Source: Hypomesus transpacificus
Taxonomy: Eukaryota > Chordata > Actinopteri > Osmeriformes > Osmeridae
DNA: 64,000 nt
Direction of reading: 5' to 3'
Assembly: GCF_021917145.1 (NCBI RefSeq)
Contig: NC_061065.1
Location: 11,777,412-11,841,411 of the forward strand
Shown here: piece after piece, positions 1 through 64,000 of the stretch
How positions within the stretch are numbered: position 1 is the first letter of the stretch
Layout: each line of letters begins with the position of its first letter
Translations under genes and position numbers: made by a program
The notes under the pieces: generated by a model
What the model was told of the DNA's origin: nothing
Seen by the model: only the letters and a program-made list of their open reading frames with translations
The model's database searches: none

Positions 1-958
1 GGGTTCAATGATTCTAGAAGGGTTGAGGTATAGGATTCTACAAGAAGGGTTCTGTGGCAGAGAGAGAAGCATGGTTCTAAGTGCCCCCCCGCCCCCCTCC
101 TGGCATATTGAACTGCCAGTGGTGATCAATGCTCAGCTGCTGATATTGATTGTGATAGGCCCTGCAGGCAGAAACACTATTAAGAAGCTCATTTTAACAG
201 TCATTATTTGACTGCGTTCATTTCAGAGGCCCTCCAAGCCATAGAAATTAGTTTCTTTAACACATGGCTGAGTTCCCTTTCGTTCTGGGTACACACTCAT
301 ATCAAGTAAAAAACACACACACACACACACACATACACACAGGTATAAAGCGTTGAATATTATCATGGTTATCAGCCTGCTGTTAAACTGGCCCATTCAC
401 TAAAGTAGGATTTCATTACAATCATTGATCTGAATACCATCACAATGAATCTGCCCTGCCATCACCATGGTATAGAGAGGGAGGGAGGGAATGAGGGGGG
501 TGCTGGTGGAGGAGAAAAATAGACAAAGAAGGGGGATGAGGGAGGGAGTTGGAGGGAGAGACACATACAAGAGTGTGAAGGTGATTAAATATATTGGCTG
601 GTAATTGTTCAATTGTTGTAGCTATTGATGGCAGTAGTTATGAGGTGCACCGGATTCAACTCTCCCAGTGTGACAGACTGGCAGAGTCTTGGTCCTCAGT
701 GAACCAAATATTTTATTCTGAGTGGTATTGAGTCTTATTAATATCAGTTACCACTGATATGAGATATTTAGATGTTTTAGTCAAAGGAAAAAAGGAAGCA
801 TCCTGACTGCTAAATGAGTTTGACGGCTCAGTAACACAGATGAAAGTCACAGTGTCGAGGGACGAAAGCATGGGGAGAGAGAAAGAGAGAGATACTAGAT
901 AGCTTTCCTATCCTCAGGGCAGTGAGTGAGGGTCTCACTACTTTGTCGCCCTCCCCAG

Positions 959-1003
<45 letters not shown>
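959..1003. repeat. 45-base poly-C tract
   Basis: An uninterrupted run of about 45 C on the + strand, in a ptprk intron. The minus strand is poly-G. Its length is likely to vary and be prone to sequencing error. Confidence 0.9.
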
Positions 1004-3144
1004 AGGGAGGGAGGAGACAGATAGAGCGAGGGATGGAGGTGCATGAATAGATGGAGTGTTGAGTTTGCCACCCCATGGCCCCACCCTCCTCCTGGGAGCA
1101 GAGGCCTGGTCTTGGTGCCTGATGCCTCTGTTAGCACATGCTCCAGCCCATAATAAACTAACCCTTAGTAACCCAACCTCACCGTGGTAACACACCCCTT
1201 CTTCTTCTTCCGCTCTCCCCTTCCTCTCCTCCTACCCTCCTCCTCGGTCTTCAGTAACACCCCTCATGTTCTGTGATGAACATTTCATCAAATAAGCTGA
1301 CAGGAGAAGCGGATGGTATCCTGCATGTTCTTCCCTCAGAGCAGGTCCCTTACTCTCCAGAGGAGCCACACACACCCACGCCCAAACCCCAAACGATGGC
1401 TTTAAATCTGCTGTTAAAAAACATCTTTCTGCCTAGCTGGACTTTGAACCCCAGCAGTTTCATCCAGGCTGGGTACGAACCCGTGCATGTGGAACGGTTT
1501 TTCGAAAAGAAAAGAAAATGCTCTCCCTCAATCGACAGCCTGAGATGGAAAATTGAGGACTTTAATTAAGTTCACCATGCACAGGAGGCATCTCTCACTT
1601 GTGTAAGTGAACAACCGTGTTGTGAGTGTGGAGGATCCAAACACTGGTCTCGTTTGCGTGCTGTAAGTAACAGATGGCTCAGTCACATTATAGATTCCCC
1701 CTCTCAGCCAAGCCTGTCTGAAGCCTGGGAGTTGGGATGGGGGAGGGGGGGCAGCTACAGGTGCTGCAGACAGAGGGGCGGGGGCGGAGGGGACAGAGAT
1801 GATAGAGATGGATTGACAGAGGTGGATATCGGGAGAGATGGAGAGAGGAAGGGAGAGAGAAGCAGAAGGGAGAGACACTGCTGTAGAGAGATAGAGAGAG
1901 GTGGGGGGAGATACACAGAGAGACAAGATAGATGAGGAATGAGAGAAAGAGTTAGAGATATGAGTATTAAGAAATTGAAGTGGATCTTACCCAGAAAGAA
2001 GTAGGGTCCAACACAGGAAGTGGAAGGATCCAACCCATGTAGTGATAGAGTTAAATCCAGGAAGTGGTAGGGTCCAATCCAGGAAGTGAGAGGGTCTAAC
2101 CCAAGACATGCTATAGTTGTATAAATGTAGGAGGGAATTAAACTAACAATTATCTCTTATTTACAGATATTTGTCTAGAGAGAGTTAATGGCTATTCTCT
2201 CCCTCTCTTAGTAGTATTGATGTACAGTGTGTGTGTGCGCGTGTGTGTGTGTGGGGGGGAGACCATTAGGCAGATGTGTTGTGCGAGGCAGCAGAGGTTG
2301 ATGGAGCAGAGACCATTAGAGATCCTGCTCTCTCCTCAGCCTCCCTGCAGGCCCAGCCTGGACCACGGGGGACCACACACCAGCTAGAAACACAATTAAA
2401 ACCTAATGATACTGGATCTCACTAAACCATACACACACACACATGCGCGGACACATGTACACACACACACACACACATATTCGCTGGCCAAGTGTTATTT
2501 TGGAGTGGTTCGATGTGAGGCTGGATGAGACGAGAAATTGAATTATGGGAAATGTGTGGGCAGCTGTTGTGTGATTGGTTGCTGTCTGCATCGATGAGGC
2601 ATCCCACGGCGGTGGGTGGGGACCATAGGAGGGGGCTGGGGTGGGGTGGTGGGGATAAAGAGATGAGGTAATCAACAAGGTTATTAACCAGAAGATCTGA
2701 AGGCCAGCTGCCCCCCCCCCCCCTCATCTCTACAGCCCCCTCACCTAATCTCAACACAGTTGACCCACAGAGAGGTGGGTGGTGTTGGGGTGGGTGGGGG
2801 TGAAATTGACAAGGATGGAGCAATGAAGAAATGAAAGAAGGAAGAGAAGAAGGAGAAGTTGTGTGTGTGAGAGAGAGACATAGAGAGAGTGAGAGAGATA
2901 GAGGGCGAGAGAGAGAGAGAGAGACCGACTGACAGAACACTGAGTGAATCCAAACAATAAGAGAGAGGAGGGGAGAGAATGGTAGAGAAAGCAATAGGAA
3001 CCGAGATAAATTGATGAAGGAGTGAGTGTGAGGAGAAAGAGAGAAATTGACGGTGAGAGAAAGTGATGAAAGCAATGGAGAGAGAGCGCTTTCCTGTGTG
3101 AGTAACAGCGCTCTGACAAGCAGCACTTGAGGAAGACAGAGACT

Positions 3145-3337
3145 CTCAGCTAGTCTCTCTTACTGAGGGATACTCAGCTAGTCTCTCTTACTGGTGAGAC
3201 TCAGCTAGTCTCTATTACTGGTGAGACGCAGCTAGTCTCTCCTACTGAGGGATACTCAGCTGGTCTCTCTTACTGAGGGATACTCAGCTAGTCTCTCTTA
3301 CTGGAGATGCTCAGCTAGTCTCTTTTACTGAGGGAGA
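3145..3337. repeat. Tandem repeat, about 27-28 bp unit, 7 copies
   Basis: The units start CTCAGCTAGTCTCTCTTACT and end in either GAGGGATA or GGTGAGA. The copies differ slightly. It lies in a ptprk intron. Confidence 0.85.
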
Positions 3338-4685
3338 CAGAGACTTCCAGGGAAGAGAGGATTTCACCTTTATAATGGACATGTTCTTACTTCTTATCTA
3401 GCCTGTTAAATGTTCTGTATATATGTCTGTCAAACTGGTGTGCTGAATCTTGGTAAAATGGGAACTGAATTCTGGGAATTGCGGTCCTGTAATCTGAGAG
3501 CAAACAGAAGACTGCTGCTGTAATTAGAGTTCTAATCCACCATTCCACCAGACAGACCCTGGATTCTTCTCCAGTGTGTTGTTCTTTGAGCCTGGTGTGT
3601 GTGTGTATCTGTGTGTGTATGGGCACAGGTGTCTGTTTTTGTCTGTAGTCTGTGTGTGTGTATGTGTGTCTGTGTGTGTGCACTGAGCCTTCAGAACTAC
3701 AACAATATTTACCTTCCTGGGAAGACACAGCCGTGAATTAGCATGATATAATTGAACGAGATCTTTCTGCCTCTGGTGTGAGGAGGATGGAGGGGAGGAG
3801 AGGACGGGAGGGATGGAGGGATGGAGAGGAGGGGAAGGGAGGAAAGGGGGGAGCAAAAGATAGGAAAGGGGAGAGGCGAGGAGAGTAGAGGAGGGTGGGA
3901 GGGGGAAAGGAGAAAAGAGGAGGGCATGAGAGGAGTTCCTCCATGCCTCCTACTGTCAGATAACTGATGGAAGAGTCTGCTTTAGCATGTGTGTGTGTGT
4001 GTGTGTTCAGTTTGCTGAATGTGTGTGTTCAGTCTCTTGAGAGTATGTGAGTGTGTTTGTATTGTTTAGAAAGTTTAGTCGATGCGCAAGTGGGCATGTC
4101 TGTTTTTGTGGATTGTTGATTGTAGGAGGTTGAACAGAGAAGGGAAGACGAGCAATAAATATAGAGAAAAGTAGAGTAAAAGTAGAGGGGGAGAGAGATG
4201 GTAGAGGGAGCATTATGGAGGGAGTGAAAAGATGGAGGGAGTGAACGAGGGTGTGTTGTTGCTCACACAGTGTTAGAGCAGTCTTTGTGCTACGTCAGTG
4301 ACAGATGTGGTGTCCCCAGCGATGGGGACACCAGGGAGTGAGAGGCCACATTGTTGGGACACGTCCCACTTGGACCCACTCCAGATCCTCCTAACCCTCA
4401 TACCTCTGTCTTTCTCTCTCTCCCTCCCTCCTTCCCTACTCCACTCCACACCATTCAGGTATCTTTAGATTACAAGTTAACAAACTGCCTAAAGCTTTGC
4501 TCCCTGATGATCTGTGTGTGTGTGTGGTTGTGTGTTTGTGTGTGTGGTTGTGTGTGTGTGTGTGTTTGTGGGTGTGTCTCCAGAAACTATATCTCCTGTA
4601 AACTTATACCCGAAAAAAGCTGCTGGAGTTTAGCATCACAGCTGATCGATGTAATTTATTATAAGTGAGAGGGGTATGTGTGTCT

Positions 4686-4716
<31 letters not shown>

Positions 4717-6004
4717 AGACTAATCTGTAAAGTTAATGCAGGAGATCAGGTGTATTGATCAGGACTGAAGGCACACACCTTGTTAATCATCGTCCGGGCC
4801 CGAGGAACACACTGTAGAGAGAGGCAGGGAAGGAGAGAGATAGAGAGGGATAGAGTGAGAGGGAAGGAGAGAGGAAGAGAGGGATAGAGTGAGAGGGAAG
4901 GAGAGAGGAGGAGAGGGATAGAGTGAGAGGGAAAGAGAGACATAGAGAGGGATAGAGTGAGAGGGTAGGAGAGAGGAAGAGGGAGAGAAATCAAGAAATA
5001 AAGAGAAAGATTGAGAGGGAGGGAGAGAGATGGAGAAGTGAAAGGATGGATGTCGGGGGGGACGGAGGTAGAGAGTGGAGGAGAGGGAGGTTATGCTATT
5101 GTCTCAGCAAACAGAATTCATCTTTTTGTGTTAAGGTCTGTGGTTGAAGATTGTATTTGTGTGTGTGTGTGTTCTGTAAGGAAGTTCTTATTGTCTGCTT
5201 GACATTTCAATACTGTCTCCAAGTCTGAGATGATTGGTATTTGGTCATTTAAATGAGGCTTCTCTCCTCTCACCCACTCTCCTCTCCTCCCTCTGACCTT
5301 GACCAGACCAGTAAACGGTTCTCCTATCAACACTCCCTTCTTCTCTCCATCCTTCCATCATTCAGATGTGTCTCCAGACGTGTCCACGTTTAATCCTCTC
5401 CTGCGGAAAGGACCCTCTCTGTCTGTCAGTCTGTCTGTCTGCGTGCGCGTGTGTCTGTGCATGTCGTTGCGTGTCTGTGTATGCGCGCGTGTGTGTGAGT
5501 GAGTGACAGGAAAATAATGACTTGTTAGAGGAAGAGGTGCCTGTTGGGGATGAGTGCCTGTGTCCTTGTCTCCCTGTCTGCCATCTCCCCCTCTCTGCTT
5601 TTGTTTCAGTAATTATCTGTGTGTGTGTAAATGGTCCTCCTGCTATTGAACTATCATGTAACCGGCTGACGACGCGCACAGCAGAAATTGAATTTCAGTC
5701 TGGGGGTTCAGCAGGCGTTTATTAAATGCTTGTTCTGTCAGGAAGAGGGGGAGGAAGAGGGAGTAGCTGGGGGGGAGGGGAAGGTGGAAGCGGAGAGAGA
5801 GAGATGGAGGGAGGTCAACAGCTTTCACCCAGCAGTCTCTGGTCTATTATAGACAACCTGTAGACACTTTAGTGCATTGACGCACACACATACAAACACA
5901 CACCCACAAACACACACCCACAAACACACACCCACAAACACACACCCACAAACACACACACACACACAAACCAGTTTAATGTTAACAGCCCCCCTTCTCC
6001 TCAG

Positions 6005-6307
6005 AGCCCATGCGAACCCCTAAGAGCCTGAAGATAGCTGAGACGCAGGCTCGCTTCATCGCTGTGGACTGGGAGTCTCTGGGTTACAACATCACACGTT
6101 GCCACACCTTCAACGTCACCATCTGCTACCACTACCACAGCGCCCTCAACCAGAGCAGGGCTGACTGCCTGGACATGGACCCCAAGGCCCCCCGCCACGT
6201 GGTGGCCGGCCTGCCTCCCAACACCAACGTCAGCCTGAAGATGATCCTCACCAACCCGGAGGGCCGCAAGGAGAGCGACGAGACCGTCATCCAGACGGAC
6301 GAGGACG
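6005..6307 (+). CDS. ptprk: ptprk exon: FNIII repeat 2
   Basis: Begins after CTCCTCAG in phase with a preceding G (E-P-M-R-T-P-K) and ends GAGGACG before GTAGGT. It encodes one fibronectin-type-III fold with the R2B signature [11 protein letters not shown] and a [11 protein letters not shown] tail. Two N-glycosylation sequons are visible (NIT, NVT). Confidence 0.93.
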
Positions 6308-8339
6308 GTAGGTGGACCCGTGTCTGGTGTGTCTCCTGGTCTCCGCTGTCCTGTAGGTGTCTTCTTGTCTCCTGTCCATTCAGTGACGTCTGTATTATGC
6401 TGTCCCCTCTTCTCCTTTCCCTTATATCGTGTTTTCTCTATGTCCACTATGTCATGTTGTCTCCTATGTCATGCTGTGTCCTTGCCCCCTATGTCATGTT
6501 GTCTCCTTGTCTCCTATGTCATGTTGTGTCCTTGTCCCCTGTCATGTTGTGTCCTTGTCTCATATGTAATGCTGAGTCCTTGTCCCCTATGTCATGTTGT
6601 CTCCTTGTCTCCTATGACATGCTGTGTCCTTGCCCCCTATGACATGTTGTGGCCTTGTCTCCTCAGTGCCGGGCCCGGTCCCGAGCCGCTCCCTGAGAGC
6701 CACGCCTTTTGAAGACAAGATCTTCCTCTACTGGAAGGACCCTCTGGAGCCCAACGGGGTCCTCACCCAGTATGAGGTAGGTGGAGGGAGAGGGTAAGGG
6801 AGAAGGTAGCCAGCAGAGGTACAAATCTCCTTCCCACCCCGAGTGTCTTCATGTTTAAACACCTTCTTCTTGTTCCCCATCATCCTTCTCTTTTCCATCC
6901 TCCTCCTCCCCTTCCTCCTCTTCTTCTTCATCCAACCAGATCAGCTACTGTGGGGTGCGTTCGTTCGACCCCTCAGTGTCTCTGCTGCGCCCCCCGCTGG
7001 TGGTGTCCCTGCCCTGCAACTCCTCCCACCACCTGTTCTCCCAGCTCCACCCAGGCACCACCTACCAGTTCCTCATCAGAGCCTCCACTTCCAAGGGTTT
7101 CGGACCGCCAGCCACACTCAACGTCACCACCAACATCTCAGGTACATCTCCCCTCCAATCCGCTTTGTTGGTTCTGCCGGCCCTTTCATGTTCTGCCTTC
7201 TGATTGGTTAGAATGTTATCTTAATCCCTAGTGTGATTTGTCCACATCACCTATGAAGAGAAACTCGTCCGTGAAGCCTTATATTCTGAATCCATATTAT
7301 ATTGTTATATGTGTGTTTACATGCATATTAGTTTATGATTGTATGTTAGGGGTGTACAGTAGTCATGTGTCGGTGTGTAGCAATGCCCTTTTTATCTGCT
7401 AATATCAGCTCCAGGCTCAGTAAGGTATTCATCAGATGAACAGGTGAGAGGAAGAGGGAGAGCACCCTGAACAAGATGAAAGACTTCTGACTCAGATAAG
7501 GGAGAGAGTGAGAGAAAGAGAGAGAGAGAGAGAGAAGGAGGAGGGACAGGGAGAGAGAGAGGAAAGAGGAGCAGAGGAGTAGAGAGAAAGGGGAGAGGAG
7601 AGCAAGAGGTGGACGGATGGTGAGAGAGATAAGTGTAGAGGGGGAGAGGAAAGTGAAACCGAGGGAGGAGACGAGGTGAGCAAAAGGGTAAGGAATGGAG
7701 ATCGAGCGAAGGTGAACGAGAGGTGCACATTCATGTGTTATAATAAAGCTCTGCTGGGCCTAGCACTGCATTTGCTAAGTGCCTGACTGTAATGCCAGAG
7801 ATAGAATATCGCCAATGTAGATATAATCGCAGGAAATAAGCATGCCCGCTCATATTCAAGGCAGCTGTTATGAGTTAGTGTGGCGTGGGGCTGTTGGAAG
7901 CTTCATAGTGCTTGAGCTTTGCTGTTTACCTGGAGGATGAGTTCTGACTTCAGCTGGTTGGAGCTCTGAGAAGTAGACAGGGAAGAGTGACACATCTACT
8001 GCAAGAACTCAACCACACACACACACACACACTCATTGCTTCTTGACCTCTGACCTCTCATCTCTTGCCAGCTCCTACCTTGGAGGAGTATGACGGGATG
8101 GAGGCGTTCCTGAACGAGACAGCTACCACCATCACCGTGCTGCTGAAGCCTGCACAGGCCAAGGGAGCGCCAATCAGGTGAGCCGGCCAATCACAGGTCT
8201 GGGCTTTAGTGGAAGTTTAGTTCATCACTGGATAACCAATCACAAGTCTCGGTTCTGGTGCATGGGACAATTTTGGATTTTTTTTTTACCCCACGTAGGC
8301 ATGGGCAATGCACGCACACACACACACACAAACAAACAA

Positions 8340-8372
<33 letters not shown>

Positions 8373-11300
8373 GCAGGAAGAGTATGATTATGATGTAATA
8401 ATGCCATAGTGTTATTGTTTCCTTATTGTAACAAACAATTCAGGCCAAATATTGTGTATGTGGTCTCATCTGTGCAGATGTTATGGCTTATTGTCATTCT
8501 CACGGCTGACAGAACCATAATCTCATAACCAGGCACCCCATGAAGAGATGTGGAGAGATATCAAATGGATTGTGGATTATATCTAGTTTTAACAGATTAA
8601 AAGATTTGTGAGAATTATGAAAACAAAGGCAGGGGTTTGAGCAAAGACAATAATACTGATCACAGTATTATTGGGTCACAGTGTAGCGGGGCTGGGTCAG
8701 GGGCTGGGTCAGGGGCTGGGTCAGGGGCTGGTTCAGGGGCTGGTTCAGGGGCTGGGTCAGGGGCTGGGTCAGGGGCTGGGTCAGGGGCTGGTTCAGGGGC
8801 TGGGTCAGGGGCTGGGTCAGGGGCTGGGTCAGGGGCTGGTTCAGGGGCTGGTTCAGGGGCTGGGTCAGGGGCTGGGTCAGGGGCTGGGTCAGGGGCTGGT
8901 TCAGGGGCTGGGTCAGGGGCTGGTTCAGGGGCTGGTTCAGGGGCTGGTTCAGGGGCTGGTTCAGGGGCTGGGTCAGGGGCTGGGTCAGGGGCTGGTTCAG
9001 GGGCTGGTTCAGGGGCTGGGTCAGGGGCTGGGTCAGGGGCTGGTTCAGGGGCTGGGTCAGGGGCTGGGTCAGGTCAGGGACCAGATTTGACAGAGCGCGG
9101 GTAAACTGTTAAAGCTACCTTCAGACCAAAAGACCATCCTCAGGGTCCAAGCACCGTACAGTAACATCGGGTCATCTTGCTCGTCTGTTCTCCTGCTCAG
9201 CTTCACCACAATCTAACTCCCTCCGCATATTGGGTATGAGAAAGAAGGAGAATCGCATGTGTGTGCTTGTCTGTGTCTGTGCGGATTAGTGTTGCGTTTG
9301 TGTTTGTGTTTGGGTATGTGAGCTTCTGTTGGCGTGTGTGTATGGGTATGTGTAAGAACGTGTGTGTGTGTCTTTGTGGCAGTGTGTGTGCATGGTTATG
9401 TGCGAGAGCACGTGTGTGTGTAGGTAGCGTAGAGAGCCGGCTGACCGCGGGGAGCAGCAGGACATCTGTTCAGCTCGTTTGTAGCAGTTTGTCATTGACA
9501 GGCCGTGCAGCGAGACGAGAGGGCTGAGCACGCTCAGTAGTGCTGGAACTCCATCTGCTCTGGCATGATGGGAATTCTACCTCCATTGTACATCTGTCTG
9601 TCTCTCTCTGCCTGCCTGCCTGTCTCTCATCTACCTGTCTGTCTGTCAGGGTGGAAAAATTAGGTCTGACCATTTGTTGGCTAACCCTTTATGACGTCAT
9701 CCCTCCAGTGCCTATCAGATCGTGGTTGAAGAGCTGAACCCCCACAGGACTCGGCGGGAGGCCAGCGCAGACTGCTACCAGGTGCCCGTATCTTTCCACA
9801 GCGCCTCTAGTGGCGGCTCCCCGTACTACTACGCCGCAGAGCTACCCCCAGGGAACCTTCCGGAGCCCTCACCCTTCACCGTGGGGGACAACAAGACCTA
9901 CCAGGGCTTCTGGAACGCCCCGCTGGCCCCCAGGAAGAACTACAACATCTACTTCCAGGCCGTCAGCAGTGTGGAAAAGGTCAGTTCCATGGCTCCATCG
10001 CAGTCCTATCTCTGTCGTGTCTTGAGCAACTTACTATCATGACACAGACAAACCCTGCAGCGAATCCCTTTTTCACACCTGTCTTGACACATCTTTCTGT
10101 TTGTCTTACAGGAGACAAAGACTCAATGTTTGAGACTAGCTACTAAAGGTAAGAGATTTTCAACCAAGGTCTGAATTTATTTTCTCATCACTGTAAAATA
10201 TACAAGACAAGGTGGTCATAGTCTATCCAATACCACTGACTCTATCTTAATAGTATGTGTGTATATATATATATACACACAAGCACACACCACTTACTCG
10301 TGGTGTTTGCATTTGTATAGGACCTTGTTCTACTGATCAGCTTTGCCAGAGAGAAAGAGAGCGTGATAGAAAGAGAGGAGAGAGAGAGGCAGAGATATAG
10401 ACGGATACAATGCCAGTGTTGACTGGTTTAAACGGTTTATCAGACTGATTGCTGGCTCATTCTGTCACGCCCTTTGGTCATGATGGCTTGTGGTTGTTTT
10501 AATAAAGGGCTTGTTATGTGATAAGATACCTTCTCTAGGTTCTGTTGTCCAACATAGGATTACAAGTTAACAAACATATGCTGATGGATTTCAGTGGCAT
10601 GAAAGGGCTGTGTCCATATAATCCACAGACGGCTGGTCCGTCTACCCTCCTAGCTACGAAGCTAGCTCTCCCAAACCAGAGAAGCTGCTCTGGCCCAAAC
10701 TGTCTCCCCATGTTTGTGTGTGCTGGTCACATGGCCAGGAAGCAGGAAGTGGGGATGGACAGGTTGGCATGTTGGTTAGAGCAGACTCACTACTACGTCA
10801 TCATAAAAAAAAAATATAGTCTGAGTTTCTAATGAGCATCTGAAAAACTGTATAAAGGTGATGTGTGCATGTTACTGACTTCAGCGGTTTGTTTAGACAG
10901 GTCACCCCCCACCTCCACACCTACCCAGTTTCCCTCCAAAACTGTTGGACATCTGATCACACATGAATACCCTGCAATCTAAAAACCAACTAGCCAAGCT
11001 AAATAAAGTCCATACTGAGGGGTTTAGTTGAGCGTTTGTTTGTGTTTAGGGCCTGCTGTCGTCGTGCGTTTCCTGTGCTCATGTCATCAGAGTGCTGCGT
11101 GCCCCTGAGGTTGTCAAAGCAACCGTGTCTCAGTTTGATAAGGCTAGTCCGGTCGTCACCAAGGGAAATAGATTTTCATTTGAAGCAGGGGATTTTATCA
11201 TCCAAATGGTTGTAATCCAATTCCATTACACATCCTCCTAGTCTTCTGTCATGAATTTATCTTATAAGCAGTGACAGAAACATAAGTATTCTGGAGGCAA

Positions 11301-14300
11301 CACAGGGATTATGTCTGAGCTGTGTCCCAACACCAGACAGCAGGATTGATTAATAACCTTTAAACTGGTGTCACCATCCATCCTAGTAGAGCAGGCCTGG
11401 TCTGTTGCTTGTTTTATCTACCCTGGTCTCTCCTGGACTACCCTGGTCTCTCCTGGACTACCCTGGGCTCTCCTGGACTACCCTGGTCTCTCTTAGTCTC
11501 CCCTGCCCTCACTGTGCTAGCTCTAAAACATTACCTAAAACTCTTGAACCTTAGCACTAGCTTTCGAACCTTGCCAATTAACTCCACCCATGGAATCATG
11601 TCTGGAACTTCAGCTAGCTAGTTTTAGAATCACGGTGAACCTATAAACAGTAGTTATATCTTAAAACCCTTCCATTCTAATCCAACACATATGTCTAATG
11701 ACCTAGTTCTTGACCTAATGGTTTGGCTGGCCCTTCCTGTCTGTCTATAGAGCTGTGCCAGACAGACTGTCTGTCCTTCCGCCCCCCTGCCCACCTCTCT
11801 TTGTTCAGCTCTGCTTGTCTTCCAGCTGTAGAGCACTTCTCAGTCTCTGTTCAGCAAGATTTGGGTTGATAGTTGGAGTGTGGGGAGGACCACTTAGGAA
11901 CCAGCCAGGTTCCTGAGAGCTTTTAGAGCTGGCTGGAGGGAGGTTGGGAGGCAGGGGTGGGGGTGGGGGGGGTGCTATTGTACAGCCTGACCTCTGCCCT
12001 GGAGGGGGATGGAGATAAGGGTGAGGGGATTACAGTGCACTTCTGCGAGCGAGGATCCTGAATGCCATGCTATTCTTACAGAGAGACATATTTGACTCCA
12101 AGCTAGTCCCCAATCCTGGCCAGAGTGAAGATGTGACCTAGATCATAGGTTCTAACCCCATCATGTCAAACAATAGCTCCTCACCCTACAGTGTATCTCC
12201 TAATGTCATACAATGGCTCACAACCCTTGTGTATATCCCATAATATCAAACAACGGCTCCTGGCTCAACTGTATATCCCATAATATCAAACAATGGCCCC
12301 TAGCTCTACTGTATATCCCATAATGGCAAAGCTTCGGAAGCCATATCCGGCTCTCACAACAATGATCTGCTTGTGACCGTCGCCCTGCTGGGAGGGCTGT
12401 GGGAGCTGTGGAGGGGTCACGGCAGGGGTCACGGCAGGGGTCACGGCAGGCTTAACCAGGTCAGGACATGGGGGTGGACAGCAGCAGAAGAGCCGAGTGT
12501 CCCGGTGCCGTGGCGGCTCAGAGACACATCCACACCTGTGGTACAGTTAGGGACAACATTGAAAGAAATGGAGCCAGGCTGCCAATAGAGGTGATCAGAG
12601 AGGACAATTCAGTTGGCCCTCGTGCGGAGAGAGAGAGGAGCAGGAGCGAGGGTCGCCCTGGTCACTTACCTCTGCTTTACCAGGAAGATCGTTTGTCTGA
12701 ATGATGTGAGATTAGGATTTACTCAGTAAGAGTTTTGTTTTACGACCTGGATTATTGTAGCAGACACTGAATCTCCTGGTATACTACAGCACTCTGGGGC
12801 TTTTAAGATATTAGCGACATCTATAAAGCTTTCAGTTCTGTCTCTGTAGAGCTGCGTTGACACATGAGAGCACTGGCAGTTTAAGCAGCATCAGAAATAA
12901 ATGTTGTTTTTGAAACGTTGTTCTAATTTCTAAACTGTTTTTGACATGCTGAATCATCAAGACTCAGAGAGAGAACAGAGAAATCTTTTAAAACTGCTCA
13001 AAACTGTCCCCGCTGTGGCATCTGAATTCCAAATCGCCATTATTTGTTTCTATTCATCTTCATCCCCCTCTATGGTAGAAGCTCCTTTAAGGGGATTCGT
13101 GTGATGACATGTTGTGAGTCGGGTGTGACACTCAGTGTCTTAATTCCAAAGCACGCAGCATCGCGTAACACATTCGAAAACAGAAGAAGTAAAGCTGCAT
13201 TACAATGTTGTATAGATATTGTGCATAGTAACGTTATATTGACGTTGTATTCATTTTGTATATATGTCATGGTAACAGTGTATATATGTGGTAGTAACGC
13301 TGTAGGGATGTGGTAGTAATGCTGTAGATGTGGTGGTAACTCTGTAGATGTGGTAGTAACGCTGTAGATGTGGTAGTAATGCTGTAGATGTGGTAGTAAT
13401 GCTGTAGATGTGGTAGTAACTCTCTAGATGTGGTAGTAATGCTGTAGATGTGGTAGTAACGCTGTAGATGTGGTAGTAATGCTGTAGATGTGGTAGTAAT
13501 GCTGTAGATGTGGTAGTAACTCTCTAGATGTGGTAGTAATGCTGTAGATGTGGTAGTAATGCTGTAGATGTGGTAGTAACTCTCTAGATGTGGTAGTAAT
13601 GCTGTAGATGTGGTAGTAATGCTGTAGATGTGGTAGTAATACTGTAGATGTGGTAGTAATGCTGTAGATGTGGTAGTAACACTGTAGATGTGGTAGTAAC
13701 TCTGTAGATGTGGTAGTAACACTGTAGATGTGGTAGTAACTCTGTAGATGTGGTAGTAACGCTGTCGATGTGGTAGTAATGCTGTAGATGTGGTAGTAAC
13801 TCTGTAGATGTGGTAGTAATGCTGTAGATGTGGTAGTAATACTGTAGATGTGGTAGTAACTCTGTAGATGTGGTAGTAACGCTGTAGATATGGTAGTAAT
13901 ACTGTAGATGTGGTAGTAATCCTGTAGATGTGGTAGTAACGCTGTAGGGATGTTTTGTTCAGGTGCGACCGAGGAGCCGGAGGTGGTCCCAGACCCGGCC
14001 AAGCAGACGGACCGCGTGGTGAAGATCGCTGGGATCAGCGCTGGCGTGCTCGTCTTCATCCTGCTGGTGCTCGTAGCCATCCTGCTGGTCAAGAAGAGGT
14101 GATTCTTAACTACTTCTTGTCTGTCTGGTGTACTAGGCTCACACACACACACACACACTGAAATCTATTAGTCAGTTGGTGTGTTATAGGAAGCAGAGTC
14201 AAGTAGAGAGTAGTTCATAGCAGAGGGACCTGGTGTGGCTGTCGGCTCTGAAGTCTACTCTTTCTCCTGATGCTGTCAGAACCACTCTGTCTCTTTGTCC

Positions 14301-15205
14301 CTCGCTCGCTCTCGCTCTCTCCCACTCTGTGGCTCGTTCTTTTGCTTTACATGGCTCACAGCGCCATCCTGTGGACACACTAGTATTTCATCAAACCACA
14401 GGTTTAGCTTTGATCTCATTTAGAAATTGAAAGACAATATGAATGTCAGTGTTTTGAGGTTATATGTTATACAGTATTATGTTATATGATGTTGTTTTTA
14501 ATTTGTTCATTAACGTGTGTTGCATGAGATTGTGTGAGGCTGAGGTTGGGTCAGGTTGAGGTGAAACTCCAGATGTGGGTCACTGATGGCAAAGTGTTCT
14601 AGAATGTTAATGGCCATATCACGCCTGCTTTCATGTTCAGCCAATCAGGGCTAATCAAGACTAATCAGGGACAATCAGGGTCAACTAAGGAGCCGTTTTT
14701 CTTTCATCTCCCTTTTCACCCCAAGGCCCCTCCCCTCCCTCCCCATTCCCCAATCTTAGCCAAGTCACTTTTCCCCTCCCCATCTACCTTCCCCATCATA
14801 CCTCTCCCCCTCCCCTTTTCTCCCCCATCCTACCTCCTCTCCCCCATCCCCTTTCCTCCCTCCTATCCCACCTACCCCTACCCCCCCCCCCCCCATCATC
14901 CTCCTTCGTGTGCTCTTTGTGATTGAGTAGAGCAGCTCTAAGCCAGAAGGAAGATAAGGGATGGAGAGTGAGAAAGAAGGACAGGAGAGAAAGAGGTTGA
15001 GAATGAAAAAAGGGAGATGGAGAGGAGATAGACAGAGAGAGGAGATAGATAGAGAGGGAGAGAGAGAGAGGCGATGGACAGAGAGAGAGGAGATAGACAG
15101 AGTGAAGAGAGAGGGTCAGTTGTGTGCAGGGTGACGTGCTCAGGGTGACAACCAGCCCTCGTCGTGGTCCTGCCAGACAGAGTAGAAATGAGTCTTTATC
15201 AGAGG

Positions 15206-15249
<44 letters not shown>

Positions 15250-18200
15250 TCCACACGCTCTCTCTGTCTCTCCCTCTTTCTCTCTCTGCTCCGTCTCCAT
15301 CCAGCATCCCAATTAGGAGCTTCTAATTTCACACACAGGACATAGCTGACACACATCCTCCCTCTTTCCTTTCGTTCTCTTCCCTCTCTTTCTTTTGATC
15401 TCCGTCTCTCTCTCTTTACAGCTGACACTCAGACATCCGGCCTGTCATAGTGCTCTATCACACGGTACACATGTCAAACATGTGAACTAAGGTTTCATGT
15501 ACATCTACAGTATGTTATCTCACTGTCTACTTCATGTCTTAATGTATATGAGCTCTACACACAGAACTCCTGTTGGTCACACCTATAAAAGCTGTGTGTG
15601 TGTTGTTGTGTATTGATGAACACCAAGCTATTATCCAATGTGATGATGGCCCTCAGTGGAAGAAATGTAGCTCATATCTATATGATTGTGTGTGTGTGTG
15701 TGTGTGCGTGCGGGCGTACACTTGTGTGTGTGTGTGTGTGGGAGGGGGGGGGGGGGTTAGCTGCTGTGCCTGTCGGTGGACCAAGTATGCTTCCTCAACA
15801 TCTCTGACAGGTCACTTTGTTTTCCTGACAGGTCATAAAGATCATACCATGGTTCGAGTTCAAAGGTCATATATCATGTGTGAAGGTCAAGGGTCATTCC
15901 ATGTATGAAGGTTTTGCAAGTTTTACAAGTGCTAGTTACCATGGAGATCAATCAATACCCATGCAGCCAGATTCATCCCATTAACTTTAGGGCAGAACCA
16001 ATCAGTGCTGACCACACTAAGAGAACAACCAATCAGTGTTCCCCATCCAGAACTGAACCTCGAAGATACTGCATCTTTAAAATGGTGGTACATGACGTTA
16101 TTGTTGTAGGTATAAAGGTGCCTGGTTTTCAGATTGGCAACTGTGTGTAGACGTAAAACGATGGACTAATTTCCTTTTTGAAACATAAGTTCTTAAAAGC
16201 GAATCATGATTGACTAGGATGTGTCCATGTTGCCAAACAGTCCGTCCAATCAGACAAGACTATTCTAAAGCATGTCATATCAACTGATCGATTTTCTAAA
16301 TCCTGAAGAATCTAAGGTTGAATGACCTGCATGTCTGTATCTAGATTAATCTTCTTGACACGTTCAATGACACTGAATCCAACACAACTGCATGAGTCCC
16401 GGCCTTAGCATAATGCATGACACACACACCAGCTGCAGAAGGTCCAACACACAGATTTTTGTTGTCTTGCTACTTTATTCTGCTTTTTGTTGAATGGGAC
16501 TGATTCCCAATCTGCATATTCATAATCATTTCTTTATCCTGCTTCCTGATTGGCCCAACCAGGAGGAGCTACTATTCTTACTCTTATTACCTGTAAGTAA
16601 ACACAAACAATAACAAAGAAATTAAACAAACAAACACACAAGGAGTCTGTCATCGGGTAGTCTCTTAGTGTTTTAAAGATGCAGTATCCTTTTTTCAAGT
16701 GAAAACACATTTTGCTCAGGCAATTCCATCCTCATTGACCAACTTCCAACATGCCTCCAAACCCTGCAAAGTCTGGATGACCAAAGCGGTGTTATTTGAA
16801 AAAAGAATGCTGCACCTGTGTTTTGTACCCTCTGTGTGTGTGTGGGGGTGTGTGTTTGTGTGTGGGTGTGTGCATGTGGTGTGTCCTACATGTCATGTGA
16901 TCATTCATCCCATCCACTGGACCACTGGGTAGGGTAAACCTCTACTGCACGTGCTCAGTACGGGCTCTCTCTCTCAGGCTCTTTCCTATTGGTCGATCTG
17001 TGTTGGGTGCACATGGCTTCCTGGTGATGTGGTGAAGGTCTTCTTCTTTGGTAGTAAAGTAGCCAGTGTTTCCTGTCTCCTACCCTGTTGGGTTCTGAAT
17101 CTGCCAAGGCCTGCTGTTATCCTTTAACCCTTCTGGTATGCCCTCTGGTGCTCAACCCTACCTACTTAGGTTTTGCTTTTAATTATTTATTGACTTAGAT
17201 CTTCTTTTTTATGTTAATTAATAAACGTTTTATTTTTAGTACGAAATTCTTTGCAGCACTCAGATATTGTCTACATATTGAGTGCATTATAAATGTAATT
17301 TATTATTATTATTATTATTATTACCTCTAGCCCTCTATCTCCCAGCCCCACCTACCTCTAGACCTCTATATCCCAGCCCTACCTCTAGACCTCTATATCC
17401 CAGCCCTACCTCTCGCCCTCTATATCCCAGCCCTACCTCTAGACCTCTATATCCCAGCCCTACCTCTAGACCTCTATATCCCAGCCCTACCTCTAGCCCT
17501 CTATATCCCAGCCCTACCTCTAGACCTCTATATCCCAGCCCTACCTCTAGACCTCTATATCCCAGCCCTACCTCTAGACCTCTATATCCCAGCCCTACCT
17601 CTAGACCTCTATATCCCAGCCCTACCTCTAGACCTCTATATCCCAGCCCTACCTCTAGACCTCTATATCCCAGCCCTACCTCTAGACCTCTATATCTCAG
17701 CCCTACCTCTAGCCCTCTATATCTCAGCCCTACCTCTAGACCTCTATATCCCAGCCCTACCTACCTATTGCCCTCTATATCCCTGCCCAATTGTTTTTGA
17801 CACAACTGGTCTGTCCCTGCAGTATCAATCCATCTGCATTCCCCTCTCCTCTCACTCCCCCAGTCCAACACTAGACCTCAGCACTCCTCCAGTCTTTAGA
17901 CCAGACTTCAGCCCAGGACCAGTCAGACAGCCTGTGAGTGAGATCTGTGTACGTAGCTCCAGCCAGGGATCTGGAGAAGTGGACAGCATGCTGTATCTCA
18001 GTGACCTCCCCCCTACTCAGCCTGGGACAGACAGCTGCATGGCTGCCTTGCTTCATCTGGGCCTGCAGCCCTCTCCCCCCCTCCCTAAACCCAGTGCTGC
18101 TGTGGAACCACAACCCTGACAAGCATCTGGGGGACCCCTCCCACCCCCCGCCTCCCACCTATCAGGGCTTGCTCTATATCTCAGAGCCTTGGATGCAAGA

Positions 18201-21200
18201 ATGCCGACCCGAAAGCTCTGTTGTCGTGGAGATGACCTGTTCCTCTCCTCCTCCGTCCGGCATCGTTTTCTCTCCTCTCTCTGTTCCCTGTTTGTTTGTG
18301 ACTCCCTCTCTGTGACAACTTCCTGCGTGATCCCTAACCAATTCCTGTATGGACCCCTTCCAGAAAACTGGCAAAGAAGCGTAAGGACGCCATTGGGACG
18401 ACCAGGCAGGAGATGACTCACATGGTGAACGCCATGGACCGCAGCTACGCTGACCAGACCACGCTGCACACTGAAGACCCCATGTCCGTCACCTTCATGG
18501 ACTCTCACAACTTCACCAACAGATGTGAGTATAGACTCTTTGTGTCTTTCTTACTATGTTTCTTTTACTGTATATTTCCGAGGCATAGATATTCAACTAG
18601 TGCCACAGCAGTGATCTGACGGTGCTTCTAGAAAAGTTCAAGAAGGATCCTTAACATGTTTCTCTCTCCAGTGCCTAACGACCCCCTGGTTCCCACGGCT
18701 GTGCTAGGTGAGGCCGGGGCTACTGTTGCCCTCATGTGTCCCCATCTCCCTCGCCTGCCCCCACCTCCCCCCACTCACAGACCCCTGTGCTTCCTGTGTG
18801 ATGGTCATGGTGACGCCTCCATGCACCAAATATACATCATAGTACAAAACCATAGATTTGAGTAGATAGATCGCAGTCGAGGCCGCAGTCGAGGCCGCAG
18901 TCGAGGCCGCAGTCGAGGCCGCAGTCGAGGCCGCAGTCGAGGCCACAGTCGAGGCCACAGTAGAGTAGAGTAAACTCCAGGAACAGTGCCCCCACCCCCC
19001 TGCTGGGGTCTTCATGTCCAGACGAGAGCTTCAGTCTGACGGCGAATTAAAACGTGCCCCGAGGCTGTAGGCTGGGCTGTGAAAACAGCTTATTTTAGCT
19101 CGCTGCTCTCTCCACTCTCCTAATCGCAAGTGAAGGGGGAAGCCACGCTCTGTCTCAGCCAATCATGTCACAGCAGCGCTAACCAGTAGGAGTTTGCAGA
19201 GGAGGACGACATGTTAGCGTGTAGATTAACAAGACTTTCATTTTGTTGAATGAACAAAACTGTCGGTTTTGGTATCAGTCTTGGGGATTTGTGTATTAGT
19301 CATGAGAGAGCATCACAGTGCAATGCCACAGCATGTCCACCAGGGGGCAGGGTTACTCTAGTTTGTGTGCATTCAGGATAGAACAACTTACTTCCCCACA
19401 TACCTCACACTGTGTGTTAGTTACCATAGAAGAGTGTCTTCAGTGTGTGCGTGTCTTCCCTGTTTAGCCAAAGCCACTGTGAAGTGCTCCCTTGATGATT
19501 GTTGTAAAGCACCACCTTTCATCCCTCACATCCTTAGTCATGTTCCATGTGTCTAGTCATGTCTCATGTGTCGAGTCATTGGACATGTGTCGAGTCATGT
19601 CCCATGCCTTGAGTTCTGTTCTCAGTCATGTTCCAGCACCTTCCGTGTGTAGGCTCTGTGTGACCGAGAGGATAGACTCTGGTCGATACTCACTCTGAAC
19701 CTGTCTGTCCTCTTTCTCTTCCTGCTACCTTTGGTGTAAAGTGCCCATCACTGGTAAGTGTGGTTGTATGAGTGTGTGTGTGTGTGTGTGTTGAAGCCAC
19801 ACCGGTACAAAACTGTCATGGATCTGCTGACAAAGCTGTGTGTGTTTGTGTGCGCCTACTTGTGTGTGTGTGTGTGTGTGTGTGCCTCACGAGCATTAAA
19901 AAAAAGGATATGAGAAAGAGAGAGACTCCTCTGACTGTTCCACCCCTCCCGCTGTTGTTCCCTGTCTCAGATGAGAACCACACGGCGTCCGTGTCAGCAG
20001 AGTCCAGTCGCCTGCTGGACGTCCCCCGGTACCACTGCGAGGGCACCGAGTCCCCCTACCAGACAGGGCAGCTCCACCCAGCCATCCGTGTGGCCGACCT
20101 GCTGCAGCACATCAACCTGATGAAGACCTCCGACAGCTACGGCTTCAAGGAGGAGTACGAGGTGGGGGCGCCTACCTACACACACACGCACACACACACA
20201 CACACTCACACGTGGACACCAACACACTTGCACCCACATACACACGCATGCACACATACACACACGTATGTGTGCACACATGTCCACATACACTCATGTA
20301 TGTACACATATGAGAACATAAGCATACGCACTTACAGACAAGCACACACAGAACGTCACCTCAAAGATGAACCCTGTCACGGCCCCGTCTGATAGCAGTG
20401 ACTGCTCTCTCCTCAGAGTTTTTTTGAGGGCCAGTCCGCCTCTTGGGACGTTGCTAAGAAAGAACAGAACAGAACCAAGAACCGCTATGGCAACATCATT
20501 GCATGTAAGTCACACAGAACCTCCATGGAAACATTATTGCACGTAAGTCACGCAGCAGAACCTCCATGGCAACCAGGCTTCCATGTGGAACGTGTCAGCA
20601 ACACACAAATGTGAGTGCTGTGGCTTTTGAGAGAAAACAAAACAATCATGAACATGTATTATTTAGGTAGTGTACTTGCTACTCAATTATTTAGTTAGAT
20701 GACTTATAATACACGTGTTTATAATAATTTAGGATGTTAAAGTGCACTATAAAACAGACTCTCAGCTATTGATTCGTTAGTGTATTTAGCTATGTTAACA
20801 TACTATCACACCAGCTAGCATGCCCTCTAATGTGTGTGTGTGTGTGATTGTACACTAGACGATCATTCTAGAGTGATCCTGCAAGCGATGGAGGATGATC
20901 CATCGTCTGATTACATCAACGCCAACTACATAGACGTAAGTGGGGCCTCCGTCCCCTCCTCCCTTGGCCAGCGTGTGAGACACACCACTCCTTCTCTCGT
21001 ATGTGTGCAGGCCTTCTACGCATGCCTTTGTCTTCTCTATACAATACAGCTTTTACCCCTCCTCCAGTCCAAGTGCTCGTTACTCACTGACATCTGTTGT
21101 GCTTTCTTTCACTCTGCCTGTGGTTGGGCTGTAGATTTGGCTGTACAGGGATGTAAGTATCACTGTAGATACCTCCGCCCCTCGCCCCCCCCTCCCCCCC

Positions 21201-24200
21201 TTTCCCCTCTCCTCCTCCTCCCCCCCCTCTCCTTCCCCTCTTCTCCCCCCGCGCGCTGCTGCTGGCCTCTGCTTTTCTCTCCCGTCTGCATGGAGATCCT
21301 GGTGGGCTGAGATGTTCCTGCCATCTTGTCTCTTCAGCTCCTTCATGCTTTGACCTCCACACACTGCTCTCATGTCTGTGTTCCCATGGCCTGTCCTCAT
21401 CCCCGGCCCCAGCCTCAATCTGGTCTCAACCCAACCTCAGCCCAAGGCTCAGCCACAATCTGGTCTCAGCCCAACCTCAGCCCAAGGCTCAGCCTCAATC
21501 TGGTCTCAACCCAACCTCAGCCCAAGGCTCAGCCTCAATCTGGTCTCAACCCAACCTCAGCCCAAGGCTCAGCCACAATCTGGTCTCAACCCAACCTCAG
21601 CCCAAGGCTCAGCCACAATCTGGTCTCAACCCAACCTCAGCCCAAGGCTCAGCCACAATCTGGTCTCAGCCCAACCTCAGCCCAAGGCTCAGCCACAATC
21701 TGGTCTCAGCCCAACCTCAGCCCCAGGCTCAGCCACAACCCATATTCAACTACTTCTCAGCCCCCGCCTCAAATCCAGGCTGTCCTCCAGGGTTGGTGCT
21801 AGCTCCAGCCCCGACCCCCTTCCAATCCTTTCAAGCCTGTCTACAGCCCAACCCTCCCACCCCACCCTAGCCCCCCAGTTCCAATCCCCCCAGCCCAGTC
21901 CTCCAGATCCAGACCCCCCAGCCCTCCAGATCTATCCCCTATCCATAACTATACCTCAATATCTTTAAGTCCAGACAAACCACCACAGTGCAATACTAAA
22001 ACATCTCCAACAGGGGGAAGTGTTGCATAACTTTTGTATTTTTACAGAAGTGTTCAACGTGTGTTAGCCCCCTAGCCAATCTACCAGTCCCAAACCCTGC
22101 ACATTCTCTAGCATAGTGGTGACATGTTCAACACTGTCCCAGACCCAAGTTTAGCTCCAGTCCTCTCGCCCAAACAGGCCTAAGCAGGCACAGCCCATAA
22201 CCTAGCCCAGGCCTCAGTCAGCCCCGACCCCAGCCCTGGTCCCAGCTTCAGCCCCTGCTCTACTCCCAGCCTCACCCCTAGCCCTACTCCTAGCCTTATC
22301 CCCTGTCTCACCCCAGCCCTAACCCTAGTCCCAGCCTCTGCACCCTTCTGTCGTAACACAGCAGCATTAGTCTGGCCTCTTACATCCCGGAGGTGTGCTA
22401 TTGACTCAGCTGTCATGACTTGTCACCAACCTAACAAAATGATGCAAAGCCATGTGCTGGAATGACACTGTATGGATCTCTGTCTGGCTGGACCCACAGT
22501 ATCTATGTGTTGTGGGCTTTTGCTGAACGGCTGACACTCTATGTCCTGGGATGGTACTATATATGTCCTGGGATGGTACTATATATGTCCTGGGATGGTA
22601 CTATATATGTCCTGGGATGGTACTATATATGTCCTGGGCTGGTATTGTATATGTCCTGGGATGGTACTATATATGTCCTGGTTCTGTGTTAGTCCAGGGC
22701 AGTCGTCCAGTGTTTCCATGTCCCTCTCCAGTAGGACGTGGCTGGGGTATGATGCTGTGTGTTGCCTTCTCCCTCCCACATGTCTCACTGTGTTCTCCCT
22801 GCATCTTTCAGGGTTATCAACGGCCCAGCCACTACATCGCTACGCAAGGTGAGACCCTTCACCCATGTTCTAGTTAGGAATGGGGAGCGTTTTGGCCTGT
22901 CCTGAATGTGAGCCGTGCAGCTCAGGCCAGCTGGATCTAGCAGTGCTGTGTTGCTTTAACTCCATCAGTCTTGGTGGAGCCCGGGCCATCCCACACGGCC
23001 CCTGTGTCCCGTGTTGGTCTTCTGTGTAGCGTCTGTGTCGGACTGCTCTGTAACTCTGTGCACTGCCTGGTGTGTGTGATCTAGGTCCGGTCCATGAGAC
23101 CGTGTATGACTTCTGGAGGATGGTCTGGCAGGAGCAGTCTGCCTGTATCGTCATGGTGACCAATCTGGTGGAGGTGGGGCGGGTAGGTTCAATTCCAAGT
23201 CTTTTCCCTAACCCCATTAACACAACACTGTGTGTGTGTGTGTTTATGCGTGCACGTGTTTAGAACTAATCAAGTGTGTGTATGCCTTTCCTCTCCTGTC
23301 CAGGTGAAGTGCTATAAGTACTGGCCCGATGATGCCGAGGTGTATGGCGACTTCAAGGTCACCTTTGTGGAGGTGGAACCTCTGGCCGAGTACGTTGTGA
23401 GGACCTTCACTCTGGAGCGGGTGAGTGCCTGCCGGCCTGTCCGATATTCCACTTCCTGTGGGCTGAACACATCACATAAACAGCACAGCTGTGAGGCGAC
23501 AAATATCCAGGGATTTTCTTGATTGAATCTATGAATATTTTGGCCTTTGATTTACCAGAGAGGTTTTAACGAGCTTCGGGAGGTGAAGCAGTTCCACTTC
23601 ACCGGCTGGCCTGACCACGGAGTTCCATATCACGCCACCGGCCTGCTGTCCTTCATCCGCAGGGTCAAGATCTCCAACCCTCCCAGCGCAGGGCCCATCG
23701 TGGTCCACTGCAGGTGGGGGACATGATACCTGCCTGCCTGTCTGTCTTTCTGCCTGTCTGTCTTTCTGCCTGTCTGTCTGCTATTCTACTGGGCTGGCTA
23801 TATTCATTTCAGTATGTAATGCATATTATAGCTGTGTAACTCTCTCTTTCTCTCTTTTCCTGCTCAGCGCTGGAGCTGGACGAACAGGATGTTACATCGT
23901 GATTGACATCATGCTGGACATGGCGGAGAGAGAGGGCGTGGTGGACATCTATAACTGTGTCAAAGCCCTGCGCTCCCGACGCATCAACATGGTACAGACA
24001 GAGGTGACTACTATAGGCCATCCCACCATCCCCAGCTCTCCTCAACCAGCACACACACACACACTCACTTTCACTTAACACACACTCCGTTCACCAAATA
24101 CACACTTGTATTCCAACACCACACGCACGTACACACACTTCACCAACTAACATGAGAGCCATCTACCATCAGCTTCAGAATGTGTGTGTGTGTGTGTGTG

Positions 24201-27200
24201 TGTGTGCGAGCGTGTGTGCATGCAGCAATTTAGGCTTTGCATGCTTTTGCATGCAACTACATACAAAACCAAGCCCTCCTTGGTCCTGTTGTAAACCTTG
24301 TGTGTTTCATGTGTGTTGTGGCCTCAGGAGCAGTACATCTTCATCCACGACGCCATCCTGGAGGCGTGTCTCTGTGGGGAGACGGCCATCCCGGCCTGCG
24401 AGTTCAAAGCTGCGTACTATGACATGATCCGCATAGACACCCAGAGCAACTCCTCCCACCTCAAAGACGAGTTCCAGGTACGCCCGCCTTCCACCCCGTC
24501 ACCATGGAGACACACCGTCCAATGTCCTCCTCTCTTGACTGGACAGGCCATGATGCTGTCAACACATGGTTGTGAGGTAGTTTGGAGTAGTGTGGGGCAG
24601 TTTGGGTATTTTGGGGAAGTTAAGGAATTTGGAGTTTATGGTTATGGTTACCATTGGGTTGGACTAGTGCGGTTTTGTTACAGGAAACAGTGGTTGCATG
24701 GGGTTGTCCGGGGTATTGTGAGGTTGTCAGAGGTTATTGTGGGTTGCCTGGGGTAATTTAGGGTTAGAAGGGATAGTACATGTGTGCATGGTAAAACTGG
24801 GAGTTGGGATGACCACGGGTAGTTTTGGAGTCACAACGGGGTAGTTTAAGATTCCCAGGGTTAGGCCCTGGGGCCAGACAAGGCCTGGCTCCTCCCTGAC
24901 TCTCCTCTCCCTGCTATCCTCCAGACCCTGAACTCCGTCACCCCGCAGCCGCAGCCGGAGGACTGCAGCATCGCACTGCTCCCCAGGAACCACGACAAGA
25001 ACCGCTTTATGGACACCCTGCCCCCTGACCGCTGCCTGCCCTTCCTCATCACCATCGACGGGGAGAGCTCCAACTACATCAACGCTGCCCTCATGGATGT
25101 AGGTGTCCACACACGCGCACACATAGGCACACTACTCCATACGCATACACATAAACACACATAAACAAACACACACACACACACACACACACTGCATGCC
25201 AATTCTTTACCTGCACATACATGCTCTCAGACACTCATGCAGATTCTCACATTGTGTATTTTACATGACTACATACACACACACACACATACACAAACAC
25301 ACTCAGCTGTACGCAATCAATGGATGCTGTCTGTCTGTATGGTAGAAAGAGAAAGCTAGAGACAAATCCAGGTGTGTATATTTCTGTTTCTGATCTCCTG
25401 CCGGACACTGTTGTGTCACAGTGGGATCTATACACCGTCAGCCCTGTTTCGACCTTCTTCTCTGGCTGTGTGACTAGTGATGTCATCAAAGCTTGTAAAA
25501 TAGCTCCGATTTGAATCTCACTGGAGGTCATCCTTTTTTCATAATTCATATTTGGTGTTAGTGTCAGTTCTCTTTCATATGGCTCTGGTAAACCTATTTG
25601 AATGGATCTCAATTTGGGTATCCCTGAGCCCCATGGTCTGCTGGAACAGACAGTCAGGATCAACCAGGACCAGACAGTCTCCAGGTTCAGACCGAGTTCA
25701 GCCATCCAAACTCTGCTACCTAAAGCACCACAAATTTGACATCAAACCGGGCACACTAGACGAGACTAAGTATAAATTCTAGTAGGGCCGGCTCTGGGAC
25801 TGGACCCCTATGAAACCAGACTGGGTCTGTACCTGTTTGAATGGTTTTGAACTGCATCCATCCTGCCTTTCTGATACTGCATGACTGGCCAGGTGACAGC
25901 CGATCCTTCCCCAGACAGCTGCCACCAGTCTACTCATGTCAGATCAGGGATTTCTGGAAGGATTTAAAAACAAAGATTGTTGCATTGTAGAGAAAGGGAA
26001 TGAGACCCCTAAACTAAAACAGCCAAACAGACACGTAGTGCAGTTCTTTAATGTTACAACCACTTTCTCGTACACTTTACAAACTCTTGGACTTTTTCTA
26101 ACCAAGCCGTCAGAAGAATACCAGGTAATTTCTGAATTTCTCACTTCTCAATCAATATTGCTTCTTCTTCTATGATACTGGATTTGTTTCATGGCTTAAG
26201 TGTTTTGTCAGATGGCATCGTTGACCTAGCGCAGGTGGCTAAAGCTGCAGCATGCTAATGTGGTTGAAGCCCCTCACACATTCTGCATGGCCCCTTGTTC
26301 ACACATCCTCCATTATGATTGGTCGATCTCATCCTCTAATCCTTTGTACATTGATGCAGGAAGTGATGTCAGGTGATGCATGTTTGTTCTTCCTGTTCTG
26401 TGTGGCAGAGCTACAGGCAGCCAGCTGCGTTCATCGTTACCCAGCATCCATTGCCCAACACCGTAAAGGACTTCTGGCGTCTGGTGTATGACTACGGGTG
26501 CACATCACTGGTGATGCTCAATGAGATCGACCTGGCACAGGTGAGACTGGCCCCTGGACTTCACCTGACTGGTACAACTCATAGACTACCATAAAGCCAG
26601 TGTAGGACAGCTATTGTGGCTAACGCATGTATCTGTGTGTGTGTGCAGGGCTGTCCCCAGTACTGGCCTGAGGAGGGCATGCTGCGCTACGGGCCCGTCC
26701 AGGTGGAGTGCATGTCCTGCTCCATGGACTGTGATGTCATCAGTCGCCTCTTCAGGATATGTAACTTGACCCGGGTAAGGAAGTGATGTCACATGAACTG
26801 GATGTTGATGCCGACATGGTAGACATGATTTGGTGCAAGGCCACTTTTGTTGTTGCTTGACATGTAGGACTGTGCTGTTGTTTCTGTCGTTGACATTGAT
26901 GATGCTGACGTCATTTCTGTTGTTGTTGTTGTGGTTGCAGCCTCAGGAGGGTTACCTTATGGTGCGTCAGTTCCAGTACCTGGGCTGGGCCGGACATAGG
27001 GAGGTGCCCGGGTCCAAACGCTCCTTCCTCAAACTCATCCTGCAGGTGGACAAGTGGCAACAGGAGTGTGAGGAGGGAGAGGGCCGCACCATCATACACT
27101 GCCTGTGAGTGGCACACACTTACACACGCCTGGATACACACTTAAACACCCACCTTCAAATGGACACACACATACACACCATTCCTCTATTTTATATTGC

Positions 27201-28252
27201 ATGCACTTGTCCAGGTTCTTTTTGACTTTTGGTTGTGTGTGTGTGCAGGAACGGAGGCGGTCGTAGTGGTATGTTCTGTGCTGCCAGCATCGTGTGTGAG
27301 ATGATCAAGCGTCAGAATGTGGTGGACGTGTTCCATGCTGTGAAGAGCCTGAGAAACAGCAAACCCAACATGGTGGACACCCCGGTGAGGGACTGTGTGG
27401 GCGTATGCATGCGTGTGTTATCCACCCAGACATTATACATGGGAAAGGCCTGTGATCTCGATCAATCTTTCAATGTGATATCAAATGATTACTGGATGTG
27501 AGGCTGTAGTTTGGTACTATAAGTGTTTTGTTGTTGTTGTGTGTGTTGGGGGAAGGGGGGGGGGGAGTCTTCAGGGCATTGACTGACACCTGAAGAGGCA
27601 AAGGGGGGTGGGGGGCTGGAGCCCTGTAGCAGGGCTGTCTTGCTGTGGTTCAGAGATGATGTCAACACTTAAAGGTGTTAATGGTTAACCAGTGACATTC
27701 AGCAGTGGATGGAGTTAATGAGTCCCATTGTTCTAAGGTGTGAACAGGTGTGTGTGGGTTGTGCTCATGAGATGGCTCACCTTAGGTCTGGTGTTGCCTC
27801 AGATTACATTGCAAGCCATGCAACATGATGTTCTTTTGTTGTTTGATGTGTTCATGTGTATTTGTGTGTGTGTGTCCCAGGGACCTCAGGACAAAACACC
27901 ACTAATGAGTTGTCTCACCTTCACACCTTGACTTATTAACCTTGAGTTGCATCAGATCATTCAAACTCAAACCAAACAACAACAAAACAAACTTAACAAT
28001 CTAACAACTAATTAGGTCACAGGTCAAGTTAAAGTTTGAACCTATGTCTTGATTTACTTTTGAGTGATGTATATTTGATTTACTGCATGTGACGTATACA
28101 AGCAATTGGTATAGTGAGTTTGGGTGTAGTGTCCAGAGTGTAGATCCTCATACAGTTAGGACTGTCGTACCAATGGCTTCTTATCGTCTTGCCAACAGGA
28201 GCAGTACCGCTTCTGTTATGACCTGGCCCTGGAGTTCATGGAGACGTCCTAA
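6005..28252 (+). CDS. ptprk: Receptor-type tyrosine-protein phosphatase kappa, 3' two thirds of the gene (27 exons)
   Basis: Type I membrane tyrosine phosphatase of the R2B (MAM-Ig-FNIII) group, which mediates homophilic adhesion and dephosphorylates junction proteins. The MAM, Ig and first FNIII exons lie upstream of the window. Exons listed below encode FNIII 2-4, a furin-type site, one TM helix, juxtamembrane cassettes, D1 with [10 protein letters not shown] and the WPD loop (GWPDHGVPY), and D2 with HCLNGGGRSG. In D2 the WPD region reads GWAGHREVP, so the general-acid Asp is missing, as usual for D2. All exon phases join, and the frame ends FMETS-stop. I chose ptprk over ptprm, ptprt and ptpru because the text matches my memory of human PTPRK closely, because of the RTRR site in FNIII-4, and because leg1 and TAARs lie next door. 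The group is certain; the exact paralogue less so. Confidence 0.88.
6439..6660. repeat. Minisatellite of about 25-27 bp in the intron between FNIII exons
   Basis: About eight imperfect copies of CTATGTCATGTTGTCTCC followed by TTGTCTC or TTGCCCC. It runs up to the acceptor of the exon at 6667, leaving almost no unique sequence before the splice site. Confidence 0.85.
6667..6776 (+). CDS. ptprk: ptprk exon: first half of FNIII repeat 3
   Basis: Starts after CTCCTCAG with TG completing Val (V-P-G-P-V-P) and ends TATGAG before GTAGGT. It encodes [17 protein letters not shown], the first strands of FNIII-3. Confidence 0.92.
6940..7141 (+). CDS. ptprk: ptprk exon: second half of FNIII repeat 3
   Basis: Starts after CCAACCAG ([11 protein letters not shown]) and ends ATCTCAG before GTACAT. 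It contains [14 protein letters not shown] and LNVTTNIS, with sequons NSS, NVT and NIS. Confidence 0.92.
8072..8177 (+). CDS. ptprk: ptprk exon: start of FNIII repeat 4
   Basis: Starts after TCTTGCCAG with CT completing Ala and ends ATCAG before GTGAGC. It encodes [19 protein letters not shown] followed by [17 protein letters not shown]. Confidence 0.92.
8178..9708 (+). other. ptprk intron with minisatellite and CA repeats
   Basis: Contains a CA tract (8308-8372), the 12-bp minisatellite at 8692-9063 and GT-rich sequence (9256-9425). No exon was recognised. Confidence 0.8.
8692..9063. repeat. G-rich 12-bp minisatellite, 31 units, with a 9-unit higher-order repeat
   Basis: The unit is CTGGGTCAGGGG, with a single G/T variant in the second triplet (CTGGTTCAGGGG). 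Writing the variants as G and T, units 1-9 read GGGTTGGGT and units 10-18 repeat the same order, a 108-bp higher-order repeat. Units 19-31 read GTTTTGGTTGGTG then G. The sense strand carries regular G3/G4 runs. It lies inside a ptprk intron. Confidence 0.95.
9709..9979 (+). CDS. ptprk: ptprk exon: FNIII repeat 4 with furin-type site
   Basis: Starts after CCCTCCAG with T completing Ser and ends GAAAAG before GTCAGT. It contains YQIVVEEL, then a basic R-T-R-R at 9746-9757. That is the position where R2B phosphatases are cut by furin into two associated chains. [20 protein letters not shown] and [13 protein letters not shown] follow. Confidence 0.94.
10112..10148 (+). CDS. ptprk: ptprk exon: end of FNIII 4 / stalk
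   Basis: 37-nt exon after TGTCTTACAG, ending AAAG before GTAAGA. Encodes [12 protein letters not shown], as in R2B stalks. Confidence 0.9.
10149..13962 (+). other. Large ptprk intron
   Basis: 3.8 kb without a recognisable exon. It holds a TA/CA tract (about 10258-10285), a GA-rich stretch (10340-10400), a short GGTCACGGCA repeat (12415-12450) and the long 20-bp minisatellite at its 3' end. Confidence 0.75.
13295..13948. repeat. 20-bp minisatellite, about 32 copies, abutting a splice acceptor
   Basis: The unit is GCTGTAGATGTGGTAGTAAT. Variants occur in the first bases (GCTGTAG, TCTGTAG, ACTGTAG, TCTCTAG) and in the last base (C or T). The array ends about 14 bases before the acceptor of the transmembrane exon. 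Each unit carries TAGTAAC or TAGTAAT, which resembles a branch-point sequence. Confidence 0.93.
13963..14098 (+). CDS. ptprk: ptprk exon: transmembrane segment
   Basis: Starts after TGTTTTGTTCAG with GT completing Gly and ends AAGAAGAG before GTGATT. Encodes [15 protein letters not shown], then a hydrophobic helix rich in V, L, I and F ending LLVKKR. This is the single TM helix and stop-transfer signal. Confidence 0.93.
14099..16562 (+). other. ptprk intron after the TM exon
   Basis: No exon recognised. It carries pyrimidine-rich tracts (14700-14900), a GA tract (14940-15115), a CT microsatellite (15208-15245) and a GT tract (15688-15745). Confidence 0.7.
16563..16592 (+). CDS. ptprk: ptprk cassette mini-exon (juxtamembrane, Tyr/Ser-rich)
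   Basis: A 30-nt exon between CCAACCAG and GTAAGT. With the AG of the preceding exon it encodes [11 protein letters not shown] just inside the membrane. Its length is a multiple of three and the flanking exons join in frame without it, so it can be a skipped cassette. A similar insert exists in R2B isoforms as I recall them. Confidence 0.8.
16593..18363 (+). other. ptprk intron
   Basis: Holds a GT tract (about 16830-16880), a TTA run near 17300 and the 27-bp minisatellite (17323-17785). No coding match was seen. Confidence 0.7.
17323..17785. repeat. 27-bp minisatellite, about 16 copies
   Basis: The unit is AGACCTCTATATCCCAGCCC plus TACCTCT. Some copies carry AGCCCTC or ATCTCAG variants. It makes a spurious open frame (SRPLYPSPT repeats) and lies inside a ptprk intron. 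Confidence 0.93.
18364..18524 (+). CDS. ptprk: ptprk exon: juxtamembrane region
   Basis: Starts after CCCCTTCCAG and ends AACAGAT before GTGAGT. It encodes [17 protein letters not shown], then [17 protein letters not shown] and [12 protein letters not shown]. Joins in frame either to the mini-exon (L-K-L) or directly to the TM exon (R-K-L). Confidence 0.92.
18672..18707 (+). CDS. ptprk: ptprk cassette exon [12 protein letters not shown]
   Basis: 36-nt exon after CTCTCTCCAG, ending GTGCTAG before GTGAGG. Encodes [13 protein letters not shown] multiple of three: skipping it together with the next 12-nt exon restores R-Y-E-N, the form I recall in one human isoform. Confidence 0.85.
   Translation, partial: CLTTPWFPRLC
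18871..18966. repeat. 12-bp tandem repeat, about 8 copies
   Basis: The unit is CGCAGTCGAGGC, degenerating to CACAGTAGAGTA at the end. Intronic. Confidence 0.9.
19742..19753 (+). CDS. ptprk: Candidate 12-nt microexon VPIT
   Basis: TGCCCATCACTG sits between a pyrimidine-rich tract ending GTAAAG and a strong donor GTAAGT. With the flanking G it reads V-P-I-T and keeps the frame (L-V-P-I-T-D-E-N). The length is a multiple of three. The call rests on splice sites and frame only. Confidence 0.6.
19971..20161 (+). CDS. ptprk: ptprk exon: wedge region and start of D1
   Basis: Starts after CCTGTCTCAG (D-E-N-H-T) and ends TACGAG before GTGGGG. Contains [20 protein letters not shown] and [16 protein letters not shown], the R2B wedge before D1. 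Confidence 0.93.
20417..20504 (+). CDS. ptprk: ptprk exon: D1 N-terminal part
   Basis: Starts after TCTCCTCAG and ends GCAT before GTAAGT. Encodes [17 protein letters not shown] and KNRYGNIIA, the conserved start of the PTP fold. Confidence 0.92.
20859..20935 (+). CDS. ptprk: ptprk exon: D1 substrate-recognition loop
   Basis: Starts after TACACTAG with AC completing Tyr and ends ATAGAC before GTAAGT. Encodes YDHSRVIL and [14 protein letters not shown], the PTP phosphotyrosine loop. Confidence 0.92.
21135..21152 (+). CDS. ptprk: ptprk cassette microexon IWLYRD
   Basis: An 18-nt exon between GGGCTGTAG and GTAAGT that encodes I-W-L-Y-R-D. It is inserted between NYID and GYQRP in D1, and the frame is kept with or without it. 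The same hexapeptide is an alternative insert of some R2B phosphatases as I recall. Confidence 0.75.
21415..21735. repeat. 40-bp minisatellite, about 8 copies
   Basis: The unit reads TCTGGTCTCAACCCAACCTC then AGCCCAAGGCTCAGCCACAA. Copies vary between AACCC/AGCCC and CCACAA/CCTCAA. Gives spurious frames on +. Confidence 0.93.
22538..22685. repeat. 22-bp minisatellite, about 7 copies
   Basis: The unit is ATGTCCTGGGATGGTACTAT plus AT. Intronic. Confidence 0.92.
22812..22848 (+). CDS. ptprk: ptprk exon: D1, [12 protein letters not shown]
   Basis: 37-nt exon after TCTTTCAG, ending ACGCAAG before GTGAGA. Encodes the conserved [12 protein letters not shown] of D1. Confidence 0.92.
23085..23182 (+). 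CDS. ptprk: ptprk exon: D1 core
   Basis: Starts after TGATCTAG with GT completing Gly and ends GGGCGG before GTAGGT. Encodes [18 protein letters not shown] and [13 protein letters not shown]. Confidence 0.93.
23304..23420 (+). CDS. ptprk: ptprk exon: D1 core
   Basis: Starts after CTGTCCAG and ends GAGCGG before GTGAGT. Encodes [17 protein letters not shown] and [11 protein letters not shown]. Confidence 0.93.
23559..23713 (+). CDS. ptprk: ptprk exon: D1 WPD loop and start of the P-loop
   Basis: Starts after TTTACCAG and ends CACTGCAG before GTGGGG. Encodes [17 protein letters not shown] with the catalytic Asp of the WPD loop, then GPIVVHC. The nucleophilic Cys is the last complete codon of this exon. 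Confidence 0.94.
23868..24003 (+). CDS. ptprk: ptprk exon: D1 P-loop
   Basis: Starts after CTGCTCAG with C completing Ser and ends ACAGAG before GTGACT. Completes the P-loop [10 protein letters not shown] with its phosphate-binding Arg, then [19 protein letters not shown] and [13 protein letters not shown]. Confidence 0.94.
24328..24477 (+). CDS. ptprk: ptprk exon: D1-D2 linker
   Basis: Starts after GGCCTCAG and ends TTCCAG before GTACGC. Encodes [19 protein letters not shown] (Q-loop of D1), then [18 protein letters not shown]. Confidence 0.93.
24925..25098 (+). CDS. ptprk: ptprk exon: start of D2
   Basis: Starts after ATCCTCCAG and ends ATGGAT before GTAGGT. Encodes [38 protein letters not shown] and [11 protein letters not shown]. 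Confidence 0.93.
25099..26408 (+). other. ptprk intron inside D2
   Basis: 1.3 kb with CA tracts (25160-25195, 25275-25302). Short open frames on both strands show no family match. No exon was recognised. Confidence 0.7.
26409..26540 (+). CDS. ptprk: ptprk exon: D2
   Basis: Starts after GTGTGGCAG and ends GCACAG before GTGAGA. Encodes [16 protein letters not shown] and [19 protein letters not shown]. Confidence 0.93.
26649..26774 (+). CDS. ptprk: ptprk exon: D2
   Basis: Starts after GTGTGCAG and ends ACCCGG before GTAAGG. Encodes [19 protein letters not shown] and [16 protein letters not shown]. Confidence 0.93.
26941..27104 (+). CDS. ptprk: ptprk exon: D2 degenerate WPD region
   Basis: Starts after GTTGCAG and ends TGCCT before GTGAGT. 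Encodes [19 protein letters not shown], where a catalytic domain would have WPD, then EGRTIIHC. Confidence 0.93.
27249..27384 (+). CDS. ptprk: ptprk exon: D2 pseudo P-loop
   Basis: Starts after GTGTGCAG and ends CCCCG before GTGAGG. Completes [13 protein letters not shown], then [19 protein letters not shown]. The Cys is kept but the loop differs from D1, as in inactive D2 domains. Confidence 0.93.
27877..27985 (+). repeat. Dispersed leg1-flanking repeat, copy a
   Basis: Core CACCACTAATGAGTTGTCTC, then TTCACACCTTGACTTATTA, TTGCATCAGATCATT and an AACAA-rich tail. It follows a GT tract and a CCAGGGAC start. It is one of six copies and lies in the last ptprk intron. Confidence 0.8.
28199..28252 (+). 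CDS. ptprk: ptprk last coding exon
   Basis: Starts after GCCAACAG. Encodes [17 protein letters not shown] then TAA. Human PTPRK ends similarly as I recall ([17 protein letters not shown]). Confidence 0.93.
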   Translation, partial: EQYRFCYDLALEFMETS

Positions 28253-29390
28253 CCAGGGGGCGCCACTGAGCCCAGGAGGCCAGGACCCCCACCAAGATGA
28301 AAGGATGAAAGGATATATACTGACAAAACCAGGAGGAGGAGGAAGGGAGTAAGACGCTGACGATGAAGATGAAGAAGAGGGTTTGAAGAGAGTATGTGTG
28401 ATGTTCTCCATTGTACTTCTCTGTGTTCAGTGCCACAGCAGCAGCAGCAGCAGCCTGCCTCAGTCTGCTTCCTGTTCCGCAGATTCACATCTGTTCTTGT
28501 GCAGACATTTGTAAGACTGACACTACTGCCAAGGTGTTGCATGCTATACTGTTATTTTGTATTTTTTTGTTTGTTTTTGTTTTCTATATTTGCAGCATTG
28601 TCAACAGACAAGTTTATATCTATATCTATAGAAGTCAGTCGAAATGTGAACGAAAAAAAGAAATGCACTGGCCATGGATGGAGGTGCTCCCATGTGACCG
28701 TGGCTTCTGATCATGTTTTTATCATGCACTGGCGACAGCTTGCTCACCATGTTTTAGTTTTGTAGCAAATGTTTAATCATAAGCCAAAGACTTATGTAAA
28801 TATGTCTATATGGAAAAAAAGCACATTGTTTGTATTTATTGTTTACTTGCATTCCTTTTTGAAGGCTAAAAACAATCATCTTCATTGCGTGTTATTTACT
28901 ATAACTTTGAACCGTACACATTTAATGTAGTTTTTAAGTATTAGACTGAGCTCAGTAATATCTTTATTTTTTTCTTCTCTGTGATGTGCCAGTGGTTCCT
29001 TTGTGTAAAAGCTTGTGTATTCTGGCCATGCAGTTAGGATATCAGAGCCCACCAGGCCATAGTGAGAGAGCTCTATTTTTCTCTGGCAATGTCATGCTCA
29101 GCTGTTTTTGGTGTCTTAGAAGATCAAAGATTGAGGTTCCAGACAGGAAGTGATGTCAGTGTTCAGAAAGTTGGAATGTTAGCCAACAGGTAGGCAGGCA
29201 GACAGACAAATTATCTCTAGTTATAGTGATTATAGAAGAGGACACACAGGAAGTGGAAACCCTGGTAACAGGAAACTGTAGTGTATATGTGAAGTTAATT
29301 CATGGTCCATATTGTTTGTCTGTAACTGTTGGCTTATTGGCTGTAATAAACAAGGCAACTCTTTGAATAAAACAAGGTTGACAGAGCCAA
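28253..29390 (+). other. ptprk: ptprk 3' UTR
   Basis: A non-coding tail follows the TAA. Two AATAAA signals lie at 29345-29350 and 29366-29371 and could end the transcript near 29390. The end is inferred from these signals only. A short CAG run occurs at 28437-28452. Confidence 0.5.
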
Positions 29391-29460
29391 GGGTGATGTC
29401 ATCATTAATCATGCTGCAATGGCAGGTCTTGATTGACCAGACACATTCTACTGTGTGTGT

Positions 29461-29573
29461 CCCAGAGATCTCTGTACCAAAACACCACTAATGAGTTGTC
29501 TCACCTTCACACCTTGACTTATTAGTCTTTGGTTGCATCAGATCATTATAATACAAACTGAGTGACATCATAA
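29461..29573 (+). repeat. Dispersed leg1-flanking repeat, copy b
   Basis: Same core as copy a, ending ACTGAGTGACATCAT. Followed about 156 bp later by copy c, making a tandem dimer between the 3' ends of ptprk and leg1. Confidence 0.8.
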
Positions 29574-29614
29574 ATGATGTCTTCTGTTTTTGTTTTTGTC
29601 TTATGTTTGTGTTT

Positions 29615-29745
29615 GTCAGGAGCCTGAGTCCCCAAACACTACTGATGAGTTTTCTCACCTTCACACCTTGGCTTATTAGTCTCTTTAGTTGCAATAGATC
29701 ATTCATTGCATCAGATTATTACCTACCAACCAAACAACAAGGATA
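29615..29745 (+). repeat. Dispersed leg1-flanking repeat, copy c
   Basis: A more diverged copy (CACTACTGATGAGTTTTCTC) with an AACAAACCTAAC-type tail. Confidence 0.75.
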
Positions 29746-29906
29746 CCAAAACAAACCTAACAGACATACTACTAATTAAGGTCTACCAAACTATCAAGAA
29801 CTATTGCTTCACCTATTACTTATGTAAATCCTTTGAAAAACCTTACCAGGCCTCTACATAGAAAATAAAATAGGTTTCATCATACAAGGTCTTGCTTGTG
29901 AAAATC

Positions 29907-29912
29907 TTTATT
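29907..29912 (-). promoter_or_regulatory. leg1: Probable leg1 polyadenylation signal
   Basis: AATAAA on the minus strand (TTTATT on +), about 150 bases after the leg1 stop codon. Confidence 0.5.
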
Positions 29913-30063
29913 TTCTTTAATACCACACTTTCTTTCTGGATGTATGTTTGACCTGCCCACATACTTAATGTGTTTATATGTTTCTGAGAGCAAATACTTA
30001 ATGCTGTATGTTGCAGTTGGTTTTAATGTGTGTGTGTGTGTGAGAGTGATTGGATTGGGAAGT

Positions 30064-30785
30064 TCAGCAGTTGGTGGACATCTCTGATAGGATGGAAAAG
30101 ATGGAGGTGAGGGCAAACGACGGGTTGAGGGTGAGGTCCTGGAGCAAAGTCTGGCCCTGCTCTCTGGCCTTCTCTGAACACATGGCGCTACGCCACATTC
30201 GCACCAAGGTCCCACCTACAACATACACACACACATACAAAGACACATTGTTAGGAGAGCTTTACTCCTCTTACTGTCTTGTATACTATTAACAAGTTTG
30301 TTTTTGAAGTTCCAACCAGTTAACCAATTAGGCGTTAGAAGGGTGTGTCAGGCGAACAGAGGAGTCAAACAGATCCAAACAGCCAATCAAATGGACATGT
30401 GGGTGGCCAAAGAGATCAACCAGGCACCCCGCCAGGTGACCATAAGGGCCAATCAGGAGACGGTGGGGTCACAGGTGACGGGAGGGAAGGATCGACAAGT
30501 TGTGGCCCACCTACCGAGCACACTGTTCATGCTTCTCATCCAGCTGAAGATGGAGAGGGTGTGGTTCTCCTCAGGACTCAGGTCCTGGATGTTGGGCGCT
30601 TGGTCCCCTTCCCTCAGCACGCGGCTGGGCAGTGGCGTCATGAACACCACGGAACGCTTCACTGTGGACTGGAAGTGAGTGGCTGCTACAAAATCGGCTG
30701 AGCTGAGCCAGCTCTCAGCAAAGGCTTTCTCTGGGTAAGAGTAATGTTTCAGCCTGTAGAGAGGACAGAGGGAGAGAGAGAGGAC

Positions 30786-30817
<32 letters not shown>

Positions 30818-32805
30818 GGGGGGAGGGGGAGAGAGAGAAAGAAAGAGAGGGGGAGAGGGGGAGGGGGAGAGAGAGAGAGAGAGCTTTGTCACTTTATTGG
30901 CAGTGTGTATGAAGATGCTGAGAGGGGATTGGTGTTGTGTCTGAAGATGCTGAAAGGCAATATGTCATGCATGATCTTTGGTGGTGGTGTTTTGCTCGGT
31001 GCTGCTCACTTCTCCTGGCAGGTGCTAGAAGCAGTCTGTAGTGATAACTGCTGAGCGGCCCACATCAGACCCAGGATCTGGTCTTTCTTCTCCAAGTCAG
31101 TGATGTCAGCAATGCTCAGTTCCTTTATACCCTGCAACACACATAGCATATAAGAGTGTGGAGAAGCACAACATATCTCTTTGCAAATGCAGGACATCTA
31201 TTCAAATCAATCCCCTCCAACATGGTATGCTGTGTTTTGACATGCTATTAACCTGAGGGTAAGGGCGAAGTCATGAGGTAGTCTGGATCAATGGGTCTGG
31301 ATTGAAGTCTGGGTTGAAGTCATGATCATGGCTTGTTACCTGGTAAAAGGCCTCCCACTTGGCCATGAGGTCAGGGAACTTGGTTGAGCAGTCAGTGTAG
31401 GAGGTGCAGTAGTCCTGAACTGCATCACTGGGTGTTTGGATCTGGACCTGGAGCTGACCATCTCCAATCACACCCTTCTGAACCGCCGCCAAGAAGGGAA
31501 TCACAGAGAGGTAGTAGTTCACACCTGGAGGGTGGATAAGTGATAGGGGAGGTAGGAAAGACAGGGATGTATATAGTAAACAGTAAGCAAGACAGACAGA
31601 TGATACAGAAAGACATGTAAACCATTCTTTTGCATTAGCTGTCAGAAGTAAACCTCAGTTTCAGTTCCCTGCCAGCCACCCCTTAAACTCCCCAGCAGAG
31701 GGCGCCGCTCAGTCTACTCACAGGCCCACCAGCTCTGGCCAGAGATGCACATAGAGTCACTCTCCTGGCCACACGTTGTAGCACTCGTGGGGTCCAACAG
31801 ACGACCTGCCAACACACACATGCATACTGAAAGGCCAGAACCACCAGTTCAAGACCCCATTTTAATTCTAGAAATAACCCACACCAACCATTTCTGGCTT
31901 ACAAGTACATGTATATTTCATATATAGATAAATAGGCATTGTCTGTGAGGAGGGTAAAAATGGAGCAGGGAGATGGAGGAGGTGCGGAAGGCCAACTCTC
32001 TATGGGACTAGCAGGCAGCATCTCTCCTCCTGTCCTCCTTAAGCACATCTCCTGATACGTAGATCAAGCCTGTCCTCCTTAAGCACATCTCCTGATACGT
32101 AGATCAAGCCTGTCCTCCTTAAGCACATCTCCTGATACGTAGATCAAGCCTGTCCTCCTTAAGCACATCTCATGATACATAGATGAAGCCTGTCCAACCA
32201 GAGATCTGGGGGGTATTCCAGAAAGCAGGTCATGTGACATACCCGGGTAAGTTAAGTCCCCAGCTGACACCCAGCGTTGTAGCAACATTGCCAGTAGGTT
32301 GCTGCAACATTGTGAATCAGTTGGTGGGTTAACTTACCCGGTTATGTTGCATAACCTGCTTTCTGGAATACCCCCCTGCAGGGTTTCAGACCATCAACAA
32401 ACATAATTGAGCTCAGGTGTGCTGGATTAGTGCTGGGATGGAAACCCACAGTAGCTCTCTAAGAACAGCTTTGTCCAGTCATGATATCGATCCATATTTA
32501 CCTGACCTCAGCTTCCACCCCAGCTGCAGAGGCAGACTCCAGAGTGGGTTTCCCTCCGTGGTGTTGGGGCCCATGGAGCCCATGTACTGATCAGAGGCAG
32601 CCAACTGGAGCCGGTAGAGAGTCATCCTCTGTCGGTAGTCCCAGGGGTTGATGGTGACGATGTGGTCCTGCTGGGGGAGGTCGGACAGCTGGCTTCCAGC
32701 CTCGGCCCACAGAATAGGCAGGTCGTCCTCCGTGATGATGGCACTGTGAGCTGGACCGGAGCACGCGGCCAGGAGGACGAGGAGGCCTGACAACAGCACA
32801 CGCAT
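30064..32805 (-). CDS. leg1: LEG1-like secreted protein (liver-enriched gene 1 family)
   Basis: A six-exon gene on the minus strand. Coding exons: 32805-32502, 31805-31722, 31524-31340, 31131-31010, 30753-30515 and 30215-30064. The sum is 1086 nt, giving 361 residues, and all phases join. Residues 1-21 form a signal peptide (MRVLLSGLLVLLAACSGPAHS). Family marks follow: ITINPWDYRQRMTLYRLQL-like text with INPWDY, NPLWSLPLQLGW, CISGQSWW, NYYLSVIPFLAAV and GLMWAAQQ. I recognise the family by its resemblance to human C6orf58 (INPWVY, LWGLPLQYGW, CISVDSWW, PFLAAV). LEG1 is a secreted glycoprotein tied to liver growth in zebrafish. A sequon (NTT) is present. The gene is tail-to-tail with ptprk. Confidence 0.88.
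30770..30882. repeat. GA-rich polypurine microsatellite
   Basis: GAGAGA runs broken by a G18-type tract. It lies in the leg1 intron just upstream of exon 5 and so forms a CT tract on the coding strand near its acceptor. Confidence 0.9.
32030..32190. repeat. 40-bp tandem repeat, 4 copies, in leg1 intron 1
   Basis: The unit reads GTCCTCCTTAAGCACATCTC then CTGATACGTAGATCAAGCCT. The last copy is diverged (CATGATACATAGATGAAGCC). Confidence 0.92.
32208..32376. mobile_element. MITE-like palindromic element in leg1 intron 1
   Basis: About 169 bp with imperfect terminal inverted repeats of roughly 45 bp. The left arm starts GGGGGGTATTCCAGAAAGCA, and the right arm ends with the complement, CTTTCTGGAATACCCCCC. 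Inner arms are ACCCGGGTAAGTTAA and TTAACTTACCCGG. No coding capacity, so a non-autonomous DNA element. I could not settle the superfamily or the target duplication. Confidence 0.75.
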
Positions 32806-32920
32806 GGTGGGATGTCTGGAGGATACCTGAGGAACACCTGGTGAGAGAGAACTAAGCTTGTCACTGTAATATCCTCACGCACCTTCCAACTGGACAACTG
32901 CGGCTCTGGCTCTCTCCAGG

Positions 32921-32930
32921 TTTTTTATCA
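32921..32930 (-). promoter_or_regulatory. leg1: Possible TATA element of leg1
   Basis: TGATAAAAAA on the minus strand, about 115 bases upstream of the ATG. This would fit a start site near 32890 with a short leader. Weak, sequence-only call. Confidence 0.3.
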
Positions 32931-33842
32931 CCGAGGTGAACATGTCAGCCAAGACGATCAAGGGGAATCAAGTAAGTAAACACCTTGATGGAGTGCCAAA
33001 GTCCAAACAGTCTGCCTTGTCAGTATTTTCTGTGGAACTGTGTGGCAAAATGCCAGGGAGTTGTCTAATCATGGCAGAAGGGCACTGAGTTTCACAAGCA
33101 TGTGTGTCCCTCTAACTTAACTGCACACTTGCACACACAAACACACTCACCAACTTACTACCACTCACAATGTGTGTGTTCTGTGAGATGAATTAGTTAG
33201 CATGGTGACTTATTATCCTTGTTTCCAGTTTTCAGGACTAATCCCTGGAATTGAATGGTGTCCTTGAAAGATAAAGCAATGTCTGTCTGTACAATTTTTT
33301 ACTTTATTTACACAAACTATGCACTCAATGTTTTCCAGACAAGAACTGTGCTGTACTGTCTGTACATGGCATAGACATTGAAACAATCCAAAACTCCATG
33401 GTACATGTTGAGTTCATTAATCCAACCTGTCTTTAGTGATGTCCGGGTCATTCACATCCTGTGTGTGTATGTGTGCGTGTTTTTCACAGACTATGCATGG
33501 GAAAGGCCTTCATTACTCAGTGCTATAACTTTTTCTAACAACCTTTCAAATCCAGTGATTAATTACTTAATATCAAAGTGTTTGCTAACAGTTAGAAGTT
33601 CAAAAGGTTGGGTGAAGTGTGTGTGTGTGTGTCTGTGTCTGTGTGTGTGTGTGGGTTAGGTGGAGTCAGGGGAAGGTTTGGGGGAGGGGGGGGCAGGAGA
33701 GGATAATCTTGATGTGGTCCAGAGATGTCAATTGCCTGTATGACACCTAAAGTGTTTGTTGTTAACCTGTGATCCAGCAGTGTTTGGAGGTAATGAGTCC
33801 CCTGTTGTGAAAGGTGTGAACTGTGTGTGTATGTCTGGAACA

Positions 33843-33960
33843 TGTCACAGGGACCAGTACCAAATCAAAACACCACTAATGAGTTTTGTAACCACACCTT
33901 TACTTATTAGTCTCTTTAGTTGCATCAGATCATTACAACACAAACCAAACACCAATTAAG
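33843..33960 (+). repeat. Dispersed leg1-flanking repeat, copy d
   Basis: Copy of the same family as 27877-27985 (CACCACTAATGAGTTTTG, TTGCATCAGATCATTACAAC). The sequence upstream of it (33485-33843) also matches that before copy a: ATGGGAAAGGCC, a G-rich run, GACACCT, AATGAGTCCC. Confidence 0.8.
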
Positions 33961-34181
33961 TTCAAACTACTTATAACTTGCTCTGTGACTTATTCCATGA
34001 TCCAATAGATTTACGCTTTATTGACCGATCTATACCAGATATGGGTCGACCACTCTACCTCAATGCATTTTTGTAGTACATGTGTGTTTATCCATAATTT
34101 AGTTTGTCAGTGCATGGCTGTGCGTCAGTGTTGTGTGTGTGTGTGTTGTGATTGGACACATGCAACGTTTGTGTGTCTGTG

Positions 34182-34300
34182 TCACAGGGACCTCAATACC
34201 AAAACACCACTAATGAGTTGTCTCACCTTCACACCTTGACTTATTAGTCCTTAGTTGCATCAGATCATTATACTGTAATACAAACTGAGTGACATCATAG
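34182..34300 (+). repeat. Dispersed leg1-flanking repeat, copy e
   Basis: Near-identical core to copy b, including the ACTGAGTGACATCAT end. First member of a dimer with copy f. Confidence 0.8.
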
Positions 34301-34344
34301 AGTAAATTGTCCCTATTGTTTTTGTGTATTAGAATGTATGTATG

Positions 34345-34460
34345 TTTCACAGGGACTTCAGTACCAAAACACTTCTAATGAGTTGTCTCACCTTCACACT
34401 TTGACTTATTAGTCTCTTGGTTGCATCAGACCATTACAACACAAACCTAACAACAACAAA
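34345..34460 (+). repeat. Dispersed leg1-flanking repeat, copy f
   Basis: Core with ACTTCTAATGAGTTGTCTC, about 166 bp after copy e. The b-c and e-f pairs have the same spacing and order. Confidence 0.78.
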
Positions 34461-36860
34461 TGAAATAAACTAAACAACAATTGGGTTCAAACATATGATG
34501 AGTAACTATAATCTGAACTTATGCTTTACTGATCTTACTATACAACTCATTATTGAAATATGCAAGGTGTGCAATCAATGACAGCAATTCTTCAGGGTTG
34601 GTGCATGAATGTGTACAGTGTTTATTATGTGTGTGTGTTCATGCTTCTGGAAGTGTGTGTCTGTATTCTTTGAGTGTATTATGTGAGTTATCTGTGTTGA
34701 GCAAGTGCGTACATGCCCGTTTTTGTGTAAAGTTCAGCCAACTGAATATGTGTGTGAGGGTGTTGGTTCACCCTGCAACAGATAACCCAGTCTGTCTAGA
34801 AATGTACTAAGCATTCACCCATGTGTGCAAAGTACAGAAAGTAGTCAAACAGAGATGTTATGACACCGATCCATGTATTAGCATGTGGAGGGAGGGAGAG
34901 AGGACAGAGCCTGTAGTCGGCCTACAGGCTCTGTCTCCACAGTCTCTGAAGGGTGTCAACATGGACTGTCTACTGTCCTGAAGTTTATGTCTAACTCAAT
35001 CTAACCTTTGGTAAATGTATGTATAGCTATCACACACTGTGCTATATATTCAGTGTATGAGGTAGCTGGTGGAACGAGAGTGTCTTCTGGGGTTGAAGAA
35101 GATGGAATATTCAGATGTCCGACTTTTGCTCCATTTGTCAGTTGTCTCCAACAGGAAGAGTTACATAAACCACAAGCACCTGTCTTTGGGGTTTGAGGTT
35201 GAGGAGCTAGGGGTGACACTGCCTGTCTATAAACCTTTTATCTATTTACGGGACACCTTCACAAGGAAAACGTTCAAACGGCCAGTTGCAAGGACAATGG
35301 GAGAAGTTGACAAGTTAATTCAGAATTGGTCTCTATGAGAGATAGTGGTATGAATCTGTTCATAATGATCTGCTACTGAAGCATACTCCTGTGTCCTCCA
35401 TGTATATGTTGATTTATTAAAGGTACCACAAGAGGATCCAAATTGGTGGCCAGTTGATTACTTGACTAACAACTGAGACAAAAGTGAAATCACCCCTAAT
35501 TTACATCACAATTATCTCAGAAGGCTGAGTGTAACCCATCAGACTGTAGCGGGGTTTCCTCATGTTAAAATAGAAATACTTAATTTATAATAAGGTATCC
35601 AGTTCTTGGGGGCATCACCTCTGATTTGTTTAAGGGACAGAGGAAACCTTATTGAATAATATTGAGTAATAGTATACAGTAGGTCCTAAACTATGATGAG
35701 AGCGGAGTACAAGATGATGGGTTGAAAGCGCGTGGGGAAGAGAGAGAGAGATAGGCTTCTGGAGAACAATATAGGGAGTCTATGTTAACTAATCCTAACG
35801 AAGGTTAGGTTAAATCATTTGCCAACTAAAATGAAACGTTACAAATTAAATCACAATATGCCAATGTTCACAAGTAAGAAATGTAGCAATATCGCAGTTA
35901 CTTTTGCCAGTTTGAAGAAAAAGAATCAAAGTTCCGTTCGTCGTTGTCAAACGGTTAGAGAAAAGGAATCTTTCGTTAAAGTTCCTGGTGGTCCAGTGAG
36001 TTGCTGATTGAGGAGGATAGGTCAGATGTGTCGCGAACACATCCGGTGAATCCCTCCGAAAAAGCAAGGTTTGTTTTTAGCGTCAGGGTTTTATAATCCT
36101 TGCGAAAGGGGGGTATCCTTTTGGAGGTGAACTCTTTGGTCAGTTACTCCCACCTGGGCGTCCATCGACCATTGACGTATGGGTGTGAAGTAGTTGATAA
36201 CTTTTCAGGGTTCAGCTATTTCAAATGTCCATGTATTTCTTATACTTCAAAATATAACAATACAACATTAATAAATGGTTTAGTTTGTAGATTAAAATCA
36301 TTTTTGATATCAAGATTGACTGATTTATCATAACAGGAAAGGAAGTTACATTAAAACATCAAATTATATCAACACAGCATGAAAGGGAAATCATACATTA
36401 TAACACATCAACTACTGTCATTGAAATAGTGTCCATGAGCCATGTAGTCCTTGAGAATATGTTTGTAAATTCAGAAAAGTTAGTCTTTCCTTAAAATCCT
36501 TTGTCTCCATACTGTAAGGCCATTTTGGTCTACCTTCTGACCCCATGCTGGGCCAGAAGCTTTGAAGCTCCTGCTCTGGAGGTAAGGACAAAGGGGGAAA
36601 AACGCCTTTCTCCTTGTCATGGGTAGGGGAAAGGTGTGATGATACATAATTTGTCTGTTGGTTCTGCTACAAGACTGAAAATGAATGAAGATAGAATTCG
36701 GGCAGGGATAGAGAAGCTACACCTAAAACATCTTCCAATTAGATATTTTTTGCTTTGATAGATACCCTTGACATTTTCCAGATCTTCCTTGTGTTCTAAT
36801 TATGATTACTGTACTAGTTAACTTCCTTAATATCATTGTGCATATGCATGACAATCAACA
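34461..36860. other. Intergenic region between leg1 and the TAAR array
   Basis: No gene recognised. The segment at about 35070-35330 is similar to 38800-39060 (GTCAGTTGTCT, GAGGAGCTAGGGG, CTATAAACC, CCTTCACAAGGAAAA). Short open frames in it lack any family match. Confidence 0.6.
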
Positions 36861-36942
36861 GCATCATCATAGACTGGGTACTTAAGGACCCTTAACCTCA
36901 ACTTCAGACTGTTCAGATGGTGGCAGCAGACCAAGGCAACAG
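36861..36942 (+). promoter_or_regulatory. TAAR promoter/noncoding leader module, gene 1
   Basis: Matches the module upstream of all seven receptors: CATCATAGACTGGGTAC, TTAAGGA, then GTTCAGATGGTGGCAGCAGA and a CAACAG donor at GTAACT. TTAAGGA is in the place of a TATA box. CTAATTATGATTA about 60 bp upstream is a homeodomain-type site. The leader contains ATGGTGGCAGCAGACC, a possible uORF of about nine codons if spliced to TTAAC at 37155. Confidence 0.6.
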
Positions 36943-37177
36943 GTAACTATAGAATCAAGTATATGACAAAAAGATGGGTAATGGAACATTTACACAGTCT
37001 CAATGTGTTTTGTTTCTGTATTCAAATAAAAGTCTTCTTGGACTAGACTATTTGATAGTCTAAAATAGATTTTTAGTAAAACAATGTTGACGTTTTCACA
37101 ATTATTAGTTGTCATGTCTTCTCTTTCTCCTCCTTCTCCCCTTCCTATCTCCAGTTAACTCTGCAGGTTCCATCAGC

Positions 37178-38332
37178 ATGGAACCAGGTCCTGGTATCAA
37201 AAGCTCTGACATGGTGGACCCCACTCATCTGTGTTATGAGAATGTCAACAGGTCCTGTGTCAGAGCCTACATCTTCTCTCCAGCTATAAAAGGGATCCTT
37301 TACATTATCTTCAGCTCGATGGTTGTGCTCACCGTGGCTGGAAATATGCTGGTTATCATATCTATCCTCCACTTTAAACAGGTATATTTGATTTTCATCC
37401 ATTTTTGCAGTATTGGTTTATGTACATTGTGCCTGCAGCATTACATGAAGGTCACCCTTTAAAGCAGCTAACCTAGGTGTGTCTCCCAGCAGCTCCACAC
37501 CCCCACCAACTACCTCATGCTGTCCCTGGCTGCGGCTGACCTGCTACTGGGGGCTTTAATTCTCCCTACCAGCATGACCTACTCTGTGGAGAACTGCTGG
37601 TACCTTGGACACCTGTTTTGTAAAATTCATGCCAGCACAGCCATCACTCTGGTCACCACATCTATCCTCAGCTTGTGTTTCATCTCTATTGACCGCTACT
37701 ATGCTGTTTGCCATCCTTTACGCTACACAACAGCTATCACTATTCAGTCAGCTTTGGTCATGGTGATGGTGAGCTGGGGAGTGTCTGCTCTGGTGGGCTT
37801 TGGGATGATCTTCCTGGAACTCAATATGCTGGGTGAAGAGGAGTTCTACTATGAGCATGTGCTCTGTGAGGGGGGTTGTGTGGTGTACCAGACTGCCACT
37901 GCTAGCTCCGTCTCCTCCTCTCTCTCCTTCTACCTCCCTGCACTCATCATGCTCTGCATCTACCTCAAGATCTTCCTGGTGGCCCAGAGACAGGCTCGCA
38001 GCATCCAGAGCACCACCTTTCAGAACCAGAAGTCTGGAGCTGTGGCCAGTAAGTCAGAGAGAAAGGCCTTCAGAACCCTGGCTATCGTCATGGGAGCATT
38101 TTTATGTTGCTGGACTCCGTTTTTTCTCTGCAATGTTTCCACTCCTTATCTTGTACACTCCAACCTTCCTCTTTTGATGGCAATCACAAATACAATGGGC
38201 TTTTCAAACTCCTTTCTTAATCCCATAGTGTATGCCTTCTTTTACAGTTGGTTCAGGAGGGCATTTAGGATGATTGTTTTTGGTTCCATATTTCAGCCAC
38301 AATCATCAAACACTAAATTGGTTTCAGAGTAA
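37178..38332 (+). CDS. TAAR-like receptor, gene 1 (two coding exons)
   Basis: Class A GPCR of 347 residues at the olfactory cell surface by family analogy. Exons are 37178-37381 (68 codons, TM1) and 37493-38332. The start is M-E-P-G-P-G, conserved in most copies of the array; an earlier in-frame ATG at 37109 lies in the presumed intron. Marks: sequon NRS and Cys in the N-terminus, SIDRYYAVC after TM3, CEGGC in loop 2, CWTP in TM6. TM7 carries NSFLNPIVYAFFYSWF, the TAAR signature. Position 3.32 (residue 118) is Ala, not Asp, so classical amine binding is not expected. Confidence 0.9.
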
Positions 38333-38504
38333 ATGTCTTAAAATGTCCTTGCTATTCTCCAGCTTTTAAATAACTTACATCTGGATTCAAAGTAAATTCA
38401 CCGTAGTACTACCAATCATAAACATGTAACATTTATGAACCACTGTACAATTTTTCTAACATTGCATTGTTGCTGTTATTACACATACAACTTGTGCACT
38501 TGTG

Positions 38505-38548
38505 TATGTCACTTTGGATAAAATCATCCGCTAAATGAATACAAATGA
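38505..38548 (-). repeat. Fragment of a dispersed fish repeat
   Basis: Short match to the ends of the elements at 39146 and 58113 (ACTTTGGATAAAATCATCCG, CTAAATGAATAC). Confidence 0.6.
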
Positions 38549-38799
38549 AGTGTTAATGTATGTAGAGAGTAATATAAATGGAGTTAGAGAGACAAAGGCC
38601 TCCAAAATGACTGTGTAACAGATGGAAGTATTCTTTGTTCTGAACTCTCTAAAAATAATATTTTGCCCCCAGCTATCCCAACATCCACCTGATAGAGTGT
38701 TGTATTTTCCAGATTCCTTCAATAAGACACAGCAACCCGGCCAGGCAAACATACACATTTACAAAAGTATGAATGTCAGTCCTGGTTCCTTGGGCTGAC

Positions 38800-39060
38800 T
38801 GAATGAGTCTGGGGCAACAAACAGTTGAGTCAGGATTCGAGTGGAAAGGAATTAGCAAAGGTCCAACAACTTTGACCCCATTGTCAGTTGTCTTCAACAT
38901 GATCAATAACTCTGACCACAAAAACCAGTCCAATGGGTTTGAGGAGCTGGGGGACACACCGCTGAAACAACTACCTATAAAACCTTAACCATATACATGC
39001 AACCTTCACAAGGAAAAAGATAAACGGACAAATACAAGGACTCTTAAAGCTGACAACTGG
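38800..39060. repeat. Segment duplicated from 35070-35330
   Basis: Diverged direct copy with shared blocks TTGTCAGTTGTCTTCAACA, GTTTGAGGAGCTGGGG, CTATAAAACC and ACCTTCACAAGGAAAA. Each copy has a TATA-like CTATAAA. Confidence 0.6.
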
Positions 39061-39145
39061 TCAGTTACAAGCTTCCAATAAGAACAACCTATGGTACTGT
39101 GACAACCACTGAGATAGTCATGGGTGTTCAACACTTAAATACATT

Positions 39146-39550
39146 TACATGTATTCATTTAGCAGACACTTGTATCCAAAGCGACTTCCAAGAGAGAGCT
39201 TTACAAAAGTGCATAAGTCACCGATCATAACAACGAGATAGCCCCAAACATTGCGGGCAGCCAAAACATGAAGCATACATTGTGAAAAACCAGATGAGTG
39301 CCAAAGGGAAGAACCATAGGAGCATGTTAAACAAGTTACAATTACATAAACTACATGAACCTCAAAAAGTGCAAGAGTGTACCTGTAGAAAAGCAATCAA
39401 CGGTAAAATATTTCACAGCGAGTACAATGATTTAAATCTGTTACAACTAACCAACAAAAGCAACAAGTCACTCAGTAAGAGTCATTGTGATCCTGGAGGA
39501 AACTAGCATCGGGTCCCGCAAATCATTCCGAATCATTCCCATTGTACTCC
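39146..39550 (+). repeat. Dispersed repeat, + copy
   Basis: Begins CATTTAGCAGACACTTGTAT, a motif common in fish interspersed repeats. It shares most of about 400 bp with the inverted copy at 57690-58113 (CATGAAGCATAC, GTGCCAAAGGGAAGA, CAATCAACGGTAAAATATTT, ATTGTGATCCTGGAGGAAAC). It continues into another repeat-like stretch to about 39790. Confidence 0.8.
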
Positions 39551-42290
39551 CGCCTCTTCTTGAAGGTGGGGAGACAGTCAGTGTCTCTGATGGATGTGGG
39601 GAGTTGATTCCACCATTGGGGGGCCAGACAGGAGAAGAGCTTGTGTTGGGACCGGGCCTCTTGAGCGGTGGGACCACCAGACGGTTGTCAGAAGAAGACC
39701 GTAGGTGGTGGGTGGGGGTGTAAGGCTAAAGGAGAGACTTGATGTAGTCGGGTGCATCATGCTGGTAGACTGGCGAGCAGTGAGTTGCAGTAGTCCAACT
39801 TTGAGAGGACAAGTGTTTGGACTTAGCCTGGCTGCCAGCCCAACTTCTCCCCGCCCACAAAAAATGTGTTCGGGAAGTTGGGTCTGGAGGGTCTCGTATT
39901 GGGGACAACTACAGAAAACCAGAATCGGGACGGACCAATGAAATTGCCAGGGCGGGCTTTGTACGATGATGGACAGATGATCAACAGTAACGTAATCAAC
40001 AACGTCACGAAAGAGCGCTTGGGTTTAATTCATTTTCAACAAACAACATATTACGTTGCTCTGATTGGTTGTAGGTCTCAGCTCTCACCCACTGTACATT
40101 CCTGTGACCAGGGATGTTGACCTCACCAAACTGGGAGATGGCTTGCTTTTGAAGGGTGAGCTGTACCAATGGGACAATGAGCGGAAGGTGCACTTCTCTC
40201 GAACTGTAGGGCTGTGGGAGCAGGTAATACCTGGCCCAGGTTACCCATCCCAGGGTTTGCTTGGGGCGAGGCCTGTGGGTCTGCCCAGGGCTTCCCTTGG
40301 GCTGGACTCAGGGATTCCCACTGTCCCTTGCATGCACTGACAGTTTGCTTGCTTGCTTCACTCTTCATTGTAGCAGCACAGCTCACTGATTCTTGAGAAG
40401 GTGGACAAAACAGGGTGCAACATTAAAAAAATTAAACCTTGTGCTCAGACAAATCAAACAGCATGAAGGTATCTAACGTGTACTAAGCTACTGAGCAATG
40501 CTTTGATATAACTTCCTAACCTGTCTTTTTTTTTCAAAATTAGCTTTTTACCTTGCCATCACTTACAAAGGCTCAACACCATCAGACACCAAAAATACAC
40601 ATTGATTTTAACTCAAATTATGCTAGACCCATGAGAATAATTGCAGTCACAAATTTTCGCCAAGGCTGACAAAGGCCGCAATTATTTATTTTTGAATTCT
40701 ATATATATACACAGTTTGAAAATTTCCGTCTGTGTTTCATTTATTGTACTGTTTAATATAATGTAAACTTTAACAGCAAACAAGATGTTTTTAAGATTTC
40801 AAAACACATCCTCTTGTTAGGAGATGGATTACATTTTTACATAATGACCAACAATTCCTCAACAGATACAAAATGTCATCATGAAATGCTTTTGTGGTTT
40901 TCAAGTAATTTCTCATTATATTACACATGAAAATAGGGTTTATAAATGCTGAATATGCGACAATACAACATAAATCTGATGGTGGTGATATCTCAGTGTT
41001 GACACATTAGGCATTTTTTTCACAAAATAAAAGGAGTTTATGTAATTTCCTCTTAGTTTATTTAGGGAGATTTTTCTTCTGATTTTGGAAGCTAGACCTA
41101 AAAGTAAACCCAGACTGACTAAACAAAAAAATATGTGTGTGTTGTAATCGACTCCCCTGACATTGTGAGGGAATGATAGCATTATACTGCTGATCAATGC
41201 TGCTATACCAATCAATATCTAATATGAATATGTAAACACACATGTTTTGTAATGCTAATAACTAAGATACAAATATTGAATGTGATCAATTGATTTAATA
41301 AAGTAACAGATAAGAAACATTGAAATGTAACTTTGGTGTGTGGACAAGAATGCAGATGTCAGGCAAACTGACTTGGGAGGCGAGTTTGTGACGCTCAGGG
41401 ACTGGTGTGAGCACAATGAGCTAGTCAGCTCATGGGAGTAAAAGTGTCAACTTGGGAGATAAGGTGATGCTGGGAACATAACTCTTCTCTGCTTCAGGAC
41501 GAGTCAGACCGGACAGTTCTTACTATGGATAATATGCCCCCTTCCCCTGGAGACCCTGCCCCCCCCCCTTCTCACTGTATGCCCCCCTTCTCCTTGGAGC
41601 CCATCTGCCCCTTTACATCATCTGACCTAGGAGTGGTCTTACCCTCTCCCCTTCCCCTTGAAGACCCCACCCCATATATCATCAGGACCTCGAGATGACC
41701 TGCTCTCAACTCTGGAGAACTCAAACCCCCCCCCCCCCCTTGGATTGCATCAGACCTGTGGGTCTTGTCCACCCCCCTCCCTGAACAACACCAGACCTGT
41801 GGGTCTTCTCTGCCCCCTCCCTCTCCTAACATCACCAGGTCCGTGGACTGCCCACCTTGCGCCAGCATGAACGCCCTGGACATTTAATTGGTTAACAATA
41901 GCCACCCCAAGGTCTCCTGACCAATGGCCACTCACCAGACCTCCCTCTCTGGGGAGTACAAGATCTGTCTCCCAAGGGCGGGGAGACAGAACTTGGGAGG
42001 GGCAGAACTTTCTCTGATATTCTGTCACGACCACTTTCTCAACGAAGGCCTTCGTTCGTTCTAATCTTATACTCTGTTTTGGTGGGACGACTGCTGTTGC
42101 ATCATCAACTGATTCATTGTACTAGACTACGGACATCTTGGTGTATTGTTTTCATTGTGTATCTTGTGATTGCATCATTACTAATTAAACTACAAATAAC
42201 TTGGTACAATGCTTAACCGTGTATCATTCTTCCTCTCAACACCCAGTTTACACTATCCTTAACAACATTTACTATATCTTCCTGATGTTA
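39551..42290. other. Intergenic region between TAAR genes 1 and 2
   Basis: No gene recognised. 39551-39990 looks like further interspersed repeats (GAGTTGATTCCACCATTGGG; CTGCCAGCCCAACTTCTCCC). 41520-41850 is C-rich with repeated CAGACCTGTGGGTCTT. The rest is AT-rich. Confidence 0.55.
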
Positions 42291-42360
42291 TCATGATGGT
42301 AATTATAGATGACATTTTCAGCAGTATCATTATACATACCGTATGCATGATTATCATCAG

Positions 42361-42441
42361 CGATTGTCATAGACTGTGGGTATTTAAGGATGATCCTCAA
42401 CTCTCGTCAGTTCAGAGGGTGGCAGCAGACCAGGGCTTCAG
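42361..42441 (+). promoter_or_regulatory. TAAR promoter/noncoding leader module, gene 2
   Basis: ATTGTCATAGACTGTGGGTA then TTTAAGGATGATCCTCAA, GTCAGTTCAGAGGGTGGCAG and a donor CTTCAG at GTAACC. A second conserved donor, GTAAGGAAAGG, lies near 42480. GGTAATTATAGATGA about 60 bp upstream is shared with gene 7. Confidence 0.65.
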
Positions 42442-42686
42442 GTAACCATAGATACATCACCATATACATTGCTTACAAGTAAGGAAAGGAACGTGGACAC
42501 AATATCATTGTTTATTTATTTGTATTCAAAAGATAGCCTTTTGAAATTGACTATTTGATCATCTTAATTTTGAGGGGGGAAAACCTTTTATACTTATTCA
42601 TAATGACAAATGATGTAATGTCTCCTCTACCTCCACTCTACCTCCCTCCTTTACCTCCCTCTACCTCCCTTGCAGGTTCCAGCAGT

Positions 42687-43927
42687 ATGGATATAGGTCC
42701 TAGTGTCCCCAGCTCTGACATGCCGAACTCCATTCATCTGTGTTATGAGAATGTCAACAGGTCCTGTGTCAAAGCCTACATCTTCTCTCCTGCAGTAAAG
42801 GATATTTTTTACCTTATCTTCAGCTCCATGATTGTGCTCACCGTGGCTGGAAACATGCTGGTTATCGTCTCCATCCTCCACTTTAAACAGGTATGTTTGA
42901 TTTACATCACATGTTGTAGTGCTAAGACTGGTTATATTAGTGTTACATATGGTTAACCAACTCATGCTTATCCTAAAACTTAAGATGTACCTAACGCATG
43001 TAGCTAACCAGAAGTTTAAATCAAGTTTATAGTCTTTACAGTGTCTGACCCAGGTGTGTCTCTCATCAGCTCCACACTCCTACCAACTTCCTCATCCTGT
43101 CCCTGGCTGCAGCTGACCTGCTGTTAGGGGTTCTAGTCATCCCTTTCGCTTTTGCCTACAATGTGGAGAACTGCTGGTATCTGGGGCACTTTTTCTGTAA
43201 GATACACATAAGCCTGGCCATGACTTTAGTCACCGCGTCCATCATCAACCTAAGTTTCATCTCTATCGACCGCTACTATGCAGTGTGTCGTCCTCTGCAC
43301 TACAGAACAACCATCACTGTTCAGACATCTCTGATCATGGTGATGGTGAGCTGGGGAGTGTCTACTCTAGTGGGCTTTGGGACAATATTCCTGGAGCTCA
43401 ACATCCTGGGTGAAGAGGAGTTCTACTATAAGCATGTGCTCTGTGAGGGGCTGTGTGTGTTTTACCTGACAGCCACCTCTCGCTCCATCTGCACTTTACT
43501 CTCCTTCTACCTCCCTGCACTCATCATGCTCTGCATCTACCTCAAGATCTTCCTGGTGGCCCAGAGACAGGCTCGCAGCATCCAGAGCACCACCTTCCAG
43601 AACCAGAACTCTGGAGCTGTGGCCAGCAAGTCAGAGAGAAAGGCCTTCAGAACCCTGGCTATTGTTATGGGAGCATTTCTATGTTGCTGGACTCCTCTTT
43701 TTCTCTGCATTGTGGCAACTCCTTATCTCGTACACACTAACCTTCCACTGGTTTTGGCAATCGCAAATAGCATTGGCTATTCAAACTCCTTTCTTAATCC
43801 TATAGTGTATGCCTTTTTTTACAGCTGGTTCAGGAGGGCGTTTAGGATGATTGTTTTTGGTTCCATATTTCAGCCACAATCATCAAACACAAATTTGTCC
43901 GGCATTAATAATATACGTTTGAATTGA
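42687..43927 (+). CDS. TAAR-like receptor, gene 2 (altered C-terminus)
   Basis: Exons 42687-42890 and 43070-43927 give 353 residues, with the full set of TAAR marks. Ala at 3.32 and Cys at 5.42 (SRSICTLLSFYLP replaces SSVSSSLSFYLP in TM5). The tail ends SSNTNLSGINNIRLN rather than SSNTNLVSE. Compared with gene 3, a deletion of about 50 bp after AAACACAAATTTG removed the usual stop and the frame runs on. Gene 2 and gene 3 are close duplicates, including 3' flanks. Confidence 0.9.
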
Positions 43928-43980
43928 AAGGATATTAACCATAGTAAAGTAAAATATGAATATATATATATATATATATA

Positions 43981-44202
43981 CAGTGCCCTCCAAAAGTATT
44001 GGAACAGTGAGGCGAATTCCTTTATTTTTGCTGTAGACTGAAAACATTTGGGCTTGACATCAAATAATGAACGTGAGACCAGAGATCAACGTTTCAGCTT
44101 TTATTTCCAGGTATTTACATCAGGATCTGATGCACAACTAAGAAAATATCACATTTTGTTTGAATCCACCCATTTGTCATGTGATCAAAAGTATTGGAAC
44201 AG
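43981..44202. repeat. Tc1 left terminal inverted repeat
   Basis: Pairs with 45419-45641 with few mismatches over most of its length. The inner transposase-site copy is at 44187-44202. Confidence 0.9.
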
Positions 44203-44234
44203 ATATACTTAAAACATATTTAAGTGAATAAGAC

Positions 44235-45308
44235 TTAATATTTAGTTGCAAATCCTTTGCTTTCAATAACTGCAGCAAGTCTGTGACCCATTGACGTCAC
44301 CAAACTTTTGCATTCTTCCTTTTTGATGCTTTCCCAGGCTTTCACTGCAGCCTCTTTCAGTTGTTGTTTGTTTTTTGGGGTTCCTCCCTTCAGTCTCCTC
44401 TTAAGCAGGTAAAATGCATGCTCTATAGGGTTTAAGTCTGGAGATTGACTTGGCCAGTCTAATACCTTCCATTTCTTGCCCCTGATGAACTCCTTTGTTG
44501 TTTTGGCAGTGTGTTTTGGGTCGTTATCTTGCTGCATGATGAAGGCTCTGCCAATCAGTTTGGTTGCATCTTTCCTTAAATTGGCAGACAAAATGTTTCT
44601 GTAGACTTCCGAGTTCATTTTGCTGCTGCCATCATGTGTTACATCCTCAATGAAGATTAATGAGCCCGTCCCAGAAGAAGCCATGCAAGCCCAAGCCATG
44701 ACATTACCTCCACCGTGTTTCACAGATGAGCTTGTGTGTTTGGGATCATGAGCAGTTCCTTTCTTTCTCCAAACTTTAGCCTTTCCATCACTTTGGTAAA
44801 AGTTAATCTTTGTCTCATCAGTCCATAAAACTTTGTCCCAGAATTTTTGAGGTTCATCTCTGTACTTTTTGGCAAATTCCAGCCTGGCCTTCCTATTCTT
44901 CTTGCTAATGAGTGGTTTGCATCTTCTGGTGTAGCCCTTGTACTTTTGTTCATGAAGTCTTCTGCGAACAGTAGATAGTGATACCTTCACTCCTGCCATC
45001 TGGAGGTTGTTGCTGATCTCACTAACAGTTGTTTTAGGGTCTTTCTTTACAGCTCTCACAATGTTTCTGTCATCAACTGCTGATGTTTTCCTTGGTCTAC
45101 CTGTTCGACGTCTGTTACTTAGTACACCAGTAGTTTTCTTCTTCTTCAGGACATTCCAAATGGTTGTACTGGCTATGGCCAATGTTTCTGCAATGGCTCT
45201 GATTGATTTTCCATCTTCTCTAAGACTCACAATTGCTTGTTTTTCACCCAAAGACAGCGCTCTGGTTTTCATGTTGTTTTCACCTCTGAATACAGTCTGC
45301 ATAGACAA
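44235..45308 (-). CDS. Tc1-like transposase (DD34E)
   Basis: Up to 357 residues, or 345 from the second Met (MKTRALSLGEKQAIV), which is closer to the family's usual length of about 340. An N-terminal paired-like HTH (IRAIAETLAIASTTIWNVL) is followed by a GRPRK linker and a second HTH (TVRRRLHEQKYKGY). The catalytic triad is WTDETKINF, QQDNDPKHTA and NPIEHAFYLL, with 34 residues between the second D and E. No stop or frameshift breaks it, so it may still encode active enzyme. Confidence 0.95.
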   Translation of the reverse strand: MSMQTVFRGENNMKTRALSLGEKQAIVSLREDGKSIRAIAETLAIASTTIWNVLKKKKTTGVLSNRRRTGRPRKTSAVDDRNIVRAVKKDPKTTVSEISNNLQMAGVKVSLSTVRRRLHEQKYKGYTRRCKPLISKKNRKARLEFAKKYRDEPQKFWDKVLWTDETKINFYQSDGKAKVWRKKGTAHDPKHTSSSVKHGGGNVMAWACMASSGTGSLIFIEDVTHDGSSKMNSEVYRNILSANLRKDATKLIGRAFIMQQDNDPKHTAKTTKEFIRGKKWKVLDWPSQSPDLNPIEHAFYLLKRRLKGGTPKNKQQLKEAAVKAWESIKKEECKSLVTSMGHRLAAVIESKGFATKY

Positions 45309-45418
45309 AACCTATCTTACCCAATCTGAACCTGAGTGTAGACATTCAGTGGTATTTATTGATTGAATAATGTATGTAATAGGACACACCTGGGCAACAA
45401 AACACACCTGTCAGTCAC

Positions 45419-45641
45419 ATGTTCCAATACTTTTGCTCACGTGACAAATGGGTGGGTTCGAACAAAAAGGTGATATTTTCTAATTCGTGCATCAGATCTT
45501 GATGTAAATACCTGGAAATAAAAGCTGAAACGTTGATCTCTGGTTTCACATTCATCGTTTGATGTCAAGCCCAAATGTTTTCAGTCTACAGCAAAAATAA
45601 AGGAATTGGCCTCACTGTTCCAATACTTTTGGAGGGCACTG
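45419..45641. repeat. Tc1 right terminal inverted repeat
   Basis: Inverted partner of 43981-44202. Differences include AATGAACGTGAG versus AACGATGAATGTG-type positions, so the arms have drifted slightly. Confidence 0.9.
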
Positions 45642-45643
45642 TA

Positions 45644-46780
45644 TATGTTTGTGTACAAATTATGAACTAAACCATTTTCTAAACATTGTTGTGATTATTA
45701 CATGGATTCAATAACCGTTATTATATTAATTTGTTACAACCTCAAATTATTATTGATTGTTTACAAAGACAAATGCGGACTGTAATTTGTTCAATAAGAG
45801 TGATCATGTTTCTAATGTTTCTGCAAACATTTTGTAATGTGATCCAGTAATCAACTAGTACACTTTGGGGCCGACAAATAAAACATATGTTATAATCATC
45901 CATTGTTTCCTTTTCTGCAGACAATTAAAGTATTCAGTTATATTTGCATTATTGCAGACGTTGTGTATTATGTAATAGTGTCAAAATATGCATGGTATGG
46001 TTTAATTTCCAAAACACAATTGATGAAATATTTACCACTATTACTAAATTGATATCATATTTAATAAATTCCTTAACAAAGAAAAAATACAATCAGGAAA
46101 GGGAATAAACTTTGATAGACAACATACTAAATAACTACTTAAATATGTTCTCATTTACATTACATAAGTTGACTGTCCCTATATGCTTACTTCTTTGTCT
46201 TTAAATACACTGGAACTCATGTCTTAGGCTTTTAATTCACTTATGGTCAAAATTCTAACATTTAATCAATTTTCTGAAATTTTTCACCAGATACTTTCTT
46301 TCAGAGCCTCATCCATGAACTGAACCTAACTACCGTACAGGAAAGACATTTTCTAACCACAGTGTGCCAAAATACACATATAGTAGTTGCCTGACCACTT
46401 TCACACAGTTACAATACGTTTAGGCAGCCAACGATGAATTGAGTTACAGTATGTATGAAATGTGTTGTGATTTCTACATGTTGAAACAAAAATGTATGAA
46501 TATAATCTTTAATATAACCTGAGAATGTGCACTTAAACTATTTGTGAATTGTTTGATTGTAAATCTAAAACTGTGGGGTACAGGGGAAAAAATGTTTAAA
46601 AGAATTGACATAAACATGGAATGCACTGTATAACACAAACTGGCTCGTACAGATTTTACACCTCATAACATAAACTATAAAAATATTTACTTTACATTTG
46701 TCCCCTCATATTTAGTTGAGATCATTTTTTTTTTGCTTTATTATGACTACCTGTACCAATGCACAGTTGTGTCTGATTGG
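45644..46780. other. AT-rich spacer, duplicated 3' flank of gene 2
   Basis: 45650-46010 matches 48350-48760 downstream of gene 3 (CTCAAATTATTATTGATTGT, TTATATTTGCATTATTGCA). No gene was seen in the remainder. Confidence 0.65.
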
Positions 46781-46854
46781 CTATAGCATCATAATGTTCT
46801 CATTATGTTAATTAGAGAAGAGAATTGTACACGTTGGATGCATGGTAATCAAAA

Positions 46855-46930
46855 GAGATTGTCATAGTCTGTGGGTACATAAGGATAAACCTCAGTTCCA
46901 GACAGTTTAGATTAAGGCAGCAGAACACAA
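46855..46930 (+). promoter_or_regulatory. TAAR promoter/noncoding leader module, gene 3
   Basis: GATTGTCATAGTCTGTGGGT, ACATAAGGATAAACCTCAG and AAGGCAGCAGAACAC. The first donor found in genes 1, 2 and 7 is lost here (TTTAAATAACC in place of TTCAGGTAACC). A strong donor CTGGTAAGGA lies at 46972-46980. GTTAATTAGAGA upstream is homeodomain-like. Confidence 0.6.
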
Positions 46931-47084
46931 ATTTAAATAACCTTACATGTACCATCGCCTACATGACTAACTGGTAAGGATCACAATGACAATCTCCACA
47001 GGCTAGAAATACATTTTTTAGACAGATTTTTCTTGCCTACTCTCTCTTTCTTTCATCCTAGATAACTTTGCAGATTCTAGAACT

Positions 47085-48260
47085 ATGGAGCAGGGTTCTG
47101 ATGTTTCCAGCTCTGACATGGTGGACTCCATTCATCTGTGTTATGAGAATGTCAACAAGTCCTGCGTCAAAGCCTACATCTTCTCTCCTACTGTCAAATG
47201 TATTTTCTACATTATCTTCAGTTTTATGGTTGTGCTCACAGTAGCTGGAAACATGCTGGTTATTGTCTCAATCCTCCACTTCAGACAGGTATGTTTGATT
47301 TACATTTCTATCTATAGTCTTAGGGACTTTTGCAGTAAAACATTTTGCATGTAGCTGACTAGAAGTTTAAATCAAGTTTATATTTTTCAAAGTGTCTGAC
47401 CCAGGCGTGTCTCTCATCAGCTCCACACTCCCACCAACTTCCTCATCCTGTCCCTGGCTGTAGCTGACCTGCTGCTGGGGGTTCTAGTCATCCCTTTTGC
47501 TTTTGCGTACAATGTGGAGAACTGCTGGTATCTGGGGCACTTTTTCTGTAAGATACATGTAAGCTTGGCCATGACTCTGATCACTGCATCCATCATCAAC
47601 CTAAGTTTCATCTCTATCGACCGCTACTATGCAGTGTGTCGTCCTCTGCACTACAGAACAACCATCACTGTTCAGACATCTCTGATCATGGTGATGGTGA
47701 GCTGGGGAGTGTCTGCTATGCTTGGGTTTGGGACAAATTTCCTGGAGCTCAACATCCTGGGTGAAGAGGAGTTCTATTATGAGCATGTGCTCTGTGAGGG
47801 GGGCTGTGTGGTGTACCAGACAGCCACTGCTAGCTCCGTCTCCTCCTCTCTCTCCTTCTACCTCCCTGCACTCATCATGCTCTGCATCTACCTCAAGATC
47901 TTCCTGGTGGCCCAGAGACAGGCTCGCAGCATCCAGAGCACCACCTTCCAGAACCAGAAGTCTGGAGCTGTGGCCAGCAAGTCAGAGAGAAAGGCCTTCA
48001 GAACCCTGGCTATTGTTATGGGAGCATTTCTATGTTGCTGGACTCCTATTTTTCTCTGCATTGTGGCAACTCCTTATCTTTTAAACACTAACCTTCCACT
48101 GGTTATGGCAATCACAAATAGCATTGGCTATTCAAACTCCTTTCTTAATCCTATAGTGTATGCCTTTTTTTACAGTTGGTTCAGGAGGGCGTTTAGGATG
48201 ATTGTTTTTGGTTCCATATTTCAGCCACAATCCTCAAACACAAATTTGGTGTCGGAATAA
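47085..48260 (+). CDS. TAAR-like receptor, gene 3
   Basis: Exons 47085-47288 and 47421-48260 give 347 residues. All TAAR marks are present; the N-terminus is M-E-Q-G-S-D and the ICL1 junction reads HFRQ. Ala at 3.32 (CKIHVSLAM). Closest relative in the array is gene 2, with near-identical TM2-TM4 text and shared flanks. Tail ends SSNTNLVSE. Confidence 0.9.
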
Positions 48261-49700
48261 ATGATCATGACTTATACATATTTGTTTTTGTCCTGCATTA
48301 ATAATATACGTTTGAATTGACAGGATATACACTACGGCAAAATAATATACTTGTGTACAAATGATGAACTATTGTACCATTTTCTAAACATTGTATTGTT
48401 GTGATTAATACACGGATACAATAGCCGTTATTATATTCACTTGTTACAACCTCAAATTATTATTGATTGTTTACAAAAAACATCCATACCCCTAATGCTT
48501 CACTTGAGGGGACAGAGAAAAGCAGCGTCTGATTTGAGCAATAAAAGTAATCATGTTTGTAATGTTTCTTTGAAAATGTTGTAATGTAATTTAGAAATCA
48601 ACTAATACATTTTAGGGCTCACATATAAAACACGTTATAACCACTGTTTCTTTGAGACTTTGTCTCCTTTTCTGCAGAAGATTAAAACGTTCAGTTATAT
48701 TTGCATTATTGCACACATTGTGTATTATATAATACAGTCAAAATATGCATGGTAGGTTTAATTGACGGACACTTCCCTGCAGAAGTATTGCTTTTATTGT
48801 GTTGAAACGTTTTTACGCGTTTCAAATATTCTGTGTATTTTCATGTCTCCCAATATCTGAATGGGAGACAACAACATGTTCTTGTTATGATAATTACATT
48901 TACATAGAGTTCATCAGTATGTTAGTCCACGAGGAATCTTAATAATAATAACACGGCCACGGCACTATTCAAGAAAAAAATCCCAATAGTTTACACTCAC
49001 TTTGAGGACGGCCTTGATACCATTCAACTGTTTAACTGGAGCGATCCAAAATCCAAAGGGTGGGGGTGGGCATTTCCCCCGTGTAAACTTGAATGGTGCA
49101 CTTGTCCGTCCATTTTACAGATCACGATTGGTCAAAAATCTATCGTTTTCCGGGTACAGCCAATTTGTTGGAGCAATTTTAGCTATCATCGTTGTTTCTT
49201 TAGCAAAGAAATGGAAAGGAAAAGAAAAGGAGAAAAACAACGGGCACAGCAAACAAATGCTGCACAATGTAGAAGTATAGAACACATGTTTACGCCGTCA
49301 AAAGACGGACAGAGTTTGCAGCCCGAAGAGGCGGCTGTACCAAAGATGCCAGGTGCAAGTAGCTGTAAGCTGCTGTAATTTCAGACATTTAGAAAATTCA
49401 AATATCATTCCAAACCATATTGTTTTAATTTTTCTTAAAACATTATACATTTGGTATTACTGTTAGCCAATATATAGGCTATACATTTTAAATGAAGTAA
49501 TAGAAATAGCCAAGAGAAAAAGGCACTCATCTAAATATGCACAACATGTTTTTTGGCTTCAAATAATACATGTGCTATGTGGCTGAAATGCAATTGTCTT
49601 GATTTGTTGTTCTGTGTATTAAAGCAGGCACAGGTGACACGGAAATACATGGAGGCTGCTGTGGTGACAGGGTCTACAAATCATGATTCATACAATATTC
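48261..49700. other. Intergenic region between TAAR genes 3 and 4
   Basis: The first 500 bp duplicates the gene 2 flank. An open frame at 49002-49280 (lysine-rich end) has no recognised family and I do not call it a gene. Confidence 0.6.
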
Positions 49701-49714
49701 ATGAGAATTCCCAG

Positions 49715-49842
49715 AGATCGTCATAGACCGTGGGTACATTAGGATGAACTTCAACCCCAGTCAGTTCTAATAGTGGCAGCAGACCAAATTAAGCATAGAG
49801 ACACAAGGTGTGCTGACAGATACAGCACCTGACTATCACGTA
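49715..49842 (+). promoter_or_regulatory. TAAR promoter/noncoding leader module, gene 4
   Basis: GATCGTCATAGACCGTGGGT, ACATTAGGATGAACTTCAA, CAGTCAGTTCTAATAGTGGC and AGCAGACCAAATTAAG. The first donor is lost by a small deletion. The second donor, ATCACGTAAGG, is kept (GT at 49840). Confidence 0.6.
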
Positions 49843-50037
49843 AGGAAAATCAAGGCTCAAACAATTTAGAAATCACTTTGAAAATATTGAATATAAACAT
49901 TCCATGTTACAATAAGTTTATTTACATTGATACCATGTAATATTTATTATGTATGTAGGTGATATGCAATTTCTTCATTGTCTACCTACTGTATATGCTT
50001 GTCCTCCTCTCCAGTTAACCCTGCAGGTTCCATCAGC

Positions 50038-51292
50038 ATGGATTCAGGTCCTGGTATCAACAGCTCTGACATGGTGGACTCCATTCTTCTGTGTTATGAG
50101 AATGTCAACAGGTCCTGTGTTAGAGCGTATATCTTCTCTCCTGCTCTTAGAGGGACTATCTACCTTATCTTAAGCTCCATTATTGTGCTCACTGTGGCTG
50201 GAAACATGCTGGTTATCATCTCTATTCTACACTTCAAACAGGTATGTTTGACTTTCATCTCAATTTGAACCAATGGGGAATGCTATATTGCTATTCAGAT
50301 TCAGATTACCCTAAAACCTAAGTCTACTTTATAGATATTATTTATTTTTGCACTTTAAGGAAAACTGTCTACATTTTAACTTTGTGAACCACATCCAAGA
50401 CTTCTTAAGTATAAAGTATAACAATATCTGACCCAGGTGTGTCTCCCAGCAGCTCCACACCCCCACCAACTTCCTCATTCTGTCCCTGGCTATAGCTGAC
50501 CTGCTGCTGGGGGTTCTTGTACTTCCTTTCAGGATGATCTATACTGTGGAGAACTGCTGGTACCTGGGGCACTTCTTCTGTAAGATACATATAAGCTTGG
50601 TCATGACTCTTGTCACCGCATCCATCATCAACCTAAGTTTCATCTCTGTTGACCGCTACTATGCAGTGTGTCGTCCTCTGCACTACAGAACAACCATCAC
50701 TGTGCAGTCAGCTTTGATCATGGTGCTGATGAGCTGGTGGGTGTCTGCTCTAGTCGGCTTTGGGACAATATTCCTGGAACTTAACATCCTGGGTGAAGAG
50801 GAGTTTTACTATAAGTATGTGCTCTGTGAGGGAGGCTGTGTGACATACCAGACTGCCACTGCTAGCTCCGTCTCCTCCTCTCTCTCCTTTTACCTTCCTG
50901 CACTCATCATGCTCTGCATCTACCTCAAAATCTTTCTGGTGGCCCAGAGACAGGCTCGCAGCATCCAGAGCACCACCTTCCAGAACCAGAAGTCTGGAGC
51001 TGTGCCCAGCAAGTCAGAGAGAAAGGCCTTCAGAACCCTGGCTATCGTTATGGGAGTCTTCCTGTGTTGCTGGACTCCTTTTTTTCTTTGCAATGTGTCC
51101 ATTCCGTATATTGTAGACACTAACCTTCCACTTTTGCTACGAATCACAATTACAATTGGATATTCAAACTCCTTTCTTAATCCCATAGTATATGCCTTCT
51201 TTTACAGTTGGTTCAGGAGGGCATTTAAGATGATTGTTTTTGGTTCCATATTTCAGCCACAATCATCAAATATTAAGTTGGTCTCAGAGTAA
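50038..51292 (+). CDS. TAAR-like receptor, gene 4
   Basis: Exons 50038-50241 and 50453-51292 give 347 residues. TAAR signature in TM7 and SVDRYYAVC after TM3 (Val for Ile). Val at 3.32 (CKIHISLVM). Pro replaces Ala in the otherwise uniform SGAVASKSE segment of ICL3 (GAVPSKSE). Shares GTTATGGGAGTCTTCCTGTG in TM6 with the inverted gene 5. Tail ends SSNIKLVSE. Confidence 0.9.
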
Positions 51293-52856
51293 ATCATAAT
51301 TACTCATGATATCTATTGTTGTCCACCCTTTTGAAATTTCATGCTTGACTAATTAATGTGCTGAACAGTTGATACAGACATTATTAAAATACATGAAAAA
51401 ATCTATTGGACATGAAAATCTTTTGACTTTTGTTTAATTTAAAAACCCGAGGCAGGAAATCTGCAGAAGCCAGTTTGTGTTCACTCCCCGTCACTTCACT
51501 AAATGAAATAATAGGTTGTCTGACAAAAATAAATCACTGTGAAAATAGCAGGTTAGGCAACTAACAAAACAGAAGTGTCAGTCGGCCTGTGGCCTGCCAT
51601 GTGGTCCAATATGATGTTTACTCTGTGTTTACTGTGTGTATGATATGTACATAGCAATCAAACACTCCTTCTGGATCATCCAAAATTGCGAGACCTACCT
51701 ACAATATAATCTTCAAACCAATTAGGATGAAACATGGTATTTGGAATTTTTATATATTTAACAGTAATGCTATTTTAAGCAATTACCAGCCAAAAATGTA
51801 ACCTGAATGGAATTACATATCCATCATTTATGTAATTTCAAAATATCAAAATAGTACAGATAGTAGTGTAGACTGCAGATAGAATATGTAGGAAACTATC
51901 ATGAAGACAGTTTTAAGACATGTATTTGCCACAAATGGGCCAAACCTTGGGCAACATGTTGTAGTGGCTTAGGTAAAACTGTATTTCTTAAAATGAATGG
52001 TATGTGGCTGCCGCTGGTCAACCTTGCTAGTCGATCCTTGTCATGAAAACAAGTGTTTGAGGGTCATTTGCCACCTCAAATAATAGTTCAGTTATAAACA
52101 CCACATGATCCAGAACAGATCAGATAACATTAATATACTAAAGTGGTTGTGTGCAGACTTGTGTCTGTTTGTTCTATGTTTCAGAATTCCCAACAAGGGA
52201 ATGCCATACATTGCTAGGCAATTGCTAATACACACAACTTATTAAGCTAGTAAGAAGCCAATTTACTGTAACTCATAATTTTCAGTAAACAGGCTTGATA
52301 AACCTCAAAGTTTAATAGTTGGATACTAGATCATGTTACAGCATTTCAAGTTATAATATTATTTACGTTGGAAAAAACAAACATTTTAAAACATTAAAAG
52401 TTTTCTAATTAGACGCTGCATTTTTGCCCATTGAAGTGAATCATTAGCCAGTTAGGGAAGGTCACACTGAAGGATAGATTACATATTTATTCTGACAAGA
52501 AGATATAATGATTGTTTAATAACAATTACAATACAGTGCAATCTTTTTATTACACAGTATAGTTAATAAATTGTACCTACATTTTCTGCCCAATTAAGTT
52601 ATATATTAGGAAGTTTTTTGACATTTCATGAACTACTGTACACAGAGAAAATCATGGTAATTTATGACAACTGGATACAACATTAATGTTCTTTATGTTT
52701 AATATCATATATTTAAGGTTTGAAAAAATGTTATTAAATTACAGAAATATGTTTTCTGGTATGTTTGTGGGTTTGTATTTCTTGTATTTCTATAAAACCC
52801 TAATTTAAAGTGATAAAAGGCTGGACAGTAACATAAATATTATTTGACATTTTAAT
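51293..52856. other. Intergenic AT-rich spacer
   Basis: Lies between the convergent genes 4 and 5. No gene, RNA or repeat recognised. Confidence 0.6.
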
Positions 52857-54130
52857 TTAATCTGATACCAATTTAGTGTTTGATGATTGTGGCTGAAATA
52901 TGGAACCGACGACAATCGTCCGAAATGCCCTCCTGAACCAACTGTAGAAGAAAGCATACACAATGGCATTGAGAAAGGAGTTTGAGAATCCAATTGAAGA
53001 CGTTACTATCATCAAAAGAGGAATGTTAGAGTCTTCGATATAAGGAGCGGAAATATTGCAAAGAAAAAAAGGAGTCCAGCAACACAGGAAGACTCCCATA
53101 ACGATAGCCAGGGTTTTGAAGGCCTTTCGTTCTGACTTGCTGGCCACAGCTCCAGAGTTCTGGTTCTGGAAGGTGGTGCTCTGGATGCTGCGAGCCTGTC
53201 TCTGGGCCACCAGGAAGATTTTGAGGTAGATGCAGAGCATGATGAGTGCAGGAAGGTAGAAGGAGAGAGAGGAGGAGACAGCGCTAGAAGTGGCAGTCTG
53301 GTATGCCACACCACAGCCACCCTCACAGACCACATGCTCATAGTAGAACTCCTCTTCACCCAGGATGTTGAGCTGCAGGAATATTGTCCCAAAGCCCACT
53401 AGAGCAGACACTCCCCAGCTCACCAGTACCATGACCATAGTTGACTGCACAGTGATGGTCCTAGTGTATCGGAGAGGACGACACACTGCGTAGTAGCGGT
53501 CAATAGAAATGAAACAGAGATTAATGATTGAAGCTGTGACCAATGTCATGGCCAGGCTGGAGTGGATCTTACAGAAGATGTCTCCCATGTACCAGCAGTT
53601 CTCCACAGTGACCACCATGCTGGGAGGGAGGACTAGAACCCCCAGCAGCAGGTCAGCTACAGCCAGGGACAGGATGAGGAAGTTGGTGGGAGTGTGGAGC
53701 TGCTGGAAGACACACCTGGGTCAGACAGTGTGAAACTATGTACAGTACTCTTGATGTACTAAATTTAAGCATCCAGTATAATAACACAAAGTAATAATAG
53801 TGCAAACTTAGAATCAAGCTTACCTTACCTTAAGTCAGGTTTGAGTTTTAGGATAAGCGTGATTTGTTTCACCTAATACAATTACGTCAATGTAACAGTC
53901 TGAAATGTGGCGTAAACCGAACATACTTGTTTGAAGTGAAGGATGGAGATGATAACCAGCATGTTTCCAGCCACGGTGAGCAAAATGATGGTGCCAAATA
54001 TGATGTAAACAACCCCTTTTACAGCAGGAGATAAGACGTATGTCATGACACAGGACTTGTTGACATGCTCATAACACAGATGGATGGAGTCCACCATGTG
54101 AGAGCTGTTGATACCATGACCCGGCTCCAT
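52857..54130 (-). CDS. TAAR-like receptor, gene 5 (inverted)
   Basis: Exons 54130-53927 and 53699-52857 on the minus strand give 348 residues. One extra residue sits in loop 2 (CEGGCGVAYQTA). Ala at 3.32 (CKIHSSLAM). The donor is CAA-GTATGT rather than CAG-GTATGT, as also in gene 6. Tail ends SSNTKLVSD. It is the only member on this strand, and its promoter module is also inverted, so the unit flipped as a whole. Confidence 0.9.
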
Positions 54131-54378
54131 ACTGCAGAAACCTGTAGGAACAATTAGAGAAGCCGGGGAAAGGTGTGGATAGGAAGGAGAAAGCAAAGTA
54201 AGAAAGATAATATATACTTATTGTGAACAAATAACATTAACAGTAACAATAACAAGCTTGAAAAAGAGCATTATTTGTTATCAAATCAATCTATTTCAAA
54301 TGACTTTCAAATGCAAAACAAATTAAATAATACTTGTTCATGTTGCGTTCCCTACTTGATGGTCATATAGGTGGTGGT

Positions 54379-54480
54379 GGTGTATCTATGGTTATCTGAC
54401 ACCTCTGTCTGCTGCTACCATCTGTATTTTCTGAAGTTGAGCTTCATCCTTATGTACCCAGTCTGTGACCATTTCTGGTC
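54379..54480 (-). promoter_or_regulatory. TAAR promoter/noncoding leader module, gene 5
   Basis: On the minus strand: GGTCACAGACTGGGTACATA, AGGATGAAGCTCAACTTCAG and ATGGTAGCAGCAGACAGAGG. The first donor is changed to CAGATAACC. A GTAGGGAACG follows near 54355. Confidence 0.58.
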
Positions 54481-54489
54481 ATTCTCATA

Positions 54490-55640
54490 CATATGCACAA
54501 TTACGCCGATTACCTCATCATGATAGTGGGAATGGTCTACTATTGGCCAACCAGATATGGACAACTCTGTATGGTGTTTGGTTTGCTTTAGCGCTAGTCA
54601 AAACAACCCACATATGTATGCTATTCATCATATTAGAGGCAATTATTCTGTACTGACAACACACAAAGTTAAAAAAGCTTTTTTCAATAGGGTTTTCTTT
54701 ATGAAATGCTATCTAGCTAACAGCTGGACAAAAAAAATTGGATACTTCACTTTCAGTATGTATCAGTGAATTTTATTATGTTTGTGAATTATTGTGTTAA
54801 CTAATGCAGCAACTCTTACTGTGGTATGCAAATGTGAACAAACTCCAACTAAGGAATCACCCCAAAATATTACTAACATTTTAATAATTAACTATCAAGG
54901 GCTGCGTATTACAGATACAGACACTGCACCATCATCATAGTATATTTTCTGTGTATCTCTGTGTCACTGAATCAAGTAATTGTAATCTTACCAAAATCTT
55001 ACTCACCATCTTTATCATGGCACAGGCACTGCACTATAATAATAATAATAGTTCCAGGAATCTCTGTGTGTGACCGTGTGTCAGTGAATCAACTGACTAA
55101 CATCTCAATCATTGGCTACATCCCGGGCATAGGCACTGGACTAGTCATACTATAATGCCAGGAATCTCCGTGTGTATGTCTGTCTTTCTGTGACTTTATT
55201 ATATTGCCAACTGGGCATTGTACGAAATTGATATCTGGCCAGTGTATGGCTCAGGACTCAAGGATGTGCCGTGAAGTGGGTGAAGTTAGTGGACTTATTT
55301 AAAAAAATATGTTTAAGACATATTATCTGCAAAAGTGACTAGATGATGTGGAGGTTGAGTACTTACATTTTTATTGTGATCTGCGGTCTGAGAAATGTAG
55401 CTGCCTAGCCACTGAGAATACACTGTCATCACCAGCTGCATCACAAGCACTGTAATATATTTATCTATGATTCCAGAAATCTGTATATCACTGACATTTT
55501 ACTCACCAACTACATTATGGGCATTGTGCCTTATCTATAATTCCAGGAATGTGTGTGTGTCTCAATGACATATCATTCAATTAATAACTTTGTTCCTCTT
55601 AACTGCAAGAACTAGCTGGCAACCAGCCATGAGTGTATTG
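54490..55640. other. Intergenic region between divergent genes 5 and 6
   Basis: No gene recognised. 54920-55600 holds about five degenerate copies of a unit of roughly 100 bp with CACTGCACTATAAT and CCAGGAATCTCTGTGTGT. Confidence 0.55.
54920..55600. repeat. Degenerate tandem repeat of about 100 bp
   Basis: Shared blocks are GGCACTGCACTATAATA, TTCCAGGAATCTCTGTGTG and GTCAGTGAATCAACTGAC. The copies are diverged and unevenly spaced. Confidence 0.55.
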
Positions 55641-55689
55641 GCCAAATCTGTTAATGGTTATAGATGATGACATCATCAGCATCATGAGA

Positions 55690-55756
55690 ATCATTGTCAT
55701 AAGGATGAACCTCATCTCCAGTCTGTTCAGATGGTGACAGCAAACCGGGGCATCAG
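55690..55756 (+). promoter_or_regulatory. TAAR promoter/noncoding leader module, gene 6 (TATA-like part deleted)
   Basis: ATCATTGTCATAAGGATGAA then CCTCATCTCCAGTCTGTTCA, ATGGTGACAGCAAACCGG and donor CATCAG at GTATCC. Compared with the other modules about 15 bases (AGACTGTGGGTACAT) are missing between GTCAT and AAGGATGAA. The leader ATG gives a short uORF if spliced to TTAAC at 55965. Confidence 0.55.
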
Positions 55757-55978
55757 GTATCCATGCACAAACCCACCACCATCTCAGTGTTAAAACAGTT
55801 TTGTATTCTTATCTTATCTGTACTCTAATCTTTCAAAAAAGCATTTAGATTTCATAACATATGTATATTTTGATAACTTATAATTGTTTATTATAATTGT
55901 AGAACATGTGTTCACAATAAGATTTAAACTCTAGTCTTATTTTTCCTCCTGTCTTCCTCTCCAGTTAACTCCAGCAGC

Positions 55979-57610
55979 ATGGAGCCAGGTCCTGGTGTCC
56001 CCAGCTCTGACATGGTGGACTCCATTCTTCTGTGTTATGAGCATGTCAATGGGTCCTGTGTCAGAGACCTTGTTTTCTCCCCATGTTTAAGAGTGATCCT
56101 CTACCTCCTTGTCAGCTCCATAGTTGTGCTCACTGGGGCTGGGAACATGCTGGTTATCGTCTCCATCCTCCACTTTAAACAAGTATGTTCAAATTTTTCC
56201 ACAATATAGGATGTTGTTATATTGGTGAACCAAATCAAACCCACCTTTCCCTCAATTGGCAATTTCGGAGAAAGTTTAAATTTAACCTTGTGAACAAAAT
56301 CAAGTTTACATTCTAAACACCAGTGATTAAAGTTAAAAACTAATATTAAATGAACAAAACATTTTAATAATATCCATCTAAAGACTTCCACTTATGAAAG
56401 TGGAAACTTTTGATTATTTACAAATTCACATGCCTCCAGTTTGGTTTAACCTGTCTGTAGCATATTATTTTATTTTTTTTGCTGCAAAACATAAGTGACA
56501 ATACTATTGTTTGATCTGCTCTGTTGTGCTCAGATATTGGTATTACTGTGATTATATATCATTGTATCTAGCACTATGATGGGAGTCATTATTCCTCAGT
56601 AGGTATCTGGCATAGTATATTTTTGTCTGGCATGCTGGATACATTTAGCAAATGTATAACTTTTTAGATTTTGATGAACTTCAAACTTTAGGCAATTGGT
56701 AACTTCCTAGGGTTTACTCTGCTTTTCAATGATGTGATTTCATTGTATTTTACATAGTTGCATCTCCCTGCAGCTCCACACCCCAACAAACTTCCTCATC
56801 CTGTCCCTGGCTGTGGCTGACCTGCTGTTAGGGGTTCTAGTCCTCCCTTTCAGCATGGTGTACACCATAGAGAACTGCTGGTACCTGGGGCACCTCTTCT
56901 GTAAGATCCACTCCAGCATTGACATCACTTTGGTCACCGCATCCATCATCAACCTAAGTTTCATCTCTATTGATCGCTACTACGCAGTGTGTCATCCTCT
57001 ACGCTACACGAGGACCATCACTGTTCAGACAGCTCTAATTATGATATTGGTTATCTGGGGAGTGTCTGTTTTTGTGGGTTTTGGGATAATATTCCTGCAT
57101 CTAAACATCCTGGGTGAAGAGGAGTTCTACTATGAGCATTTGCTCTGTGAGGGGGGCTGTGTGTTATACCAGACAGCCACCTCTAGCTCCGTCTCCTCCT
57201 CTCTCTCCTTCTATCTTCCTGCACTCATCATGCTCTGCATCTACCTCAAGATCTTCCTGGTGGCCCAGAGACAGGCTCGCAGCATCCAGAGCACCACCTT
57301 CCAGAACCAGAAGTCTGGAGCTGTGGCCAGCAAGTCAGAGAGAAAGGCCTTCAGAACCCTGGCTATTGTTATGGGAGTATTTTTATGTTGCTGGACTCCT
57401 TTTTTTCTTTGCAATGTCTTCAGTCCTCTTCTTGGAGACTCTAGCCCCCCACTTCTTACTGGCACACTAATCATTGGCTATTCAAACTCCTTTCTCAATC
57501 CCATAGTGTATGCCTTCTTTTACAGTTGGTTCAGGAGAGCATTTAAGATGATTGTTTTTGGATCAATATTTAAGCCAGGATCATCAAACACTAAATTGGT
57601 CTTGGAGTGA
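55979..57610 (+). CDS. TAAR-like receptor, gene 6 (keeps Asp3.32)
   Basis: Exons 55979-56182 and 56774-57610 give 346 residues, with the longest intron of the array (591 bp). It is the only member with Asp at 3.32 (codon 118, 56921-56923, CKIHSSIDITL), so it may bind amines by the classical salt bridge. TM7 signature intact (NSFLNPIVYAFFYSWF). N-terminal sequon NGS. Tail ends PGSSNTKLVLE. Loop 3 differs from the others (FSPLLGDSSPP). Confidence 0.9.
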
Positions 57611-57689
57611 ATTTGATCTGGATTGTCATATCCATCGTCTTGTTCATATATTTCCTAATATGAGATGTCTTCCCTGTCGTTTATTCACA

Positions 57690-58113
57690 CTTGTTCCGGG
57701 AGTACAACGGCACTTAGGATGCTTGATTGGACCTGATGTTAGTTTCCTCCAGGATCACAATGGCTCTCTCTGAGAGACTTGTTGCTCTTGTAGGTTAATT
57801 ATAACGAAGTTAACTCTCGAATCCTTGTACTGGCTGTGAAATATTTTACTGTTGATTGTTCTTCTACATGTACAGTCGTGCACTTTTTGGGGTTCATGTT
57901 GTTTTTAATTTGTAACTTGTAAAACTGCATGCTCTTACGGGTCTTCCCTTTGGCACTTGTTTAGTTGTTCACAACGTATGCTTCATGTTTTGGCTGCTTG
58001 CACTGTTTGGACTACCTCGTTGTTATGATCAGTGACCTATGCTCTTTTGTAAAGTTCTCTCTTGGAAGTCACTTTGGATAAAAGCGTCTGCTAAATAAAT
58101 ACATGTAAATGTA
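57690..58113 (-). repeat. Dispersed repeat, inverted copy
   Basis: Reverse complement of the element at 39146-39550. It ends CTTTGGATAAAAGCGTCTGC then TAAATAAATACATG. Confidence 0.8.
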
Positions 58114-58221
58114 GTAGTAGTAAATGTAAATGTATCCCAACCCAATGTATGAAATTAAATAAAAGTACATATTATCATGAACATTTTGTTACATGTCATA
58201 CTATGTATATATATATATTAT

Positions 58222-58257
<36 letters not shown>

Positions 58258-59060
58258 ATTGTATGATGAATACACAATGATGAATCAAACATCTCTCACT
58301 GTTCTCCACCACATCTTAGCACTCCACGGAGGTAAATCACCTCAGTCTTACTTCATTAAAGGGAAGCAGTGATAGTCCTGGGCATTCATGAACGTGCAGG
58401 TGTCATGCAAAATACCAAATAACTGATGTTCTTTAGTCACAAGCACTCAGAACCCTTTATATCGGATGACCCTAATTTTCTTATCCACATAGACATTCAC
58501 CAGATGTCTTGTCAACAGAGAGATTTTGATGCACTTGACACCTTTATGGATCCAAAGTTTTAATCCAGCCCAATTATTTATTTGATTTTTAAAATAATTA
58601 TTCTGTAAAGTAATTGGCAGGCAGGCTTTTTTTCCGAATAGAATTATTTGATCACTTCCGCCTCTAAAATGTCAGAATTTTGCCAATTTCAAAGGTGAAA
58701 AAAACTAAAAACAAGCTAAATAGCAACAGAACCTCTTTCCTTGCCAGTCTGAGCTGTGCAGACACAACCTACATGGACACTGTCCAGAGCAAGTGTTTTG
58801 TTTTCCCTGGTTATTGGCTACCCTCCAGCCTATTGTAACATGTTCCCACTGTTGTTAGCAAACGATAAGCTGATCCACCATTTTTTTAAGTTGTAAAATG
58901 TTTATGATTTATTAATGAGAGTTATAACGGTTTTCTGACTATTATGAGCAGGAAGAAAAGACCCTGTCAATATCCCATTTATATCTGAACACAGATGGCC
59001 AACTGAGGACATCTCTGCATACATCTACATGTCTGATAAAGGATAACAGTGGAAGGTTCT
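58114..59060. other. Intergenic region between genes 6 and 7
   Basis: Contains an AT-dinucleotide tract at 58205-58258. Nothing else recognised. Confidence 0.6.
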
Positions 59061-59126
59061 AATTATGGTAATTTTAGATTATGATTTCATCAGAATCATT
59101 ATACATATTCATTCTGGTCATCAGAC

Positions 59127-59245
59127 ATCGTCATAGTCTGTGAGTATATACAGATGAACCTCTACCCCAGTGAGTTCAGAGGGAGGCAGCAGACCAAGGC
59201 TTCAGGTAACCATAGCTACACCACCACATACATGACTAACATGTA
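59127..59245 (+). promoter_or_regulatory. TAAR promoter/noncoding leader module, gene 7
   Basis: CATCGTCATAGTCTGTGAGT, ATATACAGATGAACCTC, GTGAGTTCAGAGGGAGGCAG and donor CTTCAG at GTAACC (59215). Second donor ACATGTAAGGA near 59243. CTAATTATGGTAATTTTAGA about 70 bp upstream. Confidence 0.63.
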
Positions 59246-59484
59246 AGGAACGCAAAATGAAAACCAGTTTTGTTATAAACAGAATGCTGTGAAGAGGATA
59301 TTGTTTGTGTGTGTATGTGTATAGGATATCAGAATCAGAATTTGGTTTTATTTGACATGTAGGTTTGAACAATGGATGAATATGTTTAAAAATAATATTA
59401 TATATTCAGTGAATTTTTGAACCGGAATTATGCAATTGTTTGTTTTGTCTCTTCTCCCTTGGCTTTCCTGCAGGTTCCAGCAGT

Positions 59485-60764
59485 ATGGAGCCAAGACCTG
59501 GTATCAACAGCTCTGATATGGTGGACTCCATTCATCTGTGTTATGAGAATGTCAACAAGTCCTGTGTCAGAGCCTACGTTTTACCTCCTGCTGCAAAAGG
59601 GGTCCTCAACATTATCTTTAGCTGTATGGTTTTGCTCATCGTAACTGGAAACATGCTGGTTATTGTCTCCATCCTCCATTTTAAACAGGTATATTTACAT
59701 CACTTTTGGACTATTGAGGACTATTACATTTGTCTCTTTGAGCAGTTTCAAAAAGGAAACTGTTGAATATTTACAATTAATTTGGTATACTAAGGACTAA
59801 GCTCTCTAAATATTCATCCTTCTCTCCTACGCTATTCGACATATACTCTGATCTAACATGCTTTTTTAGGGAAACACAAATACTTCTATGCATCATTGTC
59901 ACTCATCTACTGTGTGTGTTCCATCAGCTCCACACCCCCACTAACTTCCTCATCCTGTCCCTGGCTGCAGCTGACCTGCTACTGGGAGTTCTAGTCATCC
60001 CCTTCAGCATGGTGTACATCATAGAGAACTGCTGGTACCTGGGTCAGATCTTCTGTAAGATCCACTCCAGTGTATCAATTACATCAATCACGACCTCCAT
60101 TGTCAGCCTCAGTTTCATTTCTATTGACCGCTACTATGCCGTGTGTCATCCTCTGATCTACTCAAGAACCATCACTGTTCAATCAGCTGGAATCATGGTG
60201 ATGGTGAGCTGGGGGGTGTCTGCTTTGGTGGGCTTTGGAATGATTTTCCTGGAGCTCAACATCCTGGGTGAAGAGGAGTTCTACTATGAGCATGTGTTCT
60301 GTGAGGGGGGCTGTGTGTTATACCAGACAGCCACCTCTAGCTCCGTCTCCTCCTCTCTCTCCTTCTACTTACCTGCACTCATCATGCTCTGCATCTACCT
60401 CAAGATCTTCCTGGTGGCCCAGAGACAGGCTCGCAGCATCCAGAGCACCACGTTCCAGAACTAGAACTCTGAAACTGTGGCCAGCAAATCAGAGAGAAAG
60501 GCCTTCAGAACCCTGGCAATAGTTATGGGAGCATTTCTATGTTGCTGGACTCCTTTTTTCTTCTGCAATGTCTTAAGTCGTTTTCTTGGAGAAGCCAACC
60601 TTCCTCTTCTTTTGGGAACAGCTACTATTGGCTGGTCAAACTCCTTTCTCAATCCTATTGTGTATGGTTTCTTTTACAGTTGGTTCAGGAGGGCGTTTAG
60701 GATGATTGTTTTTGGTTCCATATTTCAGACTCAATCGTCAAACACTAAGCTGTTCTCAGAGTAA
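59485..60764 (+). pseudogene. TAAR-like receptor, gene 7, single in-frame nonsense
   Basis: Exons 59485-59688 and 59928-60764 keep one open frame of 346 codons, except for TAG at 60462-60464 (codon 247, in intracellular loop 3). All intact copies have CAG (Gln) there, so one C-to-T change explains it. The rest, including CWTP and NSFLNPIVYGFFYSWF, is undamaged, so the loss is recent or allelic, or could be a base error. As read, the product lacks TM6 and TM7. Ser at 3.32 (CKIHSSVSI). The shared promoter module is present. Confidence 0.85.
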
Positions 60765-61370
60765 TTACAGCCATTACATTTTGAAACATTGTGTTGTGAA
60801 TATAATAGACAGTAACAATTGTATAAATAATTAATTATTATTATTGATTGTTTCATGATTCATGAACACCTTAAGTAACGCATGAAACTGAACAATGTTT
60901 TATGGACCACCTGTAGAACTCTGGACGAAGCAAGCAAGGAGAGAGAGAGAGGGGAGAGAGAAGAATGGTGAATTCTATAAATACTGAGTTTTATTTGAAT
61001 GTAGAACATGATATTGCTTCATTGTTTCTATTCATTAAATAAAACCTTGTACTTGGAGGTATGATGAAGAACCAATATATCATTACCCTTCCGACCATGG
61101 CAACACTGAAATGTAGGAAAACATTGAAGGATAATTATAAACCTGATCATGAAAACATGTAACAATGTCATTATCTATCAGATCACAAGAACATGAAATA
61201 ATATTACCAATCAAATCATGACGGCATGTAACAATGTCATTAGCATCTTAATTCATGTACAATATCAATTAGACACAGAGGTACAGCTGACAGGTCATCA
61301 TTGGATGAAACATCATAGCTGACTAAACCATTGATGATTCATCATTATCATTGGAACAAGAACACATCGC
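60765..61370. other. Spacer between gene 7 and the retrotransposon
   Basis: AT-rich with a short GA run (60940-60960). No gene seen. Confidence 0.6.
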
Positions 61371-64000
61371 CCCTCCTTGAGTCACCACCTTACCGCGGTG
61401 GAGGGGTTTGCGTGTCCTAGTGATCCTGGAAGCTATGTTGTCGGGGCTTCATGCCCCTGGTAGGGTCACCCAAGGCAAACAGGTTCCAGGTGAAAGACCA
61501 GACAAAGCGTGGCTCAAAAAACCAACCATGAAGAAATACAACAATGGTTCTCAGTTGCCCCTGCCCGGAAGCGGGTCACCGGGGCCCCCCCTGGAGCCAG
61601 GCCCGGGGGTGGGGCTCGATGGCGAGCGCCTGGTGGCCGGGCCTTTTCCCATGGGGCCCGGTCGGGCACAGCCCGAAGAGACAACGTGGGACCCTCTTCC
61701 AGTGGGCTCACCATCCGCAGGAGGGGTCATGGGGGTCGGGTGCAGTGTGAGACGGGCGGCGGCCGAAGGCGGGGGCCTTGGCGGTCCGATCCTCGGCTGC
61801 AAAAGCTAGCTTTAGGGACGTGGAACGTCACCTCGCTGGCGGAAAGGAGCCTGAGCTGGTGCGCGAGGTAGAGAGTTTCCGGCTAGATATAGTCGGCCTC
61901 GCCTCGACGCACAGCGTAGGCTCCGGAACCAGTCTCCTTGAGAGGGGCTGGACTCTCTTCCACTCTGGAGTTGCCCTTGGTGAGAGGCGTCGAGCTGGGG
62001 TGGGAATACTGGTTTCCCCTCGGTTCGGCGCCTGTACATTGGGGTTCACCCCGGTGGACGAGAGGGTAGCCTCCCTCCGCCTTCGGGTGGGGGGACGGGT
62101 CCTCACTGTCGTTTGTGCTTATGCACCAAACGGCAGCTCAGAGTACCCACCCTTTTTGGAGTCTCTGGGGGGGGTGCTGGAAAGCGCTCCTCCTGGGGAT
62201 TCCCTCGTCCTCCTGGGGGACTTCAATGCTCATGTGGGCAATGACAGTGAGACCTGGAGGGGCGTGATTGGGAGGAACGGCCCCCCCGATCTGAACCCGA
62301 GTGGTGTTTTGTTGTTGGACTTCTGTGCTAGACACGGTTTGTCCATAACGAACACCATGTTCAAGCATAAGGGTGTCCATATGTGCACCTGGCACCAGGA
62401 CACCCGAGGTCTCAGTTCGATGATCGACTTTGTAGTCATGTCATCGGACTTGGGGCCGCATGTCTTGGACACTCGGGTGAGGAGAGGGGCGGAGCTGTCA
62501 ACTGATCACCACCTGGTGGTGAGTTGGCTTCGATGGTGGGGGAGGACGCCGGTCAGGCCTGGCAGGCCCAAACGTAATGTGAGGGTCTGCTGGGAACGTC
62601 TGGCGGAACCCTCTGTCAGAAGGAGCTTCAACTCCCACCTCCGGGAGAGCTTCGATCATGTCTCGGGGGGGGCCGGGGACATTGAGTCCGAATGGGCCAT
62701 GTTCCGGGCCTCCATTGTTGAAGCGGCTGACCGGAGCTGCGGCCGCAGGGCGGTCGGTGCATGTCGCGGCGGTAACCCTCGGACCCGGTGGTGGACTCCG
62801 GAGGTGAGGGATGCCGTCAAGCTGAAGAAGGAGGCCTATCGGACTTTATTGGCTGGTAGGACTCCAGAGGCAGCTGATGTGTACCGGCAGGCCAAGCGGA
62901 ACGCGGCTTTGGCGGTCGCGGAGGCAAAAACCCGGGCATGGGAGGTGTTCGGCGAGGCCATGGAGAATGACTTCCGAACGGCTTCAAAAAGGTTCTGGAC
63001 CACCATCCGGCGGCTCAGGAGGGGGAAGCAGTGCTCTGTCAACACTGTATACGGTGGGGATGGTGCGCTGCTGACCTCGACGGGGGACGTCCTGGATCGG
63101 TGGAAGGAATACTTCGAAGACCTCCTTAATTCCACCAACACGCTTTCCGACGTGGAGGCAGAGTCTGGGGACATCGGGGGGGGCCCTTCTATCTCTGGGG
63201 CGGAGGTCGCCGAGGTGGTTGAAAAGCTCCGCGGTGGCAGGGCCCCTGGGGTGGATGAGGTCCGCCCGGAGTTCCTTAAGGCTCTGGATGTTGTAGGGCT
63301 GTCTTGGTTGACACGACTCTGCAACATCGCGTGGACATCGGGGACAGTGCCTCTGGACTGGCAGACCGGGGTGGTGGTTCCCCTCTTTAAAAAGGGGGAC
63401 CGGAGGGTGTGCTCCAACTTTAGGGAGATCACACTCCTCAGCCTCCCTGGGAAAGTCTATTCAGGGGTCCTGGAGAGGAGGGTCCGTCGGATTGTCGAAC
63501 CTCGGATTCAGGAGGAGCAATGTGGTTTTCGTCCTGGCCGTGGAACAGTGGACCAGCTTTATACCCTCCGCGGAGTCCTGGAGGGTACATGGGAGTTCGC
63601 CCAACCAGTCTACACATGTTTTGTGGATTTGGAAAAGGCGTTCGACCGTGTCCCTCGGGGGCTCATGTGGGGGGTGCTCCGAGAGTACGGGGTACCGGAT
63701 TTCCTGATCGGGGCTGTCCGGTCCCTGTACGACCGGTGCCAGAGTTTGGTCCGCATTGCCGGTAGTAAGTCGAACTTGTTTCCGGTGAGGGTTGGACTCC
63801 GCCAGGGCTGCCCTATGTCACCGATTCTGTTCATTACCTATATGGACAGAATTTCGAGGCGCAGCCAGGGTGTTGAGGGGGTCCGGTTTGGTGACCTCAG
63901 GATCGGGTCGCTGCTTTTTGCGGATGATGTGGTCCTGTTGGCTTCATCGGGCCGTGACCTTCAGCTCTCACTGGAGCGGTTCGCAACCGAATGTGAAGCG
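61371..64000 (+). mobile_element. Non-LTR retrotransposon (APE-type LINE), runs off the window
   Basis: GC-rich block that contrasts sharply with the AT-rich flank. It starts near CCCCTCCTTGAGTCACCACC, where CCCCTCC can pair with a nearby GGAGGGG. An untranslated or ORF1-like GC-rich leader of about 430 bp is followed by endonuclease and RT. The 3' end is not in the window. I cannot settle the clade. Confidence 0.88.
61812..64000 (+). CDS. LINE endonuclease-reverse transcriptase, frameshifted near its start, partial
   Basis: An AP-endonuclease start ([10 protein letters not shown]) reads in one frame to about 61840. The matching continuation ([19 protein letters not shown]) reads in another, so one base seems to be missing near 61838-61844. 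From there the frame is open to the window end (about 719 codons). Endonuclease marks: [30 protein letters not shown] marks: [35 protein letters not shown] and FADDVVLLA. Function: target-primed reverse transcription of its own RNA. Confidence 0.85.

Follow-up and report, generated by a model that had tools for sequence, protein, structure and literature searches.

Seven tandem two-exon TAAR genes, with introns rebuilt for all seven copies, lie at positions 37178-60764 of the window, the whole 64,000-nucleotide stretch of Hypomesus transpacificus DNA analysed here. Asp3.32 is kept in gene 6 only (1/7) and Asp5.42 in none of the seven, and both aspartates are absent from five of the six intact copies. 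Judged by their sequences, most of the seven receptors may respond to ligands that are not ordinary amines. Because the array is without both anchors and more, yet appears constrained, it is well suited to finding out if TAARs exist that have abandoned amines altogether.

Gene models and intron position

Gene 1 consists of exon 1 (37178..37381, + strand), which encodes the N-terminus and TM1 and was delimited by its open frame, its donor (CAG before and GTATAT after the junction) and its homology to the other exon 1 copies, and of exon 2 (37493..38332, +), which encodes TM2-TM7 with Ala3.32 at 37640-37642 and Ser5.42 at 37913-37915. The start of exon 1 in gene 2 (42687..42890, +) was set by alignment to the other copies, the open frame having upstream ATGs at 42618 and 42603; exon 2 (43070..43927, +) carries Ala3.32 (43217-43219), Cys5.42 (43490-43492), Arg5.39 and Leu6.51. 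Gene 3 (exon 1 47085..47288, exon 2 47421..48260, both +) has Ala3.32 at 47568-47570, Ser5.42 at 47841-47843 and Ile6.51, while gene 4 (exon 1 50038..50241, exon 2 50453..51292, both +) has Val3.32 at 50600-50602, Ser5.42 at 50873-50875, Arg2.61 at 50531-50533 and Arg7.36 at 51140-51142. Gene 5 is read from the minus strand (exon 1 53927..54130, exon 2 52857..53699), with Ala3.32 at 53550-53552, Ser5.42 at 53274-53276, Pro7.50 replaced by Ala (52965-52967) and one additional residue right behind Cys45.50. In gene 6 (exon 1 55979..56182, exon 2 56774..57610, both +) Asp3.32 (GAC) is found at 56921-56923 and Ser5.42 at 57194-57196, and in gene 7 (exon 1 59485..59688, exon 2 59928..60764, both +) Ser3.32 at 60075-60077 and Ser5.42 at 60348-60350.

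The preliminary description counted seven receptors. Seven copies are indeed present and six retain open frames and splice sites, but gene 7 is interrupted in ICL3 by an in-frame TAG (60462-60464) in place of the CAG of the other six, which cuts off TM6-TM7; it is probably a pseudogene. Every gene has an intron in ICL1, placed between Gln and Leu. In cichlids and certain other fishes, many class III genes are described as having an intron in ICL1 (PMC4415300); the site in the array is two codons downstream of the one between Phe and Arg/Lys used by most cichlid spliced genes. Rfam at gathering thresholds and ARAGORN with the bacterial code gave no matches across the window.

Residues 3.32 and 5.42

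The copies were aligned with eight references (human TAAR1; zebrafish TAAR13a, c, d and e; mouse TAAR7f; mouse TAAR9; human HTR4), Ballesteros numbering was carried over from human TAAR1, and codons were checked separately. Alignment and codons agree that 3.32 reads A, A, A, V, A, D, S in genes 1-7, encoded by GCC (Ala; genes 1, 2, 3 and 5), GTC (Val; gene 4), GAC (Asp; gene 6) and TCA (Ser; gene 7). Position 5.42 reads S, C, S, S, S, S, S, with TCC for Ser in six copies and TGC for Cys in gene 2. The preliminary description, which had Asp3.32 lost from six of seven receptors and no Asp gained at a 5.42 that was mostly Ser and Cys in gene 2, had thus read both positions correctly; misnumbering of 5.42 is excluded, as the count from Pro5.50 agrees with the alignment. 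With four residue states among seven copies against a whole-gene dN/dS of 0.29, position 3.32 varies more than expected by chance.

The same description proposed Ser5.42, Ser5.43 and Ser5.46 as an alternative polar patch. These serines are present in six of seven copies, gene 2 having Cys5.42, Thr5.43 and Ser5.46 instead, but the patch is weak evidence of function, since it falls within or next to a tract in which the copies hardly differ, synonymous sites included; gene conversion may account for its uniformity.

Pocket composition and charge

Change in the pocket extends beyond the two aspartates first pointed out. Arg2.64, Asp6.58, Asp/Glu7.36 and Trp7.40 are kept in 7/7 reference TAARs and replaced in 7/7 array copies. 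Residue 6.58 is reported to contact amines in TAAR13c (PMC4914996), and Glu7.36 to do so in lamprey TAAR365 and mouse TAAR9 (PMC8546428); with both acids missing from all seven copies, neither can serve as a third anchor. The MAFFT rows of genes 6 and 7 are gapped near 7.37, and counting from Pro7.50 gives Thr and Leu, respectively, at 7.36 rather than Gly, a non-acidic residue either way. Across the pocket list (40 positions, our own choice from aminergic contacts), no position holds an Asp or Glu in all members, the result that would have counted against the preliminary description. Net charge over these 40 positions is 0, +1, 0, +2, 0, -1 and +1 in genes 1-7, and -2 or -3 in each of the seven TAAR references. 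Basic residues have been gained in gene 4 (Arg2.61 and Arg7.36) and gene 2 (Arg5.39), and the list is free of charged residues in genes 1, 3 and 5.

Acids common to all seven copies are found on the outer side: Glu2.67, a position also occupied by an acid in each of the seven TAAR references, the ECL2 glutamates, and Glu45.47 in ECL2 (7/7 copies, 0/8 references). In ECL3, genes 4-7 also carry an acid, Asp or Glu (alignment columns 320-321). DRY, Trp6.48, Cys3.25 and Cys45.50 are kept in 7/7, as are Phe6.52 and the aromatic character of 7.43; Phe6.51 is lost in genes 2 and 3 and the Tyr7.43 hydroxyl in genes 1 and 5. The TM7 fingerprint NSxxNPxxYxxxYxWF is strictly matched in 6/7 copies, gene 5 having NAxxY, and is absent from the HTR4 control. 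An AlphaFold2 prediction for exon 2 of gene 4, run with the exon 2 sequences of the six intact copies, was discarded at a mean pLDDT of 35.8.

Selection

Taken together, the copies of the array evolve under purifying selection, and change is concentrated in the pocket. Over all seven copies dN/dS is 0.29 for the whole gene, 0.70 in 6.54-7.44 and 0.13 after 7.45, with values of 0.13-0.15 in TM5-TM6 and after 7.45; through gene conversion, part of the gene could look less diverged than it is. The six intact copies have an amino-acid diversity of 0.364 at 37 TM pocket positions versus 0.166 at 187 other TM positions, a gap reached in 0 of 20000 permutations. Among 66 labelled positions that are invariant in the seven TAAR references, 5/12 pocket positions and 7/54 others differ in four or more copies (Fisher p 0.034).

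Relationship to known TAARs

Human TAAR1 is the best sequence match in the PDB, with 306.7 bits versus 251.2 for the best TAAR13 when gene 6 is the query and 290.5 versus 241.5 with gene 3. In both searches TAAR1, TAAR13, TAAR9 and TAAR7f outrank the beta-1 adrenergic and H2 receptors, and lamprey TAAR348 falls among the beta-1 receptors. Identity is 47-51% to TAAR1 and 41-44% to TAAR13c. The free tree built on PDB-derived references places the array beside TAAR13, TAAR7f and TAAR9 (support 69), not joined to TAAR1; TAAR1 as sister (AU p 0.44) and a position outside all reference TAARs (AU p 0.16) are both compatible with the data, whereas grouping with TAAR13 gives AU p 0.031 and 0.014, clade III being represented by TAAR13a/c/d/e. 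When mouse TAAR4 and human TAAR2, both as unverified sequences, are added, the free tree joins the array to TAAR1 (support 84) and the TAAR13 grouping rises to AU p 0.069; grouping with clade Ib (TAAR2-4, TAAR12) is rejected at AU p 0.01 on those two unverified sequences. The trees thus disfavour the TAAR13 grouping and allow a grouping with TAAR1, in a reference set whose clade Ia member is human TAAR1.

Clade Ia, which comprises TAAR1 and teleost TAAR10, 11, 21 and 27 (PMC8890504), is the best-matching of the compared groups, through TAAR1. Nearly all TAARs of clades I and II are said to keep Asp3.32 (PMC8890504), and compared with these the array has lost Asp3.32 (6/7), Trp7.40, Asp6.58, Asp7.36 and Arg2.64 and has an ICL1 intron in each gene. 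Teleost clade III (TAAR13-20, 22-26 and 28-31) likewise consists of fish expansions in which most members are without Asp3.32, but it has Asp at 5.42 where the array has Ser or Cys: 84 of the 85 zebrafish TAARs without Asp3.32 have Asp5.42, and the figure legend of the same paper names TAAR19f as the one zebrafish TAAR without both (PMC4695389). TAAR19f, compared here by description only, is a single gene, whereas the array has several such copies. In the same study, charge neutralisation of Asp3.32 (TAAR10a, TAAR12h) or Asp5.42 (TAAR16c, TAAR16f) eliminated the amine response, and reduced or abolished it in TAAR13s and TAAR14d. Since the TAAR13 grouping is disfavoured and the TAAR1 grouping allowed, the array probably lost Asp3.32 without the Asp5.42 step of clade III. 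The parallel first drawn with teleost TAARs that use Asp5.42, the clade III in which 3.32 was lost once 5.42 had been gained, therefore probably does not apply, the array not being grouped with TAAR13 in the best trees.

TAARs without both aspartates have already been published, and the array is a further variant. Besides TAAR19f, PMC8890504 suggests that other sites may account for a few TAARs without either aspartate, and states that modelling of TARLL1b points to indole binding via Phe5.38 in place of Asp3.32. Beyond TAAR19f and these few, we found no TAAR array without both in the passages of open literature consulted.

Possible ligands and alternative explanations

An older proposal held that fish TAARs without Asp3.32 sense non-amines; Li et al. 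2015 found that clade III members use Asp5.42 instead (PMC4695389). With both Asp anchors and the acids at 6.58 and 7.36 gone, non-amine ligands or another binding mode are a fair inference for most copies here, and the new basic residues of genes 4 and 2 strengthen it. The array is not uniform: gene 6, with its Asp3.32, could be a classical monoamine receptor, and gene 7 carries the stop.

We interpret the array as a tandem expansion of putatively olfactory TAARs in a ray-finned fish, and the balance tips slightly towards the following as the best overall explanation: gene 6 would be a monoamine receptor and the others retuned to neutral or, in gene 4, anionic ligands. Loss would have begun in the common ancestor with the vestibule acids and Trp7.40; gene 6 would have retained Asp3.32 and still bind monoamines through it, and the other copies would have abandoned the salt bridge and retuned their pockets. 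Genes 1, 3 and 5, given their lack of charged residues on the pocket list, would hold neutral odorants, polar or hydrophobic, through hydrogen bonding and packing. Anionic odorants would be the ligands of gene 4 (Arg2.61 and Arg7.36) and perhaps also of gene 2 (Arg5.39). Downstream signalling would presumably proceed through cAMP as in other olfactory TAARs.

The receptors might instead still bind amines in a third mode, the cation being held by aromatics (such as Phe6.52, 6.51 and 7.43), Ser/Thr side chains and loop acids such as Glu45.47 in place of a helix aspartate. Glu45.47 occurs in every copy and no reference, and together with the ECL3 acids of genes 4-7 it could attract amines; Phe6.52 and an aromatic 7.43 are universal, and the TARLL1b modelling and other sites proposed for the few anchorless TAARs (PMC8890504) speak for it. 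By TAAR1 numbering, however, 45.47 would be flanked by two ECL2 cysteines and lie outside the helix bundle, the aromatic set is incomplete (Phe6.51 in genes 2 and 3, the 7.43 hydroxyl in genes 1 and 5), and genes 2 and 4 have basic residues in their pockets, so we consider this mode unlikely. An origin within clade III, in which Asp3.32 and then secondarily Asp5.42 were lost as in a TAAR19f-like receptor, would agree with the zebrafish example (PMC4695389), with the ICL1 introns of class III genes (PMC4415300) and with the AU p of 0.069 on the enlarged set; the lower AU values on PDB-derived references, the higher identity to TAAR1 and the shifted intron site make it rather improbable.

Decay of the array, with Asp3.32 gone as the receptors no longer bind anything, would account for the premature stop in gene 7 and the missing Pro7.50 in gene 5. 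It is very doubtful in view of the six copies with open frames and splice sites, the low dN/dS overall, in TM5-TM6 and after 7.45 (to which gene conversion could contribute) and the concentration of change in the pocket.

Gene 6 and its neighbours form a natural series for pocket mutagenesis. More tentatively, a TAAR1-like subfamily of fish receptors may have inverted its ligand charge, the published acidic amine contacts being dismantled, gene 4 turned into an anion receptor by Arg2.61 and Arg7.36, gene 6 standing as a surviving intermediate and the Asp5.42 step of clade III bypassed. The best tree has gene 6 as the first branch in the array (support 54-82); among twelve constrained trees on each of two column sets, AU rejects only gene 2 or gene 3 as the first. 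With the homogenised tract removed, a codon tree joins gene 6 to gene 7 (support 60).

Structure of the receptor array

Seven TAAR-like genes lie in tandem at 37178-60764, numbered here in order along the window, six on the + strand and gene 5 (52857-54130) on the - strand, opposite to its neighbours. Each consists of two exons, separated within the first intracellular loop by a phase-0 intron 111-591 bases long (donor CA(A/G)|GTA, acceptor CAG|CTC), which is placed at the Gln/Leu boundary of HF(K/R)Q|LHTPTN (37382-37492 in gene 1). Spliced proteins of the six intact genes have 346-353 residues, and identity is 75.7-88.5% among the seven copies, 47-51% to human TAAR1 and 41-44% to zebrafish TAAR13c. 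In gene 7, a TAG at 60462-60464 in ICL3 replaces the CAG of the other six copies, and the predicted product ends after 246 residues, without TM6 and TM7. Gene 5 has Ala in place of the highly conserved Pro7.50 and one residue added after Cys45.50. Searches of the window with the array exons and with four reference receptors as queries returned no additional copies. A 357-residue ORF for a Tc1-like transposase (HTH_Tnp_Tc3_2, DDE_3) lies between genes 2 and 3 (44235-45311, - strand).

Amine anchors and pocket charge

Ballesteros numbering was set on human TAAR1 from Asn1.50, Asp2.50, Arg3.50, Trp4.50, Pro5.50, Pro6.50 and Pro7.50 and carried to the copies by alignment. So numbered, genes 1-7 have A, A, A, V, A, D and S at 3.32 and S, C, S, S, S, S and S at 5.42; with the codons located and the proteins aligned to the references, the preliminary description, in which six copies had lost Asp3.32 and none had gained Asp5.42, proved correct in its residue calls for every copy. 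All eight references (human TAAR1, zebrafish TAAR13a, c, d and e, mouse TAAR7f and TAAR9, and human HTR4) carry Asp3.32, and the four TAAR13s additionally carry Asp5.42.

The losses go beyond those two positions and what had been seen before: Arg2.64, Asp6.58 and Trp7.40, invariant in the seven TAAR references, are kept in none of the copies, nor is the acid at 7.36 (Asp or Glu in 7/7 TAAR references). Work on TAAR13c (PMC4914996) places the outer cadaverine site at Asp6.58, mutation of which gives a supersensitive receptor, describes one entry path flanked by Arg2.64, and reports Trp7.40 mutants that still respond to cadaverine with a two- to fourfold higher EC50. Loss of Trp7.40 alone therefore says little, and gene 6, with its Asp3.32, may bind monoamines well. 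In lamprey TAAR365 and mouse TAAR9, Glu7.36 contributes to the binding of polyamines (PMC8546428). Arginines not matched by a basic residue in any TAAR reference occur in gene 4 (Arg2.61 and Arg7.36), gene 2 (Arg5.39) and gene 7 (Arg6.59). Over 40 pocket positions, our own selection from aminergic contacts, net charge in genes 1-7 is 0, +1, 0, +2, 0, -1 and +1, against -2 or -3 in the seven TAAR references and HTR4.

Proposed ligands and alternative explanations

The absent acids, the change of charge, the retained receptor motifs and the selection pattern are observed, and the loss pattern is real; ligands can be proposed from sequence. Gene 6 would bind monoamines, genes 1, 3 and 5 uncharged odorants, and gene 4, perhaps also gene 2, anionic odorants, while gene 7 is probably a pseudogene. 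A third mode of amine binding, through aromatic and loop residues, is a rival reading; Glu45.47 in ECL2 is common to all seven copies and absent from the references. Another is origin within clade III, the teleost expansion mostly without Asp3.32 but with Asp5.42, followed by secondary loss. The copies form one clade (support 100), and the top PDB sequence match is human TAAR1 for the two genes searched. In the free tree rooted on HTR4 the array adjoins TAAR13, TAAR7f and TAAR9 (support 69) and is not joined to TAAR1; against that tree, neither TAAR1 as sister (AU p 0.44) nor a position outside all reference TAARs (p 0.16) is rejected, whereas grouping with TAAR13 is (p 0.014; 0.031 in the test set without the free tree). 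An extended tree, to which mouse TAAR4 and human TAAR2 were added as unverified sequences, joins the array to TAAR1 when free (support 84) and does not reject the TAAR13 grouping (AU p 0.069). Grouping with these TAAR2 and TAAR4 sequences was rejected (AU p 0.01). Taken together, clade III is disfavoured, and kinship with TAAR1 is likely but unproven.

The remaining rival is decay of the array, for which the stop in gene 7 and the missing Pro7.50 of gene 5 would speak. Despite this, the selection pattern is that of diversifying receptors rather than free decay. Nei-Gojobori dN/dS over the 21 pairs is 0.29 (exon 1, 0.38; TM2-ECL2, 0.26; TM5-TM6, 0.15; 6.54-7.44, 0.70; 7.45 to the end, 0.13). 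Among the six intact copies, diversity is higher at 37 TM pocket positions (0.364) than at 187 other TM positions (0.166; 0/20000 permutations), and among 66 numbered positions invariant in the seven TAAR references, 5/12 in the pocket and 7/54 elsewhere changed in at least four copies (Fisher p 0.034).

In a tract running from codon 5.54 into ICL3 (in gene 1, about 37949-38070), all seven copies are near-identical, synonymous sites included. Fourfold-site diversity is 0.046 at 25 sites over 5.40-6.53 and 0.249 at 62 sites elsewhere (scan p 0.0023). Gene conversion is the likely cause of the near-identical tract; constraint at the DNA level is possible.

Loss of Asp3.32 and intron position

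The best protein trees have gene 6 as the first branch (support 54-82), and removing the 3.32 column and the homogenised tract does not alter this; with that order of branching, Asp3.32 would have been lost once. The AU test does not reject a root on gene 1, 4, 5 or 7, and in a codon tree genes 6 and 7 form a pair (support 60). For clade III, Li et al. proposed that Asp5.42 was gained before Asp3.32 was lost (PMC4695389). If the array lies outside clade III, its Asp3.32 was lost without that prior gain. A figure legend in the same paper gives TAAR19f as the single zebrafish TAAR without both aspartates, and PMC8890504 mentions a few TAARs without either Asp3.32 or Asp5.42. In the literature searched, main texts of largely open-access papers, no report of an array with such a pocket was found.

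A survey of cichlids and five other fishes (PMC4415300) assigns all spliced TAAR genes to class III and describes class I genes as unspliced; the intron of most spliced genes lies in ICL1 after a Phe codon (Phe|Arg/Lys in cichlids). The array intron lies two codons downstream of that site, which suggests a separate gain.

Surroundings of the array

At 6010-6330 (+ strand), the sole PDB match is human receptor tyrosine phosphatase mu (E 1.5e-26), and by sequence this segment is part of a PTPRM/PTPRK-type gene. Human PTPRK lies on the same chromosome arm as the human TAARs. Long minisatellite arrays with units of 12, 20, 27 and 40 bases lie upstream of the receptor cluster, at 8688-9073, 13286-13947, 17322-17788 and 21410-21738.
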